Shown: positions 1 to 52,535, numbered from the stretch's first letter. The stretch: 52,535 nt of DNA from a virus (IMGVR_UViG_3300047510_002055:1-52535); one strand, 5' to 3'. The notes: generated by a model from the sequence alone, not told the origin. Made by a program: numbers and translations.

Positions 1-237
1 ACCTAACGCCTTGCCCGCTGATGTTAATTTATCCTTTGCGGACTTTAAGTTATCGGTTGACTTCTTTTCTTCTTTCTTAGCGTTGGTTGATGCAGTAGTG
101 GCTTGAGTATTCTCTTTAATTGCTTCGGTTGTTTCTTTTTGGGCATCAGCTAAATTTTTAGTAGAATCTACCAATAGGTTTAGATATTCTACTGCTAATT
201 CTGCCAACGATTTTAAATCTGAGAAATCATCTGCCAT
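1..237 (-). CDS. Partial coiled-coil protein, N-terminal 79 residues (possible tape measure or hub protein)
   Basis: The reading frame starts with ATG at 237 and stays open to the window edge, so only the first 79 residues are visible (MADDFSDLKSLAELAVEYLN...). The segment is almost purely helical and charged, rich in Lys, Glu, Ala and Thr, with heptad-like spacing typical of a coiled coil. It lies directly after a gp26-like baseplate gene and its overlapping partner ORF, with a 3-nt gap. That is where a tape measure or long hub protein would be expected in tailed phages. The family cannot be identified from this fragment, and the tape-measure role is inferred from position and composition only. 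Confidence 0.6.
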   Translation of the reverse strand, partial: MADDFSDLKSLAELAVEYLNLLVDSTKNLADAQKETTEAIKENTQATTASTNAKKEEKKSTDNLKSAKDKLTSAGKALG

Positions 238-240
238 AGG

Positions 241-453
241 TTATCTCTTATTAGGTTTACTACGCTTTTGTGTTTCTTTGTACGCTGCTGCTTCTTTTGT
301 TTTTGCGTCTTCCAATTGTTTCATATGGAAATTGCGTAAGTAGACCGGCATATTATAAGCTTGTTCAAAATCAAACGCCCCATTACTATAATACGCCATT
401 GTAAATAACATTTTGTGAATTTCGACCTTATGCTCCGAGGTCAGGCCAAAAAA
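241..453 (-). CDS. Small tail protein, probably expressed as a frameshift extension of the gp26-like gene
   Basis: The frame is open from upstream of the gp26-like stop down to 241. In-frame ATGs exist at 513 (86 nt inside the gp26-like gene) and at 411 (no well-spaced Shine-Dalgarno). Residues that look conserved (FFGLTSEHKVEIHK, then a Tyr/Asn-rich part ending NMPVYLRNFHMKQLED) begin before the 411 ATG. A run of seven U residues in the mRNA (454-448) allows a +1 or -2 slip from the gp26-like frame with perfect re-pairing of Phe codons. I therefore annotate the part after the slip, about 70 residues. The C-terminus is Lys-rich. It sits just before a coiled-coil gene, like the G/GT-type tail assembly chaperones of other phages. 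That function is inference; independent initiation at 411 is the alternative. Confidence 0.55.
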   Translation of the reverse strand, partial: FFGLTSEHKVEIHKMLFTMAYYSNGAFDFEQAYNMPVYLRNFHMKQLEDAKTKEAAAYKETQKRSKPNKR

Positions 454-1180
454 AGTTTGCCCCAAAGGGCATCCTCGCTTTGACAATGTTTTGACAATCA
501 GAACAACTGACATTCAAATCAAAATTAATATCAGGAGAAACCTTTCTATATGCTTCTCGTAATGCGCGAACATCACGAATAATCATTGCTTCTGCGAACT
601 CACGAACTGCCTTACGGTCACGGTTACCATTAAAAGAAGTGATTATATACTTTAATCGTGTAGTAGAATCACTTTCGATTGAATTATTAAATTTCTTCAA
701 TCCGTTGACCTCTGCAGTAATTTGTTTTTCATCTGCCCGAGTCAACAACTTAAAGGTAACCACCACACCAGTAGGTAATTTCACTTCGTATTCACCTGCA
801 TGGGTATCGTTATCAGCTTCAATAGTATTTAGTGTTGACAAATCTACTATATGCTCAAACTTTGTACCACAAGCACCGCAGGCGAGTTCGATAGGATAGT
901 CTTTTCCATATGCTAAAATACGAGCGGCAACCATTACTGCATTTAAATCCCCAATCAATAAATCATCGGGTTTGACGCCTGGTGTGACAATTAAACTTTC
1001 CATCAACTTGTCAATTACCACACCCTTTTGAATCAAATTGGTCGAGGTCAAGATATCTTCTTCCTTAGCGGTCATATACTTGACATCGACTTTTCCACTT
1101 CGTAACGGACTCCCCTCAGAATAGAACTTCCCACCACTTGGAAGGTCTATCGTTTCTGTCGGGAAATTGTATTCTGCCAT
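428..1180 (-). CDS. T4 gp26-like baseplate hub/assembly protein
   Basis: A 250-residue protein starting MAEYNFPTETIDLPSGGKFY, followed by PLRSGKVDVKYMTAKEEDIL. This N-terminus is typical of the T4_baseplate (gp26/gp51-related) family found in T4-like marine phages. Two CxxC pairs (C101/C104 and C226/C229) could form a zinc ribbon. The ATG at 1180 has a strong Shine-Dalgarno (AAGGAG) and an ATATTTATA motif 35 nt upstream. It is expected to act in assembly of the central baseplate hub that primes tail tube growth. The 3' end overlaps the next ORF through a U7 run, see the slippery-site entry. The family assignment is from recalled sequence patterns and is fairly secure; the exact T4 counterpart is less so. 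Confidence 0.75.
   Translation of the reverse strand: MAEYNFPTETIDLPSGGKFYSEGSPLRSGKVDVKYMTAKEEDILTSTNLIQKGVVIDKLMESLIVTPGVKPDDLLIGDLNAVMVAARILAYGKDYPIELACGACGTKFEHIVDLSTLNTIEADNDTHAGEYEVKLPTGVVVTFKLLTRADEKQITAEVNGLKKFNNSIESDSTTRLKYIITSFNGNRDRKAVREFAEAMIIRDVRALREAYRKVSPDINFDLNVSCSDCQNIVKARMPFGANFFWPDLGA
448..454 (-). promoter_or_regulatory. Candidate slippery site for ribosomal frameshifting (U7)
   Basis: The coding strand reads AAC TTT TTT TGG in the gp26-like frame, four codons plus stop after the run being CCT GAC CTC GGA GCA TAA. Shifting +1 or -2 keeps Phe-tRNA paired with UUU and enters the long overlapping frame. A -1 shift would meet TGA almost at once. No downstream pseudoknot was evaluated. 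Confidence 0.45.
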
Positions 1181-1214
1181 AATAACTCCTTAAACTATTT
1201 GGTTTTACCACCTA

Positions 1215-1223
1215 TATAAATAT
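1215..1223 (-). promoter_or_regulatory. ATATTTATA promoter-like motif upstream of the gp26-like gene
   Basis: Exact 9-nt match on the coding strand, 35 nt before the ATG at 1180, in a 42-nt gap between genes. One of nine sites with similar spacing in this window. Confidence 0.5.
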
Positions 1224-3112
1224 CAATCGTCTACATTTTTAGTAGAAATATCCTGCTTATAAACCTGGTTTATTTTACTGACAAATTCCTTAAAATAGGA
1301 CTTTGACCGTTCTGGGGTGACCAATGCTCCGTCTACTACCAAGTCTGCCACCTGCTGCTTCTCTTTGAGGATATCCCGCATATATTCGTCAATGGTATCA
1401 GCGCATAACATATAATAGACTTGAACTTGACCCGTTTGACCGATGCGGTGGGTTCTGTCCTCTGCTTGTTCGTGGTTTGCGGGAACCCAATCACAATTGA
1501 GAAAAACAACTGTATCTATCTGATGTTGGAGTCCGTCAATACCCATACCTGCTGCCATCAAACTGAACAATCCAACTTTTGCTTCACCCTTGGTTAATCG
1601 GTCAATGGTATGTTGCCGTTCCTTACTATTCATTTCACCCGTTAAGAGTGCAGCTTTGTCTCCATACTGTTCAGCCAAGAACTTTAATGGAGCAAGGTAA
1701 TTACTGAAAATAAGGATAGGTTTATCGTTATCCAAGAATTCATCCACCATCTCCACCAATCGGGGTATCTTCTTTTTAATCAAGAAGGTTTGAAGTTTCG
1801 GCATGTGACCAATGGTCGGCTTCTCCACCTTCCAACGACCAAAGACTTCTCGTAATAGTTCTTTGTATTGTTTCTGTTCGTCCTTCGTCAATTCCACATA
1901 CAAGTCATTGCGTTGTTTTGCTGGAAGTTCTGTAAGGATTTGTTCTTTCTTTCTACGTATAACCAAATCTTTCGTTCTATCATGCAAGTCTTGGAGATTG
2001 CGGGGTGCTTCTCCTTTCCACCCGCCGTAACGTTGAGTGAAATGAAAAAAGTTATTGAAACGTTCTTTGTCAAGGAAGTTCAACAAAGCAAATGCTTCAA
2101 TAGGACGAGACATGACAGGAGTACCGGTGAGGAAGATACAGTACTTCGTTTTAATGCCGGGATATTTTCGTCGTTCTTTATAAGAACCTAAAATAGACTT
2201 TGCTCTGATGGTTTGTCTGTTTTTTAGATAGGTAGCCTCGTCACATACCAGCAGGTCAAACTCTTGCTTTCGTAAATCATTGACCACCTTACCGACCGCA
2301 TCATAATGGACGATGTGGAACTGATTCGACAGCTTTCCATCATAACTCTTACTATCCCAGATGGTGGCATCTTTGCCCGTGAACTTTTTGATTTCACGCT
2401 TCCAATTGACCACGACTGATAAAGGACAGACGATAATGGTTTTGAGTTTCTTGTGTTGGGCAAATCCAATAGCTTGTGCAGTCTTACCCAACCCAGGCGC
2501 ATCGGCAATCAAGCAACGACCATCTGCTCGCTCCACGAACTTGACACCGACTTTCTGGTATGGATAGAGTTGGAGTTGCATCCCCTTAATGTCAAATTCT
2601 ACATCTTCTTTGACTCGAATCTCATCCAAATCTTCACGGCGGTCTTTGAGTTTCTCCAGTAAGTTCAATACCTTGTCATCACATTTGATATTGGTTGGAC
2701 CGAATACATTAAATGCTTTGGGGAGATGTACCGCAGGAAACTCCCACCACTTTTCTTCCCCGTTCCACTTTCGACCATCCACTTCATACTTGAACTTTGC
2801 CATCAAGGTGGGATTATATGGCATAACAACTACCGCAGTTTTACTATCCTTTAAATGAATAGTAACTGTGGTATCTGTAGATGTTTGTGGTGTATTGGTG
2901 ACAGTCGGATTATTGGTTCTCGCTATCTTTAAGTGCGAGATATCTTCACCTTTAAGAGTCAATGTCGCCGCTTCTTTCCAGACTTCGGGAATCCCGACAG
3001 TCTGTGTCATCCAAGTTAGGTATGACTGATTATTATAATATATGTGGGCGAGTGAGTGTCCTCTGAACTTCCCGAATGTCAGTATCGCGTTATTCGCTGA
3101 CTGATGTAGCAT
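1223..3112 (-). CDS. SNF2/HARP-type DEAD-like helicase with ExoX-C-like N-terminus
   Basis: A 629-residue superfamily 2 ATPase. Residues 11-40 (FGKFRGHSLAHIYY, then YLTWM) resemble the small exonuclease-X C-terminal/DUF3820 module. Residues 111-126 (VDGRKWNGEEKWWEFP) resemble the HARP motif of SMARCAL1-like annealing helicases. The helicase core follows: Walker A APGLGKT near 205-211, Walker B DEAT 291-294, motif III LTGTP 328-332, and a C-terminal motif VI QAEDRTHRIGQ, which is characteristic of SNF2 proteins. Enzymes of this kind remodel DNA forks or anneal strands using ATP, so a role in phage replication or recombination is likely. It lies among tail genes, overlapping the 3' end of the preceding small ORF by 23 nt, so co-transcription with late genes is likely. 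Confidence 0.88.
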   Translation of the reverse strand: MLHQSANNAILTFGKFRGHSLAHIYYNNQSYLTWMTQTVGIPEVWKEAATLTLKGEDISHLKIARTNNPTVTNTPQTSTDTTVTIHLKDSKTAVVVMPYNPTLMAKFKYEVDGRKWNGEEKWWEFPAVHLPKAFNVFGPTNIKCDDKVLNLLEKLKDRREDLDEIRVKEDVEFDIKGMQLQLYPYQKVGVKFVERADGRCLIADAPGLGKTAQAIGFAQHKKLKTIIVCPLSVVVNWKREIKKFTGKDATIWDSKSYDGKLSNQFHIVHYDAVGKVVNDLRKQEFDLLVCDEATYLKNRQTIRAKSILGSYKERRKYPGIKTKYCIFLTGTPVMSRPIEAFALLNFLDKERFNNFFHFTQRYGGWKGEAPRNLQDLHDRTKDLVIRRKKEQILTELPAKQRNDLYVELTKDEQKQYKELLREVFGRWKVEKPTIGHMPKLQTFLIKKKIPRLVEMVDEFLDNDKPILIFSNYLAPLKFLAEQYGDKAALLTGEMNSKERQHTIDRLTKGEAKVGLFSLMAAGMGIDGLQHQIDTVVFLNCDWVPANHEQAEDRTHRIGQTGQVQVYYMLCADTIDEYMRDILKEKQQVADLVVDGALVTPERSKSYFKEFVSKINQVYKQDISTKNVDD

Positions 3113-3314
3113 CAGTATTTTCTACCTTGACATATGTGAGACTATCTAAATCTAATCTCCACCCCTCACTTGGGTTAAGATTCAACATTCGCATCATTTC
3201 TTCATTTGCTTGCATAACCTTAGCAGTTAAATCTGCTTGGTGAATCTTTAATAATTGATTATTACTTTCAATTAAATGACGAAGTGCTAAGGGTACTGGA
3301 ACCATTTGTGCCAT
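3090..3314 (-). CDS. Small hypothetical protein (74 aa)
   Basis: Begins MAQMVPVPLALRHLIESNNQ and is mostly predicted helix with a Met-rich centre. The ATG at 3314 is preceded by a GGAAGG-type Shine-Dalgarno, a promoter-like motif 31 nt upstream and a TTGACA box further up. Its 3' end overlaps the helicase start by 23 nt, suggesting coupled translation. I do not recognise a family. It is probably real because it fills its gap exactly and has its own leader. Confidence 0.6.
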   Translation of the reverse strand: MAQMVPVPLALRHLIESNNQLLKIHQADLTAKVMQANEEMMRMLNLNPSEGWRLDLDSLTYVKVENTDATSVSE

Positions 3315-3341
3315 AAATTACCTTCCGTTAGTGTTTAATTA

Positions 3342-3370
3342 AATTTAAAATATAGTTTATTATTTGTCAA
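3342..3370 (-). promoter_or_regulatory. Putative promoter upstream of the 3314 gene
   Basis: On the coding strand TTGACA occupies 3370-3365, and after 17 nt a weak -10 (TAAATT) occupies 3347-3342. A 7/9 match to the ATATTTATA motif overlaps it at 3345-3353. The TGA stop of the upstream gene lies inside the TTGACA box. It would start a helicase/baseplate transcript. Confidence 0.4.
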
Positions 3371-3867
3371 GGGATACTTGGACGAGGAGTAGGTATATAC
3401 AAGGAATCTGGGCAACCAGCTAATGCTTGTGCGGCACTACACGTGGTTGGGATTTGCATACATACAATACTATATTGTGACCCCGATGGTACGTTATAAT
3501 TAGCACCCCGAATGCCTCCAACAAAAAACTGTGCGGATAATGATGGTTCTAAACTAATACAACGAACTGTACCATCTGGACACGTTAATACGTCTGTTCC
3601 TTTTGATCCTGTTGGACCTTGATTTCCAGTAGCACCAGATACCAGTAATGATGGATTTGCACTTGCGGAAGCTTGGCATATTTCTAAAGTTACACTTAAT
3701 CCAGCAAATCCAGCAGATGGTGTACTTCCACTTGCAGCCGCATATGATGCAGTTATAACTGTAATTGTATTTGATGTCGGTGCACTAGCAGTGACTGCTG
3801 ATAGTGAATGACTTATGTTTTGTGTTGTAGCTGCTTGACTACCACCAAAAGGAAAATAATATGACAT
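3367..3867 (-). CDS. Small tip/fibre protein with short collagen-like stretch (166 aa)
   Basis: Starts MSYYFPFGGSQAATTQNISH. An Ala/Ser/Thr-rich first half with SYAAASG-type repeats leads into a short Gly-x-y segment (GATGNQGPTGSKGTD), then a Cys-containing C-terminal part (CPDGTVRC, later CMQIPTTC and AGCPD). It is the third of three tandem small genes with the same plan (Phe/Tyr-rich start, Ala/Ser-rich stretch, Gly repeats). The composition resembles phage fibre tip or decoration proteins. Function is inferred from composition and position after a larger fibre gene. Confidence 0.65.
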   Translation of the reverse strand: MSYYFPFGGSQAATTQNISHSLSAVTASAPTSNTITVITASYAAASGSTPSAGFAGLSVTLEICQASASANPSLLVSGATGNQGPTGSKGTDVLTCPDGTVRCISLEPSLSAQFFVGGIRGANYNVPSGSQYSIVCMQIPTTCSAAQALAGCPDSLYIPTPRPSIP

Positions 3868-3878
3868 ATTAAATTATG

Positions 3879-4436
3879 TTATAGTGATTCATTACATACA
3901 CCCAACGTCTGCAAGGTGCCACTACCATCTGTGGAATATGCTGTTCCGTCAGGTTCGTATGCACCGAGAGTCTGATTATTTGCTGGATTGGTACACACGC
4001 TATTAAAGAACATTGGACTGCTTCCTGCGCTTAATCCCGCATCCGTACTGTAAACTGTTATGTTCGGACTACCGAAATCACAATACCGTGTCCCACCCAC
4101 TACATATGATGAATAGAATATATATTCGTAACAATTTACTGGTGCCGATGAACAAGACGCGCCGCCTTTACTTTCATCATGCCATGAACTTGATATTAGA
4201 TACACGCTATTACCACGTGGGCCTGTTACTCCTCTTGACCCCTGTGCTCCCTTCGGTCCTGATATCGGTCCTGCACTAGTACCGGCTGCCCCAGTAGAAC
4301 CAGTGATGTTTAATGCCAAACTTGCGGTGACGGGTACCGCAGCAAAAGTTTGAATAAGCGACCCCGTTCTAGCGACACTGGCACTTACTGCAAATCCTAG
4401 TTCATTTACAGCTATATTGTTGGGATAAAATTGCAC
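3879..4436 (-). CDS. Small tip/fibre protein with collagen-like stretch (185 aa)
   Basis: GTG start at 4436, one nucleotide after the TAA of the preceding gene. The N-terminus QFYPNNIAVNELGFAVSASV is followed by Gly-x-y triplets (GPKGAQGSRGVTGPRGN, roughly residues 59-75) and a Cys-rich C-terminal domain (several Cys between CSSAPVNC and the final GVCNESL). Same plan as its two neighbours. Probably a trimeric fibre or tip protein; the C-terminal domain is not one I recognise. Confidence 0.65.
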   Translation of the reverse strand: MQFYPNNIAVNELGFAVSASVARTGSLIQTFAAVPVTASLALNITGSTGAAGTSAGPISGPKGAQGSRGVTGPRGNSVYLISSSWHDESKGGASCSSAPVNCYEYIFYSSYVVGGTRYCDFGSPNITVYSTDAGLSAGSSPMFFNSVCTNPANNQTLGAYEPDGTAYSTDGSGTLQTLGVCNESL

Positions 4437-4437
4437 G

Positions 4438-4701
4438 TTATGGTACTCCTACGGGTAAAGATACACCACCAGCTGCACCACCGATTCCTTGTAATCCAAT
4501 ATCTCCAGTTAATCCTGGTGTAAAACTACAACTACCATTCGCGCCATTTGCACCAGGAACTCCTGATGTAGCGTACGATGCACTGGTGATACGGATAGCA
4601 TAACTCGCTGATAGTGCATAACTCGACAATGACGCAGTAGTTGCGAGAGTAGTATTATATATTTGGTTTAGTGAACTAGACCCAAATGGATAAAAACGCA
4701 T
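4438..4701 (-). CDS. Short fibre-like protein with collagen-like end (87 aa)
   Basis: Begins MRFYPFGSSSLNQIYNTTLA, continues with ALSASYAIRITSASYATSG repeats typical of this phage's fibres, and ends in a Gly-rich collagen-like tail (GVPGANGANGS, GLTGDIGLQGIGGAAGG). It looks like a shortened version of its two downstream neighbours without their Cys-rich heads. It may be a truncated paralogue or a separate stalk protein. Confidence 0.55.
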   Translation of the reverse strand: MRFYPFGSSSLNQIYNTTLATTASLSSYALSASYAIRITSASYATSGVPGANGANGSCSFTPGLTGDIGLQGIGGAAGGVSLPVGVP

Positions 4702-4704
4702 AGA

Positions 4705-6141
4705 TTAATCTTCTAAGTTATAAATGGTAAGGTCTGCATTTAACGAACCAGAATATACCGTAGTCACATTAGATAGGTTTTCTAATATGTAACTTGTTCT
4801 ATTTACCCCAGGACTATAATTAGGGTCATCCCACGTATATGCTTCCAACACAGGAACTAAAGGATACTGATAACTTGCTGAATCAAACATCATATCAGCT
4901 ATAAGTTTTGACCCAGAGTTTGGAACATTTCCGAACGGTCTGATTTGTTCTGCTAAAGGTACATCTTCAATATCCGTAGAATATAGTCGTATTCTAGCAG
5001 CGTAATCAGTTACATTTTCTACGGTAAATCCAGTAAACCATCCATAACCGGGACATACTAATGGTTGAAGGTCATATGTTGGAGAAGTACATACTGGTGC
5101 ACCAAATCCATAACCTGCAGGATATGGTCCATCAATAAATGTACCAATTAATATGGACGATGTACCTGCTGCAATACTGAAGTCTTGGGAAACATATTGC
5201 CAACTTGCCGAAGGCATAGCAGTTGCTTTTATGTAATCATATAATGGGGCGCCGCCGCTGTCCGTTGCTAACGCAAAAAATCCACAAGCGTAATTACCAA
5301 ACAATGTATCGTTTGCAGTTCCGTCATAGGTGGCATATACCCAACCAGAAATTCTATATACATTTCCTACGTCTACTGGTAGGTAGTAAAAACTATTATC
5401 TTTCCAGAATGTAGAGGTACGTGATGCGAGTTGTCCGGCATATAACGTAGACCCAACTGGAATTTCTGGAAATTGTTGTGTTACTTTTGTTGGGTCCGTG
5501 GTTGTGTGTAATTCACTTGTTAACGAACGAGTTTGCCAGAATTCCCAACCATCGTTATCAACCGATGCGTTTCCACGTTCCCATTGCTGGTCTACATTGA
5601 AATTATAAGTACCCTTAGCCTTCAAGATTGCAAAACTTTTTGGGGTGGTAATACTTCCACTAACTCCGTATATCGACCCACCCGTGACCAATACTTGTGA
5701 CCCACTGATATGAATAGCTTCTTTGTTATCTTCGCTGTCACCTACATTACTTAAAGCGTAGGTGGTAAGGGTAACGTTCTGTAAACCAGAACCACTAAGA
5801 TTGTACCATACTAGTCCACCAGTATTGGTGTGTCCAATGACAGGTGGTGCAAATACTAATTTTTCTGTCGTGGTCAGATTGATATCAGCAATTAATCCTA
5901 CCGATTGGGACAAGTTGAAGTTTCCAGCTGCACGGTTAGCATCTATAACCATACTGGATGAATCTGTATATAATCTAAGTCGTACTGGTGGGTTTGTGGA
6001 TACCTTGGCATCCAATAACACAAATGCCCCACCCATTGTTTGGAGTGAGGAACTTGCGATATCACCAGACCCCGCATCTTTAGAGATGACGGTTTCTGTC
6101 CGTGTATTTACGTTGCGTGAGAATTGGTTTATAAATCCCAT
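4705..6141 (-). CDS. Tail fibre or baseplate-associated structural protein (478 aa)
   Basis: Starts MGFINQFSRNVNTRTETVIS. The first half contains many short beta-prone Ser/Gly/Thr segments (LVWYNLSGSGLQNVTLTTYA). Residues of roughly 200-380 look like a carbohydrate-binding jelly-roll (EFWQTRSL, YRISGWVYATYDG, GYGWFTGFTVENVTDYAARIRLY). The C-terminus is Tyr/Asn-rich. An exact ATATTTATA motif lies 29 nt upstream. It opens the second fibre cluster, right after the enzyme cassette. I infer a receptor-binding or tail-decorating role. Confidence 0.65.
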   Translation of the reverse strand: MGFINQFSRNVNTRTETVISKDAGSGDIASSSLQTMGGAFVLLDAKVSTNPPVRLRLYTDSSSMVIDANRAAGNFNLSQSVGLIADINLTTTEKLVFAPPVIGHTNTGGLVWYNLSGSGLQNVTLTTYALSNVGDSEDNKEAIHISGSQVLVTGGSIYGVSGSITTPKSFAILKAKGTYNFNVDQQWERGNASVDNDGWEFWQTRSLTSELHTTTDPTKVTQQFPEIPVGSTLYAGQLASRTSTFWKDNSFYYLPVDVGNVYRISGWVYATYDGTANDTLFGNYACGFFALATDSGGAPLYDYIKATAMPSASWQYVSQDFSIAAGTSSILIGTFIDGPYPAGYGFGAPVCTSPTYDLQPLVCPGYGWFTGFTVENVTDYAARIRLYSTDIEDVPLAEQIRPFGNVPNSGSKLIADMMFDSASYQYPLVPVLEAYTWDDPNYSPGVNRTSYILENLSNVTTVYSGSLNADLTIYNLED

Positions 6142-6169
6142 ACTGTGGTTTACTCTTAAAATGTACTCA

Positions 6170-6178
6170 TATAAATAT
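6170..6178 (-). promoter_or_regulatory. ATATTTATA promoter-like motif upstream of the 6141 gene
   Basis: Exact match on the coding strand, 29 nt from the ATG, inside a 69-nt intergenic gap. It separates the enzyme cassette from the second fibre cluster. Confidence 0.5.
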
Positions 6179-6210
6179 CGTAGTAATAATAAATTACATC
6201 GTTTATACTA

Positions 6211-6834
6211 TTACGTAGAGGCAGAATAATTAAATACTTTATAATCGTCGTAGAATAAATACTGCACTAATTTTACAAAATTATCGTCAGTAAAGTTTAA
6301 ATGGCTCAATTTATTATCTTTTGTTACTCCAACTCGTTCTATTTTGCTTGTATCTATACCCAGATTCACGCTGAGCCATTCGTTAAACTCAGACAAATTC
6401 TCATATTTGAACCAGTGTACCTTTGGGTGATAGGCCCAATGTACTTGTGTTTTGAAGAAGGATTCGTGATAGCCGATGTAATCTACACCAAATATAGTTG
6501 TCAGCGGTATATCATCTTTAGGTATACAATTCTGATGAAAGTTGTCATACAAAAAGTTGACTAAGTTTTCTATGGTATCCGATGGCATTTTGCCAAATAT
6601 ATCTAGTTCTGCTAAATGTTTTAGTGCAGACACAAATCGAGTTAGAGGATTTCGTATTACAGTAAACCCCTTATATTGCTTTTGATGTTGCAAATATAAT
6701 TCGTGAAAAGTAAAATGAAAATGTAATTTAGGTTCGTCATATGCATAAAATAGCTTTGAATATGCTCTAGTTCCCGTCTTTGGTACCTTTACCCAAATCC
6801 ACTTTTGATTATTTATTTTTGAAGATATTATCAT
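6211..6834 (-). CDS. Sulfotransferase (PAPS-dependent, carbohydrate type)
   Basis: A 207-residue protein with both PAPS-binding signatures of sulfotransferases. The 5'-phosphosulfate loop is VKVPKTGTRAYSKL (residues 15-28) and the 3'-phosphate loop is TVIRNPLTRFVSAL (58-71). It would transfer sulfate from PAPS to a sugar or similar hydroxyl; the acceptor is unknown. The length is somewhat short for the family but both loops are intact. It overlaps the end of the upstream SGNH gene by 26 nt. Together with an APS-kinase-like protein at 9752-10516 it suggests that the phage supports sulfation. Confidence 0.82.
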   Translation of the reverse strand: MIISSKINNQKWIWVKVPKTGTRAYSKLFYAYDEPKLHFHFTFHELYLQHQKQYKGFTVIRNPLTRFVSALKHLAELDIFGKMPSDTIENLVNFLYDNFHQNCIPKDDIPLTTIFGVDYIGYHESFFKTQVHWAYHPKVHWFKYENLSEFNEWLSVNLGIDTSKIERVGVTKDNKLSHLNFTDDNFVKLVQYLFYDDYKVFNYSAST

Positions 6835-7624
6835 GTGTAAGTCTGGTTATAATACTATCAGCAATTACCCGATGGCATAGTTTTGACGGATGGTAATCTC
6901 TCCGCGGTTTCTTAAAGTTAGCGTAATCAGTTGCGATAGTTAATTCAGGTCTAGAATTTTCGATTACTTGAAAAATTTCACCAGTGTTAAATATTAAGTT
7001 TTTAGAATCTGTTATAGATGTAGATCTGGGAATAGAAGCGAGTATTTCAGACAGTAATCCAAATTTTGGTTTTAAAGGATTATCCATTAAATCAGAAATA
7101 GTTTCGTACCTTTCACCTTTGTACTCCAATCGTATTAGTCTGTCCGTTAACCATGTATGTTCTTTTATGTATGGAAGGATAAAATTAGGCCAACACAAAA
7201 TATATATTGGAAACTTGTGTTCATACTTTTGTAAAAACTGTAATACTTGAAGAACGTCCGATATTTTAGACTGTTCCATATACTCATCTAGCGTAAGATT
7301 ATTTTGTTCTAACCACTTAACAAAAATCTTTTCGTGCCTCCTCATCACATCAATATGTGACGTTTGTGGTAACACTGGGCTATCACTTCTCATCCACATA
7401 GTAAACTGAAACACAAACGCATCCACCGTATCATTTTCAAAAAAAGATTCCCACCACTTAATAATTTGTGTGTGGGAACCCCCTCGGAATGATTGATTTA
7501 ATGACTCAACATTGAAATGAGATGCTACTAGGTGCGAAAATCTACTAGTTTCCTTATTTCCTTCATAGTAGTCTAGACCATCACCATAAGTAAACGAACA
7601 CCCTGCGAAACCAATTTTTTTCAT
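6809..7624 (-). CDS. SGNH/GDSL-like hydrolase or acyltransferase (271 aa)
   Basis: Block I is GFAGCSFTYGDGLDYY (nucleophile Ser in GCSFT). Block II/III is represented by RGGSHTQII. A DYHPSKLCH segment near the C-terminus provides the Asp/His pair. This is the order expected for SGNH-fold esterases or O-acetyltransferases. It is one of three such proteins in the cassette, all with a GCS(F/Y) nucleophile. The substrate is unknown; deacylation or acylation of a glycan is inferred from the neighbours. No Shine-Dalgarno is obvious in the short gap before the ATG. Confidence 0.72.
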   Translation of the reverse strand: MKKIGFAGCSFTYGDGLDYYEGNKETSRFSHLVASHFNVESLNQSFRGGSHTQIIKWWESFFENDTVDAFVFQFTMWMRSDSPVLPQTSHIDVMRRHEKIFVKWLEQNNLTLDEYMEQSKISDVLQVLQFLQKYEHKFPIYILCWPNFILPYIKEHTWLTDRLIRLEYKGERYETISDLMDNPLKPKFGLLSEILASIPRSTSITDSKNLIFNTGEIFQVIENSRPELTIATDYANFKKPRRDYHPSKLCHRVIADSIITRLTHDNIFKNK

Positions 7625-7637
7625 AAAATATTAAATA

Positions 7638-9146
7638 TTATGCACAGAAGCCACCGGCACAAAATGCACCTTTACCACAATCTGCATTATAATAGCATGC
7701 GGCAGTAACTACGGTTAACGTATCCACGCCATCAACTTCGGTGAGATATTTTTCAATTTCTACCGAATCTAATTCACTGGGAGATGTGTTATATACACCG
7801 ATACTATAGCGGGTATTGTATTCAGTACCTTCCGTATCAGTAGATATCACTTGTATAATATATTTCCCGACTTCAAAATCAGATGGAGACGTGATACTTA
7901 AAGTAAGGGTGTTACCAACATATGAACTACTTATCCACGAAAATGCTTTATATAATGTTGGACCTACGTTAGACATAATTGTATAATCTTCATGAGCTGC
8001 GGCGGCAATAGGTAACGTAGTGGTAAATGTAACTTGTGTTGTTACTCCACGTTGTACTGGAAACATAGATGCGAAGGGCTTATCCCAAATCTTAAGAGCG
8101 GTAATGAATGGAGCCTTAATCAAACGATTAGGTGTAGTACCATATACTGATTCATTACGGAACAACATATCTTCAAACGCAGAATCTAGAACTAGTGTTT
8201 GAATTTGCTGTGCTGTGAATGATGAGGCTTCTTTAATATACTGGGCTACAACACCAGAGACTATAGCCGCACTAACTGAAGTTCCTGATATTTCTCCGTA
8301 TCCATCGATATTTGCAACGTGTACCCCAATTCCAGGAGCAGTTATATCAACTTCGGGCCCCCAGTTACTTGATGCTCCTGTTGCCCAAGAAATAACTCTA
8401 TCATATAAGTCAGATGCAGCAACACCAATTACAGTATTTAAACCAACTGGAGACAGTGTATCTGCTGCAACTCCGGTGTTACCTGCTGCAGCAACGACTA
8501 CTAAGCCGGCATTTTGTAACTCTGTGACTTTATTATCTAGTAGTTGACTCTTTGGTACTGTCCATGAACAGTTTACAACCTTTACTCCAGAAGTCAATAA
8601 ATGGTCAGTCAACACTGCGTCAAACGCAGTTAGTAGTTGTCCGATTGTCACAGCCCCAAATGGTATCTTTACATTCTTAACAATTGCATTCTTAGACACA
8701 CCTCTGGTTTGTCCATTAATTAAACTTGCCATAGATGTACCGTGACTAATAGTATCGGTATAAAATCCATCGTAGGTATATAAATTTTCAATAGTAGAAC
8801 CAGTAAATTCTTCGTGATGTGCATTTATACCAGAATCCATAAGATATACCACTACACCATCTCCGTGGCTGATTGGATTGTAAATGGTTCCCATCGGTAA
8901 TGCATTAGTAACCAAACGAATTTGGTGCCAATAAGCTTGTGGAGTCACGGTGGTACCTGCATCCAACTCTACTAATACGACGCCGGAAATGGCTTCAATC
9001 GTTGCTGCCGATACATCATCGGCTACTTCCAATCCTATGACACGAACTTTTTCTAATGTATAAAGTACAGTTCCATAAGTACCCAACGTTTCAACTAATA
9101 GTGTAACATTGGTGTCCGAAGCATACGCGATATTAAATGTTTTCAT
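7638..9146 (-). CDS. Subtilisin-like serine protease with Cys-rich C-terminal knob
   Basis: An S8 family protease of 502 residues. The catalytic triad is visible as D104 (YLMDSGIN), H135 (SHGTSMA) and S290 (SGTSVSAA), with oxyanion-hole N223 (AAAGNTG). Residues 1-95 look like an inhibitor-type propeptide region. After the protease domain come beta-rich modules (about 350-470), and the last 19 residues hold four Cys (484, 490, 496, 501) in a CxxGxC-style knot. There is no clear signal peptide. A virion- or tail-associated protease, or one that matures appendages, is plausible; the location between SGNH and PP-loop genes does not decide this. Confidence 0.88.
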   Translation of the reverse strand: MKTFNIAYASDTNVTLLVETLGTYGTVLYTLEKVRVIGLEVADDVSAATIEAISGVVLVELDAGTTVTPQAYWHQIRLVTNALPMGTIYNPISHGDGVVVYLMDSGINAHHEEFTGSTIENLYTYDGFYTDTISHGTSMASLINGQTRGVSKNAIVKNVKIPFGAVTIGQLLTAFDAVLTDHLLTSGVKVVNCSWTVPKSQLLDNKVTELQNAGLVVVAAAGNTGVAADTLSPVGLNTVIGVAASDLYDRVISWATGASSNWGPEVDITAPGIGVHVANIDGYGEISGTSVSAAIVSGVVAQYIKEASSFTAQQIQTLVLDSAFEDMLFRNESVYGTTPNRLIKAPFITALKIWDKPFASMFPVQRGVTTQVTFTTTLPIAAAAHEDYTIMSNVGPTLYKAFSWISSSYVGNTLTLSITSPSDFEVGKYIIQVISTDTEGTEYNTRYSIGVYNTSPSELDSVEIEKYLTEVDGVDTLTVVTAACYYNADCGKGAFCAGGFCA

Positions 9147-9162
9147 AAATGATTCCTAAAAA

Positions 9163-9738
9163 TTAGTTTACTACACTATCAGATATATTCAAAACCGATA
9201 CTGCCCATGCACGTTCCATACAAAAATAACAACCACCACAACTATCTATTCCAGTAAGACCACATGACCTTGTTTTTTTAAGTAAGTCAAGGATGTTTTC
9301 TTCAACATACATTCTTAATATTTCTACCTTGTCCATATCAATAAATGGACGTAAATGATATTCGTTTAGTGCTGGACCTCTAACTGGTGGTGTGTCACCT
9401 CGAATATACACTGTTGGTGTGAAATGTGTTACTACTTTATTACAACCAGTTAAAACTACACCTGGGTAAACACCCAATATTAGTTGTACTGCATCACGAA
9501 TAAATAAACCTTGTTGTTTTAAAGTACAAATTTTGTATCTTTCACCAAACTTATCTTGAAAATAATCGCTCAGTGGTTCAATTATCTGTTTAAAAGCATC
9601 GTCACTGTTGTTTATGAAATGACAAATAACAGGTTTATCGTATTGCTTAAGTACTAAATACGTCAACAGAGTACTGTCTACACCACCAGAGACAAGAATA
9701 TTAATATTTTCACAGTTTTCTGGTATAGATATGTTCAT
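9163..9738 (-). CDS. QueC-like PP-loop ATPase, copy 1
   Basis: I chose the ATG at 9738 (MNISIPENCENINILV). A longer frame exists only with a TTG start at 9810 that overlaps the upstream gene. The PP-loop is SGGVDST (17-23). The C-terminus has C-x7-C-G-G-C-x2-C followed by MERAWA, matching the zinc-binding end of QueC (7-cyano-7-deazaguanine synthase) and related enzymes. The family uses ATP to adenylate a carboxylate or amide for amination. At 191 residues it is a little shorter than bacterial QueC (about 230). No QueD, QueE or GCH1 is visible in this window, so a preQ0 role is uncertain. A sugar- or peptide-amidating role is an alternative. Confidence 0.75.
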   Translation of the reverse strand: MNISIPENCENINILVSGGVDSTLLTYLVLKQYDKPVICHFINNSDDAFKQIIEPLSDYFQDKFGERYKICTLKQQGLFIRDAVQLILGVYPGVVLTGCNKVVTHFTPTVYIRGDTPPVRGPALNEYHLRPFIDMDKVEILRMYVEENILDLLKKTRSCGLTGIDSCGGCYFCMERAWAVSVLNISDSVVN

Positions 9739-9751
9739 ATATAAGTATCGG

Positions 9752-10516
9752 TTATATACCCATTTCCTTCCGAATTTGGGTGGCGGAGATAGCCTCGGTT
9801 TGGGCGTCAAGGTTGATTTTCTCTACCTTATATCCCACATCCCGACCATAATATACCCCCGTAATATTCGGTACGGACATTATATAGTATTTTCCACGGT
9901 ACTTACCTTCCAACTTCTTGTGGATTCCTTCGATAACCTCCACATAATTGAATGGGTTCTTTTCGTCGGTATTATAGGTGTCTCTGACCGCAATAAGTAC
10001 CTGACCTTCCTTTTCCAAGATAGTCTCAAATAACTTCAAATGCCCATCGTGGAACGGTTGGAAACGACCAATCATCAGTCCCGTAGGATTCTGCCATCCA
10101 AAATGTACATCCTTCTTCTTGATTTCTTCAATAATGATATCCGCTTGGGTGTTGGGGTCTATCCAGCCGTTGACCAAGACATCTACCTCTGAGGGTTGTT
10201 CGAACACTCTATTTGTGTCCTCAAACCGGCCGGCGTCTATTGTATTCATAAACACAATAAAATCTGGTAAGAAGAGTTCACGGGTTTCTTCTGTGGGACA
10301 AACAAAATCTGCCACCGTGTGATGAGTCTCTACCATATCACAGAGTTCCCGCATCCGATAGGCTTGACGTTTACGGCCTGTATCGGAGAAGTCCCAATCG
10401 TTGAATTGTTTCCGTACTTCGTCTGCGTTGAAGTACGCAGCACCTAACTTTTCTGCCAATACTTTAGATAATGTAGTCTTTCCAGATCCAGGCAATCCCA
10501 TAACCAAAATTCTCAT
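9752..10516 (-). CDS. APS-kinase-like / HxGH nucleotidyltransferase fusion
   Basis: Two domains in 254 residues. Residues 1-120 are a P-loop kinase (MGLPGSGKTTLSKVL) with NADEVR after the first strand and a CPTEETRE segment, resembling adenylylsulfate kinase (CysC). Residues 145-254 are a nucleotidylyltransferase with GRFQPFHDGHL (150-160) and the closing ISATQIRKEM, as in NadM-type and cytidylyltransferase-like enzymes. The kinase could make PAPS from APS for the sulfotransferases. The second domain's substrate cannot be read from sequence, and it lacks the classic ATP-sulfurylase signature. It sits 3 nt after a DUF2061 gene, a family often found with sulfate-assimilation genes. Confidence 0.78.
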   Translation of the reverse strand: MRILVMGLPGSGKTTLSKVLAEKLGAAYFNADEVRKQFNDWDFSDTGRKRQAYRMRELCDMVETHHTVADFVCPTEETRELFLPDFIVFMNTIDAGRFEDTNRVFEQPSEVDVLVNGWIDPNTQADIIIEEIKKKDVHFGWQNPTGLMIGRFQPFHDGHLKLFETILEKEGQVLIAVRDTYNTDEKNPFNYVEVIEGIHKKLEGKYRGKYYIMSVPNITGVYYGRDVGYKVEKINLDAQTEAISATQIRKEMGI

Positions 10517-10519
10517 ATA

Positions 10520-10741
10520 CTACTCCTTATCCTTATTAATGAGTCCAAATTTAATCCATCGGTACCAAATACGTTCGTGCATGTAATATAACACAGGTTT
10601 TACTATAAGTTCAACCCCCCCTGCAATAGATGATATATAAACACTACCTGTAAGGACATATCCAATTATTACGGTCTGTACACTTCCAAGTAGTCTATAC
10701 GATATTGCTTTGGCTATGTGTCGTTTTCTTTGAACCGTCAT
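10520..10741 (-). CDS. DUF2061 small membrane protein
   Basis: A 73-residue protein with the DUF2061 pattern: KAISYRLLGSVQTVIIGYVL (first hydrophobic segment), GSVYISSIAGGVELIVKPV (second segment), then YYMHERIWYRW. Two membrane helices are evident. In bacteria DUF2061 proteins often accompany or are fused near CysN/CysC sulfate-activation genes, and here the next gene is APS-kinase-like. The start overlaps the upstream PP-loop gene by ATGA. The biochemical role of the family is unknown. Confidence 0.8.
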   Translation of the reverse strand: MTVQRKRHIAKAISYRLLGSVQTVIIGYVLTGSVYISSIAGGVELIVKPVLYYMHERIWYRWIKFGLINKDKE

Positions 10742-11316
10742 CTTGTACTTTTATCCTCTATTTGCAGTTCACTAAATGCCCAAATCCGTTCCCTACACTG
10801 CCAACAGGTATTACATCTACCAAATTCGCGTTCGGTACAAGTGTGTGTTAGTTCTACTAAATCCATAATATCGTATCGTACATACGCCTGTACAATGTCT
10901 GTTTTATAACAATCAAAAAATGGTTGACGATGTTTCGGATGATTTCTACGAACTCTGGTCGGACCACCAGGTAATATATCATCTGGATATACGTTTCCTG
11001 CAAAATATAAAATATCATAGTCAGTTTCTATTGATTTCAATGCCACATTTATTATGTTTGCATGATATATCAACGGATTTCCTATAAACTTTGGTTTCTT
11101 GACTTGCTTATCTAATTTTTGATTCACCCAGTCTATTATAGGTTGAACATAATGTTTAGCCCCATCCGTCTTTGGTATCGTGAACGTTATGATATTATCA
11201 ATGTTTTTTGCCAGTAAATATAATAATAATGTACTATCCATACCTCCAGATAACATTATACCTACTCTATCTGTTGAGTTGATTTTACTTAATCCCAATA
11301 ATTCTTCCGATATCAT
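10738..11316 (-). CDS. QueC-like PP-loop ATPase, copy 2
   Basis: A 192-residue protein with the PP-loop SGGMDST (23-29) and a C-terminal zinc motif C-x7-C-x2-C-x2-C ending RERIWAF, the same arrangement as the copy at 9163-9738. The two are clear paralogues but quite diverged. Between the motifs lie GNVYPDDILPGGPTRVRR and PFFDCYKTDIV, corresponding to RGDTPPVRGPALNEYHLRP in the other copy. It overlaps both neighbours by 4 nt (ATGA), so it belongs to a translationally coupled unit with the sulfotransferase-like and DUF2061 genes. Confidence 0.75.
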   Translation of the reverse strand: MISEELLGLSKINSTDRVGIMLSGGMDSTLLLYLLAKNIDNIITFTIPKTDGAKHYVQPIIDWVNQKLDKQVKKPKFIGNPLIYHANIINVALKSIETDYDILYFAGNVYPDDILPGGPTRVRRNHPKHRQPFFDCYKTDIVQAYVRYDIMDLVELTHTCTEREFGRCNTCWQCRERIWAFSELQIEDKSTR

Positions 11317-11960
11317 ACTATATATCCAAATAATTTGCTACTAATACTATCATACTGTTTGTTAAACTCATCTACATTTTTTAATACATCTACATCAGAA
11401 TAATATGGTGCTACTCTTTTGTAACGTGGGGTTACGTTTGGTAAATTTAATTTTTCTAATACATTTTCACTATTAGTAAAAATAAATTCATCATAAAACA
11501 CATAATCACATCGTTGTTCATATTCCATGTGAAGTTTATAATGTTCAAACCTTTCGGTTATTAATTCATCTGAAAAGATTAGTTTACCCACAAATGGTTC
11601 TCTAATATTTTTCCTATCTGTTCCATTACTATATGTTTTAAAATGTTTTTCTACCAATGCTTTTAGTAAACGTTTTCTGTAGTCTACTGGTTTTATGAAA
11701 ATTGTAGCGTAGTTTTCATTACCAATAAACCGTTCGGCTAACCACGGATAGTGATTAATCACCATCTTTACTGTTGTCGGTGGTTCCTTATTTACAAACC
11801 GTTCATACTTTTGTTTTATTGAATCTTCTGTATTTAATTCTGGATTGAATGGCTCTAAATCCGTACCGATATGTTGTGGGTCCATATACGATAAACTGCT
11901 GTTGATAAGACTATGTAAATAACGAGAACCAGTTCTTGGTAAATGAAAAATACAATACAT
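11313..11960 (-). CDS. Sulfotransferase-like protein (215 aa)
   Basis: The N-terminus MYCIFHLPRTGSRYLHSLIN has the shape of a sulfotransferase 5'-phosphosulfate loop (PRTGSR). The second (3'-phosphate) loop may be TIFIKPVDYRKRLLKALV, which is weaker than in the 6211-6834 protein because the usual R-P/D-P core is altered. The rest is alpha/beta with many aromatic residues. Probably a diverged sulfotransferase; a P-loop kinase is less likely. It overlaps both neighbours and is in one unit with the carbamoyltransferase. Confidence 0.6.
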   Translation of the reverse strand: MYCIFHLPRTGSRYLHSLINSSLSYMDPQHIGTDLEPFNPELNTEDSIKQKYERFVNKEPPTTVKMVINHYPWLAERFIGNENYATIFIKPVDYRKRLLKALVEKHFKTYSNGTDRKNIREPFVGKLIFSDELITERFEHYKLHMEYEQRCDYVFYDEFIFTNSENVLEKLNLPNVTPRYKRVAPYYSDVDVLKNVDEFNKQYDSISSKLFGYIV

Positions 11961-13411
11961 TACAGTACCTTGATTCCATATGTTTCTTCGAATGCTCGGG
12001 CATCATTTATATTATTTACCATTGGTTTTCCCTTAATGTTCAAACTGGTATTAAGTAACATAGGACATCCGGTTTCTTCATACCAACTAGTTAACAATCT
12101 GTGAAATCCAGGATTATCTCTTTCAGTCACAGTTTGTACCCGTGAGGTTCCATCGGCGTGAATAATTGCAGGAAACTCTTCTGGTCGTTTACATTTTGCC
12201 ACAAACTGCATATATGGACTACGTGGTGTCACCATATCAAAGTAATCTTGTGCGTGTTCTTCCAAGATAGATGGTGCGAAAGGACGAAACTTTTGTCTAC
12301 GTTTGATTTCGTTGACCTTATCCTTAATATCCGTTCCCCGTGGGTCTGCCAACAAACTACGATTTCCCAAAGCTCTTGGTCCGAATTCTGCTCGACCATT
12401 GGCAATACCTACTAGTTTAACATCTTTTAATTGGGAAATCAACCCCTCTACTGGATATTTTTCTCCTATATCATGTCCTAAGAACGGAGAGGTGAATTTG
12501 ATATGTTGTTGTGTATGTGCTGTAATTGCCCCCAAACTGTTTCCTGCGTCACCTGGATTTGGCATTATCCATACGTTATCGAAATACTTGTATGCGATAC
12601 TATTTGCTACACAATTTAGTGCACACCCACCACTTAATACTAGATTGGTTGCCCCCGTAAGTTTCTTAGTATATTCCAATAAATCAGTAAACACCAACTC
12701 ATAAATGTACTGGGTTGCCGCGGCAATATCGTACATATCTTGTTCGGATGTTAGTTCTTGTCGCCACCACATACATCCACGATGAAGATTGTGTCGTAGT
12801 TTTAGTATTGTACTACCATCAAAAAAATCTTCTATTATCGAACTTGCATATTTTGACGGGTCACCATATGCTGCCATGCCCATCAAGATGTATTCTTCTT
12901 CATTTGGTTTTAGTCCCACTCGTTGGGTCATAGCGGAATACCACAATCCTAAACTATGTGGGTACTTAATAGAAAACTTTTTGTCCAGTTTAGCCCCGTT
13001 TCCACGCCAGATAGTGGTGGTGTCAAACTCTCCAATTGCGTCAATCACCAATACTGCTGCATCATCAAACTGAGAAGTATAATAACCTGCCGATGCATGA
13101 CTGTGATGGTGGTCTACGGTAACTACTGGTGCTGTTATTCCGTAATTACGAACATATTGTTTGGGATTGTTGTTCATCCAGCCTTGACCCGCTCGGAATT
13201 GACGTAATGACTTTATCAGTGGCCGTTCATACCAGACCACTTCATCAGGTTCACCGTATCTATAGGCATCTGCCACGATGTCAGGGTTCAGATGAGCATC
13301 ATTCTTCACACCAGAATAGCGTTCTGATTGTGAGGCAAACAATATTTTTTTATCTTGCACCACCGTGATGGCAGCGTCATGACTGTTGGCAGAAATTCCC
13401 CAGATAATCAT
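11960..13411 (-). CDS. NodU/CmcH-type carbamoyltransferase
   Basis: A 483-residue protein of the carbamoyltransferase family. The N-terminal ASKHA-type domain starts MIIWGISANSHDAAITVV. The metal and carbamoyl-phosphate-site histidines are in HHHSHA (101-106), LSGGCALNCVAN (259-270) is the conserved loop, and the C-terminal YrdC-like/Carbam_C part contains GRAEFGPRALGNRSLLADPR (339-358) and FRPFAPSILEE. Such enzymes carbamoylate a hydroxyl on a sugar or antibiotic scaffold using carbamoyl phosphate. The length is below the usual 550-600 residues, but all core motifs are present. It fits a sugar-decoration role with the neighbouring sulfotransferases. Confidence 0.9.
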   Translation of the reverse strand: MIIWGISANSHDAAITVVQDKKILFASQSERYSGVKNDAHLNPDIVADAYRYGEPDEVVWYERPLIKSLRQFRAGQGWMNNNPKQYVRNYGITAPVVTVDHHHSHASAGYYTSQFDDAAVLVIDAIGEFDTTTIWRGNGAKLDKKFSIKYPHSLGLWYSAMTQRVGLKPNEEEYILMGMAAYGDPSKYASSIIEDFFDGSTILKLRHNLHRGCMWWRQELTSEQDMYDIAAATQYIYELVFTDLLEYTKKLTGATNLVLSGGCALNCVANSIAYKYFDNVWIMPNPGDAGNSLGAITAHTQQHIKFTSPFLGHDIGEKYPVEGLISQLKDVKLVGIANGRAEFGPRALGNRSLLADPRGTDIKDKVNEIKRRQKFRPFAPSILEEHAQDYFDMVTPRSPYMQFVAKCKRPEEFPAIIHADGTSRVQTVTERDNPGFHRLLTSWYEETGCPMLLNTSLNIKGKPMVNNINDARAFEETYGIKVL

Positions 13412-13412
13412 A

Positions 13413-14639
13413 TTACATTTCCATCACATCTGCTAACTCAGGAAATACTGAGCAGAAATCTTCTCCACGTATCTTATCGATACGTTCCACTTCTGATTTG
13501 AAAAAGTGTTTGTATGGTTCCCAATAATTTTTTTCATTAACCCAATTAGGTAATAGTAATAATTGTTGATAGTGATTATTATTCGTATATCCTTTACTCT
13601 GCAATATATTTAATAATTCATTAAGATTTTTATGCCCCTGTTGTTTTTTAATGTCTGGTAAAGCCATAGATGTTAAATGTTCTGGGGAGTGCATTGGATA
13701 AGTCGTTAATTTTTCACTATACCAACCCATATTATCAAGATAAGAATAAAAATCTTTCAAGGTTAAGTAATTGAAAAAACTCATTACGGTATTCAAACTC
13801 ATATGAATGAATGATTGTTTGTGTAGTAATGTTAAATTTTGTTCAACTGTATTCCAATCTGTACCGTGACGAATATATTCAGCACGAGGACCATAGTGGT
13901 CAATACTAGCATATAATTCTATCTGAGTGTCAAACTTACTCCACAATCCAAGAATATCTTTATCTTTGTATTTTAAATTACTTACATTTGTATTATACCG
14001 CAAACGAACGTCTGTTCTACCCCTGCGTAAAAATTCTTCCAAAATTATATAATGCTGTTCATTAATCAAGGGCTCACCACCAGCAAAATATGCAAGATGA
14101 ATGTGGTCTATATGACCTAATACTTCATCAACCAATGATTGATGATCATTTTTTGGTATTACTCTAGCGTATGGTACGCCGTTTCGTAAGTCTTCGGCTT
14201 CCCATTGCGTACTAAAACTAGAACCGCAAGTTCTACATTTAAAATTGCAAAGATTATTAAATCTCACATCAAAATAACGCATTTTAAACTCACTGATACT
14301 ACCATCCAGATTAGTAAAACTTGCTACCTCGTCAAAAAATTGTTTAAATTCATCGTTGGTGGCAATTCTAGCACTTTTGATACCGGCGTTTTCTAAATTA
14401 TAGCACGGAGTACACATTGGACTTTTGACTTCGTTAAGCATACTCAAGCGTAATGAGCGCATTTTGGGAGAATTTATTAACTCACCTATAGAACTTTGTC
14501 GGGTGTTTCCTATTGGTATACTAGGATTAGCTGTGCAGCATGGATACGATATTCCCTCTGGACTGGCGTGCATATGTACCCAGGGATACATGCAAAAAGT
14601 TTTACTTTCATTTAAAAGAAAATCTTTCTTACTATACAT
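13413..14639 (-). CDS. Radical SAM protein, twitch/SPASM type (N-terminal Cys module) 1
   Basis: A 408-residue protein. N-terminal Cys module: C16 in FCMYPWVHMHA, C34/C35 in SYPCC, C76 and C79 in CTPCYNLENAG. Radical SAM motif CxxxCxxC at 131/135/138 in NNLCNFKCRTCG, followed by an AYFAGGEPL (GGE) motif that binds SAM. The family uses a 4Fe-4S cluster and SAM to make a 5'-deoxyadenosyl radical. The extra Cys set resembles an auxiliary-cluster twitch/SPASM domain, here placed before the core. It overlaps the upstream gene by 8 nt. The substrate is unknown. Confidence 0.85.
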   Translation of the reverse strand: MYSKKDFLLNESKTFCMYPWVHMHASPEGISYPCCTANPSIPIGNTRQSSIGELINSPKMRSLRLSMLNEVKSPMCTPCYNLENAGIKSARIATNDEFKQFFDEVASFTNLDGSISEFKMRYFDVRFNNLCNFKCRTCGSSFSTQWEAEDLRNGVPYARVIPKNDHQSLVDEVLGHIDHIHLAYFAGGEPLINEQHYIILEEFLRRGRTDVRLRYNTNVSNLKYKDKDILGLWSKFDTQIELYASIDHYGPRAEYIRHGTDWNTVEQNLTLLHKQSFIHMSLNTVMSFFNYLTLKDFYSYLDNMGWYSEKLTTYPMHSPEHLTSMALPDIKKQQGHKNLNELLNILQSKGYTNNNHYQQLLLLPNWVNEKNYWEPYKHFFKSEVERIDKIRGEDFCSVFPELADVMEM

Positions 14640-15765
14640 GATGTAATGCCTTTATTAAAGATGGATAAAATGTGTCATACGGTCTAGTAAAAAACACATT
14701 TCTATTATGTACTAACAACTCATAATCTTTTTTAAAAAACTCATAAAAATGTTTTATATCAATACTCTGTAATCTTTCAAACTCCTCTATAAATAACTGG
14801 AACCGTTTGTCTACGTCTTGCTCAGCATCATAATCATAATTTATCCAAGACGGTAGTTCAAATCCATAAGATTGAATACTTTTTAGTAATCCACAATATC
14901 CGAACGGAAGTATAAAGTGTCCTTTTATAAGTGGGTCAAATGTTTTTTCCGTGACAACTTTAGTAAATGAAGATTTTACCAAAGTTTCTACATATACGCT
15001 TACAAATGTATCAGAATATAATTTATTAGATATAGGAAACCAAATAGGATTATTTAATAATGAATCGGGTGTACGAAAAACATTTTTTTCACTTATTATA
15101 TCTTCTTCTGGTGATAATATTTTTATTGGAGTAGATGACCAGTCTGAAAATATATTATCCGTATTTTTTAAAACTTCCGTAAGAGCTTTTCTATAATACT
15201 GTCTTTTCTTATCCAACAATGGTTGACGATTGTTCTCGACTCTTGTTGCTGATAAAAATCTTTTTGCTGTGTTTGTTTTTTGTATCTTGCTTAAAGCAAA
15301 CATTTTTTCTGAGGCGTCATACGTCCATAGATTATTCTGTAAATTTATTTTATGATACTCTGTAAAGTACAACTTTTGTCTATTCCATAACAAATCATAA
15401 TTTATAACCTTTTCATCTTGATTTATTAAATTAGTTTCAGTTATTAGAAATTTATTAGTAAATTTTTTCCAATTATTTGCGAATGGATATTCAAATAAAA
15501 TTTGGTCATCGTCTGTATGGAATAATCCTACTCCTAAAATAATCTTATCTTTAATTATATCTATAACATCTTTGTTTTGCATTTCTAAAAAATCAGATTG
15601 AAATACAGGAATTATATCGCATTCTTTTAAGTTAGTACTTAAACAAAATCTGGTTGGTTCTAATTCAAAAAACCAAGAACTATTACCGGGTATACCTACG
15701 TCTACTGTAGTACTACCAGCATACGAAGAACGTTGGTAAATTTTATAGGTTTCTTGTATTTCCAT
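14632..15765 (-). CDS. Unknown enzyme, glycosyltransferase-like C-terminal signature (377 aa)
   Basis: No N-terminal motif that I recognise. The C-terminal third holds VSVYVETLVKSSFTKVVTEK followed by TFDPLIKGHFILPFGYCGLL and a GFELPSW segment. This VxET...EKTF.PL...F...G pattern also occurs in the 17795-19111 protein and resembles the donor-binding end of GT-B-like fucosyl/exostosin-type glycosyltransferases in phage and bacterial genomes. Assignment to a glycosyltransferase is inference. It overlaps the sugar dehydrogenase by 23 nt, which supports a sugar-related role. AT-richness is higher than in the neighbouring dehydrogenase. Confidence 0.55.
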   Translation of the reverse strand: MEIQETYKIYQRSSYAGSTTVDVGIPGNSSWFFELEPTRFCLSTNLKECDIIPVFQSDFLEMQNKDVIDIIKDKIILGVGLFHTDDDQILFEYPFANNWKKFTNKFLITETNLINQDEKVINYDLLWNRQKLYFTEYHKINLQNNLWTYDASEKMFALSKIQKTNTAKRFLSATRVENNRQPLLDKKRQYYRKALTEVLKNTDNIFSDWSSTPIKILSPEEDIISEKNVFRTPDSLLNNPIWFPISNKLYSDTFVSVYVETLVKSSFTKVVTEKTFDPLIKGHFILPFGYCGLLKSIQSYGFELPSWINYDYDAEQDVDKRFQLFIEEFERLQSIDIKHFYEFFKKDYELLVHNRNVFFTRPYDTFYPSLIKALHHV

Positions 15766-16990
15766 ACGGTACTACAATGCAGTCGGGAATAGATTCCTTT
15801 TCTAGATATCTCCAAATATCAACGATAACACTACCAGATAAAATATTACAATAAAACTTTTGTTTATCGCTACCTATTAAATGACTATGACTATATGTTG
15901 TAGGTGCGTGATGTGCTAACAATACTATTCCTTTTACACTCTCTACGGTATCACCTGTAAGTGGGTCTATATATGTTACCCCGTATCCTTGTTCTTGTAC
16001 ATAATGCCCAATCAGTAAACTATAACTACCTTCCGTATAGGATACACCCGGTTTGTATGCTTTACCGTGAATATAAATTTCTAAATTATATTTGTTAGAC
16101 AAATCAATTAATTTATCCGCAATACGTTTTGCTTGTAATTCTCTACTGTCCATTATAGCACCAAATAAATCATAACCCAAATTTAACTTTTGCGCCATAT
16201 ATCGTAATGCGATATTGTCTCGGGGATGACATGCTCCTGCATCTCCCATACCCGCCTTCATATACGCTGCTCCAGTTATACGTCTATCACTTTCTGCCAA
16301 TGCTTTTGTCACCACATCCACATTGATGTTTCCAGATGCTTCTGCTACATCCTGTATCATATTCACCAACCCAATCTTCGCAGAAATGAATGTGTTGTAG
16401 AAAATCTTGATACATTCTGCTTCATCCCATGTACCAACAACATATCGTGGATTGTTTTGCATCATGGTTTTGTAAAAGTCTGTAAGAATTTTTGCATCAC
16501 CTGTTACTGAACCATCTTCCGTACCTATAATAACCATTTCTGGATTAATCATATCCCAACGTACTGACCCCATGGCAATCAAGTATGGATTATAGATGAA
16601 ACGATAGTTAGTGGTATGTTGAATGAATTCTCGACGAACTGTGCCAGGCAACACAGTGCTGATGAGAACCACCAGCTGGTCCTTGGTGCAATACTTGTTC
16701 ACTTCCTTCAACACATCAATCACGATGGAATAATCAAAGTCTTTGGGTTCCAGATGTGCTGTAGGAGTCTCGCCACCATAGGACTTGTCATGCGGAGTAG
16801 GAACTGCAATGAAAATCAATTCTCTGTCTTTCACAACTTCCTGAATGGTATCAACCAAAGGAAATTCTGGGAGGTCGGATTTCACAACATCATGTCCTAT
16901 CACATCATGTCCTGCACGTTTCATCTCATTGGCACATGGTGCACCAAGTTTTCCACAACCAATCATCGCAACTTTTTTTAATTGTTCCAT
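15743..16990 (-). CDS. UDP-glucose/GDP-mannose dehydrogenase family protein
   Basis: A 415-residue protein with a Rossmann NAD-binding motif GxGxxG at 11-16 (IGCGKLGAPC), the central YNTFISAKIGLVN helix with K205, and catalytic C254 in GDAGACHPRDNI, where most family members have GGxCxPKD. A UDP-binding C-terminal domain contains YIHGKAYKPGVSYTEGS. It should oxidise a nucleotide-sugar 6-hydroxyl to a uronic acid with NAD. It is clearly complete. The HPRD variant of the catalytic loop may change the substrate. It overlaps genes on both sides. Confidence 0.9.
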   Translation of the reverse strand: MEQLKKVAMIGCGKLGAPCANEMKRAGHDVIGHDVVKSDLPEFPLVDTIQEVVKDRELIFIAVPTPHDKSYGGETPTAHLEPKDFDYSIVIDVLKEVNKYCTKDQLVVLISTVLPGTVRREFIQHTTNYRFIYNPYLIAMGSVRWDMINPEMVIIGTEDGSVTGDAKILTDFYKTMMQNNPRYVVGTWDEAECIKIFYNTFISAKIGLVNMIQDVAEASGNINVDVVTKALAESDRRITGAAYMKAGMGDAGACHPRDNIALRYMAQKLNLGYDLFGAIMDSRELQAKRIADKLIDLSNKYNLEIYIHGKAYKPGVSYTEGSYSLLIGHYVQEQGYGVTYIDPLTGDTVESVKGIVLLAHHAPTTYSHSHLIGSDKQKFYCNILSGSVIVDIWRYLEKESIPDCIVVPYGNTRNL

Positions 16991-17802
16991 AATTTATGAA
17001 CCTCTGATATTTCTCCTGTGTTATTTACGCAACACGCACATGGAGTTTTTCTAGAATTAGGACTATAACTCATTTTGTTATAATGGATTTCTGTTTCTTT
17101 TTGTACATCAAACTCTTCAGGTAAATAGTTCGGTAAAAATTGTTTTACCCAATCATAATGCATTTTAATCGTTGGGTGACCGTCTATAAACAATTCATTT
17201 GGTTTCATCCACGGTTTATCTTTTGATGGTTCAAAACGATAGAAATCAGATTTTGCATATTTACTTTTTACCCAATCTCGCATAGCAATCGAAACATCTA
17301 ATATACGAATTGCATCTTTTTCTAATTCTATGGAAAATTTCTTAGAAGTAATTTCTGGTATGTAATCGTATTCCGCTTCAAATCCTGGTAACATATTAAA
17401 TGCTGTCATTATTTTATGTTGTATATTTTTGTATTCTAGGAATAAGTGTGCGTGATTGATATGCATCCACGTGGTTTGATAACCATAATCCACAGACCAA
17501 TATTCTTGTAAAAATTTTTCATCAAAAAAATTATTTGTAGTAAATATGTTTCCTCTGGTTCCCCAACTACCATGTGTTAGAGTATCAAATCTGGTAGAAC
17601 CGCTGAACATTATTAATACGGTATCGTTTGGCGTAAGATTGTAAACTCTGTCGCATTCTATAAGAGAAGAAACTATGTAATGATTTCCTGCTCCTGATTT
17701 ACCGTAATTTATATAGGTATCAAAAGTCCGACCACAGATGTCTGCCCAAGTTGGCCAACCATACGCAGTATAACTACACCCAAATGTAAACAATCTACTC
17801 AT
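16978..17802 (-). CDS. SGNH-like hydrolase or acyltransferase (274 aa)
   Basis: Block I is LFTFGCSYTAYGWPTWADI (Ser in GCSYT), a conserved Gly/Asn block is KSGAGNHYIVSS, and the late Asp/His pair is in FIDGHPTIKMHYDWV. Similar in plan to the SGNH proteins at 6809-7624 and 19098-19991. The C-terminus has an additional PCACCVNN Cys cluster. Probably modifies acyl groups on a glycan or lipid; the substrate is not readable. It overlaps the dehydrogenase by 13 nt and the preceding gene by 8 nt. Confidence 0.68.
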   Translation of the reverse strand: MSRLFTFGCSYTAYGWPTWADICGRTFDTYINYGKSGAGNHYIVSSLIECDRVYNLTPNDTVLIMFSGSTRFDTLTHGSWGTRGNIFTTNNFFDEKFLQEYWSVDYGYQTTWMHINHAHLFLEYKNIQHKIMTAFNMLPGFEAEYDYIPEITSKKFSIELEKDAIRILDVSIAMRDWVKSKYAKSDFYRFEPSKDKPWMKPNELFIDGHPTIKMHYDWVKQFLPNYLPEEFDVQKETEIHYNKMSYSPNSRKTPCACCVNNTGEISEVHKLWNN

Positions 17803-19111
17803 TTTTTAACAAACTCCACCAAAAATTATCTATACGATTAGAATATACATTTTGAAAATGTTTATAATTGTACTCTACTATTTCTTGAGTTTCTTCTATA
17901 AAAGTTTTCTTTTTATCCCGTGACCAATTAGTTATTTCTTTACAAACGTTTCCTATTGTTATCAATCTGTGATGGTGGTCCTCTATATCATCATAACTTT
18001 CATCAAACCATTTGCTAAAAGTTTTGTATCCTTTATTTTTAAGAGACTGTAAACTTTTAGGTGCTCCAACAATAATAAATGGTTGCTTAAATATTATAGG
18101 TTTGAATGTTTTTTCTGTTTCGGCAATCGCGTCTGTATATGCGTTAGTCTCGGTGACAATAGATATCAAACTCTTATCATAAAACTGTGTTAAGTTTCCT
18201 CTATTACCTATCGTCATATTAGAATGATTACTTTTATCTTCTGGTAATGTATCTATACGAAGGGGAAGTATAGAATTTTGTAATGTTTGAACTTCTGCTC
18301 CAGTAAGTCCGATTTTATTACAAAAATTAAAATCTACATTACTTACGAAAGAATGTATAGGTACTTCTGGATTGTATGCGGGAAGAGAAAAATAACTCTT
18401 CTCCAACAATCCTAACTTGTAAAATAATAAGGTTAAATCGATTCTATGCTGTCTATATCTGTAATTCAACGCCAAGAAGTCTTTTTCTAATATATCAATA
18501 TGTCGTTTTGTAACATATTCATCTGTTTGATGTCGTTGTGATAACTGCCATTCAAATGCATCCCATGATAACATATTCATTCGTTGATTTGTGGGAATAT
18601 TATTTCTATCGCAATATCGATTGTAAATTTGATTTACATTAGGACATCCAGTTTGGTATATTATTTTTTCTAATGGTATATTATGACATTTAAAATAATT
18701 GTGCATCAAGAAAAAGAAGTGTTCCTCAACAAATGATTCCAATGACATATCTAAAAATAAATAACCGTTTTTTTGTTTTATACCATGTAAAATATTATGA
18801 GATATGGATACGGATTCTAATAATCCATATTGAGTGCCAAATGAAAAAAATGCATCAAATGGTACCCTATGATGTAACTGATAATCATACAAGAATATAT
18901 CATTTTCTTGTATTGAGTACGCAGAACTCAGTTCAAATAAATTTGGAAATCTTTCAAAAAATGTTTTCCATAAAAACGGAGCATTAGCACGACTATTATC
19001 CACACTCACTGTGTGCATAGCGTTTGCTAATTCGTATACATTTGGTATTCTATTATTCGATAGTGGTCCTCGTGGGCCAATCCATTCGTAAACAACTTTA
19101 ATTTTCTTCAT
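17795..19111 (-). CDS. Unknown enzyme, glycosyltransferase-like C-terminal signature (438 aa)
   Basis: Starts MKKIKVVYEWIGPRGPLSNN. The C-terminal part contains LISIVTETNAYTDAI, then AETEKTFKPIIFKQPFIIVG, APKSLQSLKNKGYKTFSKWF and DESYDDIEDHHHR. The EKTF.P....PFI..G...L..L...G.KTF..W.DESYD pattern is shared with the 14632-15765 protein and is common in uncharacterised phage/bacterial proteins beside glycan genes. The N-terminal half is unique. I infer a glycosyltransferase; not certain. It overlaps the SGNH gene upstream by 14 nt. Confidence 0.55.
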   Translation of the reverse strand: MKKIKVVYEWIGPRGPLSNNRIPNVYELANAMHTVSVDNSRANAPFLWKTFFERFPNLFELSSAYSIQENDIFLYDYQLHHRVPFDAFFSFGTQYGLLESVSISHNILHGIKQKNGYLFLDMSLESFVEEHFFFLMHNYFKCHNIPLEKIIYQTGCPNVNQIYNRYCDRNNIPTNQRMNMLSWDAFEWQLSQRHQTDEYVTKRHIDILEKDFLALNYRYRQHRIDLTLLFYKLGLLEKSYFSLPAYNPEVPIHSFVSNVDFNFCNKIGLTGAEVQTLQNSILPLRIDTLPEDKSNHSNMTIGNRGNLTQFYDKSLISIVTETNAYTDAIAETEKTFKPIIFKQPFIIVGAPKSLQSLKNKGYKTFSKWFDESYDDIEDHHHRLITIGNVCKEITNWSRDKKKTFIEETQEIVEYNYKHFQNVYSNRIDNFWWSLLKNE

Positions 19112-19991
19112 GCTGAATTATCTTTTGGATTTGTGTTGCTACTTGTAGTTGATGTTGGGGTCCATAATGAGAACCATCTGCCGCACGAAATATTTTTTTT
19201 CCCGATTGCATCATATCCCATCCTGCTCCAATATCATAATCAAGTAAATTACATTGTATTCCCGTATACTTTTTTATCGACAATAAATCCGAAGTATTCC
19301 AGGATAACTGATTTGGTAAATTATATACTTTTACTCCCCATGCAGAGCATAGTGCGTTGGCTGCACTGAAATCTTCTATGAAATCATTACTCCATAGAGT
19401 ATTTGATTTTAATCTCATATCAAATATTTCATCTATTATTTTATCGTTGTTATCTAAATGGTTATCTATTCTCCATCTAAAATTTAAATGAACTGGAGAA
19501 CCTGCAGTCCTAATATAAGTATTTCTTGCTGCTTCTGTCCAACACAATAACACTCGTTTTGGTTTTGGTCTGTTTGATAAAAACCAAGAAAACAAAGTGT
19601 TCTTCATATTTTTATTACTGTTTCCACCCTTTGCAAGATTTACGGTTCTAGTATTTAATAAATTTTCGTAATGTGTAACCCACATTTCACTTTTTCTCAA
19701 ACCAATACCTTCAACAAACGAACAACCTAAAATCATATCAAACTCACCGTCTACGAAAGTATCGAATTCATCGGTTCTATAACCATAAGAATTAAGTACG
19801 TAAAAATTATCTTCTAATTCATAATATGGCCAATCAGTATTAGAAATTCCAAGTTCTGTAACTTTTTTAAAAGTCTTTTCGTACAAATCTTTTTCAAACG
19901 TCCCAGAAAATTTTGATTTTCTTTCCAATCCGTAGAATTGTACATAATTAAAAATATCATTAGTTGTATAACTGGGTTCAAACTTGTACAT
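19098..19991 (-). CDS. SGNH-like hydrolase or acyltransferase (297 aa)
   Basis: The ATG at 19991 (MYKFEPSYTTNDIFNYVQF) is chosen because it has an AAAGGAAA Shine-Dalgarno about 6 nt upstream and overlaps the previous gene by only 14 nt. A longer frame to 20075 would overlap by 98 nt and adds residues encoded within that gene. Block I is MILGCSFVEGIGL (about 87-98), the next block is KGGNSNKNMKNT (121-132), and the C-terminal DGSHYGPQHQ supplies the Asp/His pair. This is the third SGNH-type protein in the cassette. Confidence 0.72.
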   Translation of the reverse strand: MYKFEPSYTTNDIFNYVQFYGLERKSKFSGTFEKDLYEKTFKKVTELGISNTDWPYYELEDNFYVLNSYGYRTDEFDTFVDGEFDMILGCSFVEGIGLRKSEMWVTHYENLLNTRTVNLAKGGNSNKNMKNTLFSWFLSNRPKPKRVLLCWTEAARNTYIRTAGSPVHLNFRWRIDNHLDNNDKIIDEIFDMRLKSNTLWSNDFIEDFSAANALCSAWGVKVYNLPNQLSWNTSDLLSIKKYTGIQCNLLDYDIGAGWDMMQSGKKIFRAADGSHYGPQHQLQVATQIQKIIQHEEN

Positions 19992-20958
19992 TTGATTTCC
20001 TTTTTGGTATAATAATGTCTGTACCGCATACACAATGAAACTTATTGCAGGTAATAGTTGTAGGACGAATTTCATCTACGTTTGATAATATACTACCAAC
20101 CACACCAGATACACCACAACTTGCCATAGTTATGATACCAGCAGGATTGATGAATACCGCATCACCAATATCACATTGCCAACCACTAAAGAAGTTTTGG
20201 CGTGCAATAATCACTTCATTACTGTTCATAAACTCGTTACTACCATCACTCCACTTTCCATATGAGATGGCAAGATTTTCTTTGTTTGGTTTGTTTGGAG
20301 CAAACTTTATTTCAAGTTGCTGGTGTTCTTTCAACCATTCTACTTTTTTATTGTCCGCATATTCCCATGGTTTTGCCTCAGAAGACATTTCATCGAATAA
20401 CGGTGTCCATTCTATAAAATATCCAGGAAGCTTATCTTTTAACATTTCCCCATACTCAACAACTTCCCAGAATCGTTCGTCGTGCATAAGTAATTTGTTA
20501 CACATATAATTAATTTTGTCACACAAAAATAGACTGTTCTGAAAATATCTATCCTTATCTACTTGTTCTATGTGGAAACTTGCGACAATATCATCAAATA
20601 GGTGATAATGTTTCTTCCACCAAGAAGTTGCACGACTCAAGTTTGTATTGATGGCAACGGTGTTGTTTGGAGCGTACGATTTGAAGAACTCAACAACAGG
20701 AATCAAGTTTTTCCAAATAGTAGGTTCACCACCACTTAAGTATAATTTAAACGCATTATACCCGTTCTTTTTATAATTATCTATAATCTGTCGTAGATTT
20801 TCTATGTATTGACGTTGATTTCCATCGTTTTTATGAAGTTTACCCCAATTACCAGGATTGCAATAACTGCACTTATAGTTACAGTTATCACTCACCTGCC
20901 ATGTAATTGCTAAATACTTTTCCTTAGGATAAACTTCTAGGAGTTTTCTTTCATCCAT
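19978..20958 (-). CDS. Radical SAM protein with C-terminal SPASM/twitch-like Cys cluster
   Basis: A 326-residue protein. CxxxCxxC at 26/30/33 (DNCNYKCSYCNPG) and the GGE motif in LYLSGGEPTIW (74-82 region). The C-terminus has WQCDIGD, MASCGVSG and CNKFHCVCGTD, a set of Cys typical of an auxiliary 4Fe-4S SPASM/twitch cluster. Here the auxiliary domain is in the usual C-terminal place, unlike the four other twitch-type proteins nearby. A good Shine-Dalgarno (GAGGA) precedes the ATG at 20958, and the gene overlaps the preceding one by 22 nt. The substrate is unknown; peptide modification or sugar chemistry are both possible. Confidence 0.85.
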   Translation of the reverse strand: MDERKLLEVYPKEKYLAITWQVSDNCNYKCSYCNPGNWGKLHKNDGNQRQYIENLRQIIDNYKKNGYNAFKLYLSGGEPTIWKNLIPVVEFFKSYAPNNTVAINTNLSRATSWWKKHYHLFDDIVASFHIEQVDKDRYFQNSLFLCDKINYMCNKLLMHDERFWEVVEYGEMLKDKLPGYFIEWTPLFDEMSSEAKPWEYADNKKVEWLKEHQQLEIKFAPNKPNKENLAISYGKWSDGSNEFMNSNEVIIARQNFFSGWQCDIGDAVFINPAGIITMASCGVSGVVGSILSNVDEIRPTTITCNKFHCVCGTDIIIPKRKSNVQV

Positions 20959-22214
20959 TTATATACATCCTCTAATTCGGGTATGTTTGAAAACAAATCT
21001 TCTTTTCGTATACCATCGTATAATTCACTTCTATCAAAAAATTCTTTTAGTCCACCGACATTTCCTTTAGCATTTTCTAATGCAGTTAATACGGCAAATG
21101 TTTGTCCCAAGTGATGTTCTACTTCTTCTGGACTAAATCTACCTCCGTGTTTTATTGCTGCGAATATATCTTTCCACAACTTTTTAGCTTCTAATGCGAT
21201 TTTTGGAGGTAATACATCCAATCCCATATACCACGGATTGGTTAATATATTTAATCTCAATCCATCTAACGGAATTACGTTATTATATAATAACCACTTT
21301 AAGAACTTAGGAAACTGGAACACATTATATATAGAAATCGTGGGGGTTATTCCAAACTTTGCGTGTGGAACTTCTCGTTTTAGTTCTGCGATATTCTCTA
21401 ATATCGTGTCCCACTTTGCTCCGTGACGTACATATTCAATAACTTTATCAGATCCATCCAAACTTGCCCAAATCTGTACGTTTGAAAACTTTTTCCAGTA
21501 GTCGATAGAGTTTTTATTCTTATATCGTAAAGTAAGGAAATTAGTGGTGTATGTCAATTCCACGTTAGTATGATTATTTTCTAACCAGTAGTCTAATATA
21601 TCATAATGCTCATTAGTAATAAGAGCTTCACCACCAGCAAAGTATACTTCTTCTACGTCTAACAAATATGGTGTTAGTTTTTGTAGTAAATCATTTTCTT
21701 CATTATTAGATACCACAATCTTTTTCATGTTGAAATGTGATTCTAATGTTTCTTTACCAAAATTCTGTTGGTGTTCTTCTGCCCAACGACTACTACACGC
21801 AGGTCCACAAGTACGACATTTCATGTTACATAAGTTACTAAATCTAATGTCTAAGTACTTTAGTTGAAACTTTTCTATGGTCCCGTCTGATTTTGTTAAT
21901 TGTACTAATTCTTTGGAGGAATCAAATCGTCTAGTGTTATTGGATTGTCTTAATGACCATATACCATAATTTTCCAAATCATAACATCTAGAACACTCGT
22001 CAACGTATTCATCGTTGAGCATTTTTACTCGAATTTCTTTATACTTTTCACTATTCATAATATCCAACACAGAATCTTTATCTGTACTGGACACTGGTTT
22101 CTGTGAGTCTGCCACACAACATGGTAACACCCGTTTGTCAGGCCATGCATGAAAATGTATCCATGGAAGAATACAAAAGTGTTTACTAGTCTTTACATTA
22201 TTCAATATTTTCAT
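20937..22214 (-). CDS. Radical SAM protein, twitch/SPASM type (N-terminal Cys module) 2
   Basis: A 425-residue protein. N-terminal Cys module: C14 in FCILPWIHFHAW, C32/C33 in VLPCC, C74/C77 in CSRCYDLENYG. The radical SAM cluster is C129/C133/C136 in SNLCNMKCRTCG, with YFAGGEALI as the GGE motif. Clear paralogue of the proteins at 13413-14639 and 22198-23445. The three start with F-C-x-x-P-W-x-H. It overlaps both neighbours. Function unknown beyond radical chemistry. Confidence 0.85.
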   Translation of the reverse strand: MKILNNVKTSKHFCILPWIHFHAWPDKRVLPCCVADSQKPVSSTDKDSVLDIMNSEKYKEIRVKMLNDEYVDECSRCYDLENYGIWSLRQSNNTRRFDSSKELVQLTKSDGTIEKFQLKYLDIRFSNLCNMKCRTCGPACSSRWAEEHQQNFGKETLESHFNMKKIVVSNNEENDLLQKLTPYLLDVEEVYFAGGEALITNEHYDILDYWLENNHTNVELTYTTNFLTLRYKNKNSIDYWKKFSNVQIWASLDGSDKVIEYVRHGAKWDTILENIAELKREVPHAKFGITPTISIYNVFQFPKFLKWLLYNNVIPLDGLRLNILTNPWYMGLDVLPPKIALEAKKLWKDIFAAIKHGGRFSPEEVEHHLGQTFAVLTALENAKGNVGGLKEFFDRSELYDGIRKEDLFSNIPELEDVYKWMKENS

Positions 22215-23445
22215 ACCAGGCTCTCAGTTCTGGGAATGTACCAATAAATGTTTCCTCACGAATAGCGTCAAAATGTGTGGTCAATGATTTAAACTTTTGT
22301 TGCCATTCTTTATTGGGTTCTACATCTTCTTGTATAAAATGATAGATATCAGACAATCCATTCTTAATATGTCCATCTGGAACAGTATCTAACCAACTAC
22401 CTATTTTTTCTTTGGCTTCCTTCTTTAATTCCTTGGAAAGAACATTATTTAAATTATAATAATCGGGATTGATAAGTTTATAAAATGAGCATGAAGTAGT
22501 AACCAAATCTATGATACCATTTTCGTGTAGGTGATCAAGGAACTCTGTAATTGTAAGTACATTGAATATTCCTACTACGCAATTAAATGATATAGATACG
22601 TTAGGACAAGAGGATTTAATTTGTTTCAAATTTGAAAGTATGTCCGACCATACAGTACCGTTTCTCATGTATTCCGCACGTGTACCAAATGAATCTAAAC
22701 TACCATACACTTCGATTTTATCAAACTTATTCCATAAATCCAATACACTAATATCTTTAAACGTTAATCGACTACAGTTAGTGTTGTATCGAATAGTTAC
22801 GTTTGTACTGTTATTGTCAATCAAGTACTGAAGTATTTGGTAATGTTCAGGAGTAATAAGTGGTTCTCCTCCTGCAAAGTACAACATCTCTAGTTCCCCT
22901 AGATGTGGCTTAAATTCTTCAAGTAGTCTTGGGTCACCATTAGATGCGTGAGTTATACCAGGAAACTGACCATATCCTTGTTTATGTGACTCTGCTGCCC
23001 ATGTGGATGAAAACATATCACCACAAGTACGACATTTGAAATTACATAAATTACTAAATCGTACATCAAAATACTTTAAATTCATACCAGGAAGATACCC
23101 ATCTTCCAGTGTATCGTGTATTAAATCAAAGTGTTGTCCAAACTCATTGTTAGCAAAGTTTCTAAATGAATATCCACCCGAACCAGTGGATTCGTGTTTA
23201 TAACAGTTTGCACAACCTTCTATCCGTTCGCCTGCTAATAACTTTCTACGAACTTCTTTATACGCCTCACTATTCCAAATTTCTTTAACAGTATTTTCCC
23301 GCACATTGCCCACGGGATTTTCATACTTTGTTGTACAACATGGATACACATTTCCGTCTGTATTGACATACGTGTGTATCCATGGAAACATACAAAATGT
23401 TTTGTTATGTTCTAGTAATTTGGATAAGTCTGGAGTCTGGGGCAT
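22198..23445 (-). CDS. Radical SAM protein, twitch/SPASM type (N-terminal Cys module) 3
   Basis: I use the ATG at 23445 (MPQTPDLSKLLEHNKTFCMF); the frame can also start at a GTG at 23454 without a ribosome site. N-terminal module: C18 in TFCMFPWIHTY, C36/C37 in VYPCC, C78/C81 in CANCYKHES. The radical SAM cluster is C134/C138/C141 in SNLCNFKCRTCG, and MLYFAGGEPLI is the GGE motif. It overlaps the 3' end of the upstream radical SAM gene by about 41 nt. Paralogue of the two proteins at 13413 and 20937, in the same operon. Confidence 0.85.
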   Translation of the reverse strand: MPQTPDLSKLLEHNKTFCMFPWIHTYVNTDGNVYPCCTTKYENPVGNVRENTVKEIWNSEAYKEVRRKLLAGERIEGCANCYKHESTGSGGYSFRNFANNEFGQHFDLIHDTLEDGYLPGMNLKYFDVRFSNLCNFKCRTCGDMFSSTWAAESHKQGYGQFPGITHASNGDPRLLEEFKPHLGELEMLYFAGGEPLITPEHYQILQYLIDNNSTNVTIRYNTNCSRLTFKDISVLDLWNKFDKIEVYGSLDSFGTRAEYMRNGTVWSDILSNLKQIKSSCPNVSISFNCVVGIFNVLTITEFLDHLHENGIIDLVTTSCSFYKLINPDYYNLNNVLSKELKKEAKEKIGSWLDTVPDGHIKNGLSDIYHFIQEDVEPNKEWQQKFKSLTTHFDAIREETFIGTFPELRAWYENIE

Positions 23446-24823
23446 CTTTACCACTCAAATAAAAGTTTTCGTATTCAGGAAATGTTTCTAAGAAATTTGT
23501 TCCTCGACGTTTATCATATTCGGTAAACCAATTATAGAAATCTTTTCTACCTTCAAGTACCTTTTCGGGAGAATATTCTGTAGTCTCCATGTACTTAACA
23601 ACCCGTTTAAATCGTTCTAACTCTAATTCAGAAAACTTTGTTACATCGTTTTCATCAGTATGTTTTTCCATGTACTTAAGAGTTTCGTACATATATGGCA
23701 TGAACTCTTCTTTCGGTAAAATATTCATATCATATTGGAGTGGTTCTTTTAAATACGGTGTATCAAACCGAATTTTTCTTTCTAATGGTCTATCTGGAGT
23801 ATCCGCAATAATTTTATTATACTTCTTTCTCCATTGTAAAATCTTCTTTAGTAATGAAGTGAATGTAGTAACTGTTAGAATGTTAAACGTAATCATAAAG
23901 GTTACGTGACTTTTTGTCATTCTAACGTATGTGTCGAGATTCTTTTCCCAGACCTTTAAATCTAAACCAGTACGAATATATTCTGCTCTCGGTCCCCATG
24001 TGTCAATACTACTAAACAGTTTAAACTTCTTAATAGAGTTCGTTTCTAGTAAGTCGCGAACGTTTTCAGACAAACGTACAACCCATTCATTCTTTCCACC
24101 CAAATTACTATTAATGTTCAACTCTAAATTCGGCATAGGGTCATCTTTTAACGAATCCAACAAACGCCAAGTGCTCTTGTGCATCAATGGTTCACCACCA
24201 GTCAATCGAAGAATGTTCAATGTTTTACGGACATCTGGCCACCAACGCCACCACGCTTCCACATAGGGGTTGGTTTCTTCTTCGTACATGGTGAACCAGT
24301 CAATATCATTTCTGTGATTGTTCACCATGGTGTAAGGACCATGTTGTTGAATCTCACGATAGTACCGCGATGATGCTTTGGGATGACAGTAACCACACTT
24401 GAAGTTACATTCATTACCAAAACTCAATTCAATGTATTCAGGATTGATATTGAAATCCCAAGGACTATTTTTTATTTCATCAAATCTATCTTCTGTGTAA
24501 ATTGATGTTGTTCGAATATGTCTGTCGGAAACATAGTCTGGACCTAATGCTTCGATGTTCCAACAGTATTGACATCCACTAGGCTTTTCCCCGTTAAGCA
24601 TTTGTAAACGTTCTTGTTTCTTTTGGGGGGTATTGTGTAATGCCGACGGATTGTCTTTAAGTTCCTCAATAGGAATCTTATGTGGCGCAGGATGATAACA
24701 ACTATGCGTTTCTCCAGTCTGTAGGTAAATGGTTACGTGATGCCATTTTGCCATACAGAAGGTTGGACTCAGTTGATTTGTTATCGGTAGAATTCTTTTG
24801 ATTCTATCTAGTTCATAACTCAT
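23405..24823 (-). CDS. Radical SAM protein, twitch/SPASM type (N-terminal Cys module) 4
   Basis: A 472-residue protein, the largest of the twitch-type set. N-terminal module: C23 in FCMAKWHHVTIY, C42 in HSCYHPAPHKIP, C84/C87 in CQYCWNIEALG. The radical SAM cluster is C139/C143/C146 in NECNFKCGYCHPKASS, and ILRLTGGEPL is the GGE motif. The HSCYHP variant of the second Cys site differs from PCC in the other three. The ATG overlaps the stop of the upstream methyltransferase-like gene (ATGA). Confidence 0.85.
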   Translation of the reverse strand: MSYELDRIKRILPITNQLSPTFCMAKWHHVTIYLQTGETHSCYHPAPHKIPIEELKDNPSALHNTPQKKQERLQMLNGEKPSGCQYCWNIEALGPDYVSDRHIRTTSIYTEDRFDEIKNSPWDFNINPEYIELSFGNECNFKCGYCHPKASSRYYREIQQHGPYTMVNNHRNDIDWFTMYEEETNPYVEAWWRWWPDVRKTLNILRLTGGEPLMHKSTWRLLDSLKDDPMPNLELNINSNLGGKNEWVVRLSENVRDLLETNSIKKFKLFSSIDTWGPRAEYIRTGLDLKVWEKNLDTYVRMTKSHVTFMITFNILTVTTFTSLLKKILQWRKKYNKIIADTPDRPLERKIRFDTPYLKEPLQYDMNILPKEEFMPYMYETLKYMEKHTDENDVTKFSELELERFKRVVKYMETTEYSPEKVLEGRKDFYNWFTEYDKRRGTNFLETFPEYENFYLSGKDAPDSRLIQITRT

Positions 24824-25461
24824 ATTTTATAACCTATGTTCATAAATCGTGTGAACTGCGAACAGTCTAATTCACCTGTATACATACTCTTCTTAATTTT
24901 GTTGGTCTTAATAAACTCTTTAAGAGTTTTCGTAGTCCTAACGTGTTCACCCTTTAATTCTTCAAAGTTGTTTCCTTGTAATGCTATCAAAACGTTTTTA
25001 GGAACATTATCGAACCACGTATTAAATACTTTTTGGTTTATATGTTCTGTTGCTGTGTTAACTATTAAACAGACATCTTTAGGGTAGAACTTGAAGTTCT
25101 CCATCTTTTCTGTTATAAAACTAATACGTGTATCATAATTTGTCAAGGTTTGTCCTTGTTTAACACAGTTTGTATCTACATCAATACTATACACGGTTGT
25201 TATATCTGGAAAATTGTCACGTAAAAACATAGCGTTTAAACCATGCCATCCTCCAAATACATACGCAGAACCTTGAAGAGTTTTATTTTCTTTCTTAAGA
25301 ACATTTTTTAATTCTTCAACTAACCATATCTTACTTTTTAGTTGACTTTCCCAAAAACATTCTAATAAAGAATATCGTTCTTCGGCAGTTTCAGCAGAAC
25401 GTATGACATTCATCCACGTACCAACTCTATGTGCAGGTATACCGTAACTATGAAACGACAT
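24820..25461 (-). CDS. Class I methyltransferase-like protein (degenerate SAM motif)
   Basis: A 213-residue protein. The Rossmann-type segment GSAYVFGGWHGLNAMFLRDN followed by VYSIDVDTNCVKQGQ and FITEKMENF resembles motifs I to III of SAM-dependent methyltransferases. The canonical GxGxG is replaced by FGGWHG. NTATEHINQKVFNTWFDNVP follows as the motif IV-like region. It may be an active methyltransferase with an altered loop or a non-catalytic paralogue. Coupled by ATGA to the radical SAM gene downstream and preceded by a 37-residue microprotein. Confidence 0.55.
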   Translation of the reverse strand: MSFHSYGIPAHRVGTWMNVIRSAETAEERYSLLECFWESQLKSKIWLVEELKNVLKKENKTLQGSAYVFGGWHGLNAMFLRDNFPDITTVYSIDVDTNCVKQGQTLTNYDTRISFITEKMENFKFYPKDVCLIVNTATEHINQKVFNTWFDNVPKNVLIALQGNNFEELKGEHVRTTKTLKEFIKTNKIKKSMYTGELDCSQFTRFMNIGYKI

Positions 25462-25462
25462 A

Positions 25463-25576
25463 TTAATTGTAAATAAACGGATCTCGTTTTCTTAATTCTT
25501 CTAGTCTACGTTTGTTTATATATTGAACGGTCCACTTATATACCATTTCAACCAACCTGTCTAAGATTTTTCTCAT
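25463..25576 (-). CDS. 37-residue microprotein (amphipathic, Lys/Arg-rich)
   Basis: ATG at 25576, one nucleotide after the TAA of the preceding radical SAM gene; stop at 25463, one nucleotide before the next ATG at 25461. The sequence starts MRKILDRLVEMVYKWTVQYI and ends with RDPFIYN. The first half is hydrophobic/basic helix (Trp, Tyr, Val) and the second is charged (RRLEELRKR). Exact filling of the gap between two genes argues that it is expressed. Similar small proteins ending DPFIY seem familiar from T4-like marine phages, but I cannot confirm that. Function unknown; membrane or protein binding is possible. Confidence 0.6.
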   Translation of the reverse strand: MRKILDRLVEMVYKWTVQYINKRRLEELRKRDPFIYN

Positions 25577-25577
25577 A

Positions 25578-27800
25578 TTAGTTTCCCAGAACATTTAATG
25601 TTTTCTTTGTTTCTATTTCTTTGGGTTTAGTTACTCGTCTATACATTTCGAAATCACCCCAGTCCCCTTCTCCGGTATATCTGTAGGCGAATGAGAAGTC
25701 TATAGTTTTATTCAACATTTCTTCTTCTTGTAACAATAAACTAAAATCTACGTGGTTTCTACCTTCCATTCCCCATGATGGTTTTGCTAACTTTCTGGCT
25801 CTTACCGCGGTATTAGACATCATTCTACTATAGTCCTGTGCAAAGAACGGACCTTTTCTACCAGGTTGACCATTTGGTTGAAGTTGGTCTGGACGTTCTC
25901 TTGTATCTAAATGGTTGTCTACCTGTTCAAACTTCATATCAAAATCAGCTAACCATTTACCATCATCTGTAATTGAAAATCTGTATTCTGCGGTATACAT
26001 ACCTGGTCCAAATTGCCATCCGAATTCTTTAATATCAATCTCTGGATTAAACTTGACCACCGCATCATATCCACCACGTGTCTTCCACAACATTCTGAAG
26101 AATGGCCACATCTCGTTTACAAGAGTGTCTGCGAACGGATTAATATTAGGTTTGATTATTCTATAATCGAAATCTTCGTATTCAACTTCTCTCAAAGTAT
26201 TAGGATTATGTAGTTTAATACTATAATGTTCCTTTTCTAAATTGAAACGAATAGGATACCCGAATGGAGTTTCCGTACATCCACGCATAAAATCTAAGAA
26301 CATATGGAAAGTTTTCACACGATGCATTACATGAGTACCACCTTTTGTTAGGTCATGAGTAATCCAGTGTCCTTGATATTTGTGTGCACTTACATTAAAC
26401 TTGTGTGTGTTTTGCCCCACAATAGTTTCTGGACCCACTGCCATACCCACACCGGCACCCACGTTGTTGATGTTGTTGTTTCTCATTCTCCATAGGAATG
26501 TCATACTATCAGCAAAGTCTTGGAAATCTTCTGTGGGAAATCCCACAATCCAGTTGGTGGCGGCATAGATTCCCACTTCTTTACCATGACGGAAGTTGGC
26601 TTCCATTTCTTCAATTGTCACACGTTTGTCCATATCGTCTAGTACTCGTTGACTTCCAGACTCAATACCATAATTTAACATGATACATCCACCTGCCTTT
26701 AAGTCCTTAAAGTACTCCAAATCCATACGTCCATCACAACGACAATATCCTGTCCAATGAATCTTCAATTCCTTGGCTTCTACTGCCTTACAGAAGGCAC
26801 GAAGTTCTTTTAAGTTACCATTCACTAAACTATCGATGAACCAAATAACGTCTGTACCTTTATTATAATACAACCATTCAATTTCTTTTAATGCGTCCAC
26901 TGCACTCCGTTGACGATACTTCCAGAAATGAGTTTCTTCACAAAATGTACACTTTGCAGTACATCCACGACTAAACTGACTGTTAACTCCGTTTGGAATT
27001 TCATATTGCGAGAAATCAATACTTTCATAATCTGGCATAGGAAGATTATTGATTTGAATACGTTCTCCTTCTGGCTGAATCATAATGTATGGTTCTGTAC
27101 GAACCACACCATCTTCTACTTCCTGTAGGATGTCAAGAATAGCAGCTTCACCCTCACCTGCTACTACATAGTCATAATATGGTTCTATTTCAAACCAACT
27201 CTTTTTTGTATTACTTCCACCGATGGCAATCTTAATATCAGGTCTACGTCTTTTAATTTCTTGACACATCCACTTCGTGGGTTCTGCACTAATATAATAC
27301 ATAGTAAACCCAACAATCTGTGGGTCGAACTCTAAAATTTCATCTATGGTTTTTAGTAATAATGGTTCTAATACAGGATGAATGTCCTGCATATACGTTT
27401 CGGCTAACCAATGCCAACTCGCACTTGGATCCCACAAACGGAATGGGAGTTTTTGATTAGGCCACCAATCATTTTTAAACTCAGTGTACGCCCTCATATT
27501 TAAATCATAAACTTTTGTTTCGTACCCTGCTGTTTTAGCAATACCACTTAATAATGCTAAATTATATGGTGGGAAATGTGGTGCCCACTCTGGACATAAT
27601 ACTAATGCAAGTTTTGTTTTACGTGTCTTATAATCGATATAAACCGGTGTAACGTTGTGTTGTTCGAACGGTTTAGCATATGGTTTAATAGCCTCGAACA
27701 TTGCTACGTGTTTAGCGTCAGCAATATCTGGAGCTAACGCTTCTCTAGCTTTAGCTTCTTTCGCTAATTTAGTAAGATTAAAATCAATAGGTTCAGTCAT
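25578..27800 (-). CDS. B12-binding-domain radical SAM protein
   Basis: A 740-residue protein. Residues of about 60-220 form a cobalamin-binding-like Rossmann domain (LALVLCPEWAPHFPPYNLAL, IVGFTMYY, IAIGGSNTK, VVAGEGEAAILDIL). The radical SAM cluster is C280/C284/C287 in SRGCTAKCTFCEETHFW, followed by a YYNKGTDVIWFID barrel strand and GIESGSQRVLDDM. About 300 further residues are specific. Members of this class methylate or rearrange substrates using B12 and SAM, as in the BchE/P-methylase-like group. It opens the radical SAM series and is probably translated with the microprotein that follows. The substrate is unknown. Confidence 0.88.
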   Translation of the reverse strand: MTEPIDFNLTKLAKEAKAREALAPDIADAKHVAMFEAIKPYAKPFEQHNVTPVYIDYKTRKTKLALVLCPEWAPHFPPYNLALLSGIAKTAGYETKVYDLNMRAYTEFKNDWWPNQKLPFRLWDPSASWHWLAETYMQDIHPVLEPLLLKTIDEILEFDPQIVGFTMYYISAEPTKWMCQEIKRRRPDIKIAIGGSNTKKSWFEIEPYYDYVVAGEGEAAILDILQEVEDGVVRTEPYIMIQPEGERIQINNLPMPDYESIDFSQYEIPNGVNSQFSRGCTAKCTFCEETHFWKYRQRSAVDALKEIEWLYYNKGTDVIWFIDSLVNGNLKELRAFCKAVEAKELKIHWTGYCRCDGRMDLEYFKDLKAGGCIMLNYGIESGSQRVLDDMDKRVTIEEMEANFRHGKEVGIYAATNWIVGFPTEDFQDFADSMTFLWRMRNNNINNVGAGVGMAVGPETIVGQNTHKFNVSAHKYQGHWITHDLTKGGTHVMHRVKTFHMFLDFMRGCTETPFGYPIRFNLEKEHYSIKLHNPNTLREVEYEDFDYRIIKPNINPFADTLVNEMWPFFRMLWKTRGGYDAVVKFNPEIDIKEFGWQFGPGMYTAEYRFSITDDGKWLADFDMKFEQVDNHLDTRERPDQLQPNGQPGRKGPFFAQDYSRMMSNTAVRARKLAKPSWGMEGRNHVDFSLLLQEEEMLNKTIDFSFAYRYTGEGDWGDFEMYRRVTKPKEIETKKTLNVLGN

Positions 27801-27802
27801 AA

Positions 27803-28912
27803 TTACCCGTGAAGTTCTTCAAATCGTTCTTGTAACCAGTTCCAATCCACCGTTTTTTGTAATTCATCTGGATTCTTTACATACTGTTCTGCGTACTGTA
27901 TACCGTCTTCCGCACCCTTCAATACCCACTCTGCGTTCGGACCTTCGGCAAAGGCGGTCCATCGTTGTAACCACAAATATGCATCTGGGGTATGTGCCGT
28001 AGATAATTTAACTGCTTCACGAAATGCAGTTCTCCAGGCTTCAAATGGTGACGTTGCAAAATATGCCTCACTAACCTTCATTGGAATAGTAACGGTCTTG
28101 CTGAATTGTGTGAAATCCAATCCGAAGTTTTTTGGAGTATTTAACACCAAATGACTATTGTAACAGACAATACCCATATGCCCATACTCTAAACGATTAC
28201 TCATATTTTTTGCATGAAATACTATATGAGCATCTGTAACCGTTTCAACTGGATAATTAAATACATTTAAATCAGTTATGTAATTTTTACCAGTTACTAC
28301 AAAGAATTGCCTTACGTCCTTAGCTAAATCAACACAACGATGGAACATCTTTCTTCGTCCATCTATTCCATCTATACGAATTGCACGTGGATATAAGCTG
28401 GTTAGATGCTTCCAATTTTCATCTGCGTTACTTTCTCCATTACTGACAAAGAACACAGGAACATTTTTGTCTTTTGGTCTTTTTGCCGTTGGTACAGTTA
28501 GCACTGCAGATGCTGGATTGACTTCAACAATCATTTTTTCTGACCACTTCCACGGGTCATCACTTTCTTTCTTCATCTTTTCAATAATCTTCCGTTCTCC
28601 CGCCCACCCTGCAATAAACACTTGTTCAGAATCTTTACGAACGACAAACAATACTGGACCGGAAATATGTTCCCAAGAAACTCCATTAATACACCTATAC
28701 AGTTTCTTTTCTGCAAGAGGTTGGTCAACGATCTGAACATAATCGAATACCGATAGTTCTTTTTCACCTGCTTGTGCCCACCCACCAGCGTCTTTCACCG
28801 TTTCCATATAGTCGGTAAACCATCCCAAACTACGTACCCACGGTTTGGTTTCGACTACCCAATATTTCTTAAAGAGGTCACTGTGTGCCAACCACGATTC
28901 GTTATTTAGCAT
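27803..28912 (-). CDS. Glycosyltransferase-like protein of unknown family (369 aa)
   Basis: The central segment VFFVSNGESNADENWKHL, followed by RAIRIDGIDGRRKMFHRC and FFVVTGKNYITDLNVF, recalls phage/marine GT-A-like proteins that carry VSYDE.NADENW...R.G..G...A.......VVDGDA. The aspartate pair is missing (TGKN in place of DGD), so metal-dependent transfer may be lost. The N-terminus has a Trp-rich tract (WVRSLGWFTDYM). It overlaps the next GT gene by 11 nt. Family membership is an inference from pattern. Confidence 0.5.
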   Translation of the reverse strand: MLNNESWLAHSDLFKKYWVVETKPWVRSLGWFTDYMETVKDAGGWAQAGEKELSVFDYVQIVDQPLAEKKLYRCINGVSWEHISGPVLFVVRKDSEQVFIAGWAGERKIIEKMKKESDDPWKWSEKMIVEVNPASAVLTVPTAKRPKDKNVPVFFVSNGESNADENWKHLTSLYPRAIRIDGIDGRRKMFHRCVDLAKDVRQFFVVTGKNYITDLNVFNYPVETVTDAHIVFHAKNMSNRLEYGHMGIVCYNSHLVLNTPKNFGLDFTQFSKTVTIPMKVSEAYFATSPFEAWRTAFREAVKLSTAHTPDAYLWLQRWTAFAEGPNAEWVLKGAEDGIQYAEQYVKNPDELQKTVDWNWLQERFEELHG

Positions 28913-29618
28913 TCTTCTTTACCTTTTTTGTAGGTTTTGTTTTTTCTAAATGACGTTTTACCCGTTGTTCGTCATTGGTACCGATACTTGGACCAAAAGC
29001 CCATTGTCCTACATGACGGACCTGAAAACTAAGATTCATATCTACTAGTATTTTATATCCTGCGTTACGTAACTTACCTTGAAAATAAAAATCTTCACCA
29101 TGCCAGTCTCCGTCCTTAAACTCAAAATTGAAATATGGACGATTGATTTTAGTTAAGACTTCTGTTTTCATCAACATACATCCCATTCCAATACCTTCGA
29201 CTTCTTGTAACTCTTGGTCGGCTTCCAGAGGTAACCAGTTTTCCCAATCTTCACGTTCTGGATATGCTACTGTTTGAAGCGGGACTGACCGTTTCATATA
29301 ATTAGAACAGACAATATCGACGTTATGTCCCATCAACCGCATAGCAGTGGTACTGGGGAACATCATATCGGAATCTAACCACAATGCATAATCCGCGTTT
29401 ATCGCAAGTGCCTGTCGTGCTAACTTCTCACGTTGAGACAAGAGAATGGTACTTTGGTCATATATTACGTGTACATCAATACCTGCCATCGTAGTGGTCT
29501 TAACCAACTCCACCAATGATGCGGTAAACAAACTGTAGGTATATTCTCTGCATGGGACCAGAATTGCTAATTTCGTTGGTCTGGTTTGCCAAATCGTCAA
29601 ATCGTAAATATTTTTCAT
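28902..29618 (-). CDS. GT-A family glycosyltransferase
   Basis: A 238-residue protein with LAILVPCREYTYSLFTASL at the start, a DxD metal/nucleotide-sugar motif in LDSDMMFP (D82/D84), VDIVCSNYMKR and a late GEDFYFQGKLRNAGYKI acceptor-side segment with the catalytic ED-type pair. This is typical of GT2-like and related enzymes. It sits at the front of the modification cassette, ATGA-coupled to the 153-residue gene. It presumably transfers a sugar onto a polymer or phage protein. The C-terminus is Lys-rich. Confidence 0.8.
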   Translation of the reverse strand: MKNIYDLTIWQTRPTKLAILVPCREYTYSLFTASLVELVKTTTMAGIDVHVIYDQSTILLSQREKLARQALAINADYALWLDSDMMFPSTTAMRLMGHNVDIVCSNYMKRSVPLQTVAYPEREDWENWLPLEADQELQEVEGIGMGCMLMKTEVLTKINRPYFNFEFKDGDWHGEDFYFQGKLRNAGYKILVDMNLSFQVRHVGQWAFGPSIGTNDEQRVKRHLEKTKPTKKVKKNAK

Positions 29619-30076
29619 ACGCCAGCCACTCCAGATGCAGCTAATGTTGCTGCTTGGCTGGTGATTTCACGAATCATAGTGACAATTTCTTGTACTCGTT
29701 TGACAAAGAGTTGATAATCTGCCAATGGAAACTGTGTGACAGTATTTAATGTATCGATACTGTATTTATCGAAGATGAGTATTTCCATAGCCCCTTGACG
29801 TGCCCATTTTTCGATTAACGCAAATCGTGTCGTTTGCGTTTCACCGTTTAATAAGTTCAATAAATGTTGGGGATTATGTTGGGCGAGAATACCTTCTAAG
29901 AACTTAATACGTTCCGGCCATTCACCCTTTTCTTTAAGATATTGTAATTCATATAGTAATTCAATCAATACCTTTTTGTCATATCCAATAGAAACCCATC
30001 GGACGTACTTTTCTTCGTATTCCGATGGGTTAGTATTAATTGCTGCCAATAATGTATCAAACGTTATGTGTTCCAT
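29615..30076 (-). CDS. Unknown helical protein at the head of the cassette (153 aa)
   Basis: Starts MEHITFDTLLAAINTNPSEY. It is mostly helical with a KEKGEWPERIKFLEGILAQH segment and an Ala/Ser/Val-rich end. No motif recognised. It is the first gene after a promoter-like region and a 71-nt intergenic gap and is ATGA-coupled to the glycosyltransferase, so it likely belongs to the enzyme operon. Confidence 0.6.
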   Translation of the reverse strand: MEHITFDTLLAAINTNPSEYEEKYVRWVSIGYDKKVLIELLYELQYLKEKGEWPERIKFLEGILAQHNPQHLLNLLNGETQTTRFALIEKWARQGAMEILIFDKYSIDTLNTVTQFPLADYQLFVKRVQEIVTMIREITSQAATLAASGVAGV

Positions 30077-30109
30077 AATATGTAACCCCTTATTAAATAA
30101 CCGTACTTA

Positions 30110-30138
30110 AATATATATTATACTACTAAATTTGTCAA
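30110..30138 (-). promoter_or_regulatory. Sigma70-like promoter upstream of the enzyme cassette
   Basis: On the coding strand TTGACA (30138-30133) is separated by 17 nt from TATATT (30115-30110). The spacing and boxes match a host sigma70 promoter closely. It lies between the last fibre gene and the 30076 gene, so it could start the 24-kb enzyme transcript independently of late promoters. A 7/9 ATATTTATA match (30106-30114) overlaps the -10. Confidence 0.5.
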
Positions 30139-30140
30139 GT

Positions 30141-30164
30141 CCCCAAATTAATATGTATTTGGGG
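30141..30164 (-). other. Stem-loop at the end of the 30148 gene
   Basis: Seven-bp inverted repeat CCCCAAA/TTTGGGG with a 10-nt loop, spanning the last codons of the gene. No U-run follows, so it is not a good terminator by itself; it may protect the 3' end. Confidence 0.3.
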
Positions 30165-30348
30165 TAGTTCTTCCACCTAATCTAGTAGAGAATGGGAATG
30201 GTTGAAGTGTTAATGTAGGAGCGCCATATGGGTTTGCATTCGCAGCGCCTCCAAGACCCGCACTTAAGGTTATTTGCCCACTTAACCCGTATGCGTTTCT
30301 GGCTCGTCCCATCGAAATTTCCGACCCCGTATTTGGTATAATACCCAT
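30148..30348 (-). CDS. Small structural-like protein (66 aa)
   Basis: Begins MGIIPNTGSEISMGRARNAY and ends RLGGRTTPNTY. Gly/Pro/Ala-rich and little helix. Short proteins starting with NTGSEISMGRA occur in marine T4-like phages beside fibre genes (pattern from memory). It is the last gene of the fibre region, with an exact ATATTTATA motif 37 nt upstream. Function unknown; structural role inferred from location. Confidence 0.6.
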   Translation of the reverse strand: MGIIPNTGSEISMGRARNAYGLSGQITLSAGLGGAANANPYGAPTLTLQPFPFSTRLGGRTTPNTY

Positions 30349-30384
30349 AGTTTATCCTATTAACCCTGTATAATTCCCTACTAA

Positions 30385-30393
30385 TATAAATAT
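30385..30393 (-). promoter_or_regulatory. ATATTTATA promoter-like motif upstream of the 30348 gene
   Basis: Exact match on the coding strand, 37 nt from the ATG, in the 58-nt gap after the last LamG gene. Confidence 0.45.
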
Positions 30394-30406
30394 TTGAATG
30401 ATACTC

Positions 30407-31528
30407 CTAAAGTCCGAATCTGTGACGCAATGCTTGATAAGCTGTGTTTATTTCTTCTGCCGATAACACCCGATTATAGATATATAAACATCCAATATGA
30501 GAATTACTAAATTCTGAGTTTCCTGGACCGTACATTCCAATAGAAAGGTTATATGGACCAGCACTTCCTGCGTTGTTAGAAACCGCTTGCACACCATTTA
30601 CATACAGTTGCCAAGTATCTGTAGATGTGTTTCCCGTTGTTGCGTATATTCTCCAATTTGTGTCACTTGCACCGGCAGATACACTTGATACCCATCCTTC
30701 GGCGTAATGATTTTCTGTGTTTCCACCCCAATGTCCCATTAACCAATTATTATTTAATGCAGAAAATGTTCTTCCCCCAACTGTATTATATCTTGCGGCA
30801 CCAATAATCGTATATGTTCCACTACGTAAATCTTGAAGGATTCTAATATAATCATTTGACCCATCAAGAACTAGTATCCCTTGATTTGCACTGGAATACG
30901 TTACTCCATTAACAGGAACAGCGTGTATAGAATTTGTTAATAAATTTTTTTGATTAGGATACGTTCCTTCTTCCATCTTTATATTTGCGTAATACCTATA
31001 TCCATTATGAGATGATTGACCATACCCTAGATACCAATTAAAACTATTACTATAATCACTAGGTGTCGTGATAGTTGTATATACATAACTCCAAGTTAAT
31101 GCGCCAACCACTTGTGTTTTGATTGTGGTGCCAATTCCCGTACCCAGTGCTACGTTATTACCAGATGTAGAAAATGCACGACAATGAAACATGGTATCTG
31201 CCCCATTATAATCCGCACTCTTGGCATACCAACCACTTAACACGTAAGTAGTGTTAGAAACTAGTTCGGTGCTAAGGTTAAGTTGGTATTCTGTGAAATT
31301 ACCATTTTGTCGTAGTACATAAGGTGAGTAATTACTTGGATTTGCTAACAATACAATATCATTTGTTGGGTTACTACCTCCTTCATAGGATGACCCCGCA
31401 CCACCTAAAAAACTTGTAGTAGTACCAAACTTATTACTAGAGAATAATCCAAAATTAGCATCTGACGCAGGGTCATATGCTGCAATCAATCCACTTGTAG
31501 GTATCCGTGTACCAACTTGTGTTCCCAC
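30407..31528 (-). CDS. LamG/ConA-like lectin domain protein (373 aa)
   Basis: GTG start one nucleotide after the preceding TAA. The N-terminal half has SGLIAAYDPASD then a jelly-roll-like region (YVLSGWYAKSADYNGADTMF). The C-terminal half is a LamG domain: QGILVLDGSNDYIRI, YTIIGAARYN, WQLYVNGVQ and SHIGCLYIYNRVLSAEEI, ending YQALRHRFGL. It shares the closing RxRF signature with four other proteins in this region. A polysaccharide- or receptor-binding role at the fibre tip is inferred. Confidence 0.78.
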   Translation of the reverse strand: MGTQVGTRIPTSGLIAAYDPASDANFGLFSSNKFGTTTSFLGGAGSSYEGGSNPTNDIVLLANPSNYSPYVLRQNGNFTEYQLNLSTELVSNTTYVLSGWYAKSADYNGADTMFHCRAFSTSGNNVALGTGIGTTIKTQVVGALTWSYVYTTITTPSDYSNSFNWYLGYGQSSHNGYRYYANIKMEEGTYPNQKNLLTNSIHAVPVNGVTYSSANQGILVLDGSNDYIRILQDLRSGTYTIIGAARYNTVGGRTFSALNNNWLMGHWGGNTENHYAEGWVSSVSAGASDTNWRIYATTGNTSTDTWQLYVNGVQAVSNNAGSAGPYNLSIGMYGPGNSEFSNSHIGCLYIYNRVLSAEEINTAYQALRHRFGL

Positions 31529-31529
31529 G

Positions 31530-31868
31530 TTACTCGCCGGCTGGGTAATCTATTGGACGTGACCATTCTTCTCCACTTAAAATTTCTAAAATTTGTTCGT
31601 GGGTATATTCTGGATAACTTTCATTATAAATTGATGGACGACCGTATGTGCCTGCGGGAGTGGTAACAGTCATTGGTTCCCCAGTTTCCGCATTGGTAAA
31701 CGTTTGTACCACATCTTCCTCATATATCACCAAATCATATTTCACAAATGTTTTGGTCCCATCAACAGAATATCGCAAGGTATCCTTTGATGTTTCATGA
31801 ACTTGGGAAAAATTAATATCATCTACGATAGATGATGGAATGACTAAATATTTTCTGGTTTCATACAT
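31530..31868 (-). CDS. Small hypothetical protein in the fibre cluster (112 aa)
   Basis: Starts MYETRKYLVIPSSIVDDINF and contains RYSVDGTKTFVKYDLVIYEE and TPAGTYGRPSIYNESYPEYT. Acidic, beta-prone; no family recognised. It sits between two LamG proteins with 1-2 nt gaps and shares their operon. Perhaps a chaperone or adaptor for its neighbours; that is a guess from position only. Confidence 0.6.
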   Translation of the reverse strand: MYETRKYLVIPSSIVDDINFSQVHETSKDTLRYSVDGTKTFVKYDLVIYEEDVVQTFTNAETGEPMTVTTPAGTYGRPSIYNESYPEYTHEQILEILSGEEWSRPIDYPAGE

Positions 31869-31870
31869 AG

Positions 31871-33115
31871 TTATACTCCAAATCTTGCTCGGGTTGCTTC
31901 AAAGTTTTGTTGTACTTGTGTCGCTGATAGTGCTGTGCTATATATTTTTACTAATGGTACTCTACCTGAAAAATATCGTGAAGAATCTAAATGAAATCCT
32001 CGACCAATCGACGCAGCACCGAATGTTGTTAAAAATCCTTGAGGTGATGAGACACCAGTTTGTATGGTAGACCCGTTTAAATATATTGCAATCGTTCCGT
32101 TATTGTTTACCCACGTTGCATTATACCATGTATTAGCAGAAATACTGAATGTGTTGGTATACTGATAGAAGCTATTGCTATTAGTTACTCCAGACCAAAG
32201 CCAATTTGCAGTACCATCACTAAACTGTTCTAATCGTGGTCCAACATTTCCTGTGTTTGCGTAGTTACCATAATTCATATCCAGTATATTTCTATAATTG
32301 GTAACGCTTGTAGAATAGAACCATACATCTATTGTTTGGAAATTTCCTATAGTACCTAAATTACCCAAACTAACATAGTCATTACTACCGTCAAATACTA
32401 TACTTCCACCATTATTACTATCATAGGTAGGACCATTTGTTAGTGTACCGGTATATCCACCAATATTATCCGTCCAGTTACCAGAATTTGTAGAATTATA
32501 CGTAGTGATGTGTTTTACATCTGGGACGGTACTACCTGCCACCAGGGATACTCTGTCCACATACACTCTGTCCCAAGTAGCATATTGATAGTAAAACAAA
32601 TAGAGTATCATGGTATTGGTACTGGGTTGCGTCGTGAATTGTCCCCAAGCATAATACCACCCATCACCTAGATGTATACGATTACTATCATTGTGAACGC
32701 CTCCTTCGGTTACATATGTACTGGAATTCACGTATTCGTAACGGTACATGAAATTTGGGTGCGTATATCCTGTGGTGGTTTTGTAAATCAACGAATAGGT
32801 GTATGTAGTACTTCCACTAACACTCACCCACCCATCATGATAATAAAATAAACTAGGACAACAATCCCCAGACCCCCCATTATAATCATTCCAGTGGTCA
32901 GCATATTTTACTGTTCGTTTTCCCACTTGAGGAATATCTACAACTTCTGTTCCTTGTGTGTATTTGTAAGTTGATGTATTAGTATTGGAACGATTATAAT
33001 TCACTCCTCTAGCTAAATTAGTTCGTGCAACGCCTTGAAAACTTCTAATACTAGCAGCATCATATACTGCTACTAATCCGTCACGTACAATATTAGGTGA
33101 GTTAATAATACCCAT
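31871..33115 (-). CDS. LamG/ConA-like lectin domain protein (414 aa)
   Basis: The N-terminus IVRDGLVAVYDAASIRSF is common to these proteins. The middle is Tyr/Ser-rich and jelly-roll-like (WVSVSGSTTYTYSLIYKTT). The C-terminal LamG part has GSIVFDGSNDYVSLGNLG, FQTIDVWFYS, WYNATWVNNNGTIAIYLNGS and ends FEATRARFGV. TAATG overlap with the upstream LamG gene. Probably a receptor-binding or carbohydrate-binding tip. Confidence 0.8.
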   Translation of the reverse strand: MGIINSPNIVRDGLVAVYDAASIRSFQGVARTNLARGVNYNRSNTNTSTYKYTQGTEVVDIPQVGKRTVKYADHWNDYNGGSGDCCPSLFYYHDGWVSVSGSTTYTYSLIYKTTTGYTHPNFMYRYEYVNSSTYVTEGGVHNDSNRIHLGDGWYYAWGQFTTQPSTNTMILYLFYYQYATWDRVYVDRVSLVAGSTVPDVKHITTYNSTNSGNWTDNIGGYTGTLTNGPTYDSNNGGSIVFDGSNDYVSLGNLGTIGNFQTIDVWFYSTSVTNYRNILDMNYGNYANTGNVGPRLEQFSDGTANWLWSGVTNSNSFYQYTNTFSISANTWYNATWVNNNGTIAIYLNGSTIQTGVSSPQGFLTTFGAASIGRGFHLDSSRYFSGRVPLVKIYSTALSATQVQQNFEATRARFGV

Positions 33116-33831
33116 TAGACAGTAAACCTATCTCGTAAAGCGTTATAATTTTGTAAAATTTGTGCTTGTGTCAAGTGTCCATCATAGTATAAAAATACAG
33201 CAATCTTTCCCCAGTATTGTGAACTGGTTCCTACTGCGGTGCTACCATCGTGATATCCACCAATTACGCAAAATCCATTATTAAATGTAGAATTTGCATT
33301 AGTAATTGTATATTCTGTTCCCGATGCGTTCCACTGAAAACTATAGTACGGTGATGTTTGTGCCAGCTTCCATGTTAAACAGTTGAAATTAGTATACGTA
33401 TTTGGTATTGAAGTAACATCTACACCAGAATACAAATACCCCACTGAATTATTGTCGTACATTCCCAATCGGTTTGACCCTGCTTCTACAATTACTTGGT
33501 GGTCACTACTTGCTCCACGTATTAACGTTCTCCACGTAGATGTACTGTTCAAAATACTACTAAATACCATCACGGTTGCAGTTGGTGCGTTTGCTACATC
33601 GGTTAACGCACCTCCGACAACTTTTTTAGCAGTTCCATACGAACCTTCAAAATTCATATGGGCCACTCCGCCTGCAGTTGAGTATGCAGACGCATTTATT
33701 GTAAACGTATGACCGTTTCCGCTAATATCATACCACGATGTACCTGTACCTGGGTATGACCGTGTGTTTCCTGCGTCTAAACATAGTTTTAGTCCATTAG
33801 TTACAATATTGGGACTATAAATCGTTGCCAT
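33115..33831 (-). CDS. LamG/ConA-like lectin domain protein (238 aa)
   Basis: A compact version of the same architecture: IVTNGLKLCLDAGNTRSYPG, GTSWYDISGNGHTF, a LamG sandwich and the end HLTQAQILQNYNALRDRFTV. It follows the S74 fibre gene by 4 nt, so it may form the tip of that fibre or be an alternative adhesin. Confidence 0.8.
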   Translation of the reverse strand: MATIYSPNIVTNGLKLCLDAGNTRSYPGTGTSWYDISGNGHTFTINASAYSTAGGVAHMNFEGSYGTAKKVVGGALTDVANAPTATVMVFSSILNSTSTWRTLIRGASSDHQVIVEAGSNRLGMYDNNSVGYLYSGVDVTSIPNTYTNFNCLTWKLAQTSPYYSFQWNASGTEYTITNANSTFNNGFCVIGGYHDGSTAVGTSSQYWGKIAVFLYYDGHLTQAQILQNYNALRDRFTV

Positions 33832-33835
33832 TCCA

Positions 33836-36800
33836 TTAACCCTTTAAAATATGTTTCTTCAATTCATCAATTTCATCTTGTTGTTTCTTAATTGCTTCAA
33901 TTAACACAGGGACTAACTTTGCGTAGTCCACGGTGAGATAATTATTTCCAGTCTTCGATGTGACTTCACCATTTTCTGATTTGACGGTATCGAATGGTGC
34001 AAGTTTGACCACTTCGGGGAGTACTGCTTGTACTTCTTGTGCACTTAACCCCACTTGGACATTATCGTTGAAATAACCGAAGTCTTTTGCGGTTTGGTTC
34101 CCGACATACTTAAATCCATTCAATGATTTTACAATCTTCATTGGGTCTTCAAAGGTTCCCACTTTGGTCTTTAATCGTTCGTCAGAATAGTATGCGGTGA
34201 TTTCAGATGTTGCTCTGATTTCACCCGTAACCGTAAAGACGTTGGTTGATGCAGCATCTGCTTGTAAGATGGGTACACCCGAAATGTCATTGACTGAGAA
34301 TACCGTTCCCGTCAAACTATCGGTGACTGCGAACAACTGACCAGATGTGCCACGAACGTCAAATTTTGCGGTTGGCGTTGAGGTACCGACGCCGACGTTA
34401 CCAGCCGCCGTAATGCGTAGTTTTTCTGATTTTGTGTTTGCATTTTCTGTTACGAACGCCATATCAGAAGTTGCACTTGCCATTCTAATCCCAACGATTC
34501 TTGCTACCGCTCTTCCGCTGTTTCCACTAACTTGAAGATTTAGTTGTGCAAAACTGTTCACCGTTTCATTTTGATTGGTAACAGTTATACCCGCACCACT
34601 TCCATATTGTCCAGTATCAGATGTAGCGTCAAACGCAGTAGCACTATCTCTCCGAACCTGTAGCGCATCGAGCGGAGCTGTTGTTCCAATACCTACACTT
34701 CCTCCAAGTGTAAATAGTCCATCTTGACTAAATTGAAACTGTGATGCGGCTGCAGTTGCAGTTCCAAAATGTATTCCTAAAGTATCTGTAGTACTTCCTA
34801 CTAAACCAGCTGTACCTTGAAAATAACTTAACCCGTATCCATCTGCATTACCAAAACTCCAAATTCTGTTTCTGGCATTACTTGCATATGTTGCAGTTTG
34901 AAATCCTGTACCCGAGCTTACTATTCCCCCAACCGAGAGGGTTGTACCACTAAACGTAAGATTTGCATCACTCGTTAAAGTAGTTGCTCCAGAGAATAAT
35001 GCTACTCTGTTTGCTGCGCCACCACTAATCGTTCCTGCACCGGACGTACCACTCGTTCCATTTGCCCCAGAGGTACCACTCGTTCCATTTGCCCCAGACG
35101 TACCCGATGTACCGCTTACTCCAGAAGTTCCGTTAGCTCCAGAGGTACCCGATGTACCGTTAGCTCCAGACGTACCTGATGTTCCGCTTGCTCCAGAAGT
35201 ACCGGAAGAACCACTACTACCCGAACTACCTGAACTACCTGAACTGCCCGATGTTCCGTTAGCTCCCGAAGTTCCCGATGTACCAGCTGTTCCCGATGTA
35301 CCAGCGGGAGTTAATGCGAATGATGCGGTACCAAAGAACCCAACACCATTTGAAATTGAACTGGTGAACGAAGATGCTGATACGGTACCTGCGACAGTAA
35401 TTTGTGACCCATTATCAGTGATAATAGAATCACTAAGATGTTCTGCATTTTGACTCTTTGGAATTCTATTTGTAGTTAAAGTAAGTTCATTACCAACACT
35501 ATCAAATGTTTGTGGACCCATCATAAATACAGATGAGGTAACTCCTGCACCCGCTGCTTGTTGGTGAATGAATATCCATTCGTCCTTGAGAGAATCAAAG
35601 AATATTGAACCACTTACTTTTGGTGATGAACCAGAGTCAATTACCGATAGACCACCGAATCTTGTACCAGGTGCTAACGTGTTAACGGTAATAACATTGG
35701 TACCAACATCTAAGGTACTTTGAGAAATGAAACTAATTGATGATGAACCGAATACTGTAAGGTTTTGACTGATGAACAACGAACCAGTAATGGTTTGGTT
35801 TGCAGTAAAGGTATTTGACCCCGTGGTTGCATATGACCCAGTGACGTTTTCCAATGCGGTCAATCGGTTGTTTTGACCAACATCAATCGTCGCAAGAGAA
35901 CTACTAAAGGTTGTATAGTTCGTTGTTGCAGTGATATCAACTTGACTTGAAGCAGACACCGTTCCTACTGGGAGTTGTGTACTACTACTAATGGTTCCCG
36001 TAGGTAAGAACGCGGTAACTTGTGCACTACTGGATACTGTATTTGCGGGAAGAAGTGCGGTTACTTGACCACTACTACTGACTATGCCAACAGAGATATT
36101 ACTAATATCAGCGTATTGAATTTGACTAGAAGCAGATACGGTACCTGCTGGTAATTGTGCTGATGACGAGACAGTACCGCTAGGTAAGAATGCCGTGACT
36201 TGTGCTGAAGATGATACGGTATCTGTTGGGAGATATGTAGTAACTTGTGCCGAACTACTTGCTATTCCTGCGGGAATATTACTTAGCCCAGCATATGAGA
36301 CCTGACTTGATGCGGAAACGGTACCCGCAGGTAATTGTGCGGACGATGAGAAAGTACCTGCGGGTAGTAGTGCAGTTACTTGACCACTACTACTGACAAT
36401 ACCAGCAGGAATATTACTAATATCAGCGTATTGAACTTGACTAGAAGCGGATACTGTGCCTGCAGGAAGCGTTATTGTGACTGTGTTATCGGTTACTGTT
36501 GTGGTGATTCCACTAGCACCAATTACATTTAATGTATCGGTTTTAAGATTTAAGGTATCCCCGCCAGTAGACCCACTAAAAGTAAGTGTAGATGCGATTC
36601 CTGTTAATCCCGACCCATCACCAACAAACGACCCAGTAAACGAGCCTGTATTGATTTGTGCCGAACTACTGACCGTTCCTGCTGGTAGTCCCGATGTAAC
36701 TTGCGCAGAACTACTGACAGTCCCTGCGGGAAGTGAACTAACAATCTGTGCGGAACTAGAAACAACCCCACCACTCAATGCAGTAGTGGGGATACTTCCA

Positions 36801-36841
36801 CTTCGGATTAATATACCAGGAACGCGAGTATTTGAGGACAT
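33836..36841 (-). CDS. Long tail fibre with SSAQV repeats, collagen-like stretch and S74 autochaperone
   Basis: A 1001-residue protein. Residues of about 20-330 are degenerate LPAGTVSSSAQV-type repeats. The middle has a shared module (GLSVIDSGSSPKVSGSIFFD, WIFIHQQAAG). A Gly-Thr-Ser collagen-like stretch spans DNA of about 35034-35312. The C-terminus is a peptidase S74 intramolecular chaperone with YYSDERLKTKVGTF, VGLSAQEVQAVLPEVVKL, NYLTVDYAKLVPVLIEAIKK and a coiled coil. This domain trimerises fibres and usually cleaves itself off. A paralogue lies at 41358-44507. Start supported by a promoter-like motif 33 nt upstream. Confidence 0.88.
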   Translation of the reverse strand: MSSNTRVPGILIRSGSIPTTALSGGVVSSSAQIVSSLPAGTVSSSAQVTSGLPAGTVSSSAQINTGSFTGSFVGDGSGLTGIASTLTFSGSTGGDTLNLKTDTLNVIGASGITTTVTDNTVTITLPAGTVSASSQVQYADISNIPAGIVSSSGQVTALLPAGTFSSSAQLPAGTVSASSQVSYAGLSNIPAGIASSSAQVTTYLPTDTVSSSAQVTAFLPSGTVSSSAQLPAGTVSASSQIQYADISNISVGIVSSSGQVTALLPANTVSSSAQVTAFLPTGTISSSTQLPVGTVSASSQVDITATTNYTTFSSSLATIDVGQNNRLTALENVTGSYATTGSNTFTANQTITGSLFISQNLTVFGSSSISFISQSTLDVGTNVITVNTLAPGTRFGGLSVIDSGSSPKVSGSIFFDSLKDEWIFIHQQAAGAGVTSSVFMMGPQTFDSVGNELTLTTNRIPKSQNAEHLSDSIITDNGSQITVAGTVSASSFTSSISNGVGFFGTASFALTPAGTSGTAGTSGTSGANGTSGSSGSSGSSGSSGSSGTSGASGTSGTSGANGTSGTSGANGTSGVSGTSGTSGANGTSGTSGANGTSGTSGAGTISGGAANRVALFSGATTLTSDANLTFSGTTLSVGGIVSSGTGFQTATYASNARNRIWSFGNADGYGLSYFQGTAGLVGSTTDTLGIHFGTATAAASQFQFSQDGLFTLGGSVGIGTTAPLDALQVRRDSATAFDATSDTGQYGSGAGITVTNQNETVNSFAQLNLQVSGNSGRAVARIVGIRMASATSDMAFVTENANTKSEKLRITAAGNVGVGTSTPTAKFDVRGTSGQLFAVTDSLTGTVFSVNDISGVPILQADAASTNVFTVTGEIRATSEITAYYSDERLKTKVGTFEDPMKIVKSLNGFKYVGNQTAKDFGYFNDNVQVGLSAQEVQAVLPEVVKLAPFDTVKSENGEVTSKTGNNYLTVDYAKLVPVLIEAIKKQQDEIDELKKHILKG
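35034..35312 (-). repeat. Collagen-like GTSGTSG/ANG repeat tract in the first S74 fibre
   Basis: Roughly 90 codons of GTSG, GANG and GSSG units encoded by imperfect 9-18 bp repeats. Same repeat type as in the 41358 gene, so it is a likely site of recombination between the two fibre genes. Ser and Thr occupy most non-Gly positions. Confidence 0.8.
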
Positions 36842-36873
36842 ATTATCTCAAACTAAGGGTGAAACACTACTAA

Positions 36874-36882
36874 CATAAATAT
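36874..36882 (-). promoter_or_regulatory. ATATTTATG promoter-like motif upstream of the 36841 fibre gene
   Basis: An 8/9 match to ATATTTATA on the coding strand, 33 nt from the ATG, in the 53-nt gap after the glycine-rich protein. Confidence 0.45.
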
Positions 36883-36894
36883 CGTTTTTGACCA

Positions 36895-39384
36895 TTAAAC
36901 ACCGAAACGTGACCGTATAGAATTGAAACTTCTTGTTAATTCTTCTTGTGTTAATGTTCTTCTCCATACACGTGCCATTGCGATACGACCTTGCCAACGT
37001 TCACCATCACTCGTTCCATGTCCACCAATTCGTAAGAAATCAAAATCTGTACAATCAGCACATGCTCCGCTAACAGTTTGGAATTGTCCATTTACACAGT
37101 ATAGTATTGAATTGCTTCCATTATATGCCATTGCGACATATACCCATTGGTTAGTAGGTACTGCCATAGTTGATGTATTGCATGGCCAGAATCCTAGGTA
37201 ACGAGTGGTTGGATATACATACAGTGCATCATCTGAAGCTAAGTTTGTTTGGATAATTGCACGATAACCACTTCCTGCGGTATCGTATACCCATGCTTCA
37301 AACGTTGGAGTAGCAACATCACCTGCACTATAATTGGTATCTAAGAAATCATCACTACCGTCAAATGAGAAATACCCACGGTTACCAGAATTATAGGTAA
37401 TACCTACTGGAATTCCTCTAATCTTATTTTTACTTGCGTCACTCCAATCTAAGAATGCAGTTGGTGTAAAAGTACCCGAGGACGTAAAGGTGTGAATGGT
37501 ATATCCACCAGATGAGGTAATAGTACCACCTGTTGCTTTTTGTGACCCATAGTATCTGATGATGACGATTCCAGAACCACCTGCTCCGCCGGTAGAGTAT
37601 GCGTGAGTTCCTCCTCCACCGCCTCCACCAGTATTAGCACCACCTGCGCCACCATTTGAACCTTCCGAGGCACCACCACTTGCTCCAGCGTTCAATCCAG
37701 AACCACCAGACCCAGCACTGTTAGGTGTTGCTCCACCACCACCACCTCCTGCTCCACCACTTGCGCCAGTATTATACCAACCAGACCCTCCACCACCTCC
37801 ACCCCAATAATATGAGGTACCGTTGATGGCAGATAAGAAACCTATACCACCATTTCCAGATTTATAATAGTTACCACCCATACCAGTGCCGCCGGCGCCA
37901 CCACCGCCGCCACCGGTATAATATCCATCACCGTATCCACTAGCGAGGCCACCGCCAAATCCTTGATTTTCTATGCCTTTTGACCCAACACCTGGATTGT
38001 ATGATGAACCTCTACCTCGACCCCACAATGTGGAATCACCACCGCCGCAACCACCATCTTTTCCTTGTGGACCTGCATATGGAGATGTAAAATAATGCCC
38101 ACTACCACCACCGCCTCCACCATATGAGATAAGACCGCCTGGAGTACTATAAAATATATTACCACCGTTTATCGATGAATTGGTTCCGTTTCCTCCAGCA
38201 GAAGGTGGACCTGCATATCCTGTACCACCAACACCACCAGCACCAACCGTAATTGTATATGGTCTGTTTGGGATGAATGGGAGAGACGCTTTATATATTA
38301 CTCCTCCACCCCCACCGCCACCTCCCATATCACACCCACCACCACCACCACCACCGACAATTAATACTTCTGCAGTAGAGCAATCTGTTTGACTGGCGGC
38401 GTCTATAACAAATAGTGCATCATTATTTACATATGTTCCACGGGACGTACCAAATGTGGATGTTCCTGCGGTTCGTAAATGTTTAATAATAACAATCCCC
38501 GACCCACCATTACCACCATTATTATTTCTATTATAATGAGAACCACCACCTCCACCACCACCGGTGTGAGTACCACCACGACCACCTGGAACATTTACTT
38601 GGTCACCACTATATTGTCCACCACCAGGTTGCCCATCTTGAAATCCTGCACCACCAGTAGTGACACTTACCGCGCCACCGCCTCCACCACCAATACCACC
38701 ATTCCCACCGGCGCCACTATATCCAGCACCACCACCGCCACCAGCCCAATAATAAGGACGGCCGAGGATGTTATTTAATACTCCGGCTCCACCGGTTGGT
38801 GGGTTAACACTTCCTGCACCGCCTGCTCCCCCGCCACCACCAGAATAATATTGACCAATACTTCCACCACCAGAGTTACCGTATCCAGTACCACCAGAAG
38901 TTGTATTGGCGGTTACTCCACCGCCACGACCAGTACTACCGTCTGAATATCCAGATGCTCCACCACCAGACCCACCAGAATTCCCGTATCCATTATTAGG
39001 GGTATATCCAAAATATGAACTACCACCATATCCACCACCAACTGCAGTAATTGCACCAAACACGGAATTACCTCCGTTGGTACCGCCAATTTGGAATTGA
39101 TGGAATACACCTTGCCCAGTGGTTCCTCCTGCTGGACCACCAGTTCCTCCTGCGCCTACGGTAACAGTATAATTGGAATTTGCAGTTACACTATAACTTG
39201 AATGATAAACTACACCACCACCGCCGCCACCACCTCCCATATCCATACCACCACCACCGCCACCAGCAACAACAAGAACCTCTACGTTCCCAGAAAAGCC
39301 TGGTGTAAAGGTTCCAGATGTTTTGCATACGTGATATATGTACAAATCATCAAATTGTGTTGATGTGCCCAATGATGTTGGCAT
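36895..39384 (-). CDS. Glycine-rich adhesin with two homologous halves and C-terminal LamG domain
   Basis: An 829-residue protein. Residues 1-310 and about 325-625 are two homologous glycine-rich units. Each begins with VEVLVVAGGGGGG or AEVLIVGGGGGGG, then MGGGGGGGGV(V/I)Y, YT(V/I)TVGAGG, many GGGGG/GSG tracts, and each ends GGSGIVII(K/R). A TFTP segment and a LamG domain (YFSFDGSDDFLDT to FNSIRSRFGV) follow. Gly-rich sandwiches of this kind occur in phage adhesins such as gp38-like tips, where they form polyglycine-II bundles; that comparison is from established families and not tested here. A receptor-binding role is likely. Confidence 0.82.
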   Translation of the reverse strand: MPTSLGTSTQFDDLYIYHVCKTSGTFTPGFSGNVEVLVVAGGGGGGMDMGGGGGGGGVVYHSSYSVTANSNYTVTVGAGGTGGPAGGTTGQGVFHQFQIGGTNGGNSVFGAITAVGGGYGGSSYFGYTPNNGYGNSGGSGGGASGYSDGSTGRGGGVTANTTSGGTGYGNSGGGSIGQYYSGGGGGAGGAGSVNPPTGGAGVLNNILGRPYYWAGGGGGAGYSGAGGNGGIGGGGGGAVSVTTGGAGFQDGQPGGGQYSGDQVNVPGGRGGTHTGGGGGGGSHYNRNNNGGNGGSGIVIIKHLRTAGTSTFGTSRGTYVNNDALFVIDAASQTDCSTAEVLIVGGGGGGGCDMGGGGGGGGVIYKASLPFIPNRPYTITVGAGGVGGTGYAGPPSAGGNGTNSSINGGNIFYSTPGGLISYGGGGGGSGHYFTSPYAGPQGKDGGCGGGDSTLWGRGRGSSYNPGVGSKGIENQGFGGGLASGYGDGYYTGGGGGGAGGTGMGGNYYKSGNGGIGFLSAINGTSYYWGGGGGGSGWYNTGASGGAGGGGGGATPNSAGSGGSGLNAGASGGASEGSNGGAGGANTGGGGGGGTHAYSTGGAGGSGIVIIRYYGSQKATGGTITSSGGYTIHTFTSSGTFTPTAFLDWSDASKNKIRGIPVGITYNSGNRGYFSFDGSDDFLDTNYSAGDVATPTFEAWVYDTAGSGYRAIIQTNLASDDALYVYPTTRYLGFWPCNTSTMAVPTNQWVYVAMAYNGSNSILYCVNGQFQTVSGACADCTDFDFLRIGGHGTSDGERWQGRIAMARVWRRTLTQEELTRSFNSIRSRFGV

Positions 39385-39390
39385 CGTTAA

Positions 39391-39759
39391 TTATGGGCGA
39401 GGTGGGAGTACGCTTGGTGCTTCTACCCAATTATTAATCTTATCGTCCCATCCATAAGTTTTCCCATCAGTTGGTTGTGGGATTGGTGCAACCCAATGAC
39501 AAGTAAATTCATCTAATATCCACGCAGGATGTGTTTTTGGTGGAACAAAGGCATCACGTTCTGCATCATAACTGTATCCAATACCTGCATAATTTTTACG
39601 TAATGGGGTACCACCTTCTGCGTGAACGCCTGCATGTGTATTATATGATGTTTGAATCCACGTTGATGGGTCACCTGCAACACCAGAATCAATAAAATCT
39701 TGTTCTGCGACGATGACTTGGGTGACGATTCCATTTTCTATTTTTGCATAATGTGCCAT
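39391..39759 (-). CDS. Conserved phage hypothetical near fibre genes (122 aa)
   Basis: Starts MAHYAKIENGIVTQVIVAEQ, with YAGIGYSYDAERDAFVPPK, then PAWILDEFTCHWVAPIPQPT and a GKTYGWDDKINNWVE end. The pattern of a short protein with Gly/Tyr motif then Pro-Trp-Asp is familiar from T4-like marine phages near tail fibres. It shares TAATG overlap with the upstream LamG gene. No biochemical function known. Confidence 0.7.
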   Translation of the reverse strand: MAHYAKIENGIVTQVIVAEQDFIDSGVAGDPSTWIQTSYNTHAGVHAEGGTPLRKNYAGIGYSYDAERDAFVPPKTHPAWILDEFTCHWVAPIPQPTDGKTYGWDDKINNWVEAPSVLPPRP

Positions 39760-40427
39760 TATCTATTAAACCTCCCTCTAGTTGTTGCATATTCTCGTGA
39801 AATTACTGTAGCTGACAGTGCTTGTGTATACAATTTTAGTGTACCAATTCTTCCATCGAATGACGCTGCCCACGAACCACCAACTCTGTCCACAGGATTA
39901 TTGTTTCCAGACGATGAATTTGCTACGTTACTATCTAATGCCCCATCCACATACATAGCCATTGTGGAATTACTATTATTAACCCACGTAAGCATGTGCC
40001 AATTACCATCGTTTACGGTTGTTCCTACTCCAAGTTTTTGTGACCATCCACCTTGATATGTCCAGTATACAATTTTTCCAGCATTAATTCCTAACATAGA
40101 ATATACCGGACCACCACTAGCATTAGAAATAACTGAACCATAACCTAGACTGTTGACCGATGTGGTAGTTTTGACCCAAGAAGAAATTGTCCATGGAACA
40201 TTACCATTTCCTAATGTGATATTAGAAATCGCACAGAAATCATTACTTCCGTCGAATGATATACCACCTTCACTAAATGTGGGACCGTTGGTTAATGTAC
40301 CATTATTTCCACTTCTACTTAAGTCAAACCAAGTAGTTCCACTGCCAGGATAACTGTCTGTAGTTCCAGCATCTAAATTAAGTGTAATACTGTCTCGTAT
40401 TGCGTTGGAAGTATAAAATACTGCCAT
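39759..40427 (-). CDS. LamG/ConA-like lectin domain protein (222 aa)
   Basis: AIRDSITLNLDAGTTDSYPG and GTTWFDLSRSGNNGTLTNGP open the domain. ISFDGSNDFCAI, WTISSWVKT, WHMLTWVNNSNSTMAMYVDG and FDGRIGTLKLYTQAL follow, and the protein ends TRGRFNR. It is a LamG_3-type sandwich, paralogous to the proteins at 30407-33831. TAATG-linked to both neighbours. Confidence 0.82.
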   Translation of the reverse strand: MAVFYTSNAIRDSITLNLDAGTTDSYPGSGTTWFDLSRSGNNGTLTNGPTFSEGGISFDGSNDFCAISNITLGNGNVPWTISSWVKTTTSVNSLGYGSVISNASGGPVYSMLGINAGKIVYWTYQGGWSQKLGVGTTVNDGNWHMLTWVNNSNSTMAMYVDGALDSNVANSSSGNNNPVDRVGGSWAASFDGRIGTLKLYTQALSATVISREYATTRGRFNR

Positions 40428-40642
40428 TAGATGAACCTCTCGACTTCTACAATATTAAATTTAGGAATCATCTTCATTTGAGTTTCCCAATCATTGAAAT
40501 ATTCAACATTAATTTGTTCTGGAAATAGTATTATGTTTCTTTGTTCAAAAAGAATATTACCATCCATATCGGTGATTACTTTATCCCAAAAATTATCATG
40601 TCGGATAAATTGTAATTTCATTGGTTTTAATTGTATGTTCAT
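40427..40642 (-). CDS. Small hypothetical protein (71 aa)
   Basis: Begins MNIQLKPMKLQFIRHDNFWD and contains DMDGNILFEQ and VEYFNDWETQMKMIPKFN. No family recognised. It is overlapped by ATGA with the fibrinogen-like gene and by TAATG with the LamG gene, so it is translated in the same unit. Confidence 0.6.
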   Translation of the reverse strand: MNIQLKPMKLQFIRHDNFWDKVITDMDGNILFEQRNIILFPEQINVEYFNDWETQMKMIPKFNIVEVERFI

Positions 40643-41352
40643 TTGATATACACCGCCCCGTATTGATGATTGTCTCCGCCTGAACTATCCCAGTATGGTC
40701 TGTCCGAATATCCACCACCTGCGAAATAGTTACCAGACCAACATGCTCCATACCACCACGGATTATTATTATATAACGTAGAGCAATTTGCTCCGTATAC
40801 GTCTTGGTCGTTATCGTATGTAGTTAGTGAGTATCCGCCAACAGCGTGAAAACTATACATTCCAGGTGCACCTGTACTCGTTTCATCACTTACTGCTGTT
40901 GCTCCACTGAAGGCGTATGTACTAGTAAAATTATCAAATCTCCACCGATATCGTTTCGTGTGTGAACCCGTGCTATTTAGTGCAGTTCCATTTGATGTAG
41001 ACACGAATTGTACTACTGTAACTTTATTTGCCGTTGCTCTCCCTGCCAATCCAGACCACATACTGGTTCCGACCCAGACATTATAATCAGATAATGCACC
41101 AAAGGTTCTATTTGGAGATATAAACCCACTGTTGGTTCTATAGTTTGAGCCGAAGACTGCATTGTTATATGTGAGATTATTCATCCCACCAGTTCCACTA
41201 CGATTGGCAAGGACCAGTACCCATCCACCGCCATCATAGTCTTGGTTCACGTATACGAATGCTTTTCGTCCACTCACAAATACGTTATACCATCCAGACG
41301 GACCCGTTATCTGTGATATACTTGTATAACCTTTACCGTAATATGTTCCCAT
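40639..41352 (-). CDS. Fibrinogen-C-like domain protein (237 aa)
   Basis: Hallmarks of a fibrinogen-related domain: GPSGWYNVFV (17-26), FVYVNQDYDGGGWVLVLANR (32-51, the GGGW core), a YDNDQDVYGANC segment with a possible calcium site DNDQD (180-184), C190 and C204 as the conserved disulfide, and NPWWYGACWSGN (198-209) matching the WWYxxC ligand-pocket motif. The usual N-terminal Cys pair is absent. In animals and some bacteria these domains bind acetylated or sulfated sugars; here a tip adhesin is likely. It lies directly after an S74 fibre gene (5 nt gap). Confidence 0.75.
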   Translation of the reverse strand: MGTYYGKGYTSISQITGPSGWYNVFVSGRKAFVYVNQDYDGGGWVLVLANRSGTGGMNNLTYNNAVFGSNYRTNSGFISPNRTFGALSDYNVWVGTSMWSGLAGRATANKVTVVQFVSTSNGTALNSTGSHTKRYRWRFDNFTSTYAFSGATAVSDETSTGAPGMYSFHAVGGYSLTTYDNDQDVYGANCSTLYNNNPWWYGACWSGNYFAGGGYSDRPYWDSSGGDNHQYGAVYIK

Positions 41353-41357
41353 AACCG

Positions 41358-44300
41358 TTATTCCTCGTTCTTATTCAAAATAATATTTTCAAGTCGTTCA
41401 ATCTTCTTTTGTTGTTCTTTCATTGCTTCTATAAGTACTGGAACCAATTTAACATAATCTAGTGTCAAATAGTTTGCCCCAGTCTTGGAGAATTGGTTAC
41501 CGTCATCATCATGCTCAACGTCAAATGCTGCCAACTTGACAAGTTCTGGTAGTACCTTTTGTACTTCTTGTGCACTCAAACCAATTTGTACACCAGTATC
41601 TTTATATCCATTTTGTACTGCTAATTCGTTTGCAGTATACTTAAATCCACTTAATGATAATATTGCATCCAATGCGTTTTCAATGCGACCCATACGATTC
41701 TTTAGTCGTTCATCGGAATAGTATGCGGTAATTTCACCAGTACAATATAATGTTCCCGTGACGATTACTTCATCAGAGGATGTGACTTCGAGGATTGGCA
41801 TACCCGAACTGTCGTTAACTGCCATCAACGTACCAGTTGACGAATCAACAACAGAGAACAATTGTCCTGTACTTCCTGCTACGTCAAATCTTGTTGTTGA
41901 TGTTGGGTCGGTGGTATCACTTTCTCCGTACCCTACACGGATAAGATTTGCGACAGTAAGGAATCCGTTTGTGGTAAGTGCCATCGCACCTTGACCAGTG
42001 GTATGTGTCGTATCACCCCACCAGAAACCTCTATCATTTTCATCATTAAATTGGAACGTCATGCCCCAATCGTTTAATCCACCAAAGGTAATACCAGATT
42101 GCATACCAATTGCATAGTCACTACTACTATATACTCTGTATTTATCTCTTGTAGATGTGTTATTGTGTATTACTGTGCCACCTACTGTGTAATTAGTTGT
42201 TGCTCTGACATCACCAGTAACGTCTAATTTATATCCAGGACTTGCAGTTCCGACACCTAAACTACCCCCGTTATCCATAACAACGTTACCGCCGGCTGTA
42301 AATCTAATTTGGTAAGAGTTATTGGAACCAATATATAATTCATCTCCTGATGCTGCTTGTACTTTACAAGCATCGGTACCTGCGTCTCCAATCAATAATG
42401 AACTATTAGCATCTCTAAGAGTTAAATTACCGATTACATCCAGCATCGACCCATTAAATGTAAGATTTGCACTACTCGTTAACGTAGTTGCTCCAGAGAA
42501 TAAGGCAACTCGGTCTGCAGCACCACCACTGATAGTACCTGCGCCAGACGTACCTGAGGTGCCGCTTACTCCAGAAGTTCCATTTCCACCATTAGCACCA
42601 GATGTTCCAGATGTTCCACTAGTACCATTTCCACCATTAGCACCAGATGTTCCAGATGTTCCACTAGTACCATTTCCACCATTAGCACCGGAGGTACCTG
42701 AAGTGCCACTTACTCCAGAAGTTCCATTTGCTCCATTAGCACCCGATGTACCGGAGGTGCCATTTGCACCTGAAGTCCCCGAAGTTCCGTTTGCTCCAGA
42801 GGTACCAGAACTGCCAGATGAGCCACTCGAACCGGAACTTCCACTACTACCAGACGAACCAGCTGTACCTGACGTTCCAGATGCTCCAGAACTACCACTA
42901 CTACCTGCGGTACCGGATGTTCCACTGGTACCCGCAGGAGTTAGTGCGAAATTTGCGGTTTCTGCATAACTAGCTGTACCAAAGAATCCTGCGGAAGCAG
43001 TCATTTGTGCTGAGGTGATACTTCCGGTGACAGCAAGATTTCCTGTCATGCCTACGGTGGTACCATTATCAGTAATTTGTGAATCGGTGACGTGTTCTAG
43101 TCCATTAGACTTTAATACACGATTTTGTGTAAGTAAGGTTTCATTACCAACATCATTAAAGGTTTGCGGACCCATTAATAATATGGATGATGTAGTACCT
43201 GCCCCCGCTACTTGTTGATGAATGAATATCCATTGGTCATTAATGGAATCAAATAATAACGAACCACTAACTTTTGGTGATGATCCTGAATCAATAACAG
43301 CTAATCCTCCAAAACGGAATTCAGGATTGAGTGCATTAACTGTGATTAAATTGGTACCGATATTTAATTGACTTTGGGTAAGATATCCAACCGATGATGA
43401 CCCAAGCACAGTTAAGTTTTCACTAATGAATAGTGAACCAGTGATTACTTGACTACCTTGAAATGTATTTGAACCGGTAGTTGCGTATGAACCAGTCTTA
43501 CTATTCAATGCAGTTAATACGTTGTTTTGTGAACTATTTTCACTAGCGATGGATGAACTAAATGTGGTATATCCAGTAGTTGCTGTAATATCAACTTGAC
43601 CGCTACTAGAGACTGTACCGTTTGGTAAGAATGCGGTGACTTGTGTAGAAGAAGAAACTGTATTAGTTGGTAGATTGAGTGTTATGTTATTATCTGTTAC
43701 TGTTGTCGTGATACCATTACTACCTACGATATTCAGTGCTTCTGTTTTTAAATTAAGTGTATCACTACCAGTGGAACCGCTAAATGTTAAAGTTGATGCA
43801 ATTCCGGTTAATCCAGAACCATCCCCAATAAATGATCCAGTAAATGAACCAGTATTAATTTGTGCAGAACTACTTACCGTTCCTGCTGGAAGGAAACTAA
43901 TAACTTGAGCAGATGAAGATACGGTATCTGTTGGTAAATATTCTTTGATTTGTGCACTACTACTTGCAATACCAGACGGAATATTACTTAATCCTGTGTA
44001 TGAAACTTGACCACTACTTGATACGGTTCCACTTGGTAAAAATGCAGTTACTTGTGCTGATGATGAAACTGTATCGGTTGGTAAATATTCCTTAACTTGT
44101 GCACTACTACTTGCAATACCACTTGGAATACTCTGTAGTTGAGTGTAATCAACCTGTGCAGAACTAGTGACCCATCCAGGATATTGTGTGGAACTAGATA
44201 CCGTTCCTAATGGTAAAAAGTTAATTACTTGAGCTGATGAGGATACGGTGTCAGTTGGAAGATATGCGGTAACTTGTGCACTACTACTTGCAATTCCACT

Positions 44301-44507
44301 TGGAAGTTGTGTAGAAGAAGAAACAACGCCAGCAGGTAATGAATCGGTAACTTGAGTTGAACTAGATATTAGTGTGGGAAGTCCTGCAATATTTGTAAAA
44401 GCAACGCTGGTTATTTCGCTGCCATCTCCTTTAAATGAAGACGCAGAAACTAATCCCGTACTAGTAATATTATTAAAACTACCTGAATTTGCTGAAAATA
44501 TTGTCAT
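41358..44507 (-). CDS. Long tail fibre with SSAQV repeats, collagen-like stretch and S74 autochaperone (paralogue)
   Basis: A 1049-residue protein, the same plan as 33836-36841: degenerate LPxxTVSSSAQV repeats, a shared GLAVIDSGSSPKVSGSLLFD module, a long GTSGTSGANGG collagen-like tract, and a C-terminal S74 domain (YYSDERLKNRMGRIENALDA, VQIGLSAQEVQKVLPELVKL, NYLTLDYVKLVPVLIEAMKE). The middle beta-rich head (residues about 680-880) differs from the paralogue, which would give another binding specificity. No intergenic leader: 3 nt after the previous stop. Confidence 0.88.
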   Translation of the reverse strand: MTIFSANSGSFNNITSTGLVSASSFKGDGSEITSVAFTNIAGLPTLISSSTQVTDSLPAGVVSSSTQLPSGIASSSAQVTAYLPTDTVSSSAQVINFLPLGTVSSSTQYPGWVTSSAQVDYTQLQSIPSGIASSSAQVKEYLPTDTVSSSAQVTAFLPSGTVSSSGQVSYTGLSNIPSGIASSSAQIKEYLPTDTVSSSAQVISFLPAGTVSSSAQINTGSFTGSFIGDGSGLTGIASTLTFSGSTGSDTLNLKTEALNIVGSNGITTTVTDNNITLNLPTNTVSSSTQVTAFLPNGTVSSSGQVDITATTGYTTFSSSIASENSSQNNVLTALNSKTGSYATTGSNTFQGSQVITGSLFISENLTVLGSSSVGYLTQSQLNIGTNLITVNALNPEFRFGGLAVIDSGSSPKVSGSLLFDSINDQWIFIHQQVAGAGTTSSILLMGPQTFNDVGNETLLTQNRVLKSNGLEHVTDSQITDNGTTVGMTGNLAVTGSITSAQMTASAGFFGTASYAETANFALTPAGTSGTSGTAGSSGSSGASGTSGTAGSSGSSGSSGSSGSSGSSGTSGANGTSGTSGANGTSGTSGANGANGTSGVSGTSGTSGANGGNGTSGTSGTSGANGGNGTSGTSGTSGANGGNGTSGVSGTSGTSGAGTISGGAADRVALFSGATTLTSSANLTFNGSMLDVIGNLTLRDANSSLLIGDAGTDACKVQAASGDELYIGSNNSYQIRFTAGGNVVMDNGGSLGVGTASPGYKLDVTGDVRATTNYTVGGTVIHNNTSTRDKYRVYSSSDYAIGMQSGITFGGLNDWGMTFQFNDENDRGFWWGDTTHTTGQGAMALTTNGFLTVANLIRVGYGESDTTDPTSTTRFDVAGSTGQLFSVVDSSTGTLMAVNDSSGMPILEVTSSDEVIVTGTLYCTGEITAYYSDERLKNRMGRIENALDAILSLSGFKYTANELAVQNGYKDTGVQIGLSAQEVQKVLPELVKLAAFDVEHDDDGNQFSKTGANYLTLDYVKLVPVLIEAMKEQQKKIERLENIILNKNEE
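42537..42940 (-). repeat. Collagen-like GTSGTSG/GANGGNG repeat tract in the second S74 fibre
   Basis: About 130 codons of GTSG, GSSG and GANGGNG units, the longest repeat in the window. It includes two exact 45-bp copies at 42580-42624 and 42625-42669 and part of a third. Confidence 0.85.
42580..42669 (-). repeat. 45-bp exact tandem repeat (two copies plus partial third)
   Basis: Two adjacent identical 45-bp units encoding 15 residues of Gly/Thr/Ser/Asn (TSGTSGTSGANGGNG-like), followed by a partial third unit from 42670. In-frame, so copy number could vary without breaking the fibre. Confidence 0.8.
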
Positions 44508-44510
44508 ACG

Positions 44511-45563
44511 TTAATTTTCCCCATACGCTGTGCAGGTCCAGTATGTGGTTCCTGTTATTGCTACACTACTAACACTATTAATTTCAAACCCACTTGTTGT
44601 TTTATTTTGAATTATCCATGCACGCGAATCTTCACCAGTTACAGCGATAGCATAATTGGTATTACCAAATGCAGTACTGAATATTACTGATGCGGTCAGT
44701 GGTGACCCACCAAACGAAGTATTTGTAACAGACCCTGCTTTTGTTTTTAGTACATTGCTTGCAAAACTTGCTGTAGTTGCATAACTAGAACTGATTGCAT
44801 TATTTGCCCAACTACTGGTTCCAAATAATGATCCTGTAATTCCTTGTGTTACATTTAATGAACCAGTTATAGTTTGATTACCATTAAATATATTTGAACC
44901 AGTAGTTGCAAATGTGGTGGAATCTTTACCATCAAACAAATCTGCATTAGATGCGTACGATGATGATACTGCGACACTTGATGTACCTGTTACAATACCT
45001 GATATATTACCAACAAATGACCCACTGAATGAACCACTTAATACATTAATCGACCCAGAAGTAACTGCTACTAATGCTCTAACGGTAATATTAGAACCAG
45101 ATGGTGGAATTTCTGTAAATGTTATTAAATTAGACGATACTGTATAATCTAATGTTGGAGTGTATATTACACCACCAACTGATATAATTAAATCATCTAC
45201 CGAGTAAATAGATTCTGATACGGTATACGAAATAGTTGTACCATCTGCTTCAAACGTGTATCCATCTACTCGTAATGCAGCTTGACCAGTACTGGAAGGT
45301 AAATTTGTAATTTGACTACCATCACCCTTAAAAAACGATGCAGTCACCGCCTGGGTTACATTAAGTGACCCGGTGATGACTGCATTACCTGTGAAGGGGA
45401 ATCCTGCTCCTGAATCTACGTATGAAGCGGTTAATGCATATGAGGAACTAACTGCTTGACTAGCTGTTCCTAAAAAATTTGATGCGGTGACCGCACCATC
45501 CATTACCCATATACTACCAGTAGGGACAATCAGTCCCTTTCTGGCTATAAATTCATTTGCCAT
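44511..45563 (-). CDS. Fibre-like structural protein, MANEFIARKGLIV family (350 aa)
   Basis: Starts MANEFIARKGLIVPTGSIWV with TASQAVSSSYALTASYVDSG repeats, a GDGSQITNLPSSTGQ junction, a globular part (AALRVDGYTFEADGTTISYT...), and GNQTITGSLNVTQGITGSLF-type repeats. The C-terminus is a small beta domain with YAIAVTGEDSRAWIIQNKTT. The N-terminus is shared with the 45627 protein, suggesting both attach to the same baseplate or fibre partner. Probable proximal fibre. Confidence 0.72.
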   Translation of the reverse strand: MANEFIARKGLIVPTGSIWVMDGAVTASNFLGTASQAVSSSYALTASYVDSGAGFPFTGNAVITGSLNVTQAVTASFFKGDGSQITNLPSSTGQAALRVDGYTFEADGTTISYTVSESIYSVDDLIISVGGVIYTPTLDYTVSSNLITFTEIPPSGSNITVRALVAVTSGSINVLSGSFSGSFVGNISGIVTGTSSVAVSSSYASNADLFDGKDSTTFATTGSNIFNGNQTITGSLNVTQGITGSLFGTSSWANNAISSSYATTASFASNVLKTKAGSVTNTSFGGSPLTASVIFSTAFGNTNYAIAVTGEDSRAWIIQNKTTSGFEINSVSSVAITGTTYWTCTAYGEN

Positions 45564-45626
45564 AATTCCCCTTCTTCAATATCCAAAGGTAAGTTTCTAT
45601 TGTATTACAACCTTTTATTTGTTATC

Positions 45627-48047
45627 TTATAATGCTCTTACTGCGGTTTTTACAATCCAGTTATCTGAAGATACTGTTGCCTTCAATCGTGCGGTTGCTG
45701 AGAGAATGTCTACTGACAATACTACATCTGCGGTACTTCCCAAATCGTTAGTAGATACATCAGTGAATTCAACATTACTTGTACCTGCTTCCCATACTGC
45801 GGTCACGGTACCTGCTCTATAGTTACTTCCCTTCTTTACAACATAATCAAAGTATGCTGCGTCATAACTTCCGGTTGTTACCGTGGCGATAACTTCGGTT
45901 CCACTATCTACATCTGTGTTACTACCAGATGTAAAGAGAACACCATGTACAATTGCCCCACCGTTGAATGTAACTTGGTCAGCAGTTGATGCACCGTATG
46001 GTGTGATATTTTGTAAACCGAATGAGTGCGTACCACCAAGATTAATGTTAGCACCGTTGAAGTTAATAGCGTTTGAAGCAACATTACCGCCGGTAACTGT
46101 AAAGTTTGTTACATTATATGATGCAACACCTTTTATAAGGTCGGTTGCATTACTACCACTGATTGTAATGGTTTGACCACTAACTGTTGCAGTTAGACCG
46201 TTTGTACCATCAACGGTAAGCGCTTGAGTCTTAAGTGAGACAGTACCCGTACCACCATCTGAACCAGTAAGTGCAAGTTCTGTAACGATACCTGTAAGTT
46301 GACTACCATCACCAGAGAATCCTACTGATGAAGTTACTGAACCCGTTATAACCAGTCCTGCTTCAACGTGAGTGAGTCGTGATGGGAAATCTACACGGAT
46401 AGAACTTGATTCTACTCTATTATCAATATGATGGTCCGTAAATCCAACAGGAACACGATAATCAACTATTGATGGTTCATCGCCAAGTGTTCCAGTGTGC
46501 TTTGGACCAACAATGAGTACTGCTGACTCGTAATTTGCATCATCTGCTTCAACTATCCAACGATTACTTAAACTATCCCAAAGGAATGAGCCTGTTCCAA
46601 ATGTTGAACCAGAGTCAACAACGGATAGACCAGCAAATCTTACTAGGTCATCGTCATTTACCGTGATTCTGCTTAAACCGATATTAAGTTGTGAAGATGT
46701 AACATATTGGATAGAGGTGGATACTGCGGTCAACAATCCAGTAACGGTCAAACTACCAGAGATGTTTACATCCTTAGTGATGCCAACACCACCTTGTACA
46801 ATTAATGCACCATCTGCAAAATTTGTACTGTTGGTAGTATTACTGATTGTTTGAATACCAGTAAAGGTGTTTGAACCAGTAGTTGCAATGGTTGCAATAC
46901 CAGTGGTGTTACGAACATCAATTTGGTTACTACTCGATACAACACCGTTGGTTGAAAGAAGAGAACCGGTGATGCCTTCGGTTACTGCAAATGAACCTGT
47001 TACATTTGCGCCGGTACTGTCTACTCTGAATCTTCTTGTCCATGTGCTGCCGTTGTATTCTGCAACGTTGAATCCACTGACACCGCCATTTTGTGTGTCA
47101 AATACGAATTCTGCACTGCCTCGTTGTGTTGTATTTGAATAGTTGTTACCAAACATTTGGTAATACGACCCAAGGATGTTTGTACCATCATAGAATCCAA
47201 AGAGAGTACTTGCTGTATTGTTTACTACACGAATTTCACCGTTTGAGCCAAGTAAAACACTTCCACTAATTGTTTGACCGGCGGTGAATACATTTGAACC
47301 AGTAGTTGCAATGGTTGCAATACCAGTGGTGTTACGAACATCGGTTTGTACAGAACTACTGAATATACCTTCTGTGTTTAACTTAGTCTTGACACCATCG
47401 TTAAATGTTGCCGACCCCGTATCAAGTGCGACAGTAACAGAACCGCCAAGTGATACTGAGCCACCTTGAGTTAAACCACTACCTGCGGTAACGGTTACGG
47501 AGCTATTGACTAATCCACTATTTGGGATATTAGTAATTTGTGCACCACTACCAGAGAATGACCCACTAATTGATGTTGAACTGATTGACCCCGTGTTAAT
47601 TACACTACCAGAAATTATTACGTTATCAGTTAGTGCGTTACCTAAGTTCGTGTTACCTTGAACTGTTAAATCTTCAAGAACTGTAATACTGTCAAGATTA
47701 ATTGTAGTTGCTTGAACTGTACCGATATATGCGGTACCACTTACATATAAGTCCTTCCAATACTTGGACCCAGAACCGAGGTCAAACGCATTGTTGACAT
47801 CGGGAACGATAGAAGAACTAACTTCGGCTAGGAACTTGACTACATCAAGGTCTGCGTTACCAACCGTTAGATTACCACCGATTGTAATATCACCATTGAT
47901 ACTTGCACTTCCAAGTAACTGGAGATTTGATGCCGTGACATTGTAGCCAGTTGCGTTAATATCACCTTGAACACCTAAAGAGCCTGTTACCTTCGCACCA
48001 TTCGCAAGGACTATCAGACCTTTACGTGCAATAAATTCATTCGCCAT
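45627..48047 (-). CDS. Large fibre-like structural protein, MANEFIARKGLIV family (806 aa)
   Basis: Same N-terminus (MANEFIARKGLIVLANGAKV) followed by ITIGGNLTVGNADLDVVKFL and DLGSGSKYWKDLYVSGTAYI. Many ITGSLNVT-like repeats with two copies of RNTTGIATIATTGSN. A shared module FAGLSVVDSGSTFGTGSFLW corresponds to the GLSVIDSGSS modules of the S74 fibres. The C-terminus (VVKKGSNYRAGTVTAVWEAG, TSNVEFTDVSTNDLGSTADV) resembles that of the 48096 protein. Exact ATATTTATA motif 29 nt upstream and a GGGAGAA ribosome site. Probably a long fibre or baseplate-attached structural protein. Confidence 0.75.
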   Translation of the reverse strand: MANEFIARKGLIVLANGAKVTGSLGVQGDINATGYNVTASNLQLLGSASINGDITIGGNLTVGNADLDVVKFLAEVSSSIVPDVNNAFDLGSGSKYWKDLYVSGTAYIGTVQATTINLDSITVLEDLTVQGNTNLGNALTDNVIISGSVINTGSISSTSISGSFSGSGAQITNIPNSGLVNSSVTVTAGSGLTQGGSVSLGGSVTVALDTGSATFNDGVKTKLNTEGIFSSSVQTDVRNTTGIATIATTGSNVFTAGQTISGSVLLGSNGEIRVVNNTASTLFGFYDGTNILGSYYQMFGNNYSNTTQRGSAEFVFDTQNGGVSGFNVAEYNGSTWTRRFRVDSTGANVTGSFAVTEGITGSLLSTNGVVSSSNQIDVRNTTGIATIATTGSNTFTGIQTISNTTNSTNFADGALIVQGGVGITKDVNISGSLTVTGLLTAVSTSIQYVTSSQLNIGLSRITVNDDDLVRFAGLSVVDSGSTFGTGSFLWDSLSNRWIVEADDANYESAVLIVGPKHTGTLGDEPSIVDYRVPVGFTDHHIDNRVESSSIRVDFPSRLTHVEAGLVITGSVTSSVGFSGDGSQLTGIVTELALTGSDGGTGTVSLKTQALTVDGTNGLTATVSGQTITISGSNATDLIKGVASYNVTNFTVTGGNVASNAINFNGANINLGGTHSFGLQNITPYGASTADQVTFNGGAIVHGVLFTSGSNTDVDSGTEVIATVTTGSYDAAYFDYVVKKGSNYRAGTVTAVWEAGTSNVEFTDVSTNDLGSTADVVLSVDILSATARLKATVSSDNWIVKTAVRAL
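46870..46919 (-). repeat. 50-bp direct repeat within the fibre gene, copy 1
   Basis: Identical to 47293-47342; encodes the RNTTGIATIATTGSN segment. Exact at DNA level although flanks differ, suggesting a recent duplication or gene conversion. Confidence 0.75.
47293..47342 (-). repeat. 50-bp direct repeat within the fibre gene, copy 2
   Basis: Identical to 46870-46919, 423 bp apart. Same reading frame. Confidence 0.75.
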
Positions 48048-48075
48048 ACGGTTCTCCCAACGGGGTTTTATTGTA

Positions 48076-48084
48076 TATAAATAT
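48076..48084 (-). promoter_or_regulatory. ATATTTATA promoter-like motif upstream of the 48047 gene
   Basis: Exact match on the coding strand, 29 nt from the ATG, in a 48-nt intergenic gap. Confidence 0.5.
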
Positions 48085-48095
48085 TAAATACTTTT

Positions 48096-49184
48096 TTAAG
48101 AATTCAAATTTGGAAACAATTTGAATAAACTTTGTACAGTCCAAGCACCTGTACCCGTGCCTTCACTATTAACGCGTAACCGTAATTCATTTGAACTACT
48201 TAGGAATCTAAACGATATATCACTAGTATCCCCGATATCTGTAGTAGATATGTCTGTAAATACGATACTGGCCGTATTTAACCACGATGCCATAATAATA
48301 CCCATCCGACATGCACCTGGACGTTGTGCAAGGTATTCTACAGTCATACCTGAATATTGCGTCGTTGAAATATACGGCTGTACATATTCTGTAACCCCGA
48401 ATATTCCTTGGTTAATAGACCCAGTAAATACAATAGAAACTGTTCCTGCATTTAACTTGTATTCATTAGATTTTACAAATTCTGTAACGGTTGTGGAACC
48501 TGTGACTTCTATACTTTGTTTTGCTACTAACGGAGTGTTTACCGTTACTCGTCCATCAGTATAACTTCCCGACCCTTGAAATTCTAATGGAATATAAGCA
48601 GTAAAATCTGTGCTTCCACTTGTAACAAATATTGCAGGATTATCGTGTGTTGCAAATCCTGGACGGCTGGCTATTTGTGACGGAAATCCAACTAATCCAA
48701 TTTGCTTTCCATCATATGATGTAAACACACCATCTTTGTTTAATCCCGATGTGTGGGTGGATCCTGAACTAATTGCTACTCCAGTTGTATCTATTCTAAC
48801 GTTTCCTGCGGTCTGACCAAGACCTCCACTAATTCTTAATTGGTGTGTTGCGGGATTAAATGTTAATTTTACATCTCCATCTGTAGCTAACTTAGATCCA
48901 CTTACAACTGGAATTTCAAAATAAGAACTTTGTGTTACCGTTGCAAAATTTATAGTTTCTGCGGTTTGTGCATAACTCGCTGATGTTGCGAATTGAGCAC
49001 TTACACTTGCACCACTTACATACGAGGCAGATGCAGCTATTCCAGCCATATCCGCATAACTAGTAAATGACCCAGTTACTTGGGTAGTAATTCTACCGGG
49101 AACGATGTTTATATTATATTGGTCACCTTCTCTAACAACAACCCGAAGATTTGGAATATCGGTATTGACGATAAAATTGCTCAT
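48096..49184 (-). CDS. Fibre-associated structural protein (362 aa)
   Basis: Starts MSNFIVNTDIPNLRVVVREG. SASYVSGASVSAQFATSASY repeats link it to the phage's other fibres. A DGDVKLTFNPATHQLRISGG segment and a C-terminal domain (ASIVFTDISTTDIGDTSDIS, LRLRVNSEGTGTGAWTVQSL) matching the end of the 45627 protein follow. It begins 3 nt after the stop of the 49526 gene. Probably part of the proximal fibre or baseplate edge. Confidence 0.7.
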   Translation of the reverse strand: MSNFIVNTDIPNLRVVVREGDQYNINIVPGRITTQVTGSFTSYADMAGIAASASYVSGASVSAQFATSASYAQTAETINFATVTQSSYFEIPVVSGSKLATDGDVKLTFNPATHQLRISGGLGQTAGNVRIDTTGVAISSGSTHTSGLNKDGVFTSYDGKQIGLVGFPSQIASRPGFATHDNPAIFVTSGSTDFTAYIPLEFQGSGSYTDGRVTVNTPLVAKQSIEVTGSTTVTEFVKSNEYKLNAGTVSIVFTGSINQGIFGVTEYVQPYISTTQYSGMTVEYLAQRPGACRMGIIMASWLNTASIVFTDISTTDIGDTSDISFRFLSSSNELRLRVNSEGTGTGAWTVQSLFKLFPNLNS

Positions 49185-49187
49185 CTA

Positions 49188-49526
49188 TTATCTCGTAGCA
49201 GCTGGGCGAACGACAAAGTATCCTTCAAGAACACGACGAGTGATGGAACCACTGGTCATCTTGACATCATACACATACTTACGCTGTGTTAATGCACTTG
49301 TATCCGAAGGGCTCAATTCTATATAGAAACTTCCCGAAGTCTGTGGATTTACTTTTGTAATCGTGAATGTAGCAGCAATTTCATCCGTGCTAAAATTTTC
49401 ACGAACTTGGCCAGTAAATGTATAATTTGTTATATCTAAGTAAGAATCTGTATCTATATTTTCTAGGCTGGTCAATATTTTGAAAGTTTCCCCTTGACCA
49501 ATGTTGAATTCAGTAATTTCTGCCAT
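49188..49526 (-). CDS. Small BppU-like/Ig-like baseplate protein (112 aa)
   Basis: Starts MAEITEFNIGQGETFKILTS. The beta-strand pattern LDITNYTFTGQVRENF, FYIELSPSDTSALTQRKYVY and YDVKMTSGSITRRVLEGYFV matches the N-terminal domain of baseplate upper proteins (BppU family) that anchor receptor-binding proteins. First gene after the sheath/tube terminator, with an 8/9 promoter-like motif 28 nt upstream. Family match is by pattern only. A role as fibre anchor would fit the following fibre genes. Confidence 0.6.
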   Translation of the reverse strand: MAEITEFNIGQGETFKILTSLENIDTDSYLDITNYTFTGQVRENFSTDEIAATFTITKVNPQTSGSFYIELSPSDTSALTQRKYVYDVKMTSGSITRRVLEGYFVVRPAATR

Positions 49527-49553
49527 AGTCTTCCTCGAAAAAATACACCTTTA

Positions 49554-49562
49554 TATAAGTAT
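49554..49562 (-). promoter_or_regulatory. ATACTTATA promoter-like motif upstream of the 49526 gene
   Basis: An 8/9 match to ATATTTATA on the coding strand, 28 nt from the ATG and just downstream of the terminator, so it would restart transcription of the fibre region. Confidence 0.45.
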
Positions 49563-49583
49563 CACTAAGTATTGGTATATAAC

Positions 49584-49613
49584 AAAAAACCCCACTTTTT
49601 AGGTGGGGTTTTT
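49584..49613 (-). terminator. Intrinsic terminator after the tail tube gene
   Basis: Stem of 11 bp (AAAAACCCCAC pairing with GTGGGGTTTTT) with a 7-nt loop. On the minus strand it is followed by a U-run, and the stem is symmetrical enough to work in both directions. It separates the sheath/tube unit from the fibre region. Confidence 0.88.
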
Positions 49614-49628
49614 GCTTTTACTACAATA

Positions 49629-50117
49629 TTAGTAGTTGAGGATGCAGTAGTCTGGTTGGATGGTCAATGAGATGGACATAGGGTCATCCTTTTCCCAACT
49701 CATTTCACCGAATTCAACTTTGGTGATTTGTGCGCCCTTAAGAATCCATTCTTCAACCTTATCACCTACTGGACCAAGAACATTAATGATGATGTCCTTC
49801 TTGTAGAATTCTGCATATCCGTCACGACCGGTAACTGATTCGTGGTGAAGACGAACCCATTCCATTACTGCTTGTGCACCTGATGGTACGATTGGGTCAT
49901 ATAATTCTAATACCATTTCATCCCATACAGTCTTACCCTTGATGTAGCGTTGTAGATTGATGTGGTCTAAACGCTTTTTTTCTTGGGTAATCTTTGGACG
50001 GTCTGCCTTCTTGATAAGATAGGAAGGAATTCCGTCGATAGACATAATATAGCGATTCGCAGTCTTTGGTTCGAATGCGGTGAAAAATAGTTCTTGTTCA
50101 TTGACCAAATTTGCCAT
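49629..50117 (-). CDS. Tail tube protein (T4 gp19-like)
   Basis: A 162-residue protein of the phage tail tube (gp19) family. It shows FFTAFEPKTANRYIMSIDGI, PSYLIKKADRPKITQEKKRL, KTVWDEMVLELYDPIVPSGA and EVEFGEMSWEKDD-type segments typical of the tube beta-barrel. It forms the inner tube hexamers through which DNA passes. Normal length, with GGAGAG ribosome site. It follows the sheath gene by 58 nt and has a promoter-like motif 31 nt upstream. Confidence 0.93.
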   Translation of the reverse strand: MANLVNEQELFFTAFEPKTANRYIMSIDGIPSYLIKKADRPKITQEKKRLDHINLQRYIKGKTVWDEMVLELYDPIVPSGAQAVMEWVRLHHESVTGRDGYAEFYKKDIIINVLGPVGDKVEEWILKGAQITKVEFGEMSWEKDDPMSISLTIQPDYCILNY

Positions 50118-50147
50118 ATGGCTCTCCAGATATAGATTGGTACTTTA

Positions 50148-50156
50148 AATAAATAG
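50148..50156 (-). promoter_or_regulatory. CTATTTATT promoter-like motif upstream of the tail tube gene
   Basis: A 7/9 match to ATATTTATA on the coding strand, 31 nt from the ATG, between sheath and tube genes. T4-like phages often have an extra promoter for the abundant tube protein. Confidence 0.4.
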
Positions 50157-50175
50157 TGGTTATTAAAAAAACTGA

Positions 50176-52512
50176 TTAGATGGTATCGAAGGTTGCACCA
50201 GTTGGGAGAATATTGAAATCCAACTTGATGAATTCTGCGGTACGGGTTGGTTGGAGATAGATTGCACCAACCAAAATGTTGCGGTCAATAATATCTGGTG
50301 TATTATTGGTTTCATCCATAACCACACGGAATGCGGTCAAACCAGAACGTTGTTGAATACCTGCGAGATATGGATTGACAATGTTCAAGAAACGTGTACG
50401 TGTTGCTTCGGTGTTTTGTTCGAAGACCAAGTAACGTGCTGAACTTGCGATGTACTTCTTAACAGTGATAAGAAGACGACGAACGTTTACGCGGTCAAGT
50501 GCTGATGCTCTACGTTGTAATGTCTTTTGTCCCCAAACACAGATGCCTTGTCCTGGGAATTGTGCGATTGGATTGACCTTTGATTCGTACAATTCGTCAC
50601 GTTGTGCTTGAGTTAGACGAGTCTTAACACCGACTGCGCCTGGAATACCACCACGGTTCAATCCTGCTGGTGCGAACCATTCTGCTCCAACGTTATCACT
50701 GTATGCGTATACTTCTGGAAGAACTACTGATGGTGGTGCCCAGAGAAACTTACCAGTAATATCGTCAAGAACACGAACCCAAGGATAGTAACCAGCTGCG
50801 TAGTTAGTATCAAGAAGTTCTGCGTATGATGTTACTGAATCAATTGTTGCGTCAAGAACGTCAAGGTCTGCGATATAGAAGCAGTCACCACGTTGTTCAC
50901 AGATGTCAATTGCTGATTGTGCAATATAACTGTGTTGTGAGTAGATAACACCAGGTACGACTAAGAGATTGAAATCTACTGCATCTGCATTACTTAATTG
51001 ATTCAATGCTCTCTTATATTCTACTGAACCAGATGCTGCTGCACCGTTAAGATTGAATCCTTGGGTGTTTGTTGCGGTGATTGCGCCACCAAGTGCGATT
51101 TGACGGTTTGGCTTGAATCCATCGAATCCACTTTGGAATGGAACTGAAAAACGACGATATGTTACGTGGTCGCGGTTGGTAAGAGAAATTGCACTTCCAT
51201 TTACTTCTGTTGCTGGAAGGTTTTCAATATTGAATTCTCCACCAACAGTGTTTGAACCTACTGTTGGTCCAAGATATGATTCTGCGGTAAAGACACTACC
51301 AGATACGTATGTACCATCAAAGTTGAATCCGTAGTAGTTAGTGTTTGGACCAGTTGCATCTGCATTGTATCCAGCAACACTTGCACTTACCCAACGACTG
51401 TTCACATATGCTGTGAATGGAACTTCACCAGAAGTTGAAGAGAATACTGAGTTCAATGCTGCGAATCCATATGGAACTGCATTTTGTGGAATGACATCTT
51501 CACTTATTTCAATACGAATATACTTTGAAAGGTTTGGATAATCACCTTCGTAAGTAGTTAATCCAGTACTTGAGTTATATGTTGGAACACTGTTACCAAT
51601 TACTCTTGCGATATAATTTGGACTAGTTGGGTCAAAGTTTAAGTTGTTGAATTGTTCAACTACAACTGGTGATGTATCAGTGTCGGTAAATTCACGAACA
51701 TTAAGTGTGAATGAGCCGTATTGACTGTCTGGATTGGTACTTGGTGAAATACCAGTGATAGAAATCTTAATTTGCTTGTTTGCACCAGTACCGTCACTTA
51801 ATGTATGTACCTTGAACAAATTACGCTTACTACCACCGATGGTTTGTGAACGAATCCAAGGAGTGGTTGCATTATCGTATTGAGTTGCTAAGTTTAATGT
51901 GTTGATACTTGAGGAGAAGTGGATTAATTCTCCAGCAAATGAACCAACTTGATTGAGTGCATCTGGGAACACTGCATAAACATATGCAGGAATAGTTGAA
52001 CTCTTACCTTGTGCGTCAGTACCAAATACTTCATTGATGAATGAAGAATTAGTTTCTGTTGGACTTACAACACTTGCTGAATAGTGAATGTTAGCGGAAC
52101 TACTGACCACTACACTGAAACTTGATGTAGTACCACCTACCACTACACTACTAAGTGAACTTCCCGATACAGTTGGATGAAGAACTGCGAATACCTTATT
52201 TCCAGTTGAACCAGAAGCGAAGATAGTTGCGACACTTGTTGTGTATCCAGCTAAACCAAGAACACGAACAATCGTTGCACTACCAGCTTCTTGAAGGTAG
52301 TTCTTAACGGTGTATCCCATATAAGAAGTACCATCTGGTTCACCAAATGAGGTGACGAATCCATCTAGTCCTTGAACTGGGGTAGCTACGAATGCTGGTC
52401 CTTTAGTAGTTGGACCAACAAACGCCGCGCCTATTTCAGCAACGCCTTGAGCGAGGAATGTTTGGTCGCGTTCTTGTGTAAAGACACCAGGCGACACGAT
52501 TCTTTCTGCCAT
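50176..52512 (-). CDS. Contractile tail sheath protein (T4 gp18-like)
   Basis: A 778-residue protein starting MAERIVSPGVFTQERDQTFL. Domain I signatures include GVAEIGAAFVGPTTKGPAFV, FGEPDGTSYMGYTVKNYLQE and GSATIVRVLG. The conserved C-terminal sheath core has VNVRRLLITVKKYIASSARY, LVFEQNTEATRTRFLNIVNP and AEFIKLDFNILPTGATFD. Longer than T4 gp18 (659 residues), with insertions in the outer domains as in other marine T4-like phages. The Shine-Dalgarno is GGAGAA at 52524-52519. It forms the contractile sheath around the tube. Confidence 0.96.
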   Translation of the reverse strand: MAERIVSPGVFTQERDQTFLAQGVAEIGAAFVGPTTKGPAFVATPVQGLDGFVTSFGEPDGTSYMGYTVKNYLQEAGSATIVRVLGLAGYTTSVATIFASGSTGNKVFAVLHPTVSGSSLSSVVVGGTTSSFSVVVSSSANIHYSASVVSPTETNSSFINEVFGTDAQGKSSTIPAYVYAVFPDALNQVGSFAGELIHFSSSINTLNLATQYDNATTPWIRSQTIGGSKRNLFKVHTLSDGTGANKQIKISITGISPSTNPDSQYGSFTLNVREFTDTDTSPVVVEQFNNLNFDPTSPNYIARVIGNSVPTYNSSTGLTTYEGDYPNLSKYIRIEISEDVIPQNAVPYGFAALNSVFSSTSGEVPFTAYVNSRWVSASVAGYNADATGPNTNYYGFNFDGTYVSGSVFTAESYLGPTVGSNTVGGEFNIENLPATEVNGSAISLTNRDHVTYRRFSVPFQSGFDGFKPNRQIALGGAITATNTQGFNLNGAAASGSVEYKRALNQLSNADAVDFNLLVVPGVIYSQHSYIAQSAIDICEQRGDCFYIADLDVLDATIDSVTSYAELLDTNYAAGYYPWVRVLDDITGKFLWAPPSVVLPEVYAYSDNVGAEWFAPAGLNRGGIPGAVGVKTRLTQAQRDELYESKVNPIAQFPGQGICVWGQKTLQRRASALDRVNVRRLLITVKKYIASSARYLVFEQNTEATRTRFLNIVNPYLAGIQQRSGLTAFRVVMDETNNTPDIIDRNILVGAIYLQPTRTAEFIKLDFNILPTGATFDTI

Positions 52513-52535
52513 ACGGTATTCTCCAAACTAAATTT

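What the first reader, a model, noticed from the sequence alone, without database searches (positions are those of the whole stretch)
6211..30076. A 24-kb phage enzyme cassette for radical SAM, sugar, sulfate and carbamoyl chemistry inserted between two fibre regions
Over twenty consecutive, mostly overlapping genes encode enzymes that normally build or decorate glycans or peptides: five radical SAM proteins, GTs, sugar dehydrogenase, carbamoyltransferase, sulfotransferases, APS-kinase-like, three SGNH and two QueC-like proteins. They lie inside the tail-fibre part of the genome and have their own promoter-like region. Such a set in a phage suggests it synthesises a decorated polymer, possibly on its own Ser/Thr/Gly-rich fibres or on the host surface. 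I am not aware of a described system with this exact set.
Basis: partly seen in the sequence, partly recalled or inferred. Interest (0 to 1): 0.88.

Follow-up and report, generated by a model that had tools for sequence, protein, structure and literature searches.

The report
Phage tail-fibre-linked glycan-building gene module
An uncultivated tailed phage carries about 24 genes that look able to build and chemically decorate an unusual sugar, probably attached to its own tail fibres; relatives of the key enzymes occur in hundreds of environmental virus contigs but almost never in cultured phages.

Summary
Comparison with about 160 related loci splits this into two modules. Module A (27,803-30,076) is a small glycosyltransferase unit that travels with tail fibres: in a relative the same trio lies in the tail region, over 40 kb from the rest, and its signature family (F3) occurs with fibres but without radical SAM genes in 16 of 30 testable loci. 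Module B (6,211-27,800) is an add-on: 24 of 25 viral records with twitch radical SAM genes also carry F3, but not the reverse. The radical SAM paralogues are old, slot-specific orthologues, as in a multi-step pathway. Best reading: the phage makes an edited, carbamoylated and probably sulfated glycan and puts it on its fibres (about 50%); host-surface remodelling is the main rival. Marine-phage host-recognition islands with such genes are already described: a new variant of a known kind.

The parts
29615..30076 (-). Module A, gene 1: 153-aa protein of unknown function, first gene of a conserved trio
   Evidence: No Pfam hit. A 149-aa homologue (218 bits) heads the same trio in the tail region of relative G001.
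28902..29618 (-). Module A, gene 2: GT-A-type glycosyltransferase with a DSD motif
   Evidence: Anp1 E 4e-6 (below Pfam cut-off); STIV A197 E 2.6e-5; homologue in G001 trio, 402 bits.
27803..28912 (-). Module A, gene 3: F3 family, GT-A-fold C-terminal domain; the usual DxD is replaced (VTGKN), so catalysis is doubtful
   Evidence: AlphaFold model confident for residues 149-369; PDB matches to PBCV-1 glycosyltransferase and others, E 4e-4, prob 1.0 but low TM; DxD in 222 family copies, TxK here.
25578..27800 (-). Module B: B12-binding radical SAM protein (class B methylase-like)
   Evidence: Radical_SAM 1e-17 and B12-binding 3e-10, both over cut-off; 1303-bit homologue in L008.
24820..25461 (-). 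Module B: methyltransferase-like protein (family F19)
   Evidence: Methyltransf_25 E 0.0017, below cut-off; F19 family in 13 loci.
23405..24823 (-). Module B: N-twitch radical SAM, slot 1
   Evidence: NF033640 326 bits against cut-off 170; in the slot-1 clade of 75 genes, support 0.974.
22198..23454 (-). Module B: N-twitch radical SAM
   Evidence: SPASM 7.8e-17 and Radical_SAM 1.7e-8; catalytic and auxiliary cysteines invariant in A4.
20937..22214 (-). Module B: N-twitch radical SAM, slot directly before F8
   Evidence: SPASM 5e-7; clade of the slot before F8, support 1.0.
19978..20958 (-). Module B: radical SAM protein without twitch (family F8)
   Evidence: Radical_SAM 7.6e-8; F8 in 40 loci.
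19098..20075 (-). Module B: SGNH-like protein (family F20)
   Evidence: GCSF block and DGSH block in the translation; F13/F20 profile hits.
17795..19111 (-). Module B: GT-B-fold glycosyltransferase (family F1)
   Evidence: AlphaFold pLDDT 86.9; PDB best trehalose-6-phosphate synthase E 1e-4, prob 1.0; family in 71 loci.
16978..17802 (-). Module B: SGNH-like protein (family F7)
   Evidence: GCSYT and DGHP motifs; F7 in 46 loci.
15743..16990 (-). Module B: UDP-glucose/GDP-mannose dehydrogenase family enzyme
   Evidence: Pfam 4.9e-19 and 1.7e-16; phrog_9148 4e-97; F9 in 34 loci.
14632..15765 (-). Module B: second GT-B-like protein, distant relative of 17795
   Evidence: F1 profile E 4e-22.
13413..14639 (-). 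Module B: N-twitch radical SAM, fourth copy
   Evidence: NF033640 347 bits against cut-off 170.
11960..13411 (-). Module B: NodU/Nol-type O-carbamoyltransferase
   Evidence: Carbam_trans_C 9e-56, Carbam_trans_N 6e-41.
11313..11960 (-). Module B: possible sulfotransferase (P-loop-like motif only); replaced by a 36% identical protein in the sister virus
   Evidence: No family or PDB hit; swap in L003.
10738..11316 (-). Module B: QueC-like PP-loop protein; absent from sister locus L003
   Evidence: PF06508 37 bits against cut-off 22; weak match to Cap9 (E 0.007); absent in L003.
10520..10741 (-). Module B: DUF2061 small predicted membrane protein
   Evidence: PF09834 3.4e-18.
9752..10516 (-). Module B: P-loop kinase (APS-kinase-like) fused to NMNAT-like nucleotidyltransferase
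   Evidence: phrog_10255 1.4e-58; APS_kinase 23.2 bits against cut-off 21.1; NMNAT PDB hits E 1e-6.
9163..9810 (-). Module B: second QueC-like PP-loop protein
   Evidence: PF06508 32.6 bits against cut-off 22.
7638..9146 (-). Subtilase-family protease inside the run; role unclear
   Evidence: Peptidase_S8 8e-28.
6809..7624 (-). Module B: SGNH-like protein
   Evidence: GCSFTYG and DYHP motifs; F13 profile 3.6e-11.
6211..6834 (-). Module B: sulfotransferase
   Evidence: Sulfotransfer_2 27 bits against cut-off 22; phrog_3347 1e-8.
30407..48047 (-). Tail-fibre and tail genes directly upstream (collagen, S74 chaperone, Laminin_G, Gly-rich)
   Evidence: Pfam and PHROG hits.

Best explanation
The region is two adjacent modules for phage-directed glycosylation. 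Module B makes and edits a carbohydrate: the dehydrogenase oxidises a nucleotide sugar to a uronic acid; N-twitch and other radical SAM enzymes carry out successive radical edits (for example epimerisation, dehydrogenation, decarboxylation or methylation); GT-B enzymes join sugars; carbamoyl, sulfo and possibly acyl groups are added or trimmed. Module A is the fibre-linked glycosyltransferase unit that attaches the glycan to newly made tail-fibre proteins in the cytoplasm, giving each phage a changeable sugar coat on its host-contact apparatus. Shown: gene families, folds, order, purifying selection, module separability and dependence. Inferred: that all act on one carbohydrate, the order of chemistry, and that the acceptor is the fibre.
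For: Gene families and folds. Twitch and catalytic cysteines invariant; the N-twitch profile's named relatives in PDB include BtrN (a cyclitol dehydrogenase of aminoglycoside synthesis) and cytosylglucuronate decarboxylase. Fibre link: 53 of 59 N-twitch loci with enough upstream DNA have fibre-type genes upstream on the same strand, 3.0-5.3 kb before the first N-twitch gene; 38 of 47 F3-seeded loci have F2 upstream and 38 have fibre genes upstream, and 16 of 30 testable loci with both have no radical SAM gene downstream; in G001 the module A trio is in the tail region while module B is over 40 kb away. Asymmetric dependence: 24 of 25 N-twitch records carry F3, but 9 of 21 F3 records lack a strong N-twitch match, four of them 100 kb or more. 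Pathway logic: slot-specific orthologous paralogues. No recognisable undecaprenyl-phosphate sugar transferase (PF02397) or PF01943 flippase in 23 records, with positive controls, as expected if the acceptor is cytoplasmic. An Fe-S carrier gene sits next to module B in G001 and occurs in 8 of 23 N-twitch records, fitting active radical SAM enzymes.
Against: No virion chemistry exists. The window's F3 protein lacks the metal-binding DxD, so it may not be an active transferase, and its fold matches are low in TM-score. In G001 module B (L008) sits beside nucleotide-metabolism genes rather than fibres. The host could supply export machinery, so lack of a flippase is not proof. Loci counts are not independent events: some contigs are near-duplicates and only the best 80 of at least 577 were examined. 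The fibre assignment of families F4/F5 rests mainly on F5.
Confidence: 0.5

Rival explanations
1. Host-surface remodelling: the enzymes change the host's O-antigen or capsule during infection, to block competing phages, and lie beside fibres because both belong to the host-recognition island.
For: This is the published view for pelagimyophage and cyanophage clusters (PMC7029224; PMC7824862). UDP-glucose dehydrogenase, carbamoyltransferase and SGNH enzymes are common in surface-polysaccharide loci (general knowledge). Some cellular N-twitch neighbourhoods contain family 2 glycosyltransferases and carbamoyltransferases.
Against: No Bac_transf or PF01943 flippase in 23 large records. Minimal loci keep only fibre plus glycosyltransferases. 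Module A stays with the tail genes when module B moves. Other flippase or ABC-export families were not tested.
Confidence: 0.3
2. Direct protein modification: the radical SAM enzymes act on fibre polypeptides themselves (cross-links, epimerisation, C-methylation), in the manner of peptide maturases, with the sugar enzymes separate.
For: Several radical SAM paralogues per locus next to Ser/Thr/Gly-rich structural genes; the best NCBIfam matches of the B12 radical SAM include peptide and P-methylases.
Against: No precursor-peptide-like gene was recognised in the run. Radical SAM genes are accompanied by glycosyltransferases in the loci read, while glycosyltransferase-fibre loci without radical SAM exist. 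Sugar-type relatives in PDB.
Confidence: 0.1
3. DNA hypermodification: the QueC-like, radical SAM, carbamoyl and glycosyltransferase genes modify phage DNA bases.
For: QueC-pathway enzymes modify DNA in other phages (PMC6884629, listed); purine-metabolism genes sit beside module B in L008.
Against: No transglycosylase (PF01702) in 23 records, controls 14 of 14. QueC-like genes are restricted to the window group and a few loci and fail the QueC model. Strong fibre linkage. Pyrimidine-hydroxymethylation routes were not tested.
Confidence: 0.04
4. A small-molecule product (toxin or antibiotic-like sugar derivative) is made in the infected cell, as proposed for a carbamoyltransferase cluster in jumbo cyanophages.
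For: Proposal in PMC7824862 for a cluster sharing the carbamoyltransferase.
Against: No halogenase, 2OG-oxygenase or export gene was seen in the window run; tight fibre linkage.
Confidence: 0.05

Closest known systems
Host recognition cluster (HRC) of pelagimyophages and cyanomyophages (PMC7029224)
   Same: Large variable island in the structural genes holding tail fibres, glycosyltransferases, UDP-glucose 6-dehydrogenase and radical SAM cassettes.
   Different: The passages read assign it to host O-chain change and do not separate a fibre-linked glycosyltransferase unit from a radical SAM module. Here sulfotransferase, QueC-like, kinase/NMNAT and B12 radical SAM genes are added, in a phage whose sheath is nearest Microcystis phage Mel-JY01 (46%).
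T4-like environmental genomes rich in radical SAM genes (TARA_ERS488813_N000010, PMC5332604)
   Same: Many radical SAM genes in a T4-like phage, together with an Fe-S carrier.
   Different: Discussed there as Fe-S metabolism, without a glycan or fibre link.
P-SSM2 'LPS' cluster and jumbo cyanophage carbamoyl/halogenase cluster (PMC7824862)
   Same: Phage-borne sugar-modifying clusters with glycosyltransferases and carbamoyltransferases.
   Different: No sugar epimerase/dehydratase or PfkB kinase was found in the window run; radical SAM enzymes dominate instead.
Autonomous virion glycosylation of chloroviruses and mimivirus (PMC4691112, PMC9614988, as listed)
   Same: The proposed logic: the virus encodes sugar-making enzymes and transferases for its own capsid or fibrils. 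The F3 fold search lists the PBCV-1 glycosyltransferase.
   Different: Different viruses and enzymes; the phage case has no biochemical proof and the fold match is general to GT-A.
Mycobacteriophage capsid/tail-tube glycosylation (Freeman 2023, cited within PMC12619734)
   Same: Phage virion proteins carrying glycans.
   Different: Glycans on capsid and tail tube; no radical SAM or sulfo/carbamoyl chemistry in the passage read.

Membership tests
N-twitch radical SAM (NF033640) | Score over the curated cut-off of 170 bits | tested here: met
   13413 scores 346.9 and 23405 scores 326.3; 22198 and 20937 were not scanned but align with them and keep all cysteines.
N-twitch radical SAM (NF033640) | CxxxCxxC plus four auxiliary-cluster cysteines | tested here: met
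   C137, C141, C144 and C21, C40, C81, C84 invariant in 51 sequences.
QueC (7-cyano-7-deazaguanine synthase, TIGR00364) | Score over the equivalog cut-off of 150.3 bits | tested here: not met
   9163 scores 28.2; both genes match PF06508 mainly at the C-terminal cysteine end. 10738 was not scanned against TIGR00364.
APS kinase / PAPS synthase | Score over the NCBIfam APS kinase cut-offs | tested here: not met
   19.9-29.3 bits against 127-163; Pfam APS_kinase is just over cut-off (23.2 against 21.1).
NadM/NMNAT | Score over the equivalog cut-off | tested here: not met
   TIGR01527 38.6 bits against 181; NF002243 41.8 against 127.
NodU/CmcH-type carbamoyltransferase (Pfam N and C domains) | Both domains over Pfam cut-off | tested here: met
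   141 and 188 bits. The NodU equivalog itself is not met (147 against 1000).
Nucleotide-sugar dehydrogenase (TIGR03026) | Score over the subfamily cut-off of 189.8 bits | tested here: not met
   163.5 bits; Pfam N-terminal and central domains are over their cut-offs.
Sulfotransferase (PF03567) | Score over Pfam cut-off | tested here: met
   6211 scores 27 against 22; 11313 has no hit.
Lipid-carrier O-antigen/capsule cluster | Initiating sugar-phosphate transferase and flippase | tested here: not met
   0 of 23 related large records for PF02397 and PF01943. The window itself is a fragment, and other flippase families were not tested.
Pelagimyophage-type host recognition cluster | Fibres plus glycosyltransferases plus sugar enzymes in the structural region | tested here: met
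Pelagimyophage-type host recognition cluster | Position between VrlC and gp14 | not tested
   The window was not checked for these two markers.
Virion glycosylation system | Glycan covalently bound to a virion protein | not testable with these tools
   Needs mass spectrometry.

The most novel reading that the evidence does not exclude
A widespread, almost uncultured group of T4-like and jumbo phages carries an autonomous virion-glycosylation system in which ordered, slot-specific N-twitch radical SAM enzymes edit a glycan that dedicated fibre-linked glycosyltransferases put on tail fibres, with sulfo, carbamoyl and QueC-type decorations swapped between close relatives as a variable identity coat.
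Probability: 0.4. Interest if true: 0.85.

Novelty: new variant of a known kind. Interest (0 to 1): 0.62.

Why it matters
Phage-encoded sugar genes near fibres are usually filed as host LPS change. The split found here (a fixed fibre-glycosyltransferase unit, and an optional radical SAM module that depends on it) makes the alternative, that phages sugar-coat their own fibres, directly testable. If true, it would add radical SAM glycan chemistry to virus biology, explain hundreds of unannotated environmental virus genes, and bear on host range and phage competition. It also gives a defined set of uncharacterised radical SAM and glycosyltransferase families for enzymology.

Tried and rejected
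Direct DNA search of phage records gave no match. An A4-based scan of cellular genomes failed for lack of conserved blocks and was replaced by A1. PDB sequence searches for F3 and F1 were uninformative, so folds were predicted.

Considered and rejected or downgraded:
- Queuosine or deazaguanine synthesis: QueC model failed, no transglycosylase in relatives.
- A plain NAD-salvage or PAPS-synthase label for 9752: both models failed, and its cultured homologue in phage DLP_6 lies among unrelated genes.
- A simple 'one 24-kb cassette' view: modules A and B are separated in G001.
- A host-derived island misassembled into a phage: 15.7 kb is 100% identical in another viral contig (L002), and a 93-95% sister (L003) continues into the downstream flank.

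A Kyte-Doolittle membrane scan found no strong transmembrane segment in any recurrent family, but it also missed the small DUF2061 membrane protein, so it is weak evidence and not relied on. Neighbour families of cellular N-twitch genes were too mixed to settle function. The literature searches cover only the open-licence library; subscription papers may hold more.


Full report
OBSERVATION. The window is a viral record of 52,535 bases. It carries contractile-tail genes on the minus strand: sheath, tube, several collagen/S74/Laminin_G fibre genes and a baseplate hub. The sheath is nearest Microcystis phage Mel-JY01 (46%) and then a 484-kb uncultured phage and Flavobacterium phages. Between 6,211 and 30,076 lie 24 same-strand ORFs with 17 of 23 junctions overlapping. 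The second sulfotransferase and the SGNH labels rest on motifs. A subtilase and a DUF2061 membrane protein were not mentioned.

REALITY AND SELECTION. The run is not an assembly accident. Contig L002 is 100% identical over 15.7 kb and L003 is a 93-95% relative that also covers the downstream flank. Between window and L003 the cassette genes with measurable synonymous change have dN/dS between 0.02 and 0.23, while synonymous distance jumps from 0 to 1.3 between genes, a mosaic. The 11313 protein is replaced by a 36% identical one and the QueC-like gene 10738 is missing. So the enzymes are kept functional while decoration genes are exchanged.

RELATIVES. A scan with the N-twitch radical SAM alignment found at least 577 matching stretches in viral contigs, of which the best 80 loci were read. 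In 50,697 cultured phage records only two Vibrio phages matched. Representatives of the two families F2 and F3 had no match there at all. Clustering of ORFs gave a recurrent order: fibre genes F5 and F4, a 105-aa protein F6, two F2 genes with a GT-A-like DxD-type motif, a small gene, F3, two to six N-twitch genes, radical SAM F8, GT-B F1, SGNH F7, dehydrogenase F9. Fibre-type genes precede the module on the same strand in 53 of 59 loci with room to tell. The window follows the same order with unrelated fibres: fibre, small gene, GT-A, F3, radical SAM genes, F8, SGNH, F1, SGNH, dehydrogenase.

TWO MODULES. Seeding instead with F3 gave a different sample. Of 47 loci with enough upstream DNA, 38 have F2 and 38 have a fibre gene upstream. 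Of 30 loci with both and with enough downstream DNA, 16 have no radical SAM gene: the fibre-glycosyltransferase unit stands alone. Conversely 24 of 25 N-twitch-bearing records, searched whole, contain F3, whereas 9 of 21 F3-bearing records lack a strong N-twitch match, including four of 100 kb or more. In G001, which has clear relatives of most of the genes, the trio matching 27803-30076 lies among tail genes, and the rest lies more than 40 kb away beside nucleotide-metabolism genes. Module A is therefore the fibre-bound part and module B an addition that appears to depend on it.

PATHWAY CHARACTER. A tree of 279 N-twitch genes puts all 58 genes that directly follow F3 into one clade of 75 (support 0.974) whose other 17 members are also first-position genes, including window 23405. 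Genes directly before F8 form another clade (28 of 29, support 1.0) with window 20937. The paralogues are old and position-bound, as expected of different steps, not recent duplicates. All keep the radical SAM and four auxiliary cysteines. Their profile matches BtrN and cytosylglucuronate decarboxylase among solved structures, which are enzymes of sugar-like or uronic-acid substrates; this is a lead, not proof.

FOLDS. The F1 protein 17795 is a confident GT-B-like model. The C-terminal half of F3 protein 27803 is a GT-A-like fold with matches to chondroitin synthases and the PBCV-1 glycosyltransferase at E about 4e-4, with modest TM-scores. The family keeps DxD in 222 copies, but the window protein and its G001 homologue do not, so this copy may be non-catalytic.

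TARGET. Against lipid-linked polymer export: no Bac_transf and no PF01943 flippase in 23 records, with working controls. Against DNA deazaguanine chemistry: no transglycosylase. An A-type Fe-S carrier occurs in 8 of 23 N-twitch records and in G001 adjoins module B, agreeing with the earlier report of Fe-S genes in radical-SAM-rich phages (PMC5332604).

MECHANISM. The best-supported account is phage-directed glycosylation of tail fibres: the dehydrogenase makes a uronic-acid nucleotide sugar (inferred from family), radical SAM enzymes edit it (inferred), GT-B enzymes extend it (fold shown), carbamoyl and sulfo groups are added (families shown, acceptors inferred), module A transfers it to fibre (inferred from linkage). 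Host-surface change, the published view of similar islands (PMC7029224, PMC7824862), remains the chief rival.

NOVELTY. Islands with fibres, glycosyltransferases, UDP-glucose dehydrogenase and radical SAM genes are known from pelagimyophages, so this is a new variant of a known kind. What appears new is the two-module dependence, the slot-specific radical SAM series, the F2/F3 families without annotation in the libraries searched, and the combination with sulfotransferase, QueC-like and B12 radical SAM genes.

LIMITS. Loci are best matches, partly redundant, and mostly fragments; counts describe loci, not independent events. No chemistry has been observed.

Noticed in passing
L239:2014-10155 (+), L240:4238-10987 (+), L241:6026-11119 (-): Giant proteins of 1,697-2,713 aa made of 19-33 copies of a roughly 70-aa repeat (FDFSWHPD...YIYVFGTQWQKTGGP...) ending in an F3 domain without DxD, directly after the carbamoyltransferase gene.
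   Followed up: partly
L003:13806-14447 versus window 11313-11960: In a 93-95% identical sister virus the putative sulfotransferase is replaced by a 36% identical protein and the neighbouring QueC-like gene is missing: rapid swapping of decoration genes.
   Followed up: yes
L082:4403-7230: Two proteins fusing a GT7 galactosyltransferase domain to a Laminin_G lectin domain lie just upstream of three N-twitch genes, next to tail sheath and tube.
   Followed up: partly
L008:914-5637: Fe-S A-type carrier, adenylosuccinate-synthetase-like, kinase/NMNAT-like, UvdE and IMPDH-like genes beside module B in a relative's contig.
   Followed up: partly
L127, L129, L130, L131, L133, L136: Bdellovibrionota and other bacterial MAG contigs carry N-twitch radical SAM genes near F8, F24, F19 and F3-like genes without fibres: a cellular version of part of the module.
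   Followed up: partly
window 7638-9146: Subtilase-family protease with a cysteine-rich C-terminal tail inside the glycan gene run.
   Followed up: no
window 10520-10741: DUF2061 small membrane protein between the QueC-like gene and the kinase/NMNAT-like gene; role unknown.
   Followed up: no
L005:11705-16107: Vibrio phages K566/K567 (255 kb) are the only cultured phages found with N-twitch relatives; three copies, a possible laboratory model if phage and host are available.
   Followed up: no
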